Position numbers and translations under genes: made by a program. Under the pieces are notes generated by a model. The model searched no databases, was not told the DNA's origin, and was given only the letters and a program-made list of their open reading frames with translations. This document shows positions 1-64,000 of a DNA stretch of 64,000 nucleotides, piece after piece (position 1 is the stretch's first letter; the number at the start of each line of letters is the position of its first letter). Source of the stretch: Archivesica marissinica (taxonomy: Eukaryota; Mollusca; Bivalvia; Venerida; Vesicomyidae); NCBI GenBank assembly GCA_014843695.1, contig CM026400.1, forward strand, positions 35,572,234 to 35,636,233, read 5' to 3'.

Positions 1-62
1 GTGGGCAAAATCAGCTGCAAGGTTCAGGTAGCCGGCTACCTTAATATCCTCCACAGGTGTCT
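1..62 (-). CDS. SLC39A7: ZIP7-like zinc transporter, exon 2 (partial, runs off the window)
   Basis: The reverse strand shows a 3' splice site (tctctttcag) followed by an open frame that starts with two bases of a split codon and reads TPVEDIKVAGYLNLAADFAH up to the window edge. GYLNLAAD(F/L)AH is the start of the ZIP7 transmembrane segment that carries the HNFTDG zinc-binding motif; the motif itself would begin at the next codons outside the window. The phase (two bases after the splice) matches the one-base overhang left by exon 1, so the joined codon is GAG (Glu). Everything downstream, including the HEXPHE metal site, is missing only because the window ends. Confidence 0.9.
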
Positions 63-1219
63 CTGAAAGAGAATACGACGTTATAAAATATAGATATAGA
101 CTTCTAGTGTCGTTTTAAATATATTAAATTATATTATATTAAAAATATAAACTTTATTTTACATCGATAGCAAAACAACCATTAATAACTTTACATTAGT
201 TTAAACATTATTTATTTCAGTATTTGTACTGTAATCAAGAAACGAACATTTTACATATAATTTAACAGCAGTAGACTGAAAGGGATTAGAACGAAAGAAA
301 ACTTATATAGTTCTTCTCCCTATCAATTGATTGATATACAATAGGCAGGAGAATAATATATATATAACAATGAAAATACGTGAAATCTATTCTAGGTACC
401 GTATATGCTAAAGAATTTCAGAACTTATTGTATTAGTGAGTCAATAGTTTTGGATGCAAAAAAGTAAATTGTTAATATTTAAAGGAATATTAAATAACAA
501 CTTTTAAATGTATATTAATCACTGTCGTTGGCGCGAATGAAAGCTGTACTTACGTATTTAGGTGTAAGTATTGAGATATGCATTGAGGGTATCATTGGAA
601 CTCTTAACGAATATGTGTATAAACGTTAACATTTATTTTACAACAATTGCGAAACAAACCATATATTAATCACTCTCTGTGACAATGAAAGCGACGTGGT
701 CATTCGTTGAGTAACCGGAGAAAACCCAACTGTCCAATCTGTCGACCACAGTAGAATAGGGTGACAAAAATGCTGAAAAGCCTAGGCGTCACCCTATACT
801 ACCAACCACATTTACTCTTTCATCCGCGCTAACGAGAATGATTAATATTAGTTATTAAAGCTTGTTTCACAATCCAAAGTTTAACTTTAATACCAAGAAA
901 TTGTAAATTTAACATCCATCGAGTTCTGAATACATACAGGGTTCATTCTAGGTCAGAATTTTTGGGAGAAGTGAGAAAGCGCGTGATCGCTTACTTAAAT
1001 GGTGTTTTTTAATATACTTCTGCAAAATAGGGTTAAAATGCACCGTACAACCATTAAATACAACATTTGAATAGAAGGAGTGCTTTATAATGGGCCAGTG
1101 TATCTTACTAGACAAAATTTTGTTTGAGGGAGACGTGGGCCCCCCCCCAGAGGGCGAATTCAGGGTCCCCAGTGCGACAATTTCACCCACATCGCCCTCT
1201 AGAAGTATCCCTGACATAC
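63..1219. other. ZIP7 intron 1 with opposed SINE tails
   Basis: The sequence is AT-rich with no exon signal. 605-735 matches the 3' half of the tRNA-headed SINE family A in reverse orientation, and 795-872 matches the same 3' tail in forward orientation. Between them lies an inverted repeat: GTAGAATAGGGTGAC at about 750 pairs with GTCACCCTATACTAC at about 787. A further short piece of the same tail (reverse) is near 515-545. Confidence 0.6.
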
Positions 1220-2204
1220 CTTCAGATTTTACAACTTTGTCTGTTTTCTTATTAGTAGTTTCTTTGGCTGTATCTGAAGGTTTCTTGTCTTGTTTCTTTC
1301 CGGAGGCGTCTTTCTTATCTGAATCTTTCTTGGCAGATGGCGGGGCATGCGAGTGGGCGTGATCACCCTTTATAATTCGCACAAACTTTTCCACCATCAA
1401 GAATGCAATAATTCCTGCAAGAACCCAGAGACCTATCGACATATCGTGAGAGTGACCACCCTCTTCGTGGGAATGGGAGTGAGCGTGCCCGTGATCATCT
1501 CCGCCATGCGAATGAGGAGACACGGCATGAGGAATCAAATGTAGAAAAGCATCACCAAGAAGTCCACCAGATGCAAAACTCAGCAGCACTTTCAACAGTG
1601 GCTGATGTTTATCTGTATTGTCCAATGGTATGAACAATAGAATGAAAACTGGAGAAACACTTATGATAGCTGTAGCCGTTAATGCTTCAATCCATAACTT
1701 TACTCCAGTGTTTTTCACAAGCTTTGCTTTAGTTGATTTCTTAGGTTCATCATGCGAGTGTCCATGACTACCATGATCACCGTGCGCATGTCCGTGATCA
1801 CCGTGCGCATGTCCATGATCTGATTCTCCGTGTGAATGTCCATGATCTCCGTGCGCATGTCCATGATCACCATGTGCATGATCACTGTGTGCATGTCCAT
1901 GATCCCCATGTGAATGTGCCTGTCCATGATCACCGTGTGCATGTCCATGATCACCGTGTGCATGTCCATGATCATGACCTTCGTGTGAATGAGCATGTCC
2001 ATGATTGTCTGGCAATTGTTGCTCGTTTGCTTGTTGTGAGTATTTAAACGAAGGTGGCTGGTCGTGTGCGTGTCCATGTTCGTGCACCTGTGACGTTGAA
2101 AGAACGAAACATGTCATAAACAGAACAGAGCATGTTAAAATTATGTGAGAAACTCGCAAAACTGTCCTATTCGATTCCATTTTCGTAGACGTGTACAACT
2201 TCAT
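1220..2204 (-). CDS. SLC39A7: ZIP7-like zinc transporter, exon 1 (start codon to first donor)
   Basis: This exon encodes 328 residues plus one base. The start is the ATG at 2204-2202; the GTG just before it would not be used in a eukaryote. Residues about 15-38 form a signal-peptide-like segment. Residues about 40-152 are a luminal His-rich domain of [13 protein letters not shown] repeats. Membrane segments follow at about 171-192, 203-226 and 256-278, with the family signature [15 protein letters not shown] in the second and a second His-rich loop (about 229-254) after it. A Lys-rich stretch (about 290-327) ends at the donor GAAG|GTATGTC, which splices in phase to the exon at 1-62. ZIP7 (Catsup in flies) releases zinc from the ER/Golgi lumen to the cytosol. 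The frame stays open past the donor to 948, but that part has no ZIP similarity and is intron. Confidence 0.92.
1750..2010 (-). repeat. Coding minisatellite of the ZIP7 His-rich domain
   Basis: Tandem units of about 18-24 bases, on the plus strand reading CCATGATCACCGTGTGCATG with small changes, encode the alternating His-Gly, His-Ala, Asp-His-Gly units. All length steps are multiples of three, so the frame is kept. A run like this is expected to change length between individuals. Confidence 0.85.
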
Positions 2205-2427
2205 CACAAAACGCTTTTCCAGAGCGCTTGTGTGAGATTGACTTTTTTACCGGCGGTGTACGATATATTCATATGTCGTGATAATTGCTTTAAAGTATAG
2301 AATGTGGCGAGATTTAACGTCGAATATATTCAAGCTATGCATCATACGCCACCATACATCCACACTTAACGATGAATATCCTACTTATAGAATTAAATAA
2401 CATTGACCTAGACATGTTTTCCTGTGC
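2205..2427 (-). promoter_or_regulatory. Upstream region of the ZIP7-like gene
   Basis: This is the only non-repeat sequence directly 5' of the ZIP7 start codon. It should hold the 5' UTR and promoter, but I see no TATA box, initiator or metal-response element that I could name with confidence. Confidence 0.3.
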
Positions 2428-2666
2428 AGGTTTGGCTGACATAGCAGTTAACCACTACTAATCAACCGCTCGCTTTTCACCAATGCAACCCGGGTTCAAT
2501 CCTCAGACAGGGAAGTATGTGAGATGGTACAGTGGTCGCCAGATCGGACAGGTGGGTTTTCTCTGGGTACTCAGGTTTCCTCCCACATAAATGACCACAG
2601 TTAAGCTTTCATCCGCGCCAACTAGAGTGATTAATATAAGTTGTTAAAACTCGTTATATAATCGTT
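2428..2666 (+). mobile_element. SINE family A copy
   Basis: A degraded tRNA-like head contains a B-box (GGGTTCAATCCTC, 2491 onward). It is followed by the family body GGGAAGTATGTGAGATGGTA and the tail ending GTGATTAATATAAGTTGTTAAAA. The same family recurs at 38262, 45051, 47046 and 58731. Confidence 0.85.
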
Positions 2667-2692
2667 ATATTTAAAACCACATACGTGTCCTG

Positions 2693-2765
2693 AACGAGTA
2701 TCAAACCCGGGACCCTTCGATTACAAATCTGACACTCTACCACTGGACCACGAACGCCACATTTA
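2693..2765 (-). mobile_element. SINE family C, tRNA-like head
   Basis: In reverse orientation this reads as a tRNA-like head with A-box (TGGTCCAGTGGTAGAGTG) and B-box (GGGTTTGATACTCG). It matches the head of the complete copy at 38909-39115. The body is absent here. Confidence 0.65.
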
Positions 2766-2904
2766 GACCCCTTTCCAGTCATTAAATGCTAACCTTGTTT
2801 AAATACAGTTTGCAGCTAGGACACAATCTGTCCCCTTTGATGCTGTTTGAGAGATGAATGCCCGATCAAATACTGAAGCTATGGTATTATGCATGTTCCA
2901 TTAA

Positions 2905-3030
2905 TGTCAAACCCCTAGTGGGGACCTATGCACGTTCTTCTGGGAAGGCGCCGACCTAAGTGGCTAACCAGTATTAAGCAATGTGTACGAGGGTGCCTTC
3001 CTCAATGACACTACATACGTGGCCTGACAG
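2905..3030 (-). mobile_element. SINE family C, body without head
   Basis: In reverse orientation it reads GTCAGGCCACGTATGTAG, then a segment with CATTGCTTAATACTGGTTAG, then TCCCCACTAGGGGTTTGACA. The order and wording are those of the family C copy at 38909-39115. It lacks the tRNA-like head. Confidence 0.7.
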
Positions 3031-3894
3031 AGTATTGATCTTAGAACAGATTTCATCTACATTGCATGAATAAATGAACACATAAAGGGGTAGATGGAAA
3101 TTATGTTGACTCAACAATTTATCCAAAATTTCAAATGGATGTAAGCATACTGTCGGGGCGGCAATACTTGAAATGTGGATATAAATCTACCATCGATGTA
3201 GTCAACTGTAAACGGACATGCATGTGTGGCAATACACGTGTTGCTACCAGTTCCGGTTGCACACACAACCGAATTGTGCTTAAGAGATTAGCCAGTTTGG
3301 CGGACATATATATACAGGGTGAGTGGTCTAATCTTTAACATGTTTGACTGGTTAGCAGGTTCTATCCCCCCGTCTGACCCTGATAGTATTAAAGCGGCAT
3401 TACATTGCTTTTTTCACGTATAAATGCATTGCTACTACAAATTCTTCCGAATACATTCGAACACTAACATTGAATCAATAAGCAATGTTTTTGTTATCTA
3501 CTTTCAAAATTTAAAGTAGGATTTCATATGCATATAACGGTCATCCATGCTCCTGCATTGCCGTTTGTTTGTCATCGGAGTCAATACTAAACGCGATATA
3601 ATGTTGTTTAGAGATAATTTAAGGATACACGAGCTGTATTACGCATATATGTCGACCTTATTTACATTATTTTGCTATGTCAACAAAACCGCATATACGA
3701 CGTTTGTTTATTAGTTGAAATACTTATTTATATATTTTTGAGGCAAATATTTGGAAATAAATTATACCATATGATAGGAAAATACATTCTGTAGAAATTT
3801 GCATTTTTGCTAATGTAGTGTCGCTTTAACAGTGTTTCTGATAGGTTATAAACAGAGATTTTGTATATTGATGCTACGCATACATCGGGAAGTT
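3031..3894. other. Intergenic sequence with no supported gene
   Basis: The sequence is AT-rich. A 67-codon open frame at 3135-3338 has no recognisable domain and is probably chance. A short piece near 3350-3395 (TTCTATCCCCCCGTCTGACC) resembles the B-box region of SINE family B. Confidence 0.5.
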
Positions 3895-4085
3895 AAAATA
3901 ACTTGGGATACTTCTGGAATTGGAGCGTCTTCTGTATCTTGCTCCATGTTTCAAGGCAAGGCATTTAATTTCCACGTTGCCTCTTCTCTCTCCCTTGTGT
4001 CGATGGATTCCATCAGGAATGAGGTCTCGAGAGTGATTAATATAAGTTAAGAACTTGTTTCGCAATCAAGCTAAAATAAATTTGT
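3895..4085 (+). mobile_element. SINE family E copy
   Basis: It shares the block AAGGCATTTAATTTCCACGT, TGCCTCTTCTCTCTCCCT and the family A-like tail GAGTGATTAATATAAG with the reverse copies at 37690-37925 and 60148-60285. Families A and E therefore share a 3' tail. Confidence 0.7.
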
Positions 4086-5002
4086 ATAAACTAAACTAAA
4101 GTAAACTGAATTGACACTGGTTTTCAAATTATTTTTATTGCAAAAATACCATCTTTTAACAAAGCACACTATGTAAATATGTAGAGATAAAAACACCATA
4201 TGCAACCTAATACGACACAATGTTTTAAATGTCAATGAAATGTTGATACAATAATATGATAATTGAACACGATAATGTTATGAGAGACATTGTTGGGTTT
4301 TTTATTACCTCCCTTGGCACATTAAGGCAAATTTATCCCGAAATTGTATTGTATTGTTAGTTGGAATCCTTTTGTTTTTACAGTTGTTCCCGAACAAGAT
4401 GTTACACTATGATTAATGTGTTTTTATCAACATCCTGTTAATTAATTGCTAAACAAATCTTACTGTAAAGGGTCCATTGGATTTCCTGTACGATAACTGT
4501 CGATATTTCATAATTTAATATTCATAAGGTGAGAAAACAGTATTCAGGGGAGGTAACTGGTCAAGTTCTAAAAGGTGAATTGAAGATATTTCAATGGAAT
4601 TCGTATTCTAGTGTTAACTGTTCACTGTTTCTTTTACTAGTAAGTCAATCTGTTGTATTGAATTGCAAATGGTGAACTATAAATATCATAGGCAGCATGA
4701 ACCTGAACATTTCTCTGGATTGTGCGGGCGGGTATATACATATAATATATCTCTATGGTAACATACAGCTGTGTATAAAGGGAAATGCACAATACATGGT
4801 TGTGTATACAAATAATTAAGCATTTAAAGAATACATATTTGTGTATACAAACAATTATGCATTTAAAGAACTGACATAAAATATCGTAAAACAAACTGAT
4901 AAGAATTGTCCGTCACATTACATAATATAAACGACGATAAATAAACGTAAAACAAACACACACTCGACCACTGAGGCGGTATTCGTAAATTGACGAGAGA
5001 AT
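4086..5002. other. AT-rich intergenic sequence
   Basis: No gene is supported. A 34-38-base duplication (ACAATACATGGTTGTGTATA and ATACATATTTGTGTATACAA, each followed by CAATTATGCATTTAAAGAA or a variant) lies at about 4790-4872. Confidence 0.5.
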
Positions 5003-5252
5003 ATCTTATAACCCTTTCCTTCATAAAAATTTAGGTTAATATACTATTATATCTCCTTACAAACGACAGCCATTTAGCTATCATGCAGTGGAGAAGTAGT
5101 TGCCATATCTATCCCACCTCCATAGATATTACTGGGACTACATGAGATTCTGGCCTTTATTATGAAGATTGGTTTGGCTACTACATTGTCAATGGATGTC
5201 GTATTGGTAATGGCGTCAAGAGGTGCTTCTATGGGGGAAAGGGTTACTCTTT
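5003..5252. mobile_element. MITE family 1 (AACCCTTTCC ends)
   Basis: The left end AACCCTTTCCTTCATA and the right end TATGGGGGAAAGGGTT are inverted copies of each other. The inside carries GATTTAGGTTAATATACTA-type sequence and a segment GGTTTGGCTACTACATTGTC. Related copies, with parts amplified in tandem, lie at 43086-43480 and 44110-44625. There is no coding capacity, so it is non-autonomous; the superfamily is not clear. Confidence 0.75.
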
Positions 5253-6705
5253 TATATGTTCATGAGTGGGGGGGGGGGTGTAGCTTACAGCTTAGATTAT
5301 GGGTCAGACGGCTGGATTTGAATAAACTGATGGTTCCGGTACAGGTTGTGTCCTGTCTGTCTGTCATTTAATTTTAACAGTGGCCACGCTGTCAGTCGCC
5401 ACAAGAGCCAAATGGCGATTTTGCGATAGAAATGGCTCCTAAAATTTTAATTTGGCGATTTTCAGAAAATTGCACAAAAAATCAGCATAAATAACGTTTG
5501 TGCCATATTTTAACCTTTCATACTCGACTGGTTTTATTTACCATTGACGACAGCTCTTTCCAGTTAAAGAAAAATCTATACACAATCTGTGTTCATTGTA
5601 TCTTTGACTGGTTACATTTTTTTTGCTCTGATATACGCTATCGTTTGGCGAAACAATCGATTCACAGTCAAAACAGCTGTGTACATGTGTTGGAGGCATA
5701 TTCCCATCATAAATTGCAATCAAAACTTGTAAATTAGCGGTATATTATCACACATTTACAGTTTTGTATAATAGGAATGATTTGATAATTGAGGTCCTTT
5801 ATGAAAACGGCAGTACTTGATCGGTGAAATGATGACATTGTTTGAAGATTATGTAAACATGATCGGATGACTGAATGACTGTAACTTGTGTACATAATTA
5901 GGTAATAATTATTGGCGTTGTTTTTCACAAATTAAGATCAAAGGTAGCAGTTGTAAAAAATATGATGTCCGTGTCCTCTACTATAAAAAGTGAATGAAAC
6001 TTGTCCAAATCGCCGATAAATAAACGTAAAATAAATAAATCCAAATCGTCACTTGTCAAAATGGCTACTTTCGGTTTTAAACGTCCGAAATGGACTTAGT
6101 GAATGAAACCTAGACAACCTGATGAAATTCCATTGACGGCCCAGACAAGTTCAACTTCAAATCGGCATTTGTAATGTGGTCCAAGAAGAATAGACGCATT
6201 TTGAACTGAATGTTGTGCAATTTGTTAAACATAGTGGATACTTGTACATGTATGTAATTCTGATGTATTTTTAAATTATTATGACCAAGAAAATAATTAA
6301 AGTTGTAAAAGTTCATTGGATTGTCTTCAAATATGAATAGTATGCATGTCTTTTTGAGCTTAAAGTTCATTTGAAATGTAATCCTGTATTGGCTTCCATT
6401 ATTAATCACTGTCACAGGGCTACATTGTAAAATAAACGTTTAGCCTTAACAGGTATGCATTCTTTCATTCTAATTTCTATATTAATACTTCTTCCAGAAA
6501 AAAACGGGCTAGAATCTCACCATTTACAAATAAAAATACCAAAAAAAAATCAAACCAGGGAGGGGATGATACCCCTCCCGGAGGGGACGACACCGCTCCT
6601 GCACACACCCCATCGTTCACACAGATAAGTGGCCCCCACTTTTTACGGCCCAATGTGGGCTCACAGTGAGCTCGAGGAAGGTGGCTGTTGTATTAGTGAA
6701 GGTGT
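5253..6705 (-). other. 3' flank of the convertase gene (3' UTR and intergenic)
   Basis: This lies directly downstream of the convertase stop codon, so its right part should be 3' UTR. I could not find a convincing AATAAA on the minus strand close to the stop. Several 60-100 codon open frames here show no domain and were not accepted. Confidence 0.45.
6558..6579. other. Perfect GC hairpin in the probable 3' UTR
   Basis: GGGAGGGG and CCCCTCCC, separated by ATGATA, form a perfect 8-bp stem with a 6-base loop. The surroundings are AT-rich and a second GGAGGGG run follows. It is about 127 bases past the convertase stop codon and could be an RNA structure or a G-rich element. Confidence 0.5.
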
Positions 6706-6911
6706 TTAAGAAATGGTGTACACCGGTGTGTGAGTCGTCGGATATGCAGCCGGATATGCCGTCGGGTAACCGGTAGGCCCTGGAGCAACCGTGGCAGTGG
6801 CTTGAGCAACGAAGACGAATTTGTAGATGATATAAACGACACCAATAATGAGCAACAACACTACAATACAGCCGATGACGATGCCCACGATCATACCTAT
6901 GCTACTTTCTT
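6706..6911 (-). CDS. Convertase exon 13: transmembrane helix, tail and stop
   Basis: After acceptor tttatttttcag the exon reads EESSIGMIVGIVIGCIVVLL (the first Glu codon is split) and continues hydrophobic through IYKFVFV. A tail of about 33 residues follows, rich in Pro, Tyr, Ala and Thr (YPTAYPAAYPTTHTPVYTIS), ending with TAA at 6708-6706. The helix gives a type I membrane topology. VYTIS at the C-terminus could be a YxxI-like sorting signal, although it sits very close to the end. The PTAYPAAYP repeats look like a small coding expansion. Confidence 0.9.
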
Positions 6912-7020
6912 CTGAAAAATAAACAAAACTGATATAAAATTATTGTACATAAGATACACGTCCTACAGAAAGTAACGAAAAGTTTGTAAACTGGAATATA
7001 TAATAAATAAATGAATACAT

Positions 7021-7180
7021 AGTCAAACCTGTGTTAAAGGCCACCTATATATAGTCAAACCTGTGCTAAAGGCCACCTATATATAGTCAAACCTGTGCTA
7101 AAGGCCACCTATATATAGTCAAACCTGTGCTAAAGGCCACCTATATATAGTCAAACCTGTGCTAAAGGCCACCTCCGAAT
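7021..7180. repeat. 32-bp tandem repeat, five copies
   Basis: The unit AGTCAAACCTGTGCTAAAGG plus CCACCTATATAT repeats at 7021, 7053, 7085, 7117 and 7149, nearly without change. The start AGTCAAACCTGT is the terminal sequence of the MITE at 61011-61191, so this is a tandem amplification of one transposon end. Confidence 0.9.
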
Positions 7181-7239
7181 AAAGGCCGCATATGGAAAAC
7201 CTGTCTCTAAAGACCACCATTTCTCTCTCCTGTCGAGCC

Positions 7240-10200
7240 ATTTTCAATGCATTTTAATCTCATAGATCATATTCTAGTCGATGAAGGTTCTATACCCAGT
7301 ATAGCATCATGCTATATAGAAAGTGACGCACCATTGAACGTTTCGCGGCATTTACCACTGTTTGTTTACATAAACGTTGAACATATGTATGCATACTCAG
7401 ACTCAGATGCGTTACCTTTCGCAAAACAGTGCTACAAATGGACATCGAACACGCAAATTCAAAATTATGAAAACGAACTTACGTCAATGTTACGAAGCAG
7501 AAACATAGACTATGATAATGTAAATGAAACCTATGATGAAATTATCGCTTGTATAAATGTATCGGCTAAAATTCATGTTGGAACAAGATCTTTTAAGCAT
7601 TACTTAAAACCATACTGGTCACCAATGTTGAAAGCATATCACAAAAATATGAAATTGGCTCGTTCAATATGGTTAAGTGAAGGACGATCAAGAAGTGGGA
7701 AAGCTTACGATGACTATAAGTTAGAAAAGCGCAAATTCAGAAGTAAAATGAGAAACGCCGCAAATACATTTGAACGGACCGAATACGAACGTTTAGATAA
7801 ATTAGCGGAAATGGACCAAAAGGGATTTTGGAAGGTGATAAACTCACGAAAAAATAAAAACAGTAAACGTGCGTGTAACGAGATGGTATTTAATGATGAA
7901 CTAGTAAATGAACCGGAGAAAATATTGACAGGTTGGCGAAATTATTTTGCTCACTTGTATTCATATTCGACCGAGCCTAACTTTGATGAGGATTTTTGTC
8001 TCAAAATTGATCGAGAGGTAAAGTATTTTCTGAAAACTGATGACATTGACTCCGAGTACAACTTGACAAATCCAGTGACTATAACAGAACTATCTAAAAT
8101 CGTCCTTACAATGCCAAACGGCAAAAGTGCATCACGTGATAACATAACATATGAACATGTAAAACACGGCGGTGAATTATTGATCGGTTGCATTGTGAAT
8201 CTCTTCAACGCGATATTACGCAACGAAGTTATACCAGATAACTTCAAAGAAAGTATAACAATTACTTTACATAAGGGAAACGGTAAATCAAAAACAAACC
8301 CGAACAACTATAGAGCTATATCTTTATTACCAGTGATATTCAAATTGTTTGAAAAAGTTATACTGACTAGAATTGAAACTGAAAATATTAATGATAAAAT
8401 ACACCCACTCCAACATGGGTTCCAAAAGGGAAAATCGTGCAAACTCGCGTCATTCATATACCAAGAAGTGTCAAACTATTGTTATGAACGTAATAGCGTT
8501 ATGTACACGTGTTTCTTGGATGCGATGAAAGCCTTTGATATGACATGGATCAATGGTATTCTCCATAAATTGTATACACTAGGTATTAAAGGCAAAGCTC
8601 TAAGAACTTTCAATGGAATGCTTCATGGAGCTTCCAGTCGCGTCTTGGCCCACGGACACTTATCAGATCCGTTCGATATAAAGCAAGGAACGCGTCAGGG
8701 AAGCATCTGCTCTCCGTTTCTATACACAGTGTTCATCGATGAACTCCTACACACCCTGAGCAACTCAATACATGGCATGTCAATCAATAATATACACCCT
8801 TGTGCTCCAACTCAGGCTGACGATATGGTGCTTATTTCGTTGACTAAACACGGACTATGTGAACTGCTTTCAATCTGCAAACAATATTCCATCAAATGGC
8901 GGTACTTATACAATGCATCCAAATGCGCAGTCTTAGTTCACAATCAGCCACGTCATTGCAAGGAAAGTATTAAATTGTTTTACGACACTACCTGCATTAA
9001 AGAAGTTGAGCAATACAAACATCTTGGTGTTGTTCAGCACAAGACTAGAAAAAATCCAGCGAGTGTGGATGATATACGACAATCAGCTAGAAGTACTTTG
9101 TTCAGTTTCATACACTCTGGAATTCACGCTAACGGCTTAAACCCAATAACGGCGGCAAAACTATATACATCAACTGTTCTACCAAGATCATTCTTCGGAT
9201 GCGAACTATGGAATCATATAACAAAGTCCGACATGCGCCATCTTGAGGCAACACACCATTTTTGCCTCAAACGATTGCAGAATCTTCCACAACTAACACG
9301 TTCTGACATGGTGAATGGTCTACTTGGCTTCACCTCCATTGAAGCGTATATAGACTTACAAAAGCTTAGCTTTTTAGGCTATCTGTGTCGTCTAAAATCG
9401 TCAGACATTGCACTGCAGTTGTTCATTTACAGATTGTATCAATACAATAACAAAAGTACAGCGCGCAATCGAGGTTTTGTGTCTGATATCGCCTGTGTTC
9501 TTGAGAAATACGGCTTAGTACGTTTTCTGACTGAATTTGTGTTGAATAATATGTTTCCTGGGAAACAACGGTGGAAGATAATATGTAAACAATCCGTCTT
9601 AAACTACGAACAGACAAACTGGTCACTGAGAATGGCTTCCCGTGTTGAATTTACAAGATTCAGAGACGTCCACGATGAACTTATCCCCGCCAGCATGTGG
9701 CGTGTAGCACTTGAAAAACCAAATACCATCGAACTTATGTCTTTTACAGCAAAACAAATCTGCAAACCTGTGTGTAGGCCTATCACATGCTTAAACTGTA
9801 ACACCATTACATATGATGAACTGTTCCACATTGTTTATGAATGCGATACTGTTAAATCAGATAACCTCAGAAACATTTACCTGAACCATGTACATGACTA
9901 TTTCTCTAATAACTTATATATGTTAATGAAAAATATATCACGACCTGCGTTCTTGAAATATCTACTAGGACATATAGACAAAGACATTGCCAGATTAATA
10001 CATCCGGAACAGTATTCAGACTTTCTGTGCACCAGTGCTTCATTTCTTAAGCAAGTTTATGCGATAGCATTATAAAATAAACGAAAATAATGTGTTCATA
10101 TATGTGATACAAAACGATACTATTTATATCACCATGTACTTCATAATGTACCATTTTCGCTTTCGTGAATCCTTATGTTGTTTTAGATGGTTGTATATTT

Positions 10201-10445
10201 ACTATTAAGCCCGAGAATAACTATTGACACTTTCCTTGATCTTAGGCCAAGGTTATGATATTGTATTGTTTTTTTTCATTCTTAATTATCTGTACGTATG
10301 TATGTTATGTTATTTGTATATTCTAATTCGTACCTGATCTATAGTTGTGTTTATAATTATGTTCTGTACTTTTGTATCTTTCTTGATGATTGTATGTAAC
10401 TCTTCAGAAATGGAGGAATAAAAGATAATATATATTAGTGTAAGA
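7240..10445 (+). mobile_element. Non-LTR retrotransposon, 5'-truncated, in convertase intron 12
   Basis: It consists of the long reverse transcriptase frame at 7247-10075 and an AT-rich 3' UTR with AATAAA at about 10417. It is inserted opposite to the host gene. The 5' side lacks most of the endonuclease domain, as expected from incomplete reverse transcription. I did not find clear target-site duplications. Confidence 0.8.
7247..10075 (+). CDS. LINE reverse transcriptase (ORF2-like, N-terminally truncated)
   Basis: The frame has 942 codons without a stop. Residues about 1-45 (IDHILVDEG and SRHLPLFVYI) resemble the last part of an APE-type endonuclease. The reverse transcriptase follows: NNYRAISLLPVIFKLFEKV at about 353-371, motif A FLDAMKAFD at about 423-431, motif B GTRQGSICSP at about 480-489 and motif C QADD at about 522-525 in place of the usual (F/Y)ADD. 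Near the C-terminus CLNCNTITYDELFHIVYEC fits a zinc-binding C-x2-C...H-x4-C motif seen in many LINE proteins. The ATG at 7247 is only the first Met of a truncated frame. The clade is not certain. The open frame suggests a recent insertion. Confidence 0.85.
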   Translation: MHFNLIDHILVDEGSIPSIASCYIESDAPLNVSRHLPLFVYINVEHMYAYSDSDALPFAKQCYKWTSNTQIQNYENELTSMLRSRNIDYDNVNETYDEIIACINVSAKIHVGTRSFKHYLKPYWSPMLKAYHKNMKLARSIWLSEGRSRSGKAYDDYKLEKRKFRSKMRNAANTFERTEYERLDKLAEMDQKGFWKVINSRKNKNSKRACNEMVFNDELVNEPEKILTGWRNYFAHLYSYSTEPNFDEDFCLKIDREVKYFLKTDDIDSEYNLTNPVTITELSKIVLTMPNGKSASRDNITYEHVKHGGELLIGCIVNLFNAILRNEVIPDNFKESITITLHKGNGKSKTNPNNYRAISLLPVIFKLFEKVILTRIETENINDKIHPLQHGFQKGKSCKLASFIYQEVSNYCYERNSVMYTCFLDAMKAFDMTWINGILHKLYTLGIKGKALRTFNGMLHGASSRVLAHGHLSDPFDIKQGTRQGSICSPFLYTVFIDELLHTLSNSIHGMSINNIHPCAPTQADDMVLISLTKHGLCELLSICKQYSIKWRYLYNASKCAVLVHNQPRHCKESIKLFYDTTCIKEVEQYKHLGVVQHKTRKNPASVDDIRQSARSTLFSFIHSGIHANGLNPITAAKLYTSTVLPRSFFGCELWNHITKSDMRHLEATHHFCLKRLQNLPQLTRSDMVNGLLGFTSIEAYIDLQKLSFLGYLCRLKSSDIALQLFIYRLYQYNNKSTARNRGFVSDIACVLEKYGLVRFLTEFVLNNMFPGKQRWKIICKQSVLNYEQTNWSLRMASRVEFTRFRDVHDELIPASMWRVALEKPNTIELMSFTAKQICKPVCRPITCLNCNTITYDELFHIVYECDTVKSDNLRNIYLNHVHDYFSNNLYMLMKNISRPAFLKYLLGHIDKDIARLIHPEQYSDFLCTSASFLKQVYAIAL

Positions 10446-10461
10446 TAGCATCATATTTCAT

Positions 10462-10522
10462 CGAGTGATCACCGATATTTGTACATACAAGAGAGGAAAT
10501 AGGTGCTTCGGTGATCACGAGA
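10462..10522. other. Inverted repeat GTGATCACCGA / TCGGTGATCAC
   Basis: The two arms, separated by about 35 bases, form a perfect 11-bp inverted repeat just past the LINE 3' end. It may be the remains of a small transposon or a cruciform-prone site. Confidence 0.55.
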
Positions 10523-10537
10523 CGAAAATGTAAATGG

Positions 10538-10718
10538 AGGTAATTACCAATTGGTAATCTTACAAAAACAGGTTCGTTTGTGCTAATGTTTTCCAAATTT
10601 TACTTTTTACCGTAATAATTTATTATTGAAAATATAAGACAATAATCACAATATCTAATAATCATCTCCTTACAATATCTTGTTGTGCAGCACATTCTAA
10701 GTAAACACATTATTGGAC
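10538..10718 (+). mobile_element. Dispersed non-coding repeat (copy 1)
   Basis: The block with GGTTCGTTTGTGCTAATGTT, TTTACCGTAATAATTTATTA and TCTTGTTGTGCAGCACATTC recurs in reverse orientation at 48866-49037. It is short, AT-rich and non-coding, so probably MITE-like. Confidence 0.7.
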
Positions 10719-11227
10719 TTTAATGTTTAATTGTGTATGTATTGGCTTTGTGAGCAGAAATGACAGAAGCGAAAGGCATCAATCAAACGGGATGACTCGA
10801 TATTCACCTGCGATGACTGCAACAGAGATTGCCACTCAAGAATAGGCCTACTAAGTCACCGTTGAAGATGTTCCTCAACAAGAGCGCAATCTATCGTCTC
10901 ATAAGAAGGACGGTGGCTGATATATTGGTTTCAATATTACCCAGACAAGATGTTATGTATAGGATATAAGCCAAAAACTATCCAATATGTATAATATTGG
11001 CCTGTGTGAGGTGCGTAGAATTCTTCATGTATTATATATAGTAGCATAGGTATTAATTTGGTGTACTAACTGAAGTCTTATCAGGAATGGTAGCGTGTAC
11101 AGTGAACGATAACAATAACTGATGGAGTCGTCGCCAAATTTACAGGAAGAAGATAAGACATAGGGCATAAATCAGAAAGTAGATTAATTGTGAAAATTTA
11201 TATGTTTGAGATATTTTGAGTTTTTCA
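10719..11227. other. Intron 12 sequence with no recognised feature
   Basis: No coding, RNA or clear repeat signal is visible. It separates the LINE from the 12-bp array. Confidence 0.5.
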
Positions 11228-13435
11228 CATATATCCTCGTACATTCCTCGTACATTCCTCATACATTCCTCGCACATTCCTCGCACATTCCTCATACATT
11301 CCTCATACATTTCTCGGTACATTCCTCGATACATTCCTCGATACATTACACGGTACATTCCTCGTACATTCCTCATACATTCCTCATACATTCCTCGCAC
11401 ATTCCTCGTACATTCCTCGGTACATTTCTCGGTACATTCCTCGTACATTCCTCGTACATTCCTCGATACATTCCACGATACATTCCTCGTACATTCCTCG
11501 TACATTTCTCGGTACATTCCTCGGTACATTCCTCGGTACATTTCTCGGTACATTTCTCGGTACATTTCTTCGTACATCTTGGTACATTTCCCGGGACATT
11601 TCTCGGTACATTCCTCGGTACATTTCTCGGTACATTTCTCGGTACATTCCTTGGTACATTTCTCGGTAGAATTATCGGTACATTCCTCGGTACATTCCTC
11701 GGTACATTTCTCGGTACATTTCTCGGTACATTCCTCGGTACATTTCTCGGTACATTCCTCGGTACATTCCTCGGTACATTCCTCGGTACATTTCTCGGTA
11801 CATTCCTCGGTACATTTCTCGGTACATTTCTTGGTACATTTCTCGGTACATTCCTCGGTACATTTCTCGGTACATTTCTCGGTACATTTCTCGGTAGAAT
11901 TATCGGTACATTCCTCGGTACATTCCTCGGTACATTTCTCGGTACATTCCTCGGTACATTTCTCGGTAGAATTATCGGTACATTCCTCGGTACATTTCTC
12001 GGTACATTTCTCGGTACATTCCTCGGTACATTTCTCGGTACATTTCTTGGTACATTTCTCGGTACATTCCTCGGTACATTTCTCGGTACATTTCTCGGTA
12101 CATTTCTCGGTAGAATTATCGGTACATTCCTCGGTACATTCCTCGGTACATTTCTCGGTACATTCCTCGGTACATTTCTCGGTAGAATTATCGGTACATT
12201 CCTCGGTACATTTCTCGGTACATTTCTCGGTACATACCTCGGTACATTCCTCGGTACATTTCTCGGTACATTCCTCGGTACATTCCTCGGTACATTTCTC
12301 GGTACATTCCTTGGTACATTTCTCGGTACATTCCTCGGTACATTCCTTGGTACATTTCTCGGTACATTCCTCGGTACATTTCCCGGTACATTCCTCGGTA
12401 CATTTCACGGTACATTTCTCGGTACATTCCTTGGTACATTTCTCGGTACATTCCTCGGTACATTTCTCGGTACATTCCTTGGTACATTTCTCGGTACATT
12501 TCTCGGTACATTCCTCGGTACATTCCTCGGTACATTTCTCGGTACATACCTCGGTACATACCTCGGTACATTCCTCGGTACATTCCTCGGTACATTCCTC
12601 GGTACATTCCTCGGTACATTCCTCGGTACATTCCTCGGTACATTTCTCGGTACATTCCTCGGTACATTCCTCGGTACATTCCTCGGTACATTCCTCGGTA
12701 CATTCCTCGGTACATTCCTCGATACATTTCACGGTACATTCTCGGTACATTCCTCGGTACATTTCTCGGTACATTCCTCGGTACATACCTCGGTACATTC
12801 CTCGGTACATTCCTCGGTACATTCCTCGGTACATTTCTCGGTACATACCTCGGTACATTCCTCGGTACATTTCTCGGTACATTCCTCGGAACATTCCTCG
12901 GTACATTCCTCGGTACATTCCTCGGTACATTTCTCGGTACATACCTCGGTACATTCCTCGGTACATTTCTCGGTACATTCCTCGGTACATTCCTTGGTAC
13001 ATTTCACGGTACATTTCTCGGTACATTTCTCGGTACATTCCTCGGTACATACCTCGGTACATTCCTCGGTACATTTCTCGGTACATTCCTCGGTACATTC
13101 CTCGGTACATTCCTCGGTACATTCCTTGGGACATTTATTGGTACATTTCTCGGTACATTCCTCGGTACATTTCTCGGTACATTCCTCGGTACATTCCTCG
13201 GTACATACCTCGGTACATTTCTCGGTACATTCCTCGGTACAGTCCACGGTACATTCCTCGTACATTCCACGGTACATTCCTCGTACATTCGACGGTACAT
13301 TTCTCGGTACATTTCTCGTACATTCCTCGGGACATTTCTCGGTACATTTCTCGGTACATTCCTCGTACAGTCCACGGTACATTCCACGGTACATTCCTCG
13401 TACATTCGACGGTACATTTCTCGGTACATTCCTCG
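11228..13435. repeat. 12-bp satellite (GGTACATTCCTC), about 180 copies
   Basis: The unit GGTACATTCCTC alternates with GGTACATTTCTC and rarer forms. The ends (11228-11520 and 13240-13430) carry 11-bp units without one G (CGTACATTCCT), so the homogeneous part is in the middle. A variant GGTAGAATTATC recurs at 11665, 11893, 11965, 12109 and 12181, showing larger blocks were copied. Because the period is 12, long open frames exist on both strands; they are not genes. Confidence 0.95.
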
Positions 13436-14129
13436 CCAAGAAACAGAGAAATTGGTCTCAAGTTTTTCAGTTCTTTTATTTGACATGGTTGGAAATAAAT
13501 TATAGTTTTTAACTATATGGCCTTTTTCGGGAGGGCGTAATTAATGTTAAAACGTGAGACAATTCTTGTACAAACAATGCCATGAAACATACATACAACA
13601 TTATACAAGTTTGTTCATTTGTTTTGTTCTGTACATTGTATATATACAATGAATGCAATAGCACATGATTAAACTAAATAGTTTTAACTGCCCTTAATGA
13701 ATATGTACAACTACAACAAATCTCTAGCTTAAATAATACACATTCAGAGGTCAGCGTTGTTTGTGTGGCAAGTCTCCACATGCATATAGTTGCCATAGCA
13801 ACCCTGTGTGTAAATAACACAGATCCACATTTTCGTGTTTCCAATAAAAGAGTAGTCAAGGGAGATAAGTCATATATGATTTTTCGGCTGGGGCTTTGTA
13901 AGCTAACAAATTATTTAATGAAATAATGTTGTCATAGGCTTGTGTACTGTTTCATGTTGTTTTTGGTTGTTTCATGTATATACCTATTTATAATAGGATA
14001 ATAACAAAAGAAACATTTAATCTTTATTTGGACCAATCTTCCTTTGGTTGTGATGATGCTATAATCGGTAGATTTTGATTGGTCACATTTTAAATGGCTA
14101 AGCGACTTCCATATATAAATAACATAGTA
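13436..14129. other. Intron 12 sequence between two arrays
   Basis: AT-rich with no supported gene or repeat, apart from a small palindromic TGTATATATACA near 13638. Confidence 0.5.
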
Positions 14130-14630
14130 TAGCAATACCTTGCATGCAGAGGTCACTAATGGTATTCGTATAGCCATACCTTGCATACAGACGTCACTAA
14201 TGGTATTAGTATAGCCATACCTTGCATGCAGAAGTTACTAATGGTATTAGTATAGCCATACCTTGCATGCAGAAGTCACTACTGGTATTAGTATAGCCAT
14301 ACCTTGCATGCAGAAGTTACTAATGGTATTAGTATAGCCATACCTTGCATGCAGAAGTCACTAATGGTATTAGTATAGCCATACCTTGCATGCAGAAGTT
14401 ACTAATGGTATTAGTATAGCCATACCTTGCATACAGAAGTCACTACTGGTATTAGTATAGCCATACCTTGCATGCAGAAGTTACTAATGGTATTAGTATA
14501 GCCATACCTTGCATGCAGACGTCACACATGGTATTAGTATAGCCATACCTTGCATGCAGACATCACTAATGGTATTAGTATAGCCATACCTTACATGCAG
14601 AAGTCACTAATGGTATTAGTATAGCCATAC
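14130..14630 (-). repeat. 41-bp array made from the exon 12 splice donor
   Basis: About 12 units contain, on the minus strand, TGCATGCAAG|GTATGGCTAT, which is the 3' end of exon 12 and its donor. About 26 bases of each unit align with the exon end (ATAGTGACGTATGCATGCAAG with a few changes) and about 15 with the first intron bases. The array starts exactly at the real donor (14630) and runs into the intron. Confidence 0.9.
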
Positions 14631-14765
14631 CTTGCATGCATACGTCACTATTGATACTGTATTCACTTTTGCAGTTTACACATATTTTACTGTTGGCTAA
14701 ACATCCGCCATCGGCAAGAGCACTACATTCGGCAGAACTGGTACATGGTCCACCGAGGGCACCGG
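14631..14765 (-). CDS. Convertase exon 12: six-Cys module
   Basis: After acceptor gaacatatttcag, 44 codons encode GALGGPCTSSAEC, then GGCLANSKICVNC and SDVCMQ, ending at CAAG|GTATGG. It has six cysteines in an EGF-like or short furin-repeat-like spacing; I cannot assign a named family. It stands where furins have a much longer Cys-rich region. Phase 1 in and 1 out. The 41-bp array begins at the donor. Confidence 0.87.
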
Positions 14766-15197
14766 CTGAAATATGTTCATGAAAACCGAAATAGGTACGA
14801 TGTTTCATTGTTGAATAATACAAGTGATTTGATTGGATGATCTACACTCATCATGCTGATGTGAAAAAAACAACACTTAGAACACCTGTCATCAATTTAC
14901 TAACCGGACGGATCAGTTATCCAAGTGTGGACATGTAAAAGAACACGGGATGATTCTGGAATTGGTGAGTCTTTGAATCATACACCATCATCCCATCACT
15001 TTATTCCATGTAACAAAGCTATCCACTTGGCATGCAAACACTCAGTTCTATCTGGGTACCAGTCTGTACCTGAAATAAACCTCGGAGCGACATCCGATGT
15101 CTTCCTCCGCCAAAATACCGGTAAACGAGAAAGTTGCCATATCACCGAAGCTGTCGGTGCAAATTAAATACCGAAAACAAATAAACAATTCACAACT
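14766..15197. other. Intron 11, exon-proximal segment
   Basis: This is mixed sequence without a gene. A piece at 14940-15165 (GATTCTGGAATTGGTGAGTC, then AATAAACCTCGGAGCGACAT) looks like dispersed repeat sequence, but I found no second copy in the window. Confidence 0.4.
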
Positions 15198-16990
15198 TTT
15201 TCACCGAGTATGTCTGTAGATGGGACATTGTTTACACCTGTTTCACTGAGTCTGTATGTAGATGGGTCATTGTTTACACCTGTTTCACTGAGTCTGTCTG
15301 TAGATGGGTCATTGTTTACACCTGTTTCACTGAGTCTGTCTGTAGATGGGACATTGCTTACACCTGTTTCACAGAGTCTGTCTGTAGATGGGACATTGTT
15401 TACAGCTGTTTCACTGAGTCTGTATGTAGATGGGTCATTGTTTACACCGGTTTCACTGAGTCTGTATGTAGATGGGTCATTGTTTACACCTGTTTCACTG
15501 AGTCTGTATGTAGATGGGACATTGTTTACACCTGTTTCACTGAGTCTGTCTGTAGATGGGACATTGCTTACACCTGTTTCACAGAGTCTGTCTGTAGATG
15601 GGACATTGTTTACACATGTTTCACTGAGTCCGTCTGTAGATGGGTCATTGTTTACACCTGTTTCACTGAGTCTGTCTGTAGATGGGACATTGTTTACACC
15701 TGTTTCACTGAGTCCGTCTGTAGATGGGTCATTGCTTACACCTGTTTCACTGAGTCTGTCTGTAGATGGGACATTGTTTACACCTGTTTCACTGAGTCCG
15801 TCTGTAGATGGGACATTGTTTACATCTTTTTCACTGAGTCTGTCTGTAGATGGGACATTGTTTACACCTGTTTCACTGAGTCTGTATGTAGATGGGTCAT
15901 TGCTTACACCTGTTTCACTGAGTCTGTATGTAGATAGGACATAGTTTACACCTGTTTCACTGAGTCTGTCTGTAGATGGGACATTGCTTACACCTGTTTC
16001 ACTGAGTATGTCTGTAGATGGGACATTGTTTACACCTGTTTCACTGAGTCTGTATGTAGATGGGACATTGTTTACACCTGTTTCACTGAGTCTGTCTGTA
16101 GATGGGACATTGTTTACACCTATTTCACTGAGTCTGTCTGTAGATGGGACATTGTTTACACATGTTTCACTGAGTCTGTCTGTTGATGGGACATTGTTTA
16201 CACCTGTTTCACTGAGTCTGTATGTAGATGGGTCATTGTTTACACCTGTTTCACTGAGTCTGTATGTAGATGGGACATTGTTTACACCTGTTTCACTGAG
16301 TATGTATGTAGATGGAACATTGTTTACACCTGTTTCACTGAGTATGTATGTAGATGGGACATTGTTTACACCTGTTTCACTGAGTCTGTATGTAGATGGA
16401 ACATTGTTTACACCTGTTTCACTGAGTGCGTCTGTAGATGGATCATTGTTTACACCTGTTTCACAGAGTCTGTCTGTAGATGGGACATTGTTTACACCTG
16501 TTTCACTAAGTCTGTATATAGATGGGACATTGCTTACACCTGTTTCACAGAGTTCGTCTGTAGATGGGACATTGTTTACACCTGTTTCACAGAGTCCACC
16601 TGTAAGAAGGGTCATTGTTTACACCTGTTTCACAGAGTCTGTCTGTAGATGGGTCATTGTTTACACATGTATCACCCTAGTCTGTCTGTAGATGGGACAT
16701 TGTTTACACCTGTTTCACTGAGTCTGTATATAGATGGGACATTGCTTACACCTGTTTCACAGAGTTCGTCTGTAGATGGGACATTGTTTACACCTGTTTC
16801 ACAGAGTCCACCTGTAAGAAGGGTCATTGTTTACACCTGTTTCACAGAGTCTGTCTGTAGATGGGTCATTGTTTACACATGTATCACCCTAGTCTGTCTG
16901 TAGATGGGACATTGTTTACACCTGTTTCACTGAGTCTGTATATAGATGGGACATTGCTTACACCTGTTTCACAGAGTTCGTCTGTAGGTT
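15198..16990. repeat. 42-bp satellite, about 43 copies
   Basis: The unit TCTGTCTGTAGATGGGACAT plus TGTTTACACCTGTTTCACTGAG has variants (GTATGT for GTCTGT, GGGTCA for GGGACA, GCTTAC for GTTTAC). A block of about 212 bp containing CCACCTGTAAGAAGGGTCAT is duplicated near 16590 and 16802. On the minus strand each unit shows AAACAG|GTGTAAAC, a donor-like string, but no matching exon is visible. A 483-codon minus frame is a by-product of the period. Confidence 0.95.
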
Positions 16991-17054
16991 TTACTATTCC
17001 ATTTTATCATGGCAAGTTGGTATCATACAACTTAGCAGAATACATCCAGACTAG

Positions 17055-20000
17055 TGGGTCTAATCCCGGAAGGCCTCTAAAGCCAACAGGTAGTGACATA
17101 GTTTACCGGACGGCCTCTCAGCCAACAGGTACTCACATAGCTTACCGGGCGGCCTCTAAGCCAACAAGTAATGACATAGCTTACCGGACGGCCTTTAAGC
17201 CAACAAGTAATGACATAGTTTACCAGAAGGCCTCTAAGCCAACAAGTAATGACATAGCTTACTGGAGGCCTCTAAGCCAACAAGTAATGACATAGCTTAA
17301 CGGACGGCCTCTAAGCCAACAAGTAATGCCATAGCTTACTGGAAGGCCTCTAAGCCAACAGGTAATGACATAGCTTACTGGAAGGCCTCTAAGCCAACAG
17401 GAAATGACATAGCTTACCGGACGGCCTCTAAGCCAACAAGTAATGACATAGCTTACTGGAAGGCCTCTAAGCCAACAGGAAATGACATAGCTTACCCGAC
17501 GGCCTCTAAACCAACAAGTAATGACATAGCTTACCAGAAGGCCTCTAAGCCAACAAGTAATGACATAGCTTACTGGAAACCCTCTAAACCAACAAGTAAT
17601 GACATAGCTTACTGGAAGGCCTCTAAGCTAACAAGTAATGACATAGCTTACTGGACGGCCTCTAAGCCAACAAGTAATGACATAGCTTACTGGACAGCGT
17701 CTAAGCCAACAAGTAATGACATAGCTTACTGGAAGCCGTCTAAACAAACAAGTAATGACATAGCTTACTGGAAGGCCTCTAAGCTAACAAGTAATGATAT
17801 AGCTTACTGGACAGCCGCTACGCCAACAAGTAATGACACAGCTTACAAGAAGGCCTCTAAGCCCACAAGTAATGACATAGCTTACTGGACAGCCTCTAAG
17901 CCAACAGGTAATGACACAGCTTACCAGAAGGCCTCTAAGCCAACAAGTAATGACATAGCTTACCAGAAGGCCTCTAAGCCAACAGGTAATGACATAGCTT
18001 ACCAGAAGGCCTCTAAGCCAACAAGTAATGACATAGCTTACCAGAAGGCCTTTAAGCCAACAGGTAATGACATAGCTTACCAGAAGGCCTCTAAGCCAAC
18101 AGGTAATGACACAGCTTACCAGAAGCCCTCTAAGCAAACATGTAATGACATAGCTTACCAGAAGCCCTCTAAGCCAACAGGTAATGACATAGCTTACCAG
18201 AAGGCCTCTAAGCCTACAGGTAATGACACAGCTTACCAGAAGGCCTCTAAGCCAACAAGTAATGACATAGCTTACTGGAAGGCCTCTAAGCCAACAAGTA
18301 ATGACATAGCTTACCAGAAGGCCTCTAAGCCAACAAGTAATGACATAGCTTACCAGAAGGCCTCTAAGCCAACAAGTAATGACATAGCTTACCAGAAGGC
18401 CTCTAAGCCAACAGGTAATGACACAGCTTACCAGAAGCCCTCTAAGCCAACAAGTAATGACATAGCTTATCAGAGGGCCTCTAAGCCAACAAGTAATGAC
18501 ATAGCTTACCAGAAGGCCTCTAAGCCAACAAGTAATGACATAGCTTACCAGAAGGCCTCTATGCCAACACGTAATGACACAGCTTACCAGAAGCCCTCTA
18601 AGCCAACAGGTAATGACATAGCTTACCAGAAGGCCTCTAAGCCAACATGTAATGACACAGCTTACCAGAAGTCCTCTAAGCCAACCAGTAATGACATAGC
18701 TTACTGGAAGGCCTCTAAGCCAACATGTAATGACATAGCTTACTGGACGGCCTCTAAGCCAACACGTAATGACATAGCTTACTGGACGCCTCTAAGCCAA
18801 CATGTAATGACATAGCTTACCGGAAGGCCTCTAAGCCAACAAGTAATGACATAGTTTACCAGAAGGCCTCTAAGCCAACAAGTAATGACATAGCTTACCA
18901 GAAGGCCTCTAAGCCAACAAGTAATGTCATAGCTTACTGGACGGCCTCTAAGCCAACAAATAATGACATAGCATACCAGAAGACCTCTAAGCCAACAAGT
19001 AATGACATAGCTTACCAGAAGGCCTCTAAGCCAACAAGTAATGGCATAGCTTGCTGGAAGCCTCTAAGCCAACAAGAAATGACATAGCTTACTGGAGGCA
19101 TCTAAGCCAACAAGTAATGTCATAGCTTACTGGACGGCCTCTAAGCCAACAAATAATGACATAGCTTACCAGAAGACCTCTAAGCCAACAAGTAATGACA
19201 TAGCTTACCAGAAGGCCTCTAAGCCAACAAGTAATGGCATAGCTTACTGGAAGCCTCTAAGCCAACAAGAAATGACATAGCTTACTGGAGGCCTCTAAGC
19301 CAACAAGTAATGGCATAGTTTACTGGAAGGCCTCTAAGCCGACAAGTAATGACATAGCTTACTGGAGGCCTCTACGCCAACACGTAATTACATAGCTTAC
19401 CGGACGGCCTCTAAGTCAACAAGTAATGACATAGCTTACTGTAAGGCCTCTAAGCCAACAAGTAATGACATAGCTTACTGGAAGGCCTCTATGCCAACAA
19501 GTACTGACATAGCTTACTGGATGGACAAGTAATGACATAGCTTACCGGAAGGCCTCTAAGCCAACTAGTACTGACATAGCTTACTGGAGGCCTCTAAGCC
19601 AACAAGTAATGACATAGCTTACCAGAAGGCCTCTACGCCAACAAGTAATGACATAGCTTACCGGAAGGCCTCTAAGCCAACAAGTAATGACATAGCTTAC
19701 CAGAAGGCTTCTAAGACAACAAGTAATGACATAGCTTACCAGAAGGCCTCTAAGCCAACAGGTAATGACACAGCTTACCAGAAGCCCTCTAAGCCAACAA
19801 GTAATGACATAGCTTACTGGAAGGCCAACAAGTAATGACATAGCTTACCAGAAGCCCTCTAAGCCAACATGTAATGACATAGCTTACCAGAAGCCCTCTA
19901 AGCCAACAAGTAATGACATAGCTTACCAGAAAGCCTCTAAGCCAACAGGTAATGACACAGCTTACCAGAAGGCCTCTAAGCCAACAAGTAATGACATAGC

Positions 20001-23000
20001 TTACTGGAAGGCCTCTAAGCCAACAAGTAATAACATAGCTTACCAGAAGGCCTCTAAGCCAACAAGTAATGACATAGCTTACCAGAAGGCCTCTAAGCCA
20101 ACAGGTAATGACACAGCTTACCAGAAACCCTCTAAGCCAACAAGTAATGACATAGCTTACTGGAAGGCCTCTAAGCCAACAAGTAATGACATAGCTTATC
20201 AGAAGGCCTCTAAGCCAACAAGTAATGACATAGCTTTCTGGAAGCCGTCTAAACAAACAAGTAATGACATAGCTTACTGGAAGGCCTCTAAGCCAACAAG
20301 TAATGACATAGCTTACCAGAAGGCCTCTAAGCCAACAAGTAATGACATAGCTTACCAGAAGGCCTCTAAGCCAACAAGTAATGACATAGCTTACCAGAAG
20401 GCCTCTAAGCCAACAGGTAATGACACAGCTTACCAGAAGCCCTCTAAGCCAACAAGTAATGACATAGCTTACCAGAAAGCCTCTAAGCCAACAGGTAATG
20501 ACACAGCTTACCAGAAGGCCTCTAAGCCAACAAGTAATGACATAGCTTACTGGAAGGCCTCTAAGCCAACAAGTAATAACATAGCTTACCAGAAGGCCTC
20601 TAAGCCAACAAGTAATGACATAGCTTACCAGAAGGCCTCTAAGCCAACAGGTAATGACACAGCTTACTAGAAGCCCTCTAAGCCAACAAGTAATGACATA
20701 GCTTACTGGAAGGCCTCTAAGCCAACAAGTAATGACATAGCTTATCAGAAGGCCTCTAAGCCAACAAGTAATGACATAGCTTACCAGAAGGCCTCTAAGC
20801 CAACAAGTAATGACATAGCTTACCAGAAGGCCTGTATGCCAACAGGTAATGACACAGCTTACCAGAAGCCCTCTAAGCCAACAGGTAATGACATAGCTTA
20901 CCAGAAGGCCTCTAAGCCAACATGTAATGACACAGCTTACCAGAAGGCCTCTAAGCCAACCAGTAATGACATAGCTTACTGGAAGGCCTCTAAGCCAACA
21001 TGTAATGACATAGCTTACTGGACGGCCTCTAAGCCAACAAGTAATGACATAGCTTACCAGAAGGCCTCTATGCCAACAGGTAATGACACAGCTTACCAGA
21101 AGCTCTCTAAGCCAACAGGTAATGACATAGCTTACCAGAAGGCCTCTAAGCCAACAGGTAATGACACAGCTTACCAGAAGCCCTCTAAGCCAACAAGTAA
21201 TGACATAGCTTACTGGAAGGCCTCTAAGCCAACAAGTAATGACATAGCTTATCAGAAGGCCTCTAAGCCAACAAGTAATGACATAGCTTACTGGAAGCCG
21301 TCTAAACAAACAAGTAATGACATAGCTTACTGGAAGGCCTCTAAGCCAACAAGTAATGACATAGCTTACCAGAAGGCCTCTAAGCCAACAAGTAATGACA
21401 TAGCTTACCAGAAGGCCTCTAAGCCAACAAGTAATGACATAGCTTACCAGAAGGCCTCTAAGCCAACAGGTAATGACACAGCTTACCAGAAGCCCTCTAA
21501 GCCAACAAGTAATGACATAGCTTACCAGAAAGCCTCTAAGCCAACAGGTAATGACACAGCTTACCAGAAGGCCTCTAAGCCAACAAGTAATGACATAGCT
21601 TACTGGAAGGCCTCTAAGCCAACAAGTAATAACATAGCTTACCAGAAGGCCTCTAAGCCAACAAGTAATGACATAGCTTACCAGAAGGCCTCTAAGCCAA
21701 CAGGTAATGACACAGCTTACTAGAAGCCCTCTAAGCCAACAAGTAATGACATAGCTTACTGGAAGGCCTCTAAGCCACAAGTAATGACATAGCTTATCAG
21801 AAGGCCTCTAAGCCAACAAGTAATGACATAGCTTACCAGAAGGCCTCTAAGCCAACAAGTAATGACATAGCTTACCAGAAGCCCTCTAAGCCAACAGGTA
21901 ATGACATAGCTTATCAGAAGGCCTCTAAGCCAACATGTAATGACACAGCTTACCAGAAGGCCTCTAAGCCAACCAGTAATGACATAGCTTACTGGAAGGC
22001 CTCTAAGCCAACATGTAATGACATAGCTTACTGGACGGCCTCTACGCCAACACGTAATGACATAGCTTACTGGACGCCTCTAAGCCAACATGTAATGAGA
22101 TAGCTTACCGTAAGGCCTCTAAGCCAACAAGTAATGACATAGTTTACCAGAAGGCCTCTAAGCCAACAAGTAATGACATAGCTTACCAGAAGGCCTCTAA
22201 GCCAACAAGTAATGTCATAGCTTACTGGACGGCCTCTAAGCCAACAAATAATGACATAGCATACCAGAAGACCTCTAAGCCAACAAGTAATGACATAGCT
22301 TACCAGAAGGCCTCTAAGCCAACAAGTAATGGCATAGCTTGCTGGAAGCCTCTAAGCCAACAAGAAATGACATAGCTTACTGGAGGCATCTAAGCCAACA
22401 AGTAATGTCATAGCTTACTGGACGGCCTCTAAGCCAACAAATAATGACATAGCTTACCAGAAGACCTCTAAGCCAACAAGTAATGACATAGCTTACCAGA
22501 AGGCCTCTAAGCCAACAAGTAATGGCATAGCTTACTGGAAGCCTCTAAGCCAACAAGAAATGACATAGCTTACTGGAGGCCTCTAAGCCAACAAGTAATG
22601 ACATAGCTTACCAGAAGACCTCTAAGCCAACAAGTAATGGCATAGTTTACTGGAAGGCCTCTAAGCCGACAAGTAATGACATAGCTTACTGGAGGCCTCT
22701 ACGCCAACACGTAATTACATAGCTTACCGGACGGCCTCTAAGCCAACAAGTAATGACATAGCTTACTGTAAGGCCTCTAAGCCAACAAGTAATGACATAG
22801 CTTACTGGAAGGCCTCTATGCCAACAAGTACTGACATAGCTTACTGGATGGACAAGTAATGACATAGCTTACCGGAAGGCCTCTAAGCCAACTAGTACTG
22901 ACATAGCTTACTGGAGGCCTCTAAGCCAACAAGTAATGACATAGCTTACCAGAAGGCCTCTAAGCCAACAAATAATGACATAGCTTACCGGAAGGCCTCT

Positions 23001-26000
23001 AAGCCAACAAGTAATGACATAGCTTACCAGAAGGCCTCTAAGACAACAAGTAATGACATAGCTTACCAGAAGGCCTCTAAGCCAACAGGTAATGACACAG
23101 CTTACCAGAAGCCCTCTAAGCCAACAAGTAATGACATAGCTTACTGGAAGGCCAACAAGTAATGACATAGCTTACCAGAAGCCCTCTAAGCCAACATGTA
23201 ATGACATAGCTTACCAGAAGCCCTCTAAGCCAACAAGTAATGACATAGCTTACCAGAAAGCCTCTAAGCCAACAGGTAATGACACAGCTTACCAGAAGGC
23301 CTCTAAGCCAACAAGTAATGACATAGCTTACTGGAAGGCCTCTAAGCCAACAAGTAATAACATAGCTTACCAGAAGGCCTCTAAGCCAACAAGTAATGAC
23401 ATAGCTTACCAGAAGGCCTCTAAGCCAACAGGTAATGACACAGCTTACCAGAAGCCCTCTAAGCCAACAAGTAATGACATAGCTTACTGGAAGGCCTCTA
23501 AGCCAACAAGTAATGACATAGCTTATCAGAAGGCCTCTAAGCCAACAAGTAATGACATAGCTTACCAGAAGGCCTCTAAGCCAACAAGTAATGACATAGC
23601 TTACCAGAAGGCCTCTATGCCAACAGGTAATGACACAGCTTACCAGAAGCCCTCTAAGCCAACAGGTAATGACATAGCTTACCAGAAGGCCTCTAAGCCA
23701 ACATGTAATGACACAGCTTACCAGAAGGCCTCTAAGCCAACCAGTAATGACATAGCCTACTGGAAGGCCTCTAAGCCAACATGTAATGACATGGCTTACT
23801 GGACGGCCACTAAGCCAACACGTAATGACATAGCTTACTGGACGGCCTCTACGCCAACATGTAATGACATAGCTTACCGGAAGGCCTCTAAGCCAACAAG
23901 TAATGACATAGCTTACCAGAAGGCCTCTAAGCCAACAAGTAATGACATAGCTTACCAGAAGGCCTCTAAGCCAACAAGTAATGTCATAGCTTACTGGACG
24001 GCCTCTAAGCCAACAAATAATGACATAGCTTACCAGAAGACCTCTAAGCCAACAAGTAATGACATAGCTTACCAGAAGGCCTCTAAGCCAACAAGTAATG
24101 GCATAGCTTACTGGAAGCCTCTAAGCCAACAAGAAATGACATAGCTTACTGGAGGCCTCTAAGCCAACAAGTAATGTCATAGCTTACTGGACGGCCTCTA
24201 AGCCAACAAATAATGACATAGCTTACCAGAAGACCTCTAAGCCAACAAGTAATGACATAGCTTACCAGAACGCCTCTAAGCCAACAAGTAATGGCATAGC
24301 TTACTGGAAGCCTCTAAGCCAACAAGAAATGACATAGCTTACTGGAGGCCTCTAAGCCAACAAGTAATGACATAGCTTACTGGAGGCCTCTACGCCAACA
24401 AGTAATTACATAGCTTACCGGACGGCCTCTAAGCCAACAAGTAATGACATAGCTTACTGTAAGGCCTCTAAGCCAACAAGTAATGACATAGCTTACTGGA
24501 AGGCCTCTATGCCAACAAGTACTGACATAGCTTACTGGATGGACAAGTAATGACATAGCTTACCGGAAGGCCTCTAAGCCAACAAGTACTGACATAGCTT
24601 ACTTGAGGCCTCTAAGCCAACAAGTAATGACATAGCTTACCAGAAGGCCTCTAAGCCAACATGTAATGACATAGCTTACCGGAAGGCCTCTAGGCCAACA
24701 AGTAATGACATAGCTTACTGGATGGACAAGTAATGACATAGCTTACCGGAAGGCCTCTAAGCCAACAAGTAATGACATATCTTACTGGATGGACAAGTAA
24801 TGACATAACTTACCGGAAGGCCTCTAAGCCAACAAGTAATGACATAGCTTACCGGAAGGCCTCTAAGCCAACAAGTAATGACATAGCTTACTGGATGGAC
24901 AAGTAATGACATAGCTTACTGGAGGCCTCTAAGCCAACAAGTAATGTCATAGCTTACTGGACGGCCTCTAAGCCAACAAATAATGACATAGCTTACCAGA
25001 AGACCTCTAAGCCAACAAACAATGACATAGCTTACCAGAAGGCCTCTAAGCCAACAAGTAATGACATAGCTTACTGGAAGCCTCTAAGCCAACAAGAAAT
25101 GACATAGCTTACTGGAGGCCTCTAAGCCAACAAGTAATGACATAGCTTACCAGAAGACCTCTAAGCCAACACGTAATGGCTTAGCTTACTGGAGGCTTCT
25201 ACGCCAACAAGTAATTACATAGCTTACCGGACGGCCTCTAAGCCAACAAGTAATGACATAGCTTACTGTAAGGCCTCTAAGCCAACAAGTAATGACATAG
25301 CTTACTGGAAGGCCTCTATGCCAACAAGTACTGACATAGCTTACTGGATGGACAAGTAATGACATAGCTTACCGGAAGGCCTCTAAGCCAACAAGTACTG
25401 ACATAGCTTACTGGAGGCCTCTTAGCCAACAAGTAATGACATAGCTTACCAGAAGGCCTCTAAGCCAACAAGTAATGACATAGCTTACCGGAAGGCCTCT
25501 AAGCCAACAAGTAATGACATAGCTTACTGGATGGACAAGTAATGACATAGCTTACCGGAAGGCCTCTAAGCCAACAAGTAATGACATAGCTTACTGGATG
25601 GACAAGTAATGACATAGCTTACCGGAAGGCCTCTAAGCCAACAAGTGATGACATAGCTTACTGGATGGACACGTAATGACATAGCTTACCGGAAGGCCTC
25701 TAAGCCAACAAGTAATGACATAGCTTACCGGAAGGCCTCTAAGCCAACAAGTAATGACATAGCTTACTGGATGGACAAGTAATGACATAGCTTACCGGAA
25801 GGCCTCTAAGCCAACAAGTACTGACATAGCTTACCGGACGGCCTCTAAGCCAACAAGTAATGACATAGCTTACCGGAAGGCCTCTAAGCCAACAAGTAAT
25901 GACATAGCTTACTGGATGGACAAATAATGACATAGCTTACTGTACGGCCTCTAAGCCAACAATGTGTGACATAGCTTACCGGACGGCCTCTAAGCCAACA

Positions 26001-29000
26001 AGTAATGCCATAGCTTACTGAATGCCTCTAAGCCAACAAGTAATGACATAGCTTACTGGAAGGCCACTAAGCCAACACGTAATGACATAGCTTAATGGAC
26101 GGCCTCTAAGCCAACAAGTACTGGCATAGCTTACCGGACGGCCTCTAAGCCCACATGTAATGGCATAGCTTACTGGAAGCCTCTAAGCCAACAAGAAATG
26201 ACATAGCTTACTGGAGGCCTCTAAGCCAACAAGTAATGACATAGCTTACTGGAGGCCTCTACGCCAACAAGTAATTACATAGCTTACCGGACGGCCTCTA
26301 AGCCAACAAGTAATGACATAGCTTACTGTAAGGCCTCTAAGCCAACAAGTAATGACATAGCTTACTGGAAGGCCTCTATGCCAACAAGTACTGACATAGC
26401 TTACTGGATGGACAAGTAATGACATAGCTTACCGGAAGGCCTCTAAGCCAACAAGTACTGACATAGCTTACTTGAGGCCTCTAAGCCAACAAGTAATGAC
26501 ATAGCTTACCAGAAGGCCTCTAAGCCAACATGTAATGACATAGCTTACCGGAAGGCCTCTAGGCCAACAAGTAATGACATAGCTTACTGGATGGACAAGT
26601 AATGACATAGCTTACCGGAAGGCCTCTAAGCCAACAAGTAATGACATATCTTACTAACAAGTAATGACATAACTTACCGGAAGGCCTCTAAGCCAACAAG
26701 TAATGACATAGCTTACCGGAAGGCCTCTAAGCCAACAAGTAATGACATAGCTTACTGGATGGACAAGTAATGACATAGCTTACTGGAGGCCTCTAAGCCA
26801 ACAAGTAATGTCATAGCTTACTGGACGGCCTCTAAGCCAACAAGTAATGACATAGCTTACCAGAAGACCTCTAAGCCAACAAGTAATGACATAGCTTACC
26901 AGAAGGCCTCTAAGCCAACAAGTAATGACATAGCTTACTGGAAGCCTCTAAGCCAACAAGAAATGACATAGCTTACTGGAGGCCTCTAAGCCAACAAGTA
27001 ATGACATAGCTTACTGGAAGGCCTCTAAGCCAACAAGTAATGACATAGCTTACTGGAGGCCTCTACGCCAACAAGTAATTACATAGCTTACCGGACGGCC
27101 TCTAAGCCAACAAGTAATGACATAGCTTACTGTAAGGCCTCTAAGCCAACAAGTAATGACATAGCTTACTGGAAGGCCTCTATGCCAACAAGTACTGACA
27201 TAGCTTACTGGATGGACAAGTAATGACATAGCTTACCGGAAGGCCTCTAAGCCAACTAGTACTGACATAGCTTACTGGAGGCCTCTAAGCCAACAAGTAA
27301 TGACATAGCTTACCAGAAGGCCTCTAAGCCAACAAGTAATGACATAGCTTACCGGAAGGCCTCTAAGCCAACAAGTAATGACATAGCTTACCAGAAGGCC
27401 TCTAAGCCAACAAGTAATGACATAGCTTACCAGAAGGCCTCTAAGCCAACAGGTAATGACACAGCTTACCAGAAGCCCTCTAAGCCAACAAGTAATGACA
27501 TAGCTTACTGGAAGGCCAACAAGTAATGACATAGCTTACCAGAAGCCCTCTAAGCCAACAAGTAATGACATAGCTTACCAGAAGGCCTCTAAGCCAACAA
27601 GTAATGACATAGCTTACCGGAAGGCCTCTAAGCCAACAAGTAATGACATAGCTTACCAGAAGGCCTCTAAGCCAACAAGTAATGACATAGCTTACCGGAA
27701 GGCCTCTAAGCCAACAAGTAATGACATAGCTTACCAGAAGGCCTCTAAGCCAACAAGTAATGACATAGCTTACCAGAAGGCCTCTAAGCCAACAAGTAAT
27801 GACATAGCTTACCAGAAAGCCTCTAAGCCAACAAGTAATGACATAGCTTACTGGAAGGCCTCTAAGCCAACAAGTAATGACATAGCTTACCAGAAGGCCT
27901 CTAAGCCAACAAGTAATGACATAGCTTACTGGAAGCCGTCTAAGCCAACAAGTAATGACATAGCTTACTGGAAGGCCTCTAAGCCAACAAGTAATGACAT
28001 AGCTTACCAGAAGGCCTCTAAGCCAACAAGTAATGACATAGCTTACCAGAAGGCCTCTAAGCCAACAAGTAATGACATAGCTTACCAGAAGGCCTCTAAG
28101 CCAACAGGTAATGACACAGCTTACCAGAAGCCCTCTAAGCCAACAAGTAATGACATAGCTTACCAGAAAGCCTCTAAGCCAACAGGTAATGACACAGCTT
28201 ACCAGAAGGCCTCTAAGCCAACAAGTAATGACATAGCTTACTGGAAGGCCTCTAAGCCAACAAGTAATGACATAGCTTACCAGAAGGCCTCTAAGCCAAC
28301 AAGTAATGACATAGCTTACCAGAAGGCCTCTAAGCCAACAGGTAATGACATAGCTTACCAGAAGCCCTCTAAGCCAACAAGTAATGACATAGCTTACCAG
28401 AAGGCCTCTAAGCCAACAGGTAATGACATAGCTTACCAGAAGGCCTCTAAGCCAACAAGTAATGACATAGCTTACTGGAAGGCCTCTAAGCCAACAAGTA
28501 ATGACATAGCTTACCAGAAGGCCTCTAAGCCAACAAGTAATGACATAGCTTACCAGAAGGCCTCTAAGCCAACAGGTAATGACACAGCTTACCAGAAGGC
28601 CTCTAAGCCAACAAGTAATGACATAGCTTACCAGAAGGCCTCTAAGCCAACAAGTAATGACATAGCTTACTGGAAGGCCTCTAAGCCAACAAGTAATGAC
28701 ATAGCTTACTGGAAGGCCTCTAAGCCAACAAGTAATGACATAGCTTACCAGAAGGCCTCTAAGCCAACAGGTAATGACATAGCTTACCAGAAGCCCTCTA
28801 AGCCAACAAGTAATGACATAGCTTACCAGAAGGCCTCTAAGCCAACAAGTAATGACATAGCTTACCAGAAGGCCTCTAAGCCAACAAGTAATGACATAGC
28901 TTACTAGAAGGCCTCTAAGCCAACAAGTAATGACATAGCTTACCAGAAGCCCTCTAAGCCAACAAGTAATGACATAGCTTACCAGAAAGCCTCTAAGCCA

Positions 29001-32000
29001 ACAGGTAATGACACAGCTTACCAGAAGGCCTCTAAGCCAACAAGTAATGACATAGCTTACTGGAAGGCCTCTAAGCCAACAAGTAATAACATAGCTTACC
29101 AGAAGGCCTCTAAGCCAACAAGTAATGACATAGCTTACCAGAAGGCCTCTAAGCCAACAGGTAATGACACAGCTTACCAGAAGCCCTCTAAGCCAACAAG
29201 TAATGACATAGCTTACCAGAAAGCCTCTAAGCCAACAGGTAATGACACAGCTTACCAGAAGGCCTCTAAGCCAACAAGTAATGACATAGCTTACTGGAAG
29301 GCCTCTAAGCCAACAAGTAATAACATAGCTTACCAGAAGGCCTCTAAGCCAACAAGTAATGACATAGCTTACCAGAAGGCCTCTAAGCCAACAGGTAATG
29401 ACACAGCTTACTAGAAGCCCTCTAAGCCAACAAGTAATGACATAGCTTACTGGAAGGCCTCTAAGCCCACAAGTAATGACATAGCTTATCAGAAGGCCTC
29501 TAAGCCAACAAGTAATGACATAGCTTACCAGAAGGCCTCTAAGCCAACAAGTAATGACATAGCTTACCAGAAGCCCTCTAAGCCAACAGGTAATGACATA
29601 GCTTATCAGAAGGCCTCTAAGCCAACATGTAATGACACAGCTTACCAGAAGGCCTCTAAGCCAACCAGTAATGACATAGCTTACTGGAAGGCCTCTAAGC
29701 CAACATGTAATGACATAGCTTACTGGACGGCCTCTACGCCAACACGTAATGACATAGCTTACTGGACGCCTCTAAGCCAACATGTAATGAGATAGCTTAC
29801 CGTAAGGCCTCTAAGCCAACAAGTAATGACATAGTTTACCAGAAGGCCTCTAAGCCAACAAGTAATGACATAGCTTACCAGAAGGCCTCTAAGCCAACAA
29901 GTAATGTCATAGCTTACTGGACGGCCTCTAAGCCAACAAATAATGACATAGCTTACCAGAAGACCTCTAAGCCAACAAGTAATGACATAGCTTACCAGAA
30001 GGCCTCTAAGCCAACAAGTAATGGCATAGCTTACTGGAAGCCTCTAAGCCAACAAGAAATGACATAGCTTACTGGAGGCCTCTAAGCCAACAAGTAATGA
30101 CATAGCTTACCAGAAGACCTCTAAGCCAACAAGTAATGGCATAGTTTACTGGAAGGCCTCTAAGCCGACAAGTAATGACATAGCTTACTGGAGGCCTCTA
30201 CGCCAACACGTAATTACATAGCTTACCGGACGGCCTCTAAGCCAACAAGTAATGACATAGCTTACTGTAAGGCCTCTAAGCCAACAAGTAATGACATAGC
30301 TTACTGGAAGGCCTCTATGCCAACAAGTACTGACATAGCTTACTGGATGGACAAGTAATGACATAGCTTACCGGAAGGCCTCTAAGCCAACTAGTACTGA
30401 CATAGCTTACTGGAGGCCTCTAAGCCAACAAGTAATGACATAGCTTACCAGAAGGCCTCTAAGCCAACAAGTAATGACATAGCTTACCGGAAGGCCTCTA
30501 AGCCAACAAGTAATGACATAGCTTACCAGAAGGCTTCTAAGACAACAAGTAATGACATAGCTTACCAGAAGGCCTCTAAGCCAACAGGTAATGACACAGC
30601 TTACCAGAAGCCCTCTAAGCCAACAAGTAATGACATAGCTTACTGGAAGGCCAACAAGTAATGACATAGCTTACCAGAAGCCCTCTAAGCCAACATGTAA
30701 TGACATAGCTTACCAGAAGCCCTCTAAGCCAACAAGTAATGACATAGCTTACCAGAAAGCCTCTAAGCCAACAGGTAATGACACAGCTTACCAGAAGGCC
30801 TCTAAGCCAACAAGTAATGACATAGCTTACTGGAAGGCCTCTAAGCCAACAAGTAATAACATAGCTTACCAGAAGGCCTCTAAGCCAACAAGTAATGACA
30901 TAGCTTACCAGAAGGCCTCTAAGCCAACAGGTAATGACACAGCTTACCAGAAGCCCTCTAAGCCAACAAGTAATGACATAGCTTACTGGAAGGCCTCTAA
31001 GCCAACAAGTAATGACATAGCTTATCAGAAGGCCTCTAAGCCAACAAGTAATGACATAGCTTACCAGAAGGCCTCTAAGCCAACAAGTAATGACATAGCT
31101 TACCAGAAGGCCTCTATGCCAACAGGTAATGACACAGCTTACCAGAAGCCCTCTAAGCCAACAGGTAATGACATAGCTTACCAGAAGGCCTCTAAGCCAA
31201 CATGTAATGACACAGCTTACCAGAAGGCCTCTAAGCCAACCAGTAATGACATAGCCTACTGGAAGGCCTCTAAGCCAACATGTAATGACATGGCTTACTG
31301 GACGGCCACTAAGCCAACACGTAATGACATAGCTTACTGGACGGCCTCTACGCCAACATGTAATGACATAGCTTACCGGAAGGCCTCTAAGCCAACAAGT
31401 AATGACATAGCTTACCAGAAGGCCTCTAAGCCAACAAGTAATGACATAGCTTACCAGAAGGCCTCTAAGCCAACAAGTAATGTCATAGCTTACTGGACGG
31501 CCTCTAAGCCAACAAATAATGACATAGCTTACCAGAAGACCTCTAAGCCAACAAGTAATGACATAGCTTACCAGAAGGCCTCTAAGCCAACAAGTAATGG
31601 CATAGCTTACTGGAAGCCTCTAAGCCAACAAGAAATGACATAGCTTACTGGAGGCCTCTAAGCCAACAAGTAATGTCATAGCTTACTGGACGGCCTCTAA
31701 GCCAACAAATAATGACATAGCTTACCAGAAGACCTCTAAGCCAACAAGTAATGACATAGCTTACCAGAACGCCTCTAAGCCAACAAGTAATGGCATAGCT
31801 TACTGGAAGCCTCTAAGCCAACAAGAAATGACATAGCTTACTGGAGGCCTCTAAGCCAACAAGTAATGACATAGCTTACTGGAGGCCTCTACGCCAACAA
31901 GTAATTACATAGCTTACCGGACGGCCTCTAAGCCAACAAGTAATGACATAGCTTACTGTAAGGCCTCTAAGCCAACAAGTAATGACATAGCTTACTGGAA

Positions 32001-35000
32001 GGCCTCTATGCCAACAAGTACTGACATAGCTTACTGGATGGACAAGTAATGACATAGCTTACCGGAAGGCCTCTAAGCCAACAAGTACTGACATAGCTTA
32101 CTTGAGGCCTCTAAGCCAACAAGTAATGACATAGCTTACCAGAAGGCCTCTAAGCCAACATGTAATGACATAGCTTACCGGAAGGCCTCTAGGCCAACAA
32201 GTAATGACATAGCTTACTGGATGGACAAGTAATGACATAGCTTACCGGAAGGCCTCTAAGCCAACAAGTAATGACATATCTTACTGGATGGACAAGTAAT
32301 GACATAACTTACCGGAAGGCCTCTAAGCCAACAAGTAATGACATAGCTTACCGGAAGGCCTCTAAGCCAACAAGTAATGACATAGCTTACTGGATGGACA
32401 AGTAATGACATAGCTTACTGGAGGCCTCTAAGCCAACAAGTAATGTCATAGCTTACTGGACGGCCTCTAAGCCAACAAATAATGACATAGCTTACCAGAA
32501 GACCTCTAAGCCAACAAACAATGACATAGCTTACCAGAAGGCCTCTAAGCCAACAAGTAATGACATAGCTTACTGGAAGCCTCTAAGCCAACAAGAAATG
32601 ACATAGCTTACTGGAGGCCTCTAAGCCAACAAGTAATGACATAGCTTACCAGAAGACCTCTAAGCCAACACGTAATGGCTTAGCTTACTGGAGGCTTCTA
32701 CGCCAACAAGTAATTACATAGCTTACCGGACGGCCTCTAAGCCAACAAGTAATGACATAGCTTACTGTAAGGCCTCTAAGCCAACAAGTAATGACATAGC
32801 TTACTGGAAGGCCTCTATGCCAACAAGTACTGACATAGCTTACTGGATGGACAAGTAATGACATAGCTTACCGGAAGGCCTCTAAGCCAACAAGTACTGA
32901 CATAGCTTACTGGAGGCCTCTTAGCCAACAAGTAATGACATAGCTTACCAGAAGGCCTCTAAGCCAACAAGTAATGACATAGCTTACCGGAAGGCCTCTA
33001 AGCCAACAAGTAATGACATAGCTTACTGGATGGACAAGTAATGACATAGCTTACCGGAAGGCCTCTAAGCCAACAAGTAATGACATAGCTTACTGGATGG
33101 ACAAGTAATGACATAGCTTACCGGAAGGCCTCTAAGCCAACAAGTGATGACATAGCTTACTGGATGGACACGTAATGACATAGCTTACCGGAAGGCCTCT
33201 AAGCCAACAAGTAATGACATAGCTTACCGGAAGGCCTCTAAGCCAACAAGTAATGACATAGCTTACTGGATGGACAAGTAATGACATAGCTTACCGGAAG
33301 GCCTCTAAGCCAACAAGTACTGACATAGCTTACCGGACGGCCTCTAAGCCAACAAGTAATGACATAGCTTACCGGAAGGCCTCTAAGCCAACAAGTAATG
33401 ACATAGCTTACTGGATGGACAAATAATGACATAGCTTACTGTACGGCCTCTAAGCCAACAATGTGTGACATAGCTTACCGGACGGCCTCTAAGCCAACAA
33501 GTAATGCCATAGCTTACTGAATGCCTCTAAGCCAACAAGTAATGACATAGCTTACTGGAAGGCCACTAAGCCAACACGTAATGACATAGCTTAATGGACG
33601 GCCTCTAAGCCAACAAGTACTGGCATAGCTTACCGGACGGCCTCTAAGCCCACATGTAATGGCATAGCTTACTGGAAGCCTCTAAGCCAACAAGAAATGA
33701 CATAGCTTACTGGAGGCCTCTAAGCCAACAAGTAATGACATAGCTTACTGGAGGCCTCTACGCCAACAAGTAATTACATAGCTTACCGGACGGCCTCTAA
33801 GCCAACAAGTAATGACATAGCTTACTGTAAGGCCTCTAAGCCAACAAGTAATGACATAGCTTACTGGAAGGCCTCTATGCCAACAAGTACTGACATAGCT
33901 TACTGGATGGACAAGTAATGACATAGCTTACCGGAAGGCCTCTAAGCCAACAAGTACTGACATAGCTTACTTGAGGCCTCTAAGCCAACAAGTAATGACA
34001 TAGCTTACCAGAAGGCCTCTAAGCCAACATGTAATGACATAGCTTACCGGAAGGCCTCTAGGCCAACAAGTAATGACATAGCTTACTGGATGGACAAGTA
34101 ATGACATAGCTTACCGGAAGGCCTCTAAGCCAACAAGTAATGACATATCTTACTGGATGGACAAGTAATGACATAACTTACCGGAAGGCCTCTAAGCCAA
34201 CAAGTAATGACATAGCTTACCGGAAGGCCTCTATGCCAACAAGTAATGACATAGCTTACTGGATGGACAAGTAATGACATAGCTTACTGGAGGCCTCTAA
34301 GCCAACAAGTAATGTCATAGCTTACTGGACGGCCTCTAAGCCAACAAATAATGACATAGCTTACCAGAAGACCTCTAAGCCAACAAACAATGACATAGCT
34401 TACCAGAAGGCCTCTAAGCCAACAAGTAATGACATAGCTTACTGGAAGCCTCTAAGCCAACAAGAAATGACATAGCTTACTGGAGGCCTCTAAGCCAACA
34501 AGTAATGACATAGCTTACCAGAAGACCTCTAAGCCAACACGTAATGGCTTAGCTTACTGGAGGCTTCTACGCCAACAAGTAATTACATAGCTTACCGGAC
34601 GGCCTCTAAGCCAACAAGTAATGACATAGCTTACTGTAAGGCCTCTAAGCCAACAAGTAATGACATAGCTTACTGGAAGGCCTCTATGCCAACAAGTACT
34701 GACATAGCTTACTGGATGGACAAGTAATGACATAGCTTACCGGAAGGCCTCTAAGCCAACAAGTACTGACATAGCTTACTGGAGGCCTCTTAGCCAACAA
34801 GTAATGACATAGCTTACCAGAAGGCCTCTAAGCCAACAAGTAATGACATAGCTTACCGGAAGGCCTCTAAGCCAACAAGTAATGACATAGCTTACTGGAT
34901 GGACAAGTAATGACATAGCTTACCGGAAGGCCTCTAAGCCAACAAGTAATGACATAGCTTACTGGATGGACAAGTAATGACATAGCTTACCGGAAGGCCT

Positions 35001-35580
35001 CTAAGCCAACAAGTGATGACATAGCTTACTGGATGGACAAGTAATGACATAGCTTACCGGAAGGCCTCTAAGCCAACAAGTAATGACATAGCTTACCGGA
35101 AGGCCTCTAAGCCAACAAGTAATGACATAGCTTACTGGATGGACAAGTAATGACATAGCTTACCGGAAGGCCTCTAAGCCAACAAGTACTGACATAGCTT
35201 ACCGGACGGCCTCTAAGCCAACAAGTAATGACATAGCTTACCGGAAGGCCTCTAAGCCAACAAGTAATGACATAGCTTACTGGATGGACAAATAATGACA
35301 TAGCTTACTGTACGGCCTCTAAGCCAACAATGTGTGACATAGCTTACCGGACGGCCTCTAAGCCAACAAGTAATGCCATAGCTTACTGAATGCCTCTAAG
35401 CCAACAGGTAATGACATAGCTTACTGGAAGGCCACTAAGCCAACACGTAATGACATAGCTTAATGGACGGCCTCTAAGCCAACAAGTACTGGCATAGCTT
35501 ACCGGACGGCCTCTAAGCCCACATGTAATGACATAGCTTACTGGAAGGCCTCTAAGCCAACAAGTAATGACATAGCTTAC
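17055..35580 (-). repeat. 39-bp satellite made from the exon 11 splice donor (18.5 kb, about 470 copies)
   Basis: On the plus strand the unit is GACATAGCTTACCGGAAGGC plus CTCTAAGCCAACAAGTAAT. Read on the gene strand it is ...CCG|GTAAGCTATGTCATTACTTG..., and the real exon 11 donor is TCCATCCG|GTAAGCTATGT with CATTACTTG following. Units of the form TTACTGGATGGACAAGTAAT also keep the exon's TCCATCC. The array ends at the exon's last base (35581) with no spacer. Long near-identical blocks recur 7499 bp apart and about 1870 bp apart. Confidence 0.93.
21800..35300. repeat. Higher-order duplications inside the 39-bp satellite
   Basis: Landmark variants recur at fixed offsets: positions 22908, 23617 and 25739 match 30407, 31116 and 33238, each 7499 bp apart. 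The marker CAATGTGTGACATAGC near 25960 recurs near 33460 and 35330. The marker CTTACTTGAGGCCTC near 24598 recurs near 26468, 32098 and 33968. The smaller step, about 1870 bp, is close to 48 units. Confidence 0.85.
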
Positions 35581-35652
35581 CGGATGGAGTCCCAGCTAGC
35601 GGGTCTGTAATGGTGCCGTAAAATTCTATCTTCCAATAGTACAGGTACATGG
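35581..35652 (-). CDS. Convertase exon 11: last strand of the P domain
   Basis: A small 72-bp exon lies between acceptor acattgtag and donor TCCG|GTAAGC. It encodes MYLYYWKIEFYGT, the LxxWxLxxYGT end of the P domain, then ITDPLAGTPS. Phases are 1 in and 1 out, fitting both neighbours. The acceptor has a poor pyrimidine tract, so the exact 5' edge is the least certain part. The 39-bp satellite begins at its donor, with no spacer. Confidence 0.82.
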
Positions 35653-35839
35653 CTACAATGTATGTACATATATATTAGATTTATGGAATACATGTACTAC
35701 AACTGATTAATACATCTCTATGAATACCTCTGCCATCCAACAGCTAGATACTTCAAGATTTAATGTTTTACGAGTTCAAGATTGTAATTTAAATCACGTA
35801 AAAATGCCGTGAATTGTGAAGCAGAAAATGACTCACCGC

Positions 35840-36050
35840 TTCATGATTAATTGTTTGGATTATAGTTTACAAACACGTAAAATGTTGTGAACTATGATGC
35901 AGAAAACGACTCCTTAAGTCACGATTCCTATCACGATTAATTGTTTGGATTATAGTTTAAAAAATGTGAAATGTCGTGAACTATGATGCAGAAAACGACT
36001 CCTCAAGTCACGATTCCTATCACGATTAATTGTTTGGATTATAGTATGTA
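35840..36050. repeat. 90-bp direct repeat, about 2.5 copies
   Basis: GATTAATTGTTTGGATTATA recurs at 35845, 35935 and 36024, each copy followed by a GTGAACTATGATGCAGAAAA-type segment where complete. It lies in intron 10, upstream of exon 11. Confidence 0.8.
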
Positions 36051-36090
36051 ATTTCTAACTTCCTAAACAATGTTTTCAATTTGGTGTGAC

Positions 36091-36273
36091 TACAGTCTAC
36101 AACCGTTATATCGAAGTCAGCTTTTTCGATCTCGGATCAAAGTCCCGTTACAGACACTAACATTGTACACATAAACGGCTCCGTTTATATCGAATTTCGT
36201 TAAGTCAAACTTCGGTTATGTCGCAGTAATTTGTTCGGTCCGACGGAAATCGACATAACGGATGTAGACTGTA
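36091..36273. mobile_element. MITE with 23-bp terminal inverted repeats and TA target sites
   Basis: The left end ACAGTCTACAACCGTTATAT is mirrored at the right end by TAACGGATGTAGACTGT, with two mismatches over 23 bases. TA flanks both sides. TA duplication and CAGT-type ends fit a non-autonomous Tc1/mariner-like element. There is no open frame. Confidence 0.8.
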
Positions 36274-36529
36274 CTTCAATCATTCACGTTTATTCGCCCT
36301 AAAATGAAAGAAATAAAATTGAAACTCAATTCCACAACCTTCTAACTGGATTGTGTGTAGTTTTGAGATAATCGAAGTTTACTGATTGTAGATTAAGCGA
36401 AACAAATGCCCATAGAACATTGTGTATACTGGAATACTTCTAGATGTTCCACAAACATGCGACTACCTCCAGTATGAAGAGCTCGTAGAGGCGGAAAGAA
36501 GATTACGAAAACCTGATATTATAAACAAG

Positions 36530-36720
36530 AAATATCACAGTAGGTGCTGATTCCCCCCCCCCCCCACCCCGCAATATTGACCTCGACCTTGATAACCATA
36601 GCCAAAGAAGTTACAGCCCGGACAGTATATATTGTCTCGGACAGACGGACGGACGGACAAACGGACGGAGAGTGTGAACATTATAAGCTCCCGAAGAAAT
36701 TTCCTTCGAGGGCATAAAAA
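36530..36720. mobile_element. Probable dispersed repeat with poly-C and GGAC runs
   Basis: A run of about 14 C (36553 onward), then ACGGACGGACGGACAAACGG and an end GAGGGCATAAAAA. This layout resembles common molluscan SINE-like repeats, but there is no second copy in the window to confirm it. Confidence 0.4.
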
Positions 36721-36904
36721 TAGCAGTTGTGTAACTTAGCTGACGTAATATAAAAACAAATGTCTGTCACAGTAAGTAGTATTAGTATTAGTATTAATAT
36801 GAATACTACATGTACTTGAATGACTTCATTTCCTAAAGAAGCCAAGTTGATGATTATTGAGCTTATTTACCCTCGCCTCCGGCGAACCATGTGGGCGAGC
36901 ATTA

Positions 36905-37500
36905 GAGTGGAGCATTATAAGTCAAGTGGAGATTTATACAGATACAGTAATGTCGTAGTGTGCCCGGTAAGCTGTCAAGTGGAGATTTATACAGATACAG
37001 TAATGTCGTAGTGTGCCCTGTAAGCTGTCAAGTGGAGATTTATACAGATGCAGTAATGTCGTAGTGTGCCCGGTAAGCTGTCAAGTGGAGATTTATACAG
37101 ATACAGTAATGTCGTAGTGTGCCCGGTAAGCTGTCAAGTGGAGATTTATACAGATACAGTAATGTCGTAGTGTGCCGGTAAGCTGTCAAGTGGAGATTTA
37201 TACAGATGCAGTAATGTCGTAGTGTGCCCGGTAAGCTGTCAAGTGGAGATTTATACAGATACAGTAATGTCGTAGTGTGCCCGGTAAGCTGTCAAGTGGA
37301 GATTTATACAGATACAGTAATGTCGTAGTGTGCCCGGTAAGCTGTCAAGTGGAGATTTATACAGATGCAGTAATGTCGTAGTGTGCCCGGTAAGCTGTCA
37401 AGTGGAGATTTATACAGATACAGTAATGTCGTAGTGTGCCCGGTAAGCTGTCAAGTGGAGATTTATACAGATACAGTAATGTCGTAGTGTGCCCTGTAAG
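36905..37500. repeat. 53-bp satellite, 11 copies
   Basis: The unit GTCAAGTGGAGATTTATACA plus GATACAGTAATGTCGTAGTG and TGCCCGGTAAGCT repeats every 53 bases with very few changes (GATACAG or GATGCAG). It lies in intron 10. It does not match an adjacent exon. Confidence 0.92.
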
Positions 37501-37689
37501 CTGACTCACACTTTGTTTATTTCACAAGAATATTTCACAAGAATGTTTTTAAATAAATTTCATTGGCGTGCATGCGTATCTGTGGGAGGATACCCAGGGT
37601 TGAAAACGCGTCTGTCCTACTGTCGAAACTCGCATAGAACCCAGTGCTCAGGATCGAACTCGGATTCAATTGGCTAGAAGAGAATTATA

Positions 37690-37925
37690 TACTTAGTTTA
37701 TACAAATTATTTTTAGCTTGATTGCGAAACAAGTTCCGACAACTTATATTAATCACTCCCGAGACCCCATTCTTGGAATCAATAGCCACGAGGGAGAGAG
37801 AAGAGGCAACGTGGAATTTAAATGTCTTGCCTAAGGGCACAATTGTAATGGCTCCAATGAGGCTCGAACTCTAAGCCTTTCGCACCTGAAGCGAACACGC
37901 ATTCATTGCGCTATCACGACTTCCA
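37690..37925 (-). mobile_element. SINE family E copy
   Basis: Reverse orientation; it shares GAGGGAGAGAGAAGAGGCAA, CTTGCCTAAGGGCACAAT and the GATTGCGAAACAAGTT tail with other copies. The tRNA-like head (complement of AGCGCAATGAATGCGTG...) ends 12 bases from exon 10, so it inserted almost at the donor. Confidence 0.75.
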
Positions 37926-37937
37926 TACTATACTTAC

Positions 37938-38221
37938 TCGTGCCCCCATATGCATCTGACATTGTCAGTGTCCACTCCCCCTCAGGGTCCTCTCCCCACG
38001 TATGTACGGACATGAAGTCCCACGTGGTCGTATCCGTTGATAAATCGTTAATTCTTGAACGAAATATTTTACTTTGTGTCCCTGATGCTGACAACAGGAT
38101 GAACTCAACGCGCCCGCGCCGTGATGCCTCGTAACTGATGGTAACTATCACGTGCTCGAGGTTGGATATGTAACAGTCGGTCACATTGTATGTATCAGTC
38201 ATGGATGCACCAGTTGATATA
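37938..38221 (-). CDS. Convertase exon 10: P (Homo B) domain
   Basis: There are 94 full codons between acceptor tttctgcttcag and donor ACGA|GTAAGT. The segment LEHVIVTISYEASRRGRVEF, then SASGTQSKIFRSR, then WDFMSVHTWGEDPEGEWTL, matches the beta-sandwich P domain (human type: VxVxLxxxRGxLxIxLxSPxGTxSxL, then WxFMSxHxWGExPxGxW). This domain is needed for folding of the catalytic domain in known convertases. Confidence 0.95.
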
Positions 38222-38261
38222 CTGAAGCAGAAAAACAACTACCCGTAGTTATATCAATTAA

Positions 38262-38510
38262 AACGTTATTTATTTTACAACGATTGCGAAACAAGTTTTA
38301 ACAACTTATATTAATCACTCTCGTTGGCATGGATGAAAGCGTAAATGTGGGCATTCGTGTGGGAGGAAACTGGAGTACCCGAAGAAAACCCACCACCAGT
38401 CCGATCTGACAACCACCGTACAATCTCACATACTACCTGGTACGAGGATCGAACCCGGGTTGCATTGGTGAGAAACGAGCGCGCTAACCACTGCGCTAAT
38501 CGGACAGCCT
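38262..38510 (-). mobile_element. SINE family A copy
   Basis: A full-length reverse copy with tail, body and tRNA-like head (complement of GATTAGCGCAGTGGTTAGCG). It sits about 40 bases upstream of the exon 10 acceptor. Confidence 0.88.
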
Positions 38511-38669
38511 TGAAAATGTTCAGTAACAGACATTGGCAACATGTTGTACATCATCAGGCATTAAAAAAGCCTTGCATTTCAATATGTGCAAGATATATTT
38601 TAACCCTTTGTATGTTAGCGGCAGATAAAAACACTTTTGCAAACCGTCTGATGCTGCGACATAGATCAT

Positions 38670-38900
38670 GATCCTGATCAGACGAGGCATTATCAAGTCT
38701 ATGTGGCTATAGAGAACAACAACCATTTGCCTGCTGAAATCAAATCACATTTGCAAACAACATAGATCCAGATCAGCCACGTAATAATGCCGCGTCTAAT
38801 CAGGATCTATGTTGTTTGCTATTCAGCCAAGTGTTTTAGCTCCACTGCCCGAATAGCAAAAAAGCATAGAGCCTGATCAGACGGCACAGGATTTTATCTG
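38670..38900. mobile_element. Fold-back MITE (ACATAGATCC...GGATCTATGT)
   Basis: GCAAACAACATAGATCC at 38752 pairs with GGATCTATGTTGTTTGC ending at 38819. A second half with AAGCATAGAGCCTGATCAGA follows. The same arrangement recurs at 60297-60472, including GTGTTTTAGCTCCACT between the hairpins. Confidence 0.75.
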
Positions 38901-38908
38901 TCGTTAGT

Positions 38909-39115
38909 GGCGTCTATGGTCCAGTGGTAGAGCGTCGGATTTGGAATCGAACGGTCCCGGGTTCGATAGTCGGGTCAGGCCACGTATGTAGCAAGGCACC
39001 TCACACACATTGCTTAGTACTGGTTAACGACTTAGATCACCTAAGCCTGCCCAGGAAAACATGTCTAAGTCCCCGCGAGGGGTTTGACAGTAAAGGAACA
39101 AACAAAAAGGGATAA
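38909..39115 (+). mobile_element. SINE family C, full copy
   Basis: The tRNA-like head has A-box TGGTCCAGTGGTAGAGCG and B-box GGTTCGATAGTCGGG. The body contains TTGCTTAGTACTGGTTAACG and CCCCGCGAGGGGTTTGACAG. It is a retroposon rather than a working tRNA gene. Confidence 0.8.
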
Positions 39116-39319
39116 ACAAGCCATGCGTTGACAATTTATTAAGTGCTCAGATTTGAAACAAGCTGTCGTTGCATAGAAAACATTTGGAGAGAGCCACTTG
39201 AACTTGTTGTTTTATCCTAGTCAAATTATTAAACATTTTTCAAAGACAATGAATATGTCGGTTGGTCATACTTTACTGAATCAATTTGGCAATACTGGTT
39301 TTACAGTGACTACAATTAT

Positions 39320-39485
39320 ATGATTGTGGTAGGTTGGTGGTTCTATCCGGGTGCCCGTCAATGCCTGCACTACTGTTCGAAACGGCACCCGAGGTCTTCA
39401 TCCATCAATAATAGCTGGAGAGTCTCCGTATAACCTAAGCTGTCAGTCTGACTTTAAACGCTAAAAAAACAAACAAACAAAATAA
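39320..39485 (+). mobile_element. SINE family F copy
   Basis: GTTGGTGGTTCTATCCGGGT, then CCATCAATAATAGCTGGAGA and a tail of CAAACAAACAAA. A related reverse copy is at 43640-43870 (complement of GGTTGATGGTTCTATCTGGG). Confidence 0.6.
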
Positions 39486-39567
39486 TTACATATTAATATC
39501 TATATAATGTCTTTAAGGATTTGTGACAGGATTATGTCTTTAATGAAACGTTCTTGTACATCAAAGT

Positions 39568-40335
39568 TAGGTCCGCGGGTAGGTGGTCCGCGTGTAGGTG
39601 GTCCGCGTGTAGGTGGTCCGCGGGTAGGTGGTCCGCGGGTAGGTGGTCTGCAGGTAGGTGGTCCGCGTGTAGGTGGTCTGCGGGTAGGTGGTCCGCGGGT
39701 AGGTGGTCCGCGGGTAGGTGGTCCGCAGGTAGGTGGTCCGCAGGTAGGTGGTCCGCAGGTAGGTGGTCCGCAGCTAGGTGGTCCGCGGGTAGGTGGTCCG
39801 CGGGTAGGTGGTCCGCAGGTAGGTGGTCCGCGGGTAGGTGGTCCGCGGGTAGGTGGTCCGCAGGTAGGTGGTCCGCGGGTAGGTGGTCCGCGTATAGGTG
39901 GTCCGTGGGTAGGTAGTCCGCGGGTAGGTGGTCCGCAGGTAGGACAGGTGGTCTGCGGGTAGGTGGTCCGCGTGTAGGTGGTCTGCGGGTAGGTGGTCCG
40001 TGGGTAGGTGGTACGCTGGTAGGTGGTTTGCGGGTAGGTGGTCCGCGGGTAGGTGGTTCGTTGGTATGTGGTCCGCGGGTAGGTGGTCCGTTGGTATGTG
40101 GTCCGCGGGTAGGTGATCTGCGGGTAGGTGGTCCGCGGGTAGGTGGTCCGCGGTAGGTGATCCGCGGGTAGGTGGTCCGTGGGTAGGTGGTCCGCGGGTA
40201 GGTGGTCCGCGGGTAGGTGGTCCGTGGGTAGGTGGTCCGTGGGTAGGTGGTCCGCGGGTAGGACAGGTGGTCCGCGGGTAGGTGGTCCGCGGGTAGGACA
40301 GATGGTCCGCGGGTAGGTGGTCCATGGGTAGGTTT
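39568..40335. repeat. 15-bp GC-rich minisatellite (GGTCCGCGGGTAGGT), about 50 copies
   Basis: Units of 15 bases alternate CGCGGG, CGCAGG, CGTGTA and CGTGGG versions. The period of 15 gives open frames in several readings, which are not genes. It lies in intron 9 and has no link to a neighbouring exon that I can see. Confidence 0.95.
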
Positions 40336-40391
40336 TACAAATGACAATAACGTGATATACTAGTAGTTAGGAACATACAAGTTTAAATTAC

Positions 40392-40509
40392 CTGTATACA
40401 TCAATTACGGGTGAGGAACAGCTGGTACTAGAAGGTACGGTAAGCCACGACGGCGCGTTATCAACCATAGACTCGGCGTCCATTAATCCAAAACCAAACC
40501 AGTGGCTCA
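40392..40509 (-). CDS. Convertase exon 9: catalytic to P-domain junction
   Basis: The split codon GTG (Val) is followed by SHWFGFGLMDAESMVDNAPS and then WLTVPSSTSC to VIDVY, ending at TACAG|GTAATT. SH(x)(F/Y)GFGL(L/M)DA is the conserved junction motif. Phase 1 in, phase 2 out. Four decayed copies of the first part of this exon with its acceptor lie directly upstream (40510-40925). Confidence 0.94.
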
Positions 40510-40925
40510 CTGAAAATGGATGAACGTACATTATTATTGTAGCGTGTGCTAGAGATGGCATGTTATCAACCATTGACAAGGGCATTATCTGAATCAAAAG
40601 TAGCGGCTAACTGAAAATGGATGAATGTACATTATTATTGTAGCTTGTGCTAGAGATGGCGTGTTATCAACCATTGACAAGGGCATTATCTGAATCAAAA
40701 GTAGCGGCTAACTGAAAATGGATGAACGTACATTATTATTGTAGCTTGTGCTAGAGATGGCGTGTTATCAACCAATGACCAGGGCATTATCTGAATCAAA
40801 AGTAGCGGCTAACTGAAAATGGATGAACGTACATTATTATTGTAGCTTGTGCTAGAGATGGCGTGCTATCAACCAATGACCAGGGCATTATCTGAATCAA
40901 AAGTAGCGGCTAACTGAAAATGGAT
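40510..40925 (-). repeat. 101-bp array made from the exon 9 splice acceptor
   Basis: Four copies follow exon 9 on its upstream side. Each keeps the acceptor CATCCATTTTCAG, then a decayed version of exon 9 (TTAGCCGC for TGAGCCAC, later ATGGTTGATAACACGCC for ATGGTTGATAACGCGCC). In the exon frame all four read VSRYF and then a stop. The four copies are much closer to each other than to the exon. Confidence 0.82.
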
Positions 40926-41069
40926 GAAACAAGTACGCCGACAATGACGTAATTCAAGTTTGGAATATTACATTGAAGTATTCTTTTGGTTTGTTATTTG
41001 AGTACGCCTTACATCGATGCTATAGTAACAGTGTCACCTGTGTATATACAGCTAAGTACATACTTATAT

Positions 41070-41412
41070 ATACAGTCAAACCCATCTTAAACATTCAGCC
41101 AAGGAAACACAGAAAGTGGCTGCTTATGTGTCTTTAATGTTTATTTATCGTCACTACCGGTTGCCCATATGAGCAACGTCTCCTGAAGAGATTAGTCATT
41201 TTAGATTTTTGGAGGATAGTGCAATGATACAGAGACCCATTCCAGAGTCTCCTCTGGTTCTTTTACGTGCACATGTAAAGCACCGACACGAGACCTCGGC
41301 TTAAGGTCCCATCTGAAAAGACTGTTAATTTTATTAGGGTCAGACGGGGGATCGAACCTGCGATCCCTGGATTACCAGTTCAGCGTGTTACCACTGGACT
41401 ACAGATCCGTCT
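41070..41412 (-). mobile_element. SINE family B copy, next to a MITE end
   Basis: 41135-41412 is family B in reverse: TTTATTTATCGTCACTACCGG at the tail, CGTGCACATGTAAAGCACCG in the body, and a tRNA-like head (complement of TGGACTGGTAATCCAGGGAT and neighbouring bases). 41070-41130 holds ACAGTCAAACCCATCTTAA, an end of the AGTCAAACC element. Confidence 0.8.
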
Positions 41413-42685
41413 GTACATGCAACCAATCATAATCAGTGTCTAATACAGTCAGTGGACCAAATCACATTCAACCAATCACAATCAGTGTATAATACAGTCA
41501 GTGGACCAAATCACATTCAACCAATCACAATCAGTGTTTAATACAGTCAGTGGGACCAAATCACATTCAACCAACCACAATCAGTGTATAATACAGTCAG
41601 TGGACCAAATCACATTCAACCAATCACAATCAGTGTATAATACAGTCAGTGGACCAAATCACATTCAACCAATCACAATCAGTGTATAATACAGTCAGTG
41701 GACCAAATCACATTCAACCAACCACAATCAGTGTCTAATACAGTCAGTGGATCAAATTACATCCAACCAATCACAATCAGTGTATAATACAGTCAGTGGA
41801 CCAAATTACATTCAACCAATCACAATCAGTGTATAATACAGTCAGTGGACCAAATCACACCAACCAATCACAATCAGTGTATAATACAGTCAGTGGACCA
41901 AATCACATCAACCAATCACAATCAGTGTTTAATACAGTCAGTGGACCAAATCACATCCAACCAATCGCAATCAGTGTCTAATACAGTCAGTGGACCAAAT
42001 CACATCAACCAATCACAATCAGTGTATAATACAGTCAGTGGACCAAATCACATTCAACCAATCACAATCAGTGTATAATACAGTCAGTGGACCAAATCAC
42101 ATCAACCAATCACAATCAGTGTCTAATACAGTCGGTGGACCAAATCACATTCAACCAATTACAATCAGTGTCTAATACAGTCAGTGGACCAAATCACATT
42201 CAACCAATCACAATCAGTGTATAATACAGTCAGTGGACCAAATCACATCAACCAATCACAATCAGTGTCTAATACAGTCAGTGGGACCAAATCACATCCA
42301 ACCAATCACAATCAGTGTCTAATACAGTCAGTGGGACCAAATCACATCCAACCAATCACAATCAGTGTCTAATACAGTCAGTGGGACCAAATCACATTCA
42401 ACCAATCACAATCAGTGTATAATACAGTCAGTGGATCAAATTACATCCAACCAATCACAATCAGTGTTCAATACAGTCAGTGGATCAAACTACATCCAAC
42501 CAATCACAATCAGTGTATAATACAGTCAGTGGATCAAATTACATCCAACCAATCACAATCAGTGTCTAATACAGTCAGTGGACCAAATCACATCCAACCA
42601 ATCACAATCAGTGTCTAATACAGTCAGTGGGACCAAATCACATCCAACCAATCACAATCAATGTTTAATACAGTCAGTGGACACC
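41412..42685. repeat. 49-bp satellite, about 26 copies
   Basis: The unit CAATCAGTGTATAATACAGT plus CAGTGGACCAAATCACATTC and AACCAATCA varies between 48 and 50 bases. It contains CCAAT-like strings (AACCAATCA) in every unit. It lies in intron 8 between two SINE B copies of opposite orientation. Confidence 0.93.
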
Positions 42686-42686
42686 A

Positions 42687-42966
42687 GATGGATCTGTAGC
42701 ACAGTGGTAAAACGCTGGACTGGTAATCCAGGGATCGCAGGTTCGATCCCCCGTCTGACCATAATAAAATTAACAGTCTTTCAGATGGGACGTTAAACCG
42801 AGGTCTCGTGTCTGTGCTTTACACTGTGCACGTAAAAGAACCAGATGAGACTCTGGAATAGGTCTCTGTCTGTATCATGCACTATCCTCCAAAATCTAAA
42901 ATGACTAATCTCTTCAGGAGGCGTCGCTCATGGCATATGTAGCGACGATAAATAAAGGTAAAACAC
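42687..42966 (+). mobile_element. SINE family B copy
   Basis: The tRNA-like head GATCTGTAGCACAGTGGTAA then CTGGACTGGTAATCCAGGGA has an anticodon loop CTGGTAA (GGT, Thr-like). The body has TCTTTCAGATGGGACGTTAA and the tail CGACGATAAATAAAGG. Confidence 0.88.
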
Positions 42967-43016
42967 ACAGTCAGTGGAACAAATCACAATAGAGTTTTGC
43001 AGGTCATAGCGCATGC

Positions 43017-43085
43017 TTTTCTTACCCTTGATATCCTCTGGTTCTTTTACATGCACAGTGTAAAGCACCGACACAAGACCCCGGT
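43017..43085 (-). mobile_element. SINE family B fragment
   Basis: A short reverse piece, CTCTGGTTCTTTTACATGCA then GTGTAAAGCACCGACACAAG, joins directly to MITE family 1 sequence. Confidence 0.65.
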
Positions 43086-43480
43086 TTAACCCTTTCCTTC
43101 ATAGAGATTTAGGTTAATATACTATTATATCTCCACACAAACGACAGCCATTTAGCTATCATGCAGTGGATAAGTAGTGGCCATATCTATCCCACCTCCA
43201 TAGATATTACTGGGACTACATAGAGATTTAGGTTAATATACTATTATATCTCCACACAAACGACAGCCATTTAGCTATCATGCAGTGGATAAGTAGTGGC
43301 CATATCTATCCCACCTCCATAGATATTACTGGGACTTCATAGAGATTTAGGTTAATATACTATTATATCTCCACACAAACGACAGCCATTTAGCTATCAT
43401 GCAGTGGATAAGTAGTCGCCATATCTATCCCACCTCCATAGATATTGCTGGGACTTCATAGAGATTTAGGTTAATATACT
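43086..43480. repeat. 118-bp tandem amplification of MITE family 1
   Basis: It begins AACCCTTTCCTTCATAGAGA, then units starting CATAGAGATTTAGGTTAATA recur at 43101, 43219, 43338 and 43457. Each unit corresponds to the left half of the MITE at 5003-5252. Confidence 0.88.
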
Positions 43481-43499
43481 AATTTTTACTTTTACATAT

Positions 43500-43580
43500 A
43501 TATTTTGTATATATATACACAAGCACACACATACAAACACATACATATACACATATACACAGACACACAGACATACAAAC
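43500..43580. repeat. Microsatellite rich in CA and TA
   Basis: A simple-sequence run of ACACACATACA and TATATACACA type, with no coding meaning. Confidence 0.85.
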
Positions 43581-43639
43581 TACTGGATATGTCTATCGGC
43601 AATCAGAACAAACATACAGCTGTTCCAACACCCGTCAAT

Positions 43640-43870
43640 TATGGCGACACTCCAGATAATTATTGGCGGAGAATGACCCCCATGCACCCAGATAGAACCA
43701 TCAACCTTCTTTAAGCCAGCTGGATATGAAATGGATTCACGCCCAGTGGGATTCAAACCTTACAGCGGGGAATAAGTGACTTGAAGTCAACGACGATAAA
43801 ACACGGCAACGGAAGCCGGCCCCCAATGCATCAAATTGTTTTCACTGTGAAAACTCACGTAAATCAATTA
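43640..43870 (-). mobile_element. SINE family F related copy
   Basis: In reverse it reads GGTTGATGGTTCTATCTGGG, matching the family F core at 39320. The flank CCCACTGGGCGTGAATCC resembles a tRNA-like B-box region. Confidence 0.5.
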
Positions 43871-44110
43871 AACCCTTTACTTAAACCCTTTCCCCCTTAG
43901 AAGGGCCTCTCGACGTCAATGCATATTGACATATATCGACACAAACAAGCTATGATAATGATCGGAACAACGTAGTGTGTATAGTGTGAATTCCTAGTAA
44001 CCTCCATGAAGGTGGAGTAGGCAAGTTCACAGCTTATCCATTGCATACGATTGGTAAATTACAGCCAAATGTATGAAATAAAACTATATCTCTATGGGGG
44101 AAACGGTTTT
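43871..44110. mobile_element. MITE family 2 copy
   Basis: The left end CCCTTTCCCCCTTAGAAGGG and the right end CTCTATGGGGGAAACGGTTT are inverted relatives. The inside (ACAAGCTATGATAATGATCG, TTGCATACGATTGGTAAA) recurs at 46018-46248. Confidence 0.75.
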
Positions 44111-44625
44111 AATAGAGATTTAGGTTAATATACTATTATATCTACATCTCCACACAAACGATAGCCATTTAGCTATCATGCAGTGGATAAGTAGTCGCCA
44201 TATCCATCCCACCTCTATAGATATTACTGGGACTACATGAGATTCTGGACTTCTATGAGGGAAAGGGTTTATTATGAACATTGGTTTGGCTACTACATTG
44301 TCAATGTATGTCGTATTGAAAATGGCGTCTAGAGGTGCTTCTATGAGGGAAAGGGTTAATGAACATTGGTTTGGCTACTACATTGTCAATGTATGTCGTA
44401 TTGGTAATGGCGTCAAGAGGTGCTTCTATGAGGGAAAGGGTTAATGAACATTGGTTTGGCTACTACATTGTCAATGTATGTCGTATTGGTAATGGCGTCT
44501 AGAGGTGCTTCTATGAGGGAAAGGGTTAATGAACATTGGTTTGGCTACTACATTGTCAATGTATGTCGTATTGGTAATGGCGTCAAGAGGTGCTTCTATG
44601 AGGGAAAGGGTTAAAGCCCCATCTG
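44111..44625. repeat. MITE family 1 copy with its right end amplified (85 bp, four copies)
   Basis: 44111-44270 matches the left and middle of the element. Then TGAACATTGGTTTGGCTACT recurs at 44275, 44360, 44445 and 44530, each unit ending TATGAGGGAAAGGGTT, the transposon's terminal sequence. At 43086 the left half was amplified instead. Confidence 0.85.
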
Positions 44626-44672
44626 AAAAACTGTTAATTTTATTATGGTCAGATGGGGGATCGAACCTGCAA
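44617..44672 (-). mobile_element. SINE family B fragment
   Basis: It reads CATCTGAAAAACTGTTAATT then TGGTCAGATGGGGGATCGAA, the reversed centre of family B. Confidence 0.65.
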
Positions 44673-44714
44673 TGAATATAACTTATGGAGTGTCTTTATA
44701 ATGTAGGAGGGTAC

Positions 44715-44821
44715 CTGTCTTGCCAGCAGCGTTGGTATAGAAGCTGGCATCGGTATGGAGACCGGAAGTCGTCGAGTATTCTACAATCATGTGCTGCATA
44801 TCCCTCCACGTGAGAGCAGAA
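44715..44821 (-). CDS. Convertase exon 8: end of the catalytic domain
   Basis: It starts with the last base of Asn, then SALTWRDMQHMIVEYSTT and ends YTNAAGKT plus one base at ACAG|GTACCC. LTWRDMQH(L/M) is a hallmark of the C-terminal helix of convertase catalytic domains. The acceptor is atatttaag. A short 18-bp repeat sits just upstream. Confidence 0.94.
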
Positions 44822-44835
44822 CTTAAATATAATAT

Positions 44836-44945
44836 TTATCATATTCACCATTTATCATATTCACCATTTATCATATCCACCATTTATCATATCCACCATT
44901 TATCATATCCACCATTTATCATATTCACCATTTATCATACTAATC
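44836..44945. repeat. 18-bp repeat next to the exon 8 acceptor
   Basis: ATTTATCATATTCACC repeats about six times, with TATCC versions in the middle. It lies within 15-125 bases upstream of exon 8, so it covers the likely branch-point region. Confidence 0.85.
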
Positions 44946-45050
44946 TGCCCACATTATTCAACTTTAAGATCAAAATTCATTAAAAAATATTACCATACTT
45001 GGCCGACTATACAGAAATTGATCAATCTTTCGTCATGCAAATCCAAGATT

Positions 45051-45296
45051 GGCTGTCCAATTAGCGAAGTGGTTAGCGCGCTCGCTTCTCACCAATGCAA
45101 CCCGGGTTCGATTCTCGAACTGGGAAGTATGTGAGATGGTACGGTGGTCGCCAGATCGGACAGGTGGGTTTTCTCCAGGTACTCCGGTTTCCTCCCACAC
45201 AAAATACCACAAACAAGCTTTCAAATAAGCCAACGAGATTAATATAAGTAGTTAAAACTTGCTTCGCAATCGTTGTAAAATAAATAAAGTTTAAAA
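45051..45296 (+). mobile_element. SINE family A copy
   Basis: Head GTCCAATTAGCGAAGTGGTT, B-box GGGTTCGATTCTCG, body GGGAAGTATGTGAGATGGTA and tail TTGTAAAATAAATAAAGTTT. Confidence 0.9.
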
Positions 45297-45483
45297 ATCC
45301 AAGAAAATCACCGTTGATCTTTCCAAATTTATATACTTTGCAAATAAACAACGAAACTAAAGTATGTCCCACTTAATCAGTTCTATAAACCTCAGATAAT
45401 TGTAAGTCTTTCATTTATTCTCAATAATTTACAATGAAATAAGATCATTATATCCAGGGATGTCTTTCATTTTGCTGATTCGC

Positions 45484-45706
45484 AGGTTCGATCCGCCGTC
45501 TGACCCTAATAAAATTAACAGTCTTTCAGATGGGACATTAAACCGAGGTCTCGTGTCGGTGCTTTACACCGTGCACGTAAAAGAACCAGAGGAGATTCTG
45601 GAATTGGTCTCTGTCTGTATCATGCATTATCCTCCAAAATCTAAAATAACTAATCTCTTCAGGAAGCGTCGCTCATATGGGCAACCGGTAGCGACGATAA
45701 AACACA
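45484..45706 (+). mobile_element. SINE family B copy, head truncated
   Basis: It starts inside the B-box (GGTTCGATCCGCCGTCTGAC) and runs to the tail GGTAGCGACGATAAAACA. Confidence 0.85.
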
Positions 45707-46017
45707 CAATTTTGCTGATCTGCCTTTTGACATCATTATTCAACTTTGTTTCACTATTCCCATTGCCTCTAGTGTATTTTGGCATTGAATATTAAATTTT
45801 GAGCTGCCGCCCATGCTCGCCTATAAGGCGATCTCGCCGATAAGACGACCCCTACTTTGATCATGAAATATGTGGGTTTTGGCACGCGCTCGCATATATC
45901 ACGGGTTGATCATGTGGACACCAGAACAATTATAATGTTTGGACAAGTGCAAGTTGAACAACAAAATTCAGTGTCCGAGTGCTTTCTTTTCTAAAACATA
46001 ATTATGGATGCCAGTTA

Positions 46018-46248
46018 TCCCTTTCCTCCTTAAAAGCGCCTCTAGACGCCAATTCCTATTGACACATTAGCAGTCAAACAAGCTATAATAAAGATCGGAA
46101 CAATGTAGTGTATACAACACGTAATAATTCCTAGTAACCTCTATGAAGGTGGAGTAGGCAAATTCAGTTTATCCGTTGCGTACGATTGGTAAACTACAGC
46201 CACATGTATGAAATAAAACTACATCTCTATGGGGAAAACAGTTAAGAC
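46018..46248. mobile_element. MITE family 2 copy
   Basis: It matches 43871-44110: CCCTTTCCTCCTTAAAAGCG, ACAAGCTATAATAAAGATCG, GTACGATTGGTAAACTACAG, ending TCTCTATGGGGAAAACAGTT. Confidence 0.78.
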
Positions 46249-46395
46249 ATTTCCAAAAAAGTAACTCTTTTTTTAAAACAAATTTTAGCACTCACTTATA
46301 AGCCGGGAAGTCACTTTGATGCCATAATCTGGTGGTAAAAAAGTCATATTATAGGCGAGTATGAACGGCAATGTGAATGTGAAGCAACTGTAACC

Positions 46396-46531
46396 TGAAT
46401 GTCACAATTCACTGAATGTCATAATTCACTGAATGTCACAATTCAATGAATGTCATAATTCACTGAATGTCACAATTCACTGAATGTCACAGTTCACCGA
46501 ATGTCACAATTCACTGAATGTCACAATTCAC
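46396..46531 (-). repeat. 17-bp repeat next to the exon 7 donor
   Basis: On the gene strand, TGACATTCAGTGAATTG units begin about 11 bases after the donor GTATGTACATT and run about eight times. The start of the first unit (GTGAATTGTGACATTC) is part of the donor-proximal intron. Confidence 0.88.
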
Positions 46532-46542
46532 AATGTACATAC

Positions 46543-46643
46543 TTTGCCTGCAGAGTCAATGCGCATATTCCGGAGGCAACAGGACATGCCGAAGACGTCC
46601 CGGAAAAGTCATTCACACATGTGTTTGCTGGTCCAGTCGTTGA
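46543..46643 (-). CDS. Convertase exon 7: catalytic Ser
   Basis: It reads STTGPANTCVNDFSGTSSAC then PVASGICALTLQA, ending in two bases of an Asn codon at GCAAA|GTATGT. GTSSACP holds the nucleophile Ser. The family usually has HTGTSA(S/A)APLAAG here, so FSGTSSACPVASG is a divergent version with an extra Cys next to the active site. It is 101 bp, phase 0 in and phase 2 out; the acceptor is tatttttgcag. Confidence 0.93.
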
Positions 46644-46694
46644 CTGCAAAAATATTATATATGCTCAGAACTTATTATAAAAGTAAAGTAAAAG

Positions 46695-46955
46695 TAAAGT
46701 GTTTGTTTATTATAGTGTTTAAAGGGCCAGCCATTTCTGACATATGAGACACCTCTTTTTTATGAACATCAGTACTTCCTGAATCCTATGCTTGTGTGCC
46801 AGACGTCAGGCTGGTAGGCAATCGGTAACCATTATTTATCTAGCTGGCGGCTCGCCAACCGGCCATATCAGATCGAACCTCTGACGAGATTCGAACCTTC
46901 GACCTCCCGATCCGTAGGCGGACGCCTTAACCACTGGACTACGGAGACGGTATTA
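46695..46955 (-). mobile_element. SINE family D copy
   Basis: Reverse orientation: GGGCCAGCCATTTCTGACAT, TGAACATCAGTACTTCCTGA, GGTAGGCAATCGGTAACCAT, then a tRNA-like head (complement of GTAGTCCAGTGGTTAAGGCG). A forward copy is at 51985-52225. Confidence 0.82.
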
Positions 46956-47045
46956 TAGTAATGCTATTTCTGCATTAGATACAGTCAAGCGATATGATTG
47001 GTTGACCTCGTGTTTGCATTCAGATGCAGCCAATCAGAATGGTTC

Positions 47046-47297
47046 AGACTGTCCAATTAGCGCAGTGGTTAGCGTGCTCGCTTCTCACCAATGCAATCCG
47101 GGTTTGATCCTCGGACTGGGAAGTATGTGAGATGGTACGGTGGTCGCCAGCTTGGACAGGTGGGTTTTCTCCGGTTACTCCGGTTTCCTCCCATATGAAT
47201 GACCACATATACGCTTTCATCCGCGCCAACGAGAGTGATTAATATAAATTGTTAAAACTTGCTTCGTAATCGTTGTAAAATAAATAAAGTTTAAACA
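47046..47297 (+). mobile_element. SINE family A copy
   Basis: Full copy with head GTCCAATTAGCGCAGTGGTT and tail GTAAAATAAATAAAGTTTAA. Confidence 0.9.
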
Positions 47298-47559
47298 TTA
47301 AATCCTCAAAGACTAAAATGACAAAGGTACTTCTGGATGCGTCTATAAACAAACAGTAACTCTGGATGCTTCGATAAACAAACGATCAACAAGAAAAAAT
47401 ATTAACCAGGCATGGAGGTTTTAAAATGTTTCTCCATTCTCAAACTAAGTCTCAAGCTTCTGATTGGTTAAGCTGATTTTAAATCTCAGACTCAACCAAT
47501 CAATCCACTTGTGCTTGAGATATGGGAAATGTTCTATAACTCTGGGGCCTGGTTGTCCA

Positions 47560-48358
47560 CAAGTGTGAAAACTGTAGTCTGGTTGTATATTGAAACTGTA
47601 GACTGGTTGCATATTGAAACTGTAGACTGGTTGCATATTGAAACTGTAGACTGGTTGTATATTGAAACTGTAGGCTGGTTGTATATTGAAACTGTGGACT
47701 GGCTGCATATTGAAACTGTAGACTGGTTGCATATTGAAACTGTAGAGACTGAAACTGTAGACTGGCTGCATATTGAAACTGTAGACTGGTTGCATATTGA
47801 AACTGTAGAGACTGAAGCTGTAGAATGGTTGCATATTGACACTGTAGACTGGTTGCATATTGAAACTGTAGAGACTGAAACTGTAGACTGGTTGCATATT
47901 GACACTGTAGACTGGTTGCATATTGAACATGTAGACTGGTTGTATATTGAAACTGTAGACTGGTTGCATATTGACACTGTAGACTGGTTGCATATTGAAA
48001 CTGTAGACTGGTTGTATATTGAAACTGTAGACTGGTTGTATATTGAAACTGTAGACTGGTTATATATTGAAACTGTAGACTGGTTGTATATTGACACTGT
48101 AGACTGGTTGTATATTGACACTGTAGACTGGTTGTATATTGAAACTGTAGACTGGTTATATATTGAAACTGTAGACTGGTTGTATATTGACAATGTAGAC
48201 TGGTTGTATATTGAAATTGTAGACTGGTTGTATATTGAAACTGTAGACTGGTTGCATATTGAAACTGTAGACTGGCTGTATATTGAAACTGTAGACCGAT
48301 TATATATTGAAACTGTAGACTGGTTGTATATTGAAACTGTAGACTGGTTGTATATTTT
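47560..48358. repeat. 24-bp satellite, about 33 copies
   Basis: The unit GAAACTGTAGACTGGTTGTA plus TATT varies at a few sites (CATATT, GACACT). Three partial units GTAGAGACTGAAACTGTAG mark internal deletions. A period of 24 leaves frames open on both strands for about 300 codons; they are not genes. It lies in intron 6. Confidence 0.95.
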
Positions 48359-48521
48359 GAAATTATGCAAATTAGGTAACTTCTTGGTTGAAACATGTCG
48401 GATATGTCATCAATAACTTCTTAATAAATAATAATTAATAATTTAATAACAAAGTTGATAGATTCTTCTAAATCGCACATATTGAGGGCATTGTATAGAA
48501 CTGGTCCACGACAGAACTTAC

Positions 48522-48731
48522 GATTTTTGCATTTGGGTCATCTCCACTATAGGTTGTTGCAAGAATGGCAGTACAATGCTCGGAGTACGATGTGGGCGCC
48601 GTAGTTTCCGACATGGCGGCAATGGCTATAGTATATATGCTGCTGCTGTAGCCGTCGGCGTTACAATCGTCGGCATTAGCTCCCCCATTCCCAGAAGCCC
48701 ATGTGTATATTGCCCCTTTTCCTCCTCTACC
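48522..48731 (-). CDS. Convertase exon 6: oxyanion-hole Asn
   Basis: Seventy codons in phase 0 start GRGGKGAIYTWASGNGG and end in a stretch containing HCTAILATTYSGDD and NAKI. The Asn in SGNGG is the oxyanion-hole residue. SIYTIAIAAMSE and the Cys pair (DDCNADG and HCTAI) match the convertase core. Acceptor tttgcttgtag, donor ATC|GTAAGT. Confidence 0.95.
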
Positions 48732-48865
48732 CTACAAGCAAAAATAGCACCAAGTCATAATCCAAACCATTGTTACGGGTAACATAATGCTTTTTGTTTC
48801 CCCCTGTTTATTTTGGTCTATAATGCAGGATTCTAGAGGGCGACATTGGGACCCTAATAATGTGC

Positions 48866-49037
48866 TTACTAAGAATGTACTGCACAACAAGTTATTGTTA
48901 GGAGATGATTATTAGATCTTGTGATTATTAGATCTTATATTTTCAATAATAAATTATTACGGTAAAAAGTCATATTTAGAAAATATGGGCACAAACGAAC
49001 CTGCTTTTGTGAAATTACAATTTACAAATTACCTCCC
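48866..49037 (-). mobile_element. Dispersed non-coding repeat (copy 2)
   Basis: This is the reverse complement of 10538-10718, including AATAATAAATTATTACGGTA and AACATTAG-like changes (AAATATGGGCACAAACGAAC). Confidence 0.72.
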
Positions 49038-49171
49038 TTTATGGATATTCTTTTACAAAATCTCCAATAACTCGGTAAATAATGATTTACTAAAGCTAGC
49101 ACTAGGATAAATTTGCAAATGAATCATAGCATTATTTTTCCAACAGAAGAAAAAAACGAATAAAGAATGTG

Positions 49172-49407
49172 TTTTTACGTTTATTTATCGTCGCTACCCA
49201 TATGAGCGACCCCTCCTGAAGAGATTAGTTGTTTTAGAATTTGGAAGATAGTGCATGATACAGACAGAGACCCAGTCCAGAATCTCCTCTGGTTCTTTTA
49301 CGTGCACGGTGTAAAGCACCGACACAAGACCTCGGTTTAACGTCCCTTCTGAAAGACTGTTAATTTTATTAGGGTCAGACGGCGGATCGAACCTGCAATC
49401 CCTGGAA
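49172..49407 (-). mobile_element. SINE family B copy, head truncated
   Basis: Reverse orientation, from TTTATTTATCGTCGCTACCC to the B-box region GGATCGAACCTGCAATCCCT. Confidence 0.85.
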
Positions 49408-49501
49408 TAACGAATAAAGAGAATTTAATTTTAAAAATAAATGTTCAAAGCAAATCATTGCAAATGCACGATTATACTCGATGGGAAGAAATTTCGCATA
49501 C

Positions 49502-49680
49502 CTCAGTAACGCCCTTTTGAAGTGCCTCCACTTGGACAGACGACATTCCTGAAAATGATTCCCCATCGTCTGACGGACCCCAACTGTTACTATAAATATC
49601 GATGCTCGAGAGCTGGTGTGTTAACGCAATTGCCTCATCAGACGCAGTAGCCCCGTAATTTTGATCGAGTAGTCTTATTG
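49502..49680 (-). CDS. Convertase exon 5: substrate-pocket region
   Basis: It reads IRLLDQNYGATASDEAIAL and later IDIYSNSWGPSDDGESFSG, ending QKGVTE at GAG|GTATGC. IYSxSWGPxDDG is the highly conserved convertase segment that shapes the basic-residue pocket. It is 179 bp, phase 1 in and phase 0 out; the acceptor is tcttattgcag. Confidence 0.95.
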
Positions 49681-49724
49681 CTGCAATAAGATGAGGAACA
49701 TACACTAGGCCATAATGTGTTTAA

Positions 49725-49980
49725 CCCATTCAACCCCAAATAACTGACATGGACTGGTGCATGATATTTGACCCATTCAACCCCAAGAAACTGACATGAA
49801 CTGGTGTATGATAATTTCAGACCAATACATTAATAAGAAAATTACCTTTGGACCAGTTCATTTATCAAAATGGGTAATTTTATCTAAAAATACTCAGTAA
49901 GCAAAAAGTGCAGATCCTCATGAGACGGTTCATGATGAGCCGTCTCATCTGGATCAACACTTTTTGTAAGTCTATTTAGA
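49725..49980. mobile_element. Short direct repeat and fold-back element in intron 4
   Basis: GACCCATTCAACCCCAA recurs twice at 49730-49785. A palindrome then spans 49905-49978: GCAAAAAGTGCAGATCC with TGAGACGG on the left and CCGTCTCA with GGATCAACACTTTTTGT on the right. Confidence 0.6.
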
Positions 49981-50039
49981 AGCCTGTAGTGTTGAAAGGG
50001 TTAACCTTCGACAGCAAATGATCGATATAGGATCATTTT

Positions 50040-51295
50040 AAAAAACCAAACAGCTAGCTAGATATGTGTAAACGATTGAGTCACACAGCTAAATATTGCA
50101 TCATGTTCTATAAATAGTGTGTAAAATGATGTAAGGCAATTACCTAGATATGGGTACACAATTGAGTCACACAGCTAAATATTGCATCATGTTCTATAAA
50201 TAGTGTGTAAAATGATGTAAGGCAACTACCTAGATATGGGTATACGATTGAGTCACACAGCTAAATATTACATCATGTTCTATAAATAGTGTGTAAAATG
50301 ATGTAAGGCAATTACCTAGATATGGATACATGATTGAGTCACACAGCTAAATATTGCATCATGTTCTATTAATAGTGTGTAAACTGATGTACGGCAGGTA
50401 GTTAGATATGGATACACGATTGAGCCACACAGCTAAATATTGCATCATGTTCTATAAATAGTGTGTAAAATGATGTACGGCAAGTAGCTAGATATGGGTA
50501 CACGATTGAGTCACACAGCTAAATATTGCATCATGTTCTATAAGTAGTGTGTAAAATGATGTACGGCAAGTAGCTAGATATGGGTACACGATTGAGTCAC
50601 ACAGCTAAATATTGCGTCATGTTCTATAAATAGTGTGTAAAATGATGTACGGCAAGTAGCTAGATATGGGTACACGATTGAGTCACACAGCTAAATATTG
50701 CATCATGTTCTATAAATAGTGTGTAAAATGATGTAAGGCAATTACCTAGATATGGATACATGATTGAGTCACACAGCTAAATATTGCATCATGTTCTATT
50801 AATAGTGTGTAAACTGATGTACGGCAGGTAGTTAGATATGGATACACGATTGAGCCACACAGCTAAATATTGCATCATGTTCTATAAATAGTGTGTAAAA
50901 TGATGTACGGCAAGTAGCTAGATATGGGTACACGATTGAGTCACACAGCTAAATATTGCATCATGTTCTATAAGTAGTGTGTAAAATGATGTACGGCAAG
51001 TAGCTAGATATGGGTACACGATTGAGTCACACAGCTAAATATTGCGTCATGTTCTATAAATAGTGTGTAAAATGATGTACGGCAAGTAGCTAGATATGGG
51101 TACACGATTGAGTCACACAGCTAAATATTGCATCATGTTCTATAAATAGTGTGTAAAATGATGTAAGGCAACTACCTAGATATGGGTACACGATTGAGTC
51201 ACACAGCTAAATATTACATCATGTTCTATAAATAGTGTGTAAAATGATGTACGGCAGGTAGCTAGATATGGGTACACGATTGAGTCACACAGCTG
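50040..51295. repeat. 86-bp satellite, about 14.5 copies with a 430-bp higher-order copy
   Basis: The unit GATTGAGTCACACAGCTAAA continuing through TTGCATCATGTTCTATAAAT and GTGTGTAAAATGATGTA repeats every 86 bases. A five-unit block with private changes (TTCTATTAATAGTG, GTAAACTGATG, GAGCCACA) occurs at about 50340 and again 430 bases later at about 50770. Confidence 0.93.
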
Positions 51296-51823
51296 CTTTC
51301 TTGATACAAGCTGTGAATGTGATCAGACAGGGCCTCATGTCTAGACGTAAAACAACTTTATAGACCTATGTTTGATCATGATATCTTTGTTTAATGCATC
51401 ATAATGTCACTGATAAATGTTCTATTCCAATCCAATTCTAATTTTAGTCAATACCGGTATGCATGAATTGGCCTTCACCCGTGGAAATTTACCAGATACC
51501 TAGATAGTTTTATCCAAGCTAATGAGATTGCCCTGAGTAATTGCTATTTTTAGATTTATTTTCATTTTAACTTCCAACATTTATAGATAAATGCTTGTTG
51601 CTTACTGAAACATATTTTGACTTTGCTTTTCTGTCGTATTAGTAGCGAAAATGATGGTTTTAAAACGGACACGTAAAACACGTACTTATCAGGTGACTGG
51701 TATAGTCGTATATATACGTATTTATCAGGTGCCCGATAACACGTAGAAATACGTATATATAAGGTAGTCATAGCACACGTAGAATTACGTATATATCAGG
51801 GTATGGGTTAAAACATGTTTTAC
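51296..51823. other. Intron 4 next to exon 4
   Basis: Mostly single-copy. 51660-51805 holds three to four loose repeats of ATACGTATTTATCAGGTG and CACGTAGAATTACGTATATA type, ending about 20 bases from the exon 4 donor. Confidence 0.5.
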
Positions 51824-51909
51824 CCGGTATGGAAGCTTCGAATGCCACTCCTATAACACAGTTTGTGTTTTTGACTGCACCCGCAACTCCGGCACAGCTC
51901 GTTCCATGT
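51824..51909 (-). CDS. Convertase exon 4: catalytic His
   Basis: After acceptor tttattcag the exon supplies the last base of a Gly codon, then HGTSCAGVAGAVKN and continues to GVAFEASIP, ending at CCGG|GTAAAA. HGT(S/R)CAG is the signature around the catalytic histidine of subtilases. It is 86 bp, phase 2 in and phase 1 out. Confidence 0.95.
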
Positions 51910-51984
51910 CTGAATAAATGAAAATGGGTTATCACAATACGTTAACGTGTCAAACAACCGTTTTAAAACATTAATTATATATTA

Positions 51985-52225
51985 TTAAGTGGTCTAGGGG
52001 TTAAAAGGGCCAACAACGAAAGAGGAGGTCGAAGGTTCAATCCATGTCAGGGGTTTTGATATGGCCGGTGATGAGCCGCCAGCTGGTTAAATAATGGTTA
52101 CCGATTGCCTACCAGCCTGGCACCTGTTTAGCAAGGATAGGATTCAGGAAGTACTGATGTTCATAAAAGGTGTCTATTAAGCCAGAAATGGCTGGCTCTT
52201 TCAAATGACGTATAATAAACACCAT
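51985..52225 (+). mobile_element. SINE family D copy
   Basis: Forward copy: head with GTGGTCTAGGGGTTAAAAGG, GGTTACCGATTGCCTACCAG, AGGAAGTACTGATGTTCATA and AGCCAGAAATGGCTGGCTCT. Confidence 0.82.
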
Positions 52226-52299
52226 GAAAACACAATGTTGGAGTGCTGTCCAAGCTATTTCGTGAAACAATCACACCCGCATACTATTGTATAAGCATA

Positions 52300-55200
52300 G
52301 ACATGACAATAATAACATACCCGTCTTCAGCGTCTACATGTAACGGATCCGGACTATTGTATAAGCATAGACATAACATAACATAACATACCCGTCTCCC
52401 GCATCTACGTGTGACGGATCCGGACAATTGTATAAGCATAGACATGACATAACATACCCGTCTCCCGCATCTACGTGTGACGGATCCGGACTATTGTATA
52501 AGCATAGACATAACATAACTTACCCGTCTCCCGCATCTACGTGTGACGGATCCGGACTATTGTATAAGCATAGACATAACATAACTTACCCGTCTCCCGC
52601 ATCTACGTGTGACGGATCCGGACTATTGTATAAGCATAGACATAACATAACTTACCCGTCTCCCGCATCTACGTGTGACGGATCCGGACTATTGTATAAG
52701 CATAGACATAACATAACATACCCGTCTCCCGCATCTACATGTGACGGATCCGGACTATTGTATAAGCATAGACATGACAATAATAACATACGCGTCTCCC
52801 GCATCTACATGTGACGGATCCGGACTATTGTATAAGCATAGACATAACATACCCGTCTCCCGCATCTACGTGTGACGGATCCGGACTATTGTATAAGCAT
52901 AGACATAACATACCCGTCTCCCGCATCTACATGTGACGGATCCGGACTATTGTATAAGCTTAGACTTGACAATAATAACATACCCGTCTCCCGCATCTAC
53001 GTGTGACGGATCCGGACTATTGTATAAGCATAGACATAACATAACATACCCATCTCCCGCGTCTACATGTGACGGATCCGGACTATTGTATAAACATAGA
53101 CATAACATAACATACCCGTCTCCCGCATCTACGTGTGACGGATCGGGACTATTGTATAAGCATAGACATGACAATAATAACATACCCGTCTCCCGCATCT
53201 ACGTGTGACGGATCCGGGCTATTGTATAAGCATAGACATATCATAACATAACATACCCATCTCCCGCGTCTACATGTGACGGATCCGGACTATTATATAA
53301 GCATAGACATAACATAACATACCCATCTCCCGCGTCTACATGTGACGGATCCGGACTATTGTATAAACATAGACATAACATAACATACCCGTCTCCCGCA
53401 TCTACGTGTGACGGATCGGGACTATTGTATAAGCATAGACATGACAATAATAACATACCCGTCTCCCGCATCTACGTGTGACGGATCCGGGCTATTGTAT
53501 AAGCATAGACATATCATAACATAACATACCCATCTCCCGCGTCTACATGTGACGGATCCGGACTATTGTATAAGCATAGACATAACATAACATAACCATC
53601 TCCCGCGTCTACGTGTGACGGATCCGGACTATTGTATAAGCATAGACATAACATAACATACCCGTCTCCCACATCTACGTGTGACGGATCCGGACTATTG
53701 TATAAGCATAGACATAACATAACATACCCGTCTCCCGCATCTACATGTGACGGATCCAGACTATTGTATAAGCATAGACATGACAATAATAACATACGCG
53801 TCTCCCGCGTCTACATGTGAAGTATCCGGACTATTGTATAAGCATAGACATAACATAACATACCCGTCTCCCACATCTACGTGTGACGGATCCGGACTAT
53901 TGTATAAGCATAGACATAACATAACATACCCGTCTCCCGCATCTACGTGTGACGGATCCGGACTATTGTATAAGCATAGACATAACATAACTTACGCGTC
54001 TCCCGCATCTACGTGTGACGGATCCGGACTATTGTATAAGCATAGACATAACATAACTTACCCGTCTCCCGCATCTACGTGTGACGGATCCGGACTATTG
54101 TATAAGCATAGACATAACATAACATACCCGTCTCCCGCGTCTACGTGTGACGGATCCGGACTATTGTATAAGCATAGACTTGACAATAATAACATACCCG
54201 TCTCCCGCGTCTACATGTGATGGATCCGGACTATTGTATAAGCATAGACATGACATAACATACCCGTCTCCCGCGTCTACGTGTGACGGATCCGGACTAT
54301 TGTATAAGCATAGACATAACATACCCGTCTCCCGCGTCTACGTGTGACGGATCCGGACTATTGTATAAGCATATACATGACATACCCGTCTCCCGCGTCT
54401 ACGTGTGACGGATCCGGACTATTGTATAAGCATAGACATGACATAACATACCCGTCTCCCGCGTCTACGTGTGACGGATCCGGACTATTGTATAAGCATA
54501 GACATAACATACCCGTCTCCCGCGTCTACGTGTGACGGATCCGGACTATTGTATAAGCATAGACATGACATACCCGTCTCCCGCGTCTACGTGTGACGGA
54601 TCCGGACTATTGTATAAGCATAGACATAACATACCCGTCTCCCGCGTCTACGTGTGACGGATCCGGACTATTGTATAAGCATAGACATAACATACCCGTC
54701 TCCCACGTCTACGTGTGACGGATCCGGACTATTGTATAAGCATAGACATGACATAACATACCCGTCTCCCACGTCTACGTGTGACGGATCCGGACTATTG
54801 TATAAGCATAGACGTGACAATAATAACATACCCGTCTTCCACGTCTACATGTGACGGATCCGGACTATTGTATAAGCATAGACATAACATAACATACCCG
54901 TCTCCCGCGTCTACATGTGACGGATTCGGACTATTGTATAAGCATAGACATAACATAACATACCCGTCTCCCGCGTCTACGTGTGACGGATCCGGACTAT
55001 TGTATATGCATAGACTTTACAATAATAACATACCCGTCTTCCACGTCTACGTGTGACGGATCCGGACTATTGTATAAGCATAGACATAACATACCCGTAT
55101 CCCGCGTCTACGTGTGACGGATCCGGACTATTGTATATGCAGAGACTTTACAATAATAACATACCCGTCTCCCGCGTCTACGTGTGGCGGATCCGGACTA

Positions 55201-58200
55201 TTGTATAGGCATAGACTTTACAATAATAACATACCCGTCTTCCACGTCTACGTGTGACGGATCCGGACTATTGTATAAGCATAGACTTGACAATAATAAC
55301 ATACCCGTCTCCCACGTCTACGTGTGACGGATCCGGACTATTGTATAAGCATAGACATAACATAACATACCCGTCTCCCGCATCTACGTGTGACGGATCC
55401 GGACTATTGTATATGCATAGACTTTACAATAATAACAGACCTGTCTTCCACGTCTACGTGTGACGGATCCGGACTATTGTATAAGCATAGACATAACATA
55501 ACATACCCGTCTCCCGCATCTACGTGTGACGGATCCGGACTATTGCATATGCATAGACTTTACAATAATAACATACCCGTCTTCCACGTCTACGTGTGAC
55601 GGATCCGGACTATTGTATAAGCATAGACTTGACAATAATAACATACCCGTCTCCCACGTCTACGTGTGACGGATCCGGACTATTGTATAAGCATAGACAT
55701 GACAATAATAACATACCCGTCTCCCACGTCTACGTGTGATGGATCCGGACTATTGTATAAGCATAGACTTGACAATAATAACATACCCGCGTCTACGTGT
55801 GACGGATCCGGACTATTGTATAAGCATAGACTTGACAACAATAACATACCCGTCTCCCGCATCTACGTGTGACGGCTCCGGACTATTGTATAAGCATAGA
55901 CATAACATACCCGTCTCCCGCAGCTACGTGTGACGGATCCGGACTATTGTATATGCATAGACTTTACAATAATAACATACGCGTCTCCCGCATCTACGTG
56001 TGACGGATCCGGACTATTGTATAAGCATAGACTTGACAACAATAACATACCCGTCTCCCGCATCTACGTGTGACGGATCCGGACTATTGTATAAGCATAG
56101 ACATAACATAACATACCCGTCTCCCGCATCTACGTGTGACGGATCCGGACTATTGTATATGCATAGACTTTACAATAATAACATACCCGTCTTCCACGTC
56201 TACGTATGACGGATCCGGACTATTGTATAAGCATAGACTTGACAATAATAACATACCCGTCTCCCGCGTCTACGTGTGACGGATCCGGACTATTGTATAA
56301 GCATAGATTTGACAATAATAACATACCCGTCTCCCGCGTCTACATGTGATGGATCCGGACTATTGTATAAGCATAGACATGACATAGCATACCCGTCTCC
56401 CGCGTCTACGTGTGACGGATCCGGACTATTGTATAAGCATAGACATAACATACCCGTCTCCCGCGTCTACGTGTGACGGATCCGGACTATTGTATAAGCA
56501 TAGACATAACATACCCGTCTCCCGCGTCTACGTGTGACGGATCCGGACTATTGTATGAGCATAGACATGACATACCCGTCTCCCGCGTCTACGTGTGACG
56601 GATCCGGACTATTGTATAAGCATAGACATGACATAACATACCCGTCTCCCGCGTCTACGTGTGACGGATCCGGACTATTGTATAAGCATAGACATAACAT
56701 ACCCGTCTCCCGCGTCTACGTGTGACGGATCCGGACTATTGTATAAGCATAGACATAACATACCCGTCTCCCGCGTCTACGTGTGACGGATCCGGACTAT
56801 TGTATAAGCATAGACATAACATACCCGTCTCCCACGTCTACGTGTGACGGATCCGGACTATTGTATAAGCATAGACATAACATACCCGTCTCCCACGTCT
56901 ACGTGTGACGGATCCGGACTATTGTATAAGCATAGACATGACATACCCGTCTCCCACGTCTACGTGTGATGGATCCGGACTATTGTATAAGCATAGACTT
57001 GACAATAATAACATACCCGCGTCTACGTGTGACGGATCCGGACTATTGTATAAGCATAGACATGACATACCCGTCTCCCACGTCTACGTGTGACGGATCC
57101 GGACTATTGTATAAGCATAGACATAACATACCCGTCTCCCGCGTCTACGTGTGACGGATCCGGACTATTGTATAAGCATAGACATAACATACCCGTCTCC
57201 CGCGTCTACGTGTGACGGATCCGGACTATTGTATAAGCATAGACATAACATACCCGTCTCCCACGTCTACGTGTGACGGATCCGGACTATTGTATAAGCA
57301 TAGACATAACATACCCGTCTCCCACGTCTACGTGTGACGGATCCGGACTATTGTATAAGCATAGACATGACATACCCGTCTCCCACGTCTACGTGTGACG
57401 GATCCGGACTATTGTATAAGCATAGACATAACATACCCGTCTCCCGCGTCTACGTGTGACGGATCCGGACTATTGTATAAGCATAGACATAACATACCCG
57501 TCTCCCACGTCTACGTGTGACGGATCCGGACTATTGTATAAGCATAGACATAACATACCCGTCTCCCACGTCTACGTGTGACGGATCCGGACTATTGTAT
57601 ATGCATAGACATAACATACCCGTCTCCCGCGTCTACGTGTGACGGATCCGGACTATTGTATAAGCATAGACATGACATACCCGTCTCCCACGTATACGTG
57701 TGACGGATCCGGACTATTGTATAAGCATAGACATAACATACCCGTCTCCCGCGTCTACGTGTGACGGATCCGGACTATTGTATAAGCATAGACATAACAT
57801 ACCCGTCTCCCGCGTCTACGTGTGACGGATCCGGACTATTGTATAAGCATAGACATAACATAACATACCCGTCTCCCGCATCTACGTGTGACGGATCCGG
57901 ACTATTGCATATGCATAGACTTTACAATAATAACATACCCGTCTTCCACGTCTACGTGTGACGGATCCGGACTATTGTATAAGCATAGACTTGACAATAA
58001 TAACATACCCGTCTCCCACGTCTACGTGTGACGGATCCGGACTATTGTATAAGCATAGACATGACAATAATAACATACCCGTCTCCCACGTCTACGTGTG
58101 ATGGATCCGGACTATTGTATAAGCATAGACATGACATACCCGTCTCCCACGTCTACGTGTGACGGATCCGGACTATTGTATAAGCATATACATGACATAC

Positions 58201-58627
58201 CCGTCTCACACGTCTACGTGTGACGGATCCGGACTATTGTATAAGCATAGACATAACATAACCGTCTCCCACGTCTACGTGTGACGGATCCGGACTATTG
58301 TATAAGCATAGACATGACATACCCGTCTCACACGTCTACGTGTGACGGATCCGGACTATTGTATAAGCATAGACATAACATACCCGTCTCCCGCGTCTAC
58401 GTGTGACGGATCCGGACTATTGTATAAGCATAGACATGACATACCCGTCTCCCACGTATACGTGTGACGGATCCGGATTATTGTATAAGCATAGACATAA
58501 CATACCTGTCTCCCGCGTCTACATGTGACGGATCCGGACTATTGTATAAGCATAGACATAACATACCCGTCTCCCACGTCTACGTGTGACGGATCCGGAC
58601 TATTGTATAAGCATAGACATGACATAC
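52300..58627 (-). repeat. 61-70-bp array made from the exon 3 splice donor (6.3 kb, about 100 copies)
   Basis: On the gene strand each unit reads ACAATAGTCCGGATCCGTCA then CACGTAGACGCGGGAGACGG|GTATGT and a short intron piece ending TATGCTTAT. The first 40 or so bases are the 3' end of exon 3, followed by its donor. Length differences come mainly from the spacer (GACATAACAT, GACATAACATAACAT or GACTTGACAATAATAACAT on the plus strand). The array starts exactly at the real donor (58627). Nearly all units keep a GGATCC site. Confidence 0.95.
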
Positions 58628-58695
58628 CCGTCTCCCGCGTCTACGTGTGACGGATCCGGACTATTGTAAATGACATCATAACTAAGAGCAGCATT
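58628..58695 (-). CDS. Convertase exon 3: calcium-site loop before the catalytic His
   Basis: After acceptor ctttccag the exon reads NAALSYDVIYNSPDPSHVDA then GD and two bases of a Gly codon, ending at GACGG|GTATGT. It matches the convertase loop of type NYDxxxSxDVNDxDPxP that precedes HGT. Only this copy carries the full 5' half and the real acceptor. The roughly 100 downstream copies in the array keep just the last 40 or so bases. Phase 0 in and phase 2 out fit the neighbouring exons. Confidence 0.88.
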
Positions 58696-58730
58696 CTGGA
58701 AAGAGTTCGAATATTTAATAGGGTTAATTT

Positions 58731-58982
58731 TGGCTGTCCGATTAGCGCAGTGGTTAGTGCGCTCGCTTCTCACCAATGCAACCCGGGTTCGATCCTCGGA
58801 CCGGGAAGTATGTGAGATGGTACAGTGATCTCCAGATCGGACAGGTGGGTTTTCTCCGGGTACTCCGGTTTTCTCCCACACGAATGACCGCATATACGCT
58901 TTCATCCGCGCCAACGACAGTGATTAATATAAGTTGTTAAAACTTGCTTCGCAAACGTTGTAAAATAAATAAAGTTTAAACT
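58731..58982 (+). mobile_element. SINE family A copy
   Basis: Full copy, head GTCCGATTAGCGCAGTGGTT and tail GTAAAATAAATAAAGTTTAA, 36 bases upstream of the exon 3 acceptor and in opposite orientation to the gene. Confidence 0.92.
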
Positions 58983-59419
58983 TAATAGGGTGAATTCATA
59001 TTGTGTTGAGTGTTTGATATTGGCAGAATAGCACTCTCTCATTCTAGCACAAGTGGTTAATTCTAAACATAAATGCCATTAATTGGTTCGGAAGCGGACA
59101 ACGTCCTTGGCAAAGTAAAACAAGAAACTTCTTATCATATTTTCTGCGTCAATTACAATTTTTAAAAAGTTATGGATATCATAAATATGAAAATTGCTAT
59201 TCGACGATACAAGCTTGGTTTACTTGTCCCCATTCCAGTGTCAGGGATTGTAGGGGCGTATAGAAGGCTTTGATATTGGAGCGTCCAACGAGTCCATGTT
59301 CATACAAATGAACACAATTTTACTGTTTGCCAACACATTTACCAAATCTTCGTTTTCATGCTGCATTAACAAAAGTTAGTGTAACTTGCGAATAGAGTAT
59401 TTAGGCACATTTTGTTCAG
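58983..59419. other. Intron 2 single-copy sequence
   Basis: No gene, RNA or repeat signal could be supported in this AT-rich stretch. Confidence 0.5.
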
Positions 59420-60147
59420 ACGATCTTGTGTCATTGTCGACCTCAAGTATGTTTCAATTCTACGAGGGCTACTAAACGATCCTGTGTCATTGTCTACCTC
59501 AAGTATGTTTTAATTCTACGAGGGCTACTAAACGATCCTGTGTCATTGTCGACCTCAAGTATGTTTTAATTCTACGAGGGCTACTAAACGATCCTGTGTC
59601 ATTGTCGACCTCAAGTATGTTTCAATTCTACGAGGGCTACTAAACGATCCTGTGTCATTGTCTACCTCAAGTATGTTTTAATTCTACGAGGGCTACTAAA
59701 CGATCCTGTGTCAGTGTCGACCTCAAGTATGTTTTAATTCTACGAGTGCTACTAAACGATCATGTGTCATTGTCGACCTCAAGTATGTTTCAATTCTACG
59801 AGGGCTACTAAACGATCCTGTGTCATTGTCGACCTCAAGTATGTTTCAATTCTACGAGGGCTACTAAACGATCCTGTGTCATTGTCGACCTCAAGTATGT
59901 TTCAATTCTACGAGGGCTACTAAACGATCTTGTGTCATTGTCGACCTCAAGTATGTTTCAATTCTACGAGGGCTACTAAACGATCCTGTGTCATTGTCGA
60001 CCTCAAGTATGTTTCAATTCTACGAGGGCTACTAAACGATCTTGTGTCATTGTTGACCTCAAGTATGTTTCAATTCAACGAGGGCTACTAAACGATCTTG
60101 TGTCATTGTCGACCTCAAGTATATTTCAATTCTACGAGGGCTACTAA
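59420..60147. repeat. 56-bp satellite, 13 copies
   Basis: The unit CGATCCTGTGTCATTGTCGA plus CCTCAAGTATGTTTCAATTC and TACGAGGGCTACTAAA repeats every 56 bases with single-base changes (GTCTACC, GTTTTAATT). It lies in intron 2 and has no match to exons 2 or 3. Confidence 0.93.
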
Positions 60148-60285
60148 ATGAATGAGAGGGAGAGAGAAGGGGCAATGTGGAACTTAAATGCCTTGCCTAA
60201 GGGTACAATCGTAATGGCTCCAGTGGCGTGCGAACTCCGGGACAGTCATGCCTGAAACGAACGCGCTACTAATGATCACTAAAGT
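60148..60285 (-). mobile_element. SINE family E fragment
   Basis: Reverse orientation: GAGAGGGAGAGAGAAGGGGC, CCTTGCCTAAGGGTACAATC, then a degraded head. Confidence 0.65.
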
Positions 60286-60296
60286 TGTATCTTGCA

Positions 60297-60472
60297 AACA
60301 GCATAGAGCCAGACCAGACAGTGCAGAATATGCAGTCTGATCAGGCTCTATGCTGCTTGCTATTCGGATAGTGGAGCTAAAACACTTGGCTGAATAGGAA
60401 ACAACATAGATCCTGATCAGACACGGTGCTATGCCGTGACTGACCTGAATCTATGTTGTTTGCACATTTCTT
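60297..60472. mobile_element. Double fold-back MITE
   Basis: The first hairpin pairs GCAAACAGCATAGAGCC with GGCTCTATGCTGCTTGC. The second pairs AACAACATAGATCCTGATCA with TGACCTGAATCTATGTTGTT. AGTGGAGCTAAAACACTTGG lies between them, as in the copy at 38670-38900 but reversed. Confidence 0.78.
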
Positions 60473-60479
60473 CCTCACA

Positions 60480-60765
60480 GACGGATCTGTAGTCCAGTGG
60501 TAACACGCTGGACTGGTAATCCAGGGATCGCATGTTCGATCCCCCGTCTGACCCTAATAAAATTAACAGTCTTTCAGATGGGACGTTAAACCGAGGTCTC
60601 GTGTCGATGCTTTACACCGTGCACGTAAAAGAACCAGAGGAGATTCTGGAATGGGTCTCTGTCTGTATCATTGCACTATCCTCCAAAACTCTAAAATGAC
60701 TAATCTCTTCAGGAGGCGTCGCTCATATGGGTAACCGGTAGCGACGATAAATAAACATAAAACCA
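60480..60765 (+). mobile_element. SINE family B copy, full length
   Basis: Head GATCTGTAGTCCAGTGGTAA and CTGGACTGGTAATCCAGGGA (Thr-like GGT loop), body CTTTCAGATGGGACGTTAAA, tail CGGTAGCGACGATAAATAAA. It lies about 100 bases downstream of the exon 2 donor. Confidence 0.9.
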
Positions 60766-60863
60766 CCACCGCACATTTCTTCCAATTTATTCAACATTTT
60801 AATAATCTTTGTATTCACCAATCACTGTTAGGTACAAGTTCAAACCCATAAAACATAGCTTAC

Positions 60864-60992
60864 GTAATTATCCACGAGATCGGAATGGTCAATGTCAATG
60901 CCGTCGTCCACAATAGCAATAGTGATACCATTTCCGGTGAACCCCTTATCCCAGGCGTTGTATACATTCATACTCGGGGACTGACTCGTCCG
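60864..60992 (-). CDS. Convertase exon 2: catalytic Asp
   Basis: There are 43 codons in phase 0 at both ends. The exon reads from RTSQSPSMNVYNAW through GFTGNGITIAIVDDGID to DHSDLVDNY. VDDGID holds the catalytic aspartate, in the pattern of the furin motif (I/V)LDDGIE. The donor is TAC|GTAAGC and the acceptor tttgcttcag. Confidence 0.95.
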
Positions 60993-61010
60993 CTGAAGCA
61001 AATATGAGTA

Positions 61011-61191
61011 ATGTCAAACATGTGTTAGTGGTCACCTCCATTAAGCAGGCAACCTGTATTAAGCAGCCAGTTTCAAGATTCCAAATATGATGTCTTACTA
61101 TACATTTGAACTGCATTAAGCAACCATCTGTGCTAAGCAGCCACTTTCTCTTACTCCCTTGGCTGGCTGCTTAAGGCAGGTTTGACTGTAT
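61011..61191. mobile_element. MITE-like element with AGTCAAACC ends
   Basis: The left side has GTCAAACATGTG and the right side GGCAGGTTTGACTGTA, inverted relatives. The inside has several CATTAAGCAGCC-type short repeats. Ends of this element occur at 7021 (amplified) and about 41075. Confidence 0.65.
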
Positions 61192-61537
61192 GCACATTGG
61201 ACTATAAGAACAACCTAGAGAGAACCAATTAATACATACTAAAATGTTCGCATTAGTAATGTATTTTAAAGAATCATCCATCTTCCGATCGAGAATATAA
61301 AAATAAAATGAAATATCTCCCCACTGTGACAATGTTTTATTCACGGTCTCTATGGCGACGACACAATTCGTATGTCGGGTCCCCTTTTTTTCCATTTCAT
61401 CAGGCAATTAAAAAGATTCTTTTTTTGAGTCATGTCAATAGGCAACACTACATTACATTTTGGATGTCTGATTCATAACAATAATTGTATGTGATGTATC
61501 GTAAATCGGAACTCAACAGAAGTGGTCACATCTAGAT

Positions 61538-62120
61538 ATGTTCTTTGCGAGTCAAAATTTTAATGTAACACTAAACTACCAAAATATAAGCTTTGGTTAT
61601 AAATATATCTCAAATGACCAAATAATGTCGATAGTGAATTTTATTATTATTTTAGCAAAATTCTTTATCTTCAAAAATAAACTCAACCACACAGCTCCTA
61701 TGTTTGAAGTGTTCGTTTGTTACCTGAGGAAACGAAAGGAAGTAGAAAGACATATTGCAATAATAAAGGACAAAATTGCTACTCATAATAAAAAATGGGA
61801 TCAAATACAGCTGTATGACAGTTTTCTCAAAACCGTTTTTTTTTCTTTCTTTGTTTTGTTGCTGTTTTTTCCCTTTGTTTTTGCTCCGTTAAATGTAACG
61901 GAAGAATCTACTCTTTTAACTCTATTTAAATCTATTATCACTTCCTTCTATACAAAAACATCTTATTCTTTGTGACCTTTCATGACATTATTCTTAATCA
62001 CTAACTGAAATGTTTAATACGTGCATGTATGTGTATGTATGTATATATGTATATGTGTGTAATTTGTTCTTGTAATGACATGAAAAGGAAAATAAAAAAT
62101 ATTAATACAAAAAAAAGAAG
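61538..62120 (+). mobile_element. 3' fragment of a second LINE
   Basis: The 145-codon frame at 61538-61975 contains IVNFIIILAKFFIFKNKLNH and FEVFVCYLRKRKEVERHIAI. This pattern (a helix ending AK(Y/F)xIxxxxxN, then FxxFxxYLxxxxExExxIA) is typical of the C-terminal end of L1/Tx1-like reverse transcriptase proteins. An A-rich 3' tail with AATAAAAAATATTAATAC follows. It is 5'-truncated; the Met is not a real start. Confidence 0.65.
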
Positions 62121-62128
62121 AAATAAAA

Positions 62129-62215
62129 GTGCTGTTCACTGTGCACTGTTGACCATAACGGCTGCAAGTCATGATGCTGTTCACTGTGCACTGTTGACCA
62201 TAACGGCTGCAATTA
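62129..62215. repeat. 54-bp direct repeat, two copies
   Basis: GTGCTGTTCACTGTGCACTG then TTGACCATAACGGCTGCAA occurs twice. The TGTTCACTGTGCACTG and GACCATAACGGC words resemble the decayed 69-bp units that follow, so this may be the oldest edge of that array. Confidence 0.65.
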
Positions 62216-62227
62216 ATTATCTGTGAT

Positions 62228-63750
62228 CGCCGATGCCATTGATATCTCCATTGGACATTGCTAACTATCACAGCTGTAATAGCCGTTAATTATGACCTGT
62301 ACTGTCAAAATGCCATGAATGTGTCCACAGGACAGTGCTATATGCGTCATGGTCGTTAATTATGACCTGTACCGTCAAAATGCCATGAATTTGTCCACAG
62401 GACAGTGATATGCGTCATGGCCGTTAATTATGACATGTACCATCAAAATGCCATGAATTTGTCCTCAGGCCAGTCCTATGCGTCATGGCTGTTAATTATG
62501 ACATATACCATCAAAATGCCATGAATTTGTCCACAGGCCAGTGCTAAGCGTCATGGCCGTTAATTATGACCTGTACCATCAAAATGCCATGAATTTGTCC
62601 ACAGGCCAGTGCTATGCGTCATGGCCATTAATTATGACCTGTACTGTCAACATGCCATGAATTTGTCCACAGGACAGTGCTATGCGTCATGGCCATTAAT
62701 TATGACCTGTACCATCAAAATGCCATGAATTTGTCCACAGGACAGTGCTATGCGTCATAGCCGTTAATTATGACCTGTACCATCAAAATGCCATGAAATT
62801 GTCCACAGGGCAGAGCTATGCGTCATGTTGGTTTGTTTATGACATGTACTCACCAGATGTCATTGATTTGTCCACTGGGCATCGCTAACCATCATGTTGG
62901 TTTGTTTATGACCTGTACTCACCAGATACCATTGATTTGTCCACTGGGCATCGTTAACCATCATGTTGGTTTGTTTATGACATGTACTCACCAGATGTCA
63001 TTGATTTGTCCACTGGGCATCGCTAACCATCATGTTGGTTTGTTTATGACATGTACTCACCAGATGTCATTGATTTGTCCACTGGGCATCGCTAACCATC
63101 ATGTTGGTTTGTTTATGACCTGTACTCACCAGATACCATTGATTTGTCCACTGGGCATCGTTAACCATCATGTTGGTTTGTTTATGACATGTACTCACCA
63201 GATGTCATTGATTTGTCCACTGGGCATCGCTAACCATCATGTTGGTTTGTTTATGACATGTACTCACCAGATGTCATTGATTTGTCCACTGGGCATCGCT
63301 AACCATCATGTTGGTTTGTTTATGACATGTACTCACCAGATGTCATTGATTTGTCCACTGGGCATCGTTAACCATCATGTTGGTTTGTATATGACCTGTA
63401 CTCACCAGATGCCATTGATTTGTCCACTGGGCATCGTTAACCATCATGTTGGTTTGTATATGACCTGTACTCACCAGATGCCATTGATTTGTCCACTGGG
63501 CATCGTTAACCATCATGTTGGTTTGTATATGACCTGTACTCACCAGATGCCATTGATTTGCCCACTGGGCATCGTTAACCGTCATGTTGGTTTGTTTATG
63601 ACATGTACTCACCAGATGTCATTGATTTGTCCACTGGGCATCGTTAACCGTCATGTTGGTTTGTTTATGACCTGTACTCACCAGATGTCATTGATTTGTT
63701 CACTGGGCATCGTTAACCATCATGTTGGTTTGTATATGACCTGTACTCAC
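62228..63750 (-). repeat. 69-bp array made from the exon 1 splice donor (about 22 copies)
   Basis: On the gene strand the unit is GTTAACGATGCCCAGTGGAC plus AAATCAATGGCATCTG|GTGAGT and the next 27 intron bases ending CAACATGATG. The first 36 bases are the last 12 codons of exon 1 and the next 33 are the donor and intron. Proximal units (62818-63750, about 13-14) are nearly identical to the exon. Distal units (62228-62817, about 8) are strongly diverged (TGACCTGTACCATCAAAATG on the plus strand). Confidence 0.95.
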
Positions 63751-63840
63751 CAGATGCCATTGATTTGCCCACTGGGCATCGTTAACCGTCACTACTTTCT
63801 TATATCTTTCCAAGTAATACTCGTCTTCAATAGATATCAG
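63751..63840 (-). CDS. Convertase exon 1 in the window: prodomain junction and start of the catalytic domain
   Basis: After the acceptor ctccattgcag, 30 codons run in phase 0 to the donor CTG|GTGAGT. The end, VNDAQWANQWHL, corresponds to the DPxxxxQWYL region just after the prodomain cleavage site of convertases. The upstream ERYKK could be the basic maturation site, although it is weaker than the usual R-X-K/R-R. The last 36 bases of this exon are the seed of the 69-bp array that starts at the donor. Confidence 0.88.
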
Positions 63841-64000
63841 CTGCAATGGAGATAAACAAACACTACAATAATTCATATCTTCATGAACACTATTAGATAT
63901 TATTCCTATATATAAGACCTCTACATAATAATTTTTCTTTTTTCCTGTTATTTTGAAAAATGCCTTGATAGTAAAATGACACATTTTTCAAGTCTAAATA
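63841..64000 (-). other. Intron upstream of convertase exon 1
   Basis: AT-rich intron sequence. The bases next to the exon provide the acceptor tatctccattgcag. No further exon is seen before the window edge. Confidence 0.55.

Follow-up and report, generated by a model that had tools for sequence, protein, structure and literature searches.

Probable mirage minisatellites at five exon-intron junctions of a furin-like convertase gene in the clam Archivesica marissinica

How do tandem arrays come to start at the very edge of an exon, at several junctions of a single gene, and by what route might such a gene be spliced? The question is raised by a stretch of 64,000 nt of the bivalve Archivesica marissinica (GCA_014843695.1, CM026400.1, positions 35,572,234-35,636,233), the whole of which is referred to here as the window. 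Five arrays of this kind lie in one gene of the window, and they are very probably mirages, that is, tandem copies of stretches that span exon-intron junctions of the gene itself; slippage is their likely founding event, and they are likely tolerated by way of the site nearest to the exon.

The preliminary description of this DNA stated that no named description of such a process was known; the class has, however, been named in lancelets, where mirages (mirage minisatellites) were reported in the Adh3, globin, troponin C and PGBD5 genes (PMC3087553, PMC3902484; the original paper, PMC117041, as cited in PMC3087553). In the accessible parts of these reports the lancelet arrays, like those of the clam, have units composed of an exon end or start, a splice signal and intron sequence, and occur on both donor and acceptor sides; they are described as unstable in length, regular splicing is reported to be unaffected, and the mechanism of origin is called unclear (PMC3087553, PMC3902484). 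As far as the same parts go, mirages have been a curiosity of a chordate, with 2-7 copies of 10-160 bp units at one or two junctions per gene, whereas in the clam they are satellite-sized, affect five junctions of one gene and are shared by three paralogs; in addition, a stage resembling a founder is preserved, and one array has a direct repeat at its breakpoints. The novelty lies in the bivalve host, in array sizes reaching 475 copies (18.5 kb) and in the comparative evidence from paralogs; no mirage in a mollusc was found in the literature searched, a coverage that mostly excluded subscription journals. Minisatellites at exon-intron boundaries are also a feature of human segmental duplications, for which internal tandem repeats with units of 30 bp on average and 27 intron modifications were reported (PMC2812944). 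In the available portion of that source the repeats are interpreted as generating new introns or variable repeats in proteins, whereas in the clam no exon or intron gain was seen and the copies are intronic.

The host gene and the anatomy of its arrays

The 13 exons detected on the minus strand (Table 1) join into a single frame of 594 aa with one stop, and all 12 introns are GT-AG, in agreement with the earlier proposal of one protease gene. Pfam matches over the cut-off placed a subtilase domain (Peptidase_S8, PF00082, 1.3e-40) before a P-domain (P_proprotein, PF01483, 2.2e-16), the arrangement of the furin/kexin family, and furin chains were matched in the PDB (1.9e-103). Among bivalve relatives, named venerid proteins showed 64-67% identity and one unnamed protein 72%.

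Table 1. Features of the convertase locus. Positions refer to the window except for the paralogs; TRF, call by Tandem Repeats Finder.
Feature	Position	Strand	Description
Furin-like proprotein convertase gene, 3' part	6706..63840	-	13 exons in window
Exons E1-E4	E1 63840-63751, E2 60992-60864, E3 58695-58628, E4 51909-51824	-	
Exons E5-E8	E5 49680-49502, E6 48731-48522, E7 46643-46543, E8 44821-44715	-	
Exons E9-E11	E9 40509-40392, E10 38221-37938, E11 35652-35581	-	
Exons E12-E13	E12 14765-14631, E13 6911-6706	-	
Probable donor mirage, exon 1	62172..63791	-	~15 copies of 69 bp: 41 nt exon end + GTGAGT + intron; TRF 62768-63791 (69 bp)
Probable donor mirage, exon 3	52283..58668	-	~98-105 copies of 61/66/70 bp: 41 nt exon end + GTATGT + intron; TRF 52283-58668 (61-70 bp)
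Probable donor mirage, exon 11	17066..35584	-	~475 copies of 39 bp, 18.5 kb: ~4 nt exon end (TCCG) + GTAAGC + intron; TRF 17066-35584 (39 bp)
Probable donor mirage, exon 12	14125..14650	-	~13 copies of 41 bp: 20 nt or more of exon end + GTATGG + intron; TRF 14125-14650 (41 bp)
Probable acceptor mirage, exon 9	40449..40928	-	4.75 copies of 101 bp, real exon start included: intron end + CATTTTCAG + diverged exon start; TRF 40504-40928 (101 bp)
17-bp array	46395..46531	-	8 copies; starts 11 bp inside intron 7, adjoins but does not contain the donor
16-bp array	44834..44939	-	6.6 copies; ends 12 bp before exon-8 acceptor
Direct repeat TACAATAGT, exonic copy	58660..58668	-	proximal edge of exon-3 array
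Direct repeat TACAATAGT, intronic copy	52283..52291	-	distal edge of exon-3 array
Paralog B	C15:35,678,764-35,714,828		exon matches on same chromosome
Paralog C	C15:35,227,429-35,254,880 (E1-E11)		exon matches on same chromosome

The four donor arrays start where they had first been placed, with last exon bases at 63751, 58628, 35581 and 14631 and donors at 63750, 58627, 35580 and 14630 of the minus strand. The accompanying statement that every monomer consists of exon end, donor and first intron bases stood for exons 1, 3 and 12, with 20-41 nt of exon, and needs correction for exon 11, whose unit shares only ~4 nt with the exon in addition to the donor; a unit spanning the boundary was thus clear at exons 1, 3, 9 and 12. 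Beyond the 69-bp copies of exon 1 lies an older sister family of 68 bp, extending to ~62172, which has lost the donor. The fifth array was correctly read as copying an acceptor and exon start, namely the exon-9 acceptor and ~61 nt of exon, in which 43 of 59 aligned columns are identical; extension of the unit over the whole exon was not supported, as the match of its tail was reached in 268 of 1000 shuffles.

When all exons with 60 bp flanks were searched against the window, repeated copies of exon sequence were found at only five of the 13 (exons 1, 3, 9, 11 and 12). One exon-7 match in this search touches the last base of exon 7. The units of the five arrays are unrelated to each other (P > 0.1 in nine of ten pairwise comparisons; P = 0.018 before correction for exon 3 vs exon 12), which supports the view that the arrays were born independently from different junctions.

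Paralogs and the origin of the units

Two paralogs of the gene, B and C, carry arrays at the same junctions. Their exon matches read without stops, exon by exon, the edges in B being rough at exons 10 and 13, and the exon DNA of the window gene and paralog B is 96.2% identical (1716/1783). Copy numbers in the window, B and C, respectively, were 23-24, 8.7 and 30 for exon 1; ~98-105, 12 and 83 for exon 3; and 475, 10 and at least ~246 for exon 11, where the far end of the array in C runs into N. The exon-12 array has 13 copies in the window and 23 in B, with none in the sequence covered of C, and the small arrays in intron 7 and before exon 8 have 8, 20 and 7 and 6.6, 179 and 45 copies. The arrays are thus unstable in copy number between paralogs, the window gene and B ranging from 10 to 475 at exon 11 and from 12 to ~100 at exon 3. 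Since they are not independent, the paralog copy numbers were left out of the statistics. Units of the exon-3 array are nearly as alike between paralogs (identity 0.940) as within them (0.945-0.951), and the 61/66/70-bp classes are common to both, indicating that this array is older than the gene duplication.

Such strong differences in copy number between near-identical paralogs might point to arrays inflated or invented by the assembly. This is exceedingly improbable, considering that three separate loci share junctions and unit classes, that units have diverged within arrays (mean pairwise identity 0.87-0.95) and that independent cases occur in kinase genes on three chromosomes. In array-rich genomes, exon-end repeats can mislead gene prediction and copy-number calls.

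The exon ends at the array edges encode protein conserved in relatives (DAQWxNQWHL, DPSHVDAGDG, DPLAGxPxAG), evidencing that the exon came first at exons 1, 3, 9 and 12. In addition, the end of exon 12 in paralog B matches the 41-bp unit even better than that of the window gene (by eye), and at exon 9 paralog B carries one extra, diverged copy of the acceptor where the window carries the array. The exon is thus the source of the unit at these four exons and may be so at exon 11, where the exon sequence shared is too short for proof. That short overlap speaks for the reverse direction, in which satellites already present moved into the introns and an exon end or donor was captured from them. 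This reading is highly improbable on account of the conserved protein ends at the other four exons and the one-copy stage at exon 9, which indicates local duplication; moreover, a genome search with the exon-11 junction, in which two of five candidates were scored, gave two places, both in paralog introns (the window was not among the matches listed).

The breakpoints of the exon-3 array, flanked by 9-bp direct repeats of which one is exonic and the other intronic (P = 0.0015), point to slippage, as does the 12-bp direct repeat flanking the corresponding array of paralog B, which was matched in none of 5000 shuffles. Direct repeats at the other breakpoints were not significant (exons 1 and 11, 5 bp, P = 0.43 each; exon 9, 5 bp, P = 0.41; exon 12, 4 bp, P = 0.91, and in paralog B 6 bp, P = 0.14). 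It is suggested that the arrays were founded when the polymerase slipped, or unequal exchange took place, between a short repeat in the exon and its direct copy in the intron, and that the same processes may account for their growth and shrinkage. Minisatellites can be born by slippage between short direct repeats, and the exon-3 array, lying between repeats of 9-12 bp, resembles such cases; it differs in that one of the repeats is coding, so that a splice site is included in the unit. With a single founder-like stage and a single breakpoint repeat preserved, the locus provides a concrete local origin for satellites. Introns are also said to be gained, according to the Rogers model (cited in PMC3087553), through tandem duplication of sequence including AG/GT signals. 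The clam duplications share these signals with that model and with the reported potato RdRp case (PMC4974935); unlike intron gain of this type, they start at the edge of an existing intron and lengthen it.

Junction arrays within and outside the gene

The preliminary description proposed splice junctions as a nursery of intronic satellites, which can be taken to mean an excess of births at these sites. Of the 21 arrays in the window gene, 5 include a junction vs 1.3 expected from random seeding (P = 0.007); for arrays with three or more copies the figures are 5 of 19 vs 1.1 (P = 0.004), and 7 of the 21 either span a junction or come within 15 bp of one vs 1.7 expected (P = 0.001). Across both seeding nulls the junction excess had P = 0.003-0.007, values that are optimistic because the gene was picked for showing the pattern. 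Pure tolerance does not explain this excess.

Among the samples counted, the excess was confined to that gene. Sixteen kinase exons in other parts of the genome were selected, rather than drawn at random, from 131 matches before arrays were looked at; they measure 192-300 bp, none has an internal stop, and the seeding null took the limits of the family match as their edges, with an accuracy of ~10-15 nt. Arrays called by TRF overlapped the kinase match in 5 of 16, and donor mirages were found at 4 of 16 vs 4.2 expected, so that mirages are also present beyond the convertase. An array abutting an acceptor (L037) and another just inside an intron (L045) were not counted as mirages; counting the former would make the figure 5 vs 4.2. 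Two further kinase loci (L035, L036) resemble donor mirages that have decayed; these, too, were left out of the count. Nine subtilase segments from six of seven loci (L002, which gave no convertase exon, was dropped) had no junction arrays vs 0.95 expected. Taken together, the two samples gave 4 vs 5.1 expected (P = 0.82), and the three samples pooled 9 vs 6.25 (P = 0.13). Exons with arrays were more frequent in the window gene than in the subtilase segments (5/13 vs 0/9, P = 0.049); with kinase exons added and L037 counted, the comparison was 5/13 vs 5/25 (P = 0.20).

As no excess was seen outside the window gene, the nursery was dropped as the best explanation. Active promotion of satellite birth at splice junctions, either by slippage-prone splice-signal words or by transcription-linked breaks clustering there, is unlikely, the counts in the convertase favoring it and those in the other samples, together with the choice of the gene for its pattern, opposing it. 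Tandem arrays occupy 24-46% of three stretches flanking the gene, and in a region so dense in arrays no special attraction to junctions would be needed. Arrays that happen to include a donor are apparently retained at roughly the same frequency as those lying entirely within introns.

Splice-site choice and the fate of donor copies

The proposal that duplicated donors are tolerated was supported by the junction arrays of two gene families, eight of nine of which involve a donor (one-sided P = 0.02, two-sided P = 0.04), as well as by the retention of GT in ~97% of copies at exons 3 and 11 in the window and by paralogs that carry the same arrays with exons free of stops. Exon definition would pair the acceptor of an exon with the first downstream donor, and further donors would then be intronic; donor copies may be nearly neutral because the first donor would be used and the others left in the intron. 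Judging from the sequence, the first donor is presumably the one used, and the arrays likely persist through predicted splicing at the exon-nearest copy of the site. Each array intron is in this respect a natural experiment, with up to 475 near-identical donors differing mainly in position, suited to tests of exon definition and of first-donor choice.

The copies could instead be functional, their U1-binding arrays shielding very long introns from premature cleavage and polyadenylation (telescripting) or holding the transcript for splicing. In line with this, GT is intact, true donor included, in 471/488 copies at exon 11, 95/98 at exon 3, 14/15 in the young family of exon 1 and 13/13 at exon 12, and the donor hexamer is conserved above the unit average in the four arrays (rotation test P = 0.002; P = 0.0065 with CpG sites masked). 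The older exon-1 family, however, lacks donors, GT being kept at 17 of 66 exon-1 sites over the three paralogs, with 14 of the 17 belonging to the window. Rare changes show no clear depletion at the donor, equal or lower numbers being found in 32-39% of windows; the copies are not independent, and their number is free to drop to 10. Based on this evidence a function of the copies is very unlikely, and selection on them was rejected since the donor loss and the rare changes undercut the conservation signal. The broader picture in which roughly one internal exon in four terminates in an array of its own donor, splicing contends genome-wide with up to hundreds of perfect decoys per intron, and the copies are kept intact as U1 landing platforms carrying transcription through satellite-swollen introns, is very unlikely.

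Under tolerance by way of the first donor, later copies would go unused, and the computed use of the second donor, which introduces a premature stop in all four donor arrays, fits this choice. On the same result, protein variants produced through later donors were rejected.

Junction arrays of the convertase gene

The window is part of contig C15, which is 56.9 Mb long in a genome of 1.54 Gb. On the minus strand of the window is the 3' end region of a gene for a furin-like proprotein convertase; the 13 exons found there, joined across GT-AG introns, give a single open frame that is 594 aa long, stops at 6706 and contains Peptidase_S8 and P_proprotein domains. Furin is the closest solved relative, and the best named relatives include those of heterodont clams (Ruditapes, Mercenaria, Mactra, Mya, Dreissena). 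The relatives' proteins P0001-P0004 carry an extra Cys-rich segment (GYCDxS...) between their exon-12 and exon-13 sequences, present several times in P0002 of Ruditapes; none was found between exons 12 and 13 of the window gene (14630-6912) among the tblastn matches listed.

The gene spans 57,135 bp, 38,416 of which are tandem arrays. The preliminary description had reported four arrays that start at a donor and a fifth that copies an acceptor, with monomers unrelated to each other; the arrays were confirmed at the same positions, and comparison of the five units found them unrelated. Its definition of the monomer as exon end plus 5' splice site plus intron holds for exons 1, 3 and 12, whose units include 41, 41 and at least 20 nt of exon, respectively, and is thin for exon 11, where the unit shares only TCCG with the exon, so that the donor is the better choice as the starting point of this array. 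The exon-9 unit includes ~61 nt of diverged exon start. Identity between exon and unit is unequal (0.96 for exon 3, 0.91 for exon 1, 0.87 for exon 12, and 43 of 59 columns for exon 9), a pattern that births at different times would be expected to leave. Two further arrays lie 11-12 bp off a junction, which they do not include, at the exon 7 donor and the exon 8 acceptor. The edges of these two arrays (window positions 46531 and 44834), like those of arrays at the genomic loci L037 and L045, are no more than about 12 bp away from a splice site that the array does not contain, and at these places the splice signal maybe sets the array limit.

The claim that such arrays had no named description did not stand, since two papers already name the class mirages, reported first from lancelet Adh3 and later from globins and others, with splicing undisturbed and a mechanism described as unclear (PMC3087553, PMC3902484). 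The lancelet copies reported in these papers are few, whereas the clam arrays are satellite-sized; another paper describes repeats at human exon-intron boundaries (PMC2812944). No case of a mirage in a mollusc was found among the papers listed by a literature search. What is new here is that the host is a bivalve, that the mirages are satellite-sized, occupy five junctions in one gene and are shared by its paralogs, that a founder-like stage and one clear breakpoint repeat are seen, and that mirages also occur in other, unrelated genes of this genome.

Paralogs, turnover and founding

When the exon-11 junction was used as a DNA query, two further places on C15 were listed, and both are close paralogs. 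Paralog B, which has all 13 exons, lies 43 kb right of the window; paralog C, with exons 1-11, lies ~317 kb left of it. Paralog B is 96.2% identical to the window gene in its exons. Exon matches of both paralogs, read one by one, are stop-free; the edges of two exons of B are rough. The same arrays occupy the same junctions in all three genes, and their copy number has presumably changed up to ~45-fold since the duplication.

Copies of tandem arrays in three convertase paralogs
Array	Window gene	Paralog B	Paralog C
Exon 1	23-24	8.7	30
Exon 3	about 98-105	12	83
Exon 11	475	10	at least ~246 (measured from both ends, 9.6 kb; far end enters N)
Exon 12	13	23	none in the C sequence examined
16-bp, before exon 8	7	179	45
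17-bp, after exon 7	8	20	7

An exon-3 unit resembles units of another paralog almost as closely as units of its own gene, and the 61-, 66- and 70-bp classes are common to the paralogs, so the arrays most likely predate the gene duplication. Tandem arrays cover 24-46% of three C15 stretches around the genes (L008-L027), so this region is unusually array-rich, as perhaps is the genome. The convertase paralogs at loci L012-L015 and L028-L032, clustered on C15, are nearly identical but have different numbers of copies in their intron arrays, which makes them suitable material for work on how satellites turn over.

The exon-9 acceptor has 4.75 copies in the window and exactly one extra, diverged copy in paralog B; in paralog C, by eye, a complete extra copy is accompanied by a truncated one. 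The single extra copy of B represents an array at a founder-like stage. The exon-3 array is flanked by two copies of TACAATAGT, one exonic and one intronic (P = 0.0015), and in paralog B the repeat extends to 12 bp, TACAATAGTCTG (0 of 5000 shuffles). Short direct repeats at both edges are what slippage or unequal exchange between them would be expected to leave. The breakpoints at exons 1, 9, 11 and 12 have only 4-6 bp matches, explained by chance. Slippage is the likely founding mechanism, well shown for one of the five arrays. Since the 41-bp unit matches the end of exon 12 better in paralog B than in the window (by eye), the window's exon 12 probably changed after its array was born.

Decoy donors and proposed survival at junctions

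Counting the true donor, GT is kept at 471/488 sites of exon 11, 95/98 of exon 3, 13/13 of exon 12 and 14/15 in the younger of the two exon-1 families. In the older one it has been lost: the window gene and paralogs B and C together retain GT at only 17 of 66 exon-1 sites, and 14 of these 17 are in the window. The donor hexamer is more conserved than the unit average in 4/4 arrays (rotation P = 0.002; CpG-masked 0.0065); as rare changes at the donor are not clearly depleted and the copies are related, this is only a hint. Splicing at the second donor is predicted to give an in-frame stop in all four donor arrays.

The genome-wide count of donor-overlapping arrays against a control, proposed in the preliminary description, was run in part, on kinase and subtilase samples. 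Among 16 short open kinase exons (330 bp each side, from 131 Pkinase search places), four have a donor mirage, with 4.2 expected under random seeding; nine subtilase exon segments elsewhere in the genome have none, with 0.95 expected. Left out of the count were L035 and L036, apparent decayed donor mirages, and L037, an array abutting an acceptor without exon sequence. Mirages seem common in this clam genome. From these counts the proposed nursery, an excess of births at splice junctions, is unsupported outside the convertase gene, and in this small sample junctions seem to be not special birthplaces of arrays but places where births survive. The proposed tolerance of donor duplications is supported, as 8 of 9 counted mirages span a donor (one-sided P = 0.02, two-sided P = 0.04). 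This bias fits a filter by splicing, in which an extra donor downstream of the correct one would be harmless and an extra acceptor upstream less so.

Features of the window, its contig and the kinase sample
Feature	Position	Remarks
L038	 	donor mirage, unit 37 bp; full donor hexamer in 2/3 extra copies
L042	 	donor mirage, unit 94 bp; hexamer in 3/3 extra copies; copies 100% alike over 50 nt starting in exon
L044	 	donor mirage, unit 113 bp; hexamer in 2 extra copies; third ends with the stretch after GTA
L048	 	donor mirage, unit 59 bp; full donor hexamer in 3/3 extra copies
L029 (paralog C)	C15:35,227,540-35,227,760	short unrelated insert separating exon 1's donor from its mirage; ends CTAGCCTGGG/CCCAGGCTAG; MITE-like by eye
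42-bp array	window 15192-16987	43 copies, 159 in paralog B; donor-like word CAGGTGTAAA in unit; no exon seen adjoining
432-aa open frame	window 951-2246 (-)	part of a ZIP zinc-transporter domain (PF02535, profile 2-147 of 323)
In-frame minisatellite	window 1771-2005	His-rich part of the 432-aa frame
954-aa open frame	window 7211-10075 (+)	within intron 12, antisense to the convertase gene

The 954-aa frame is a putative LINE-type reverse transcriptase, as judged by eye from a motif.
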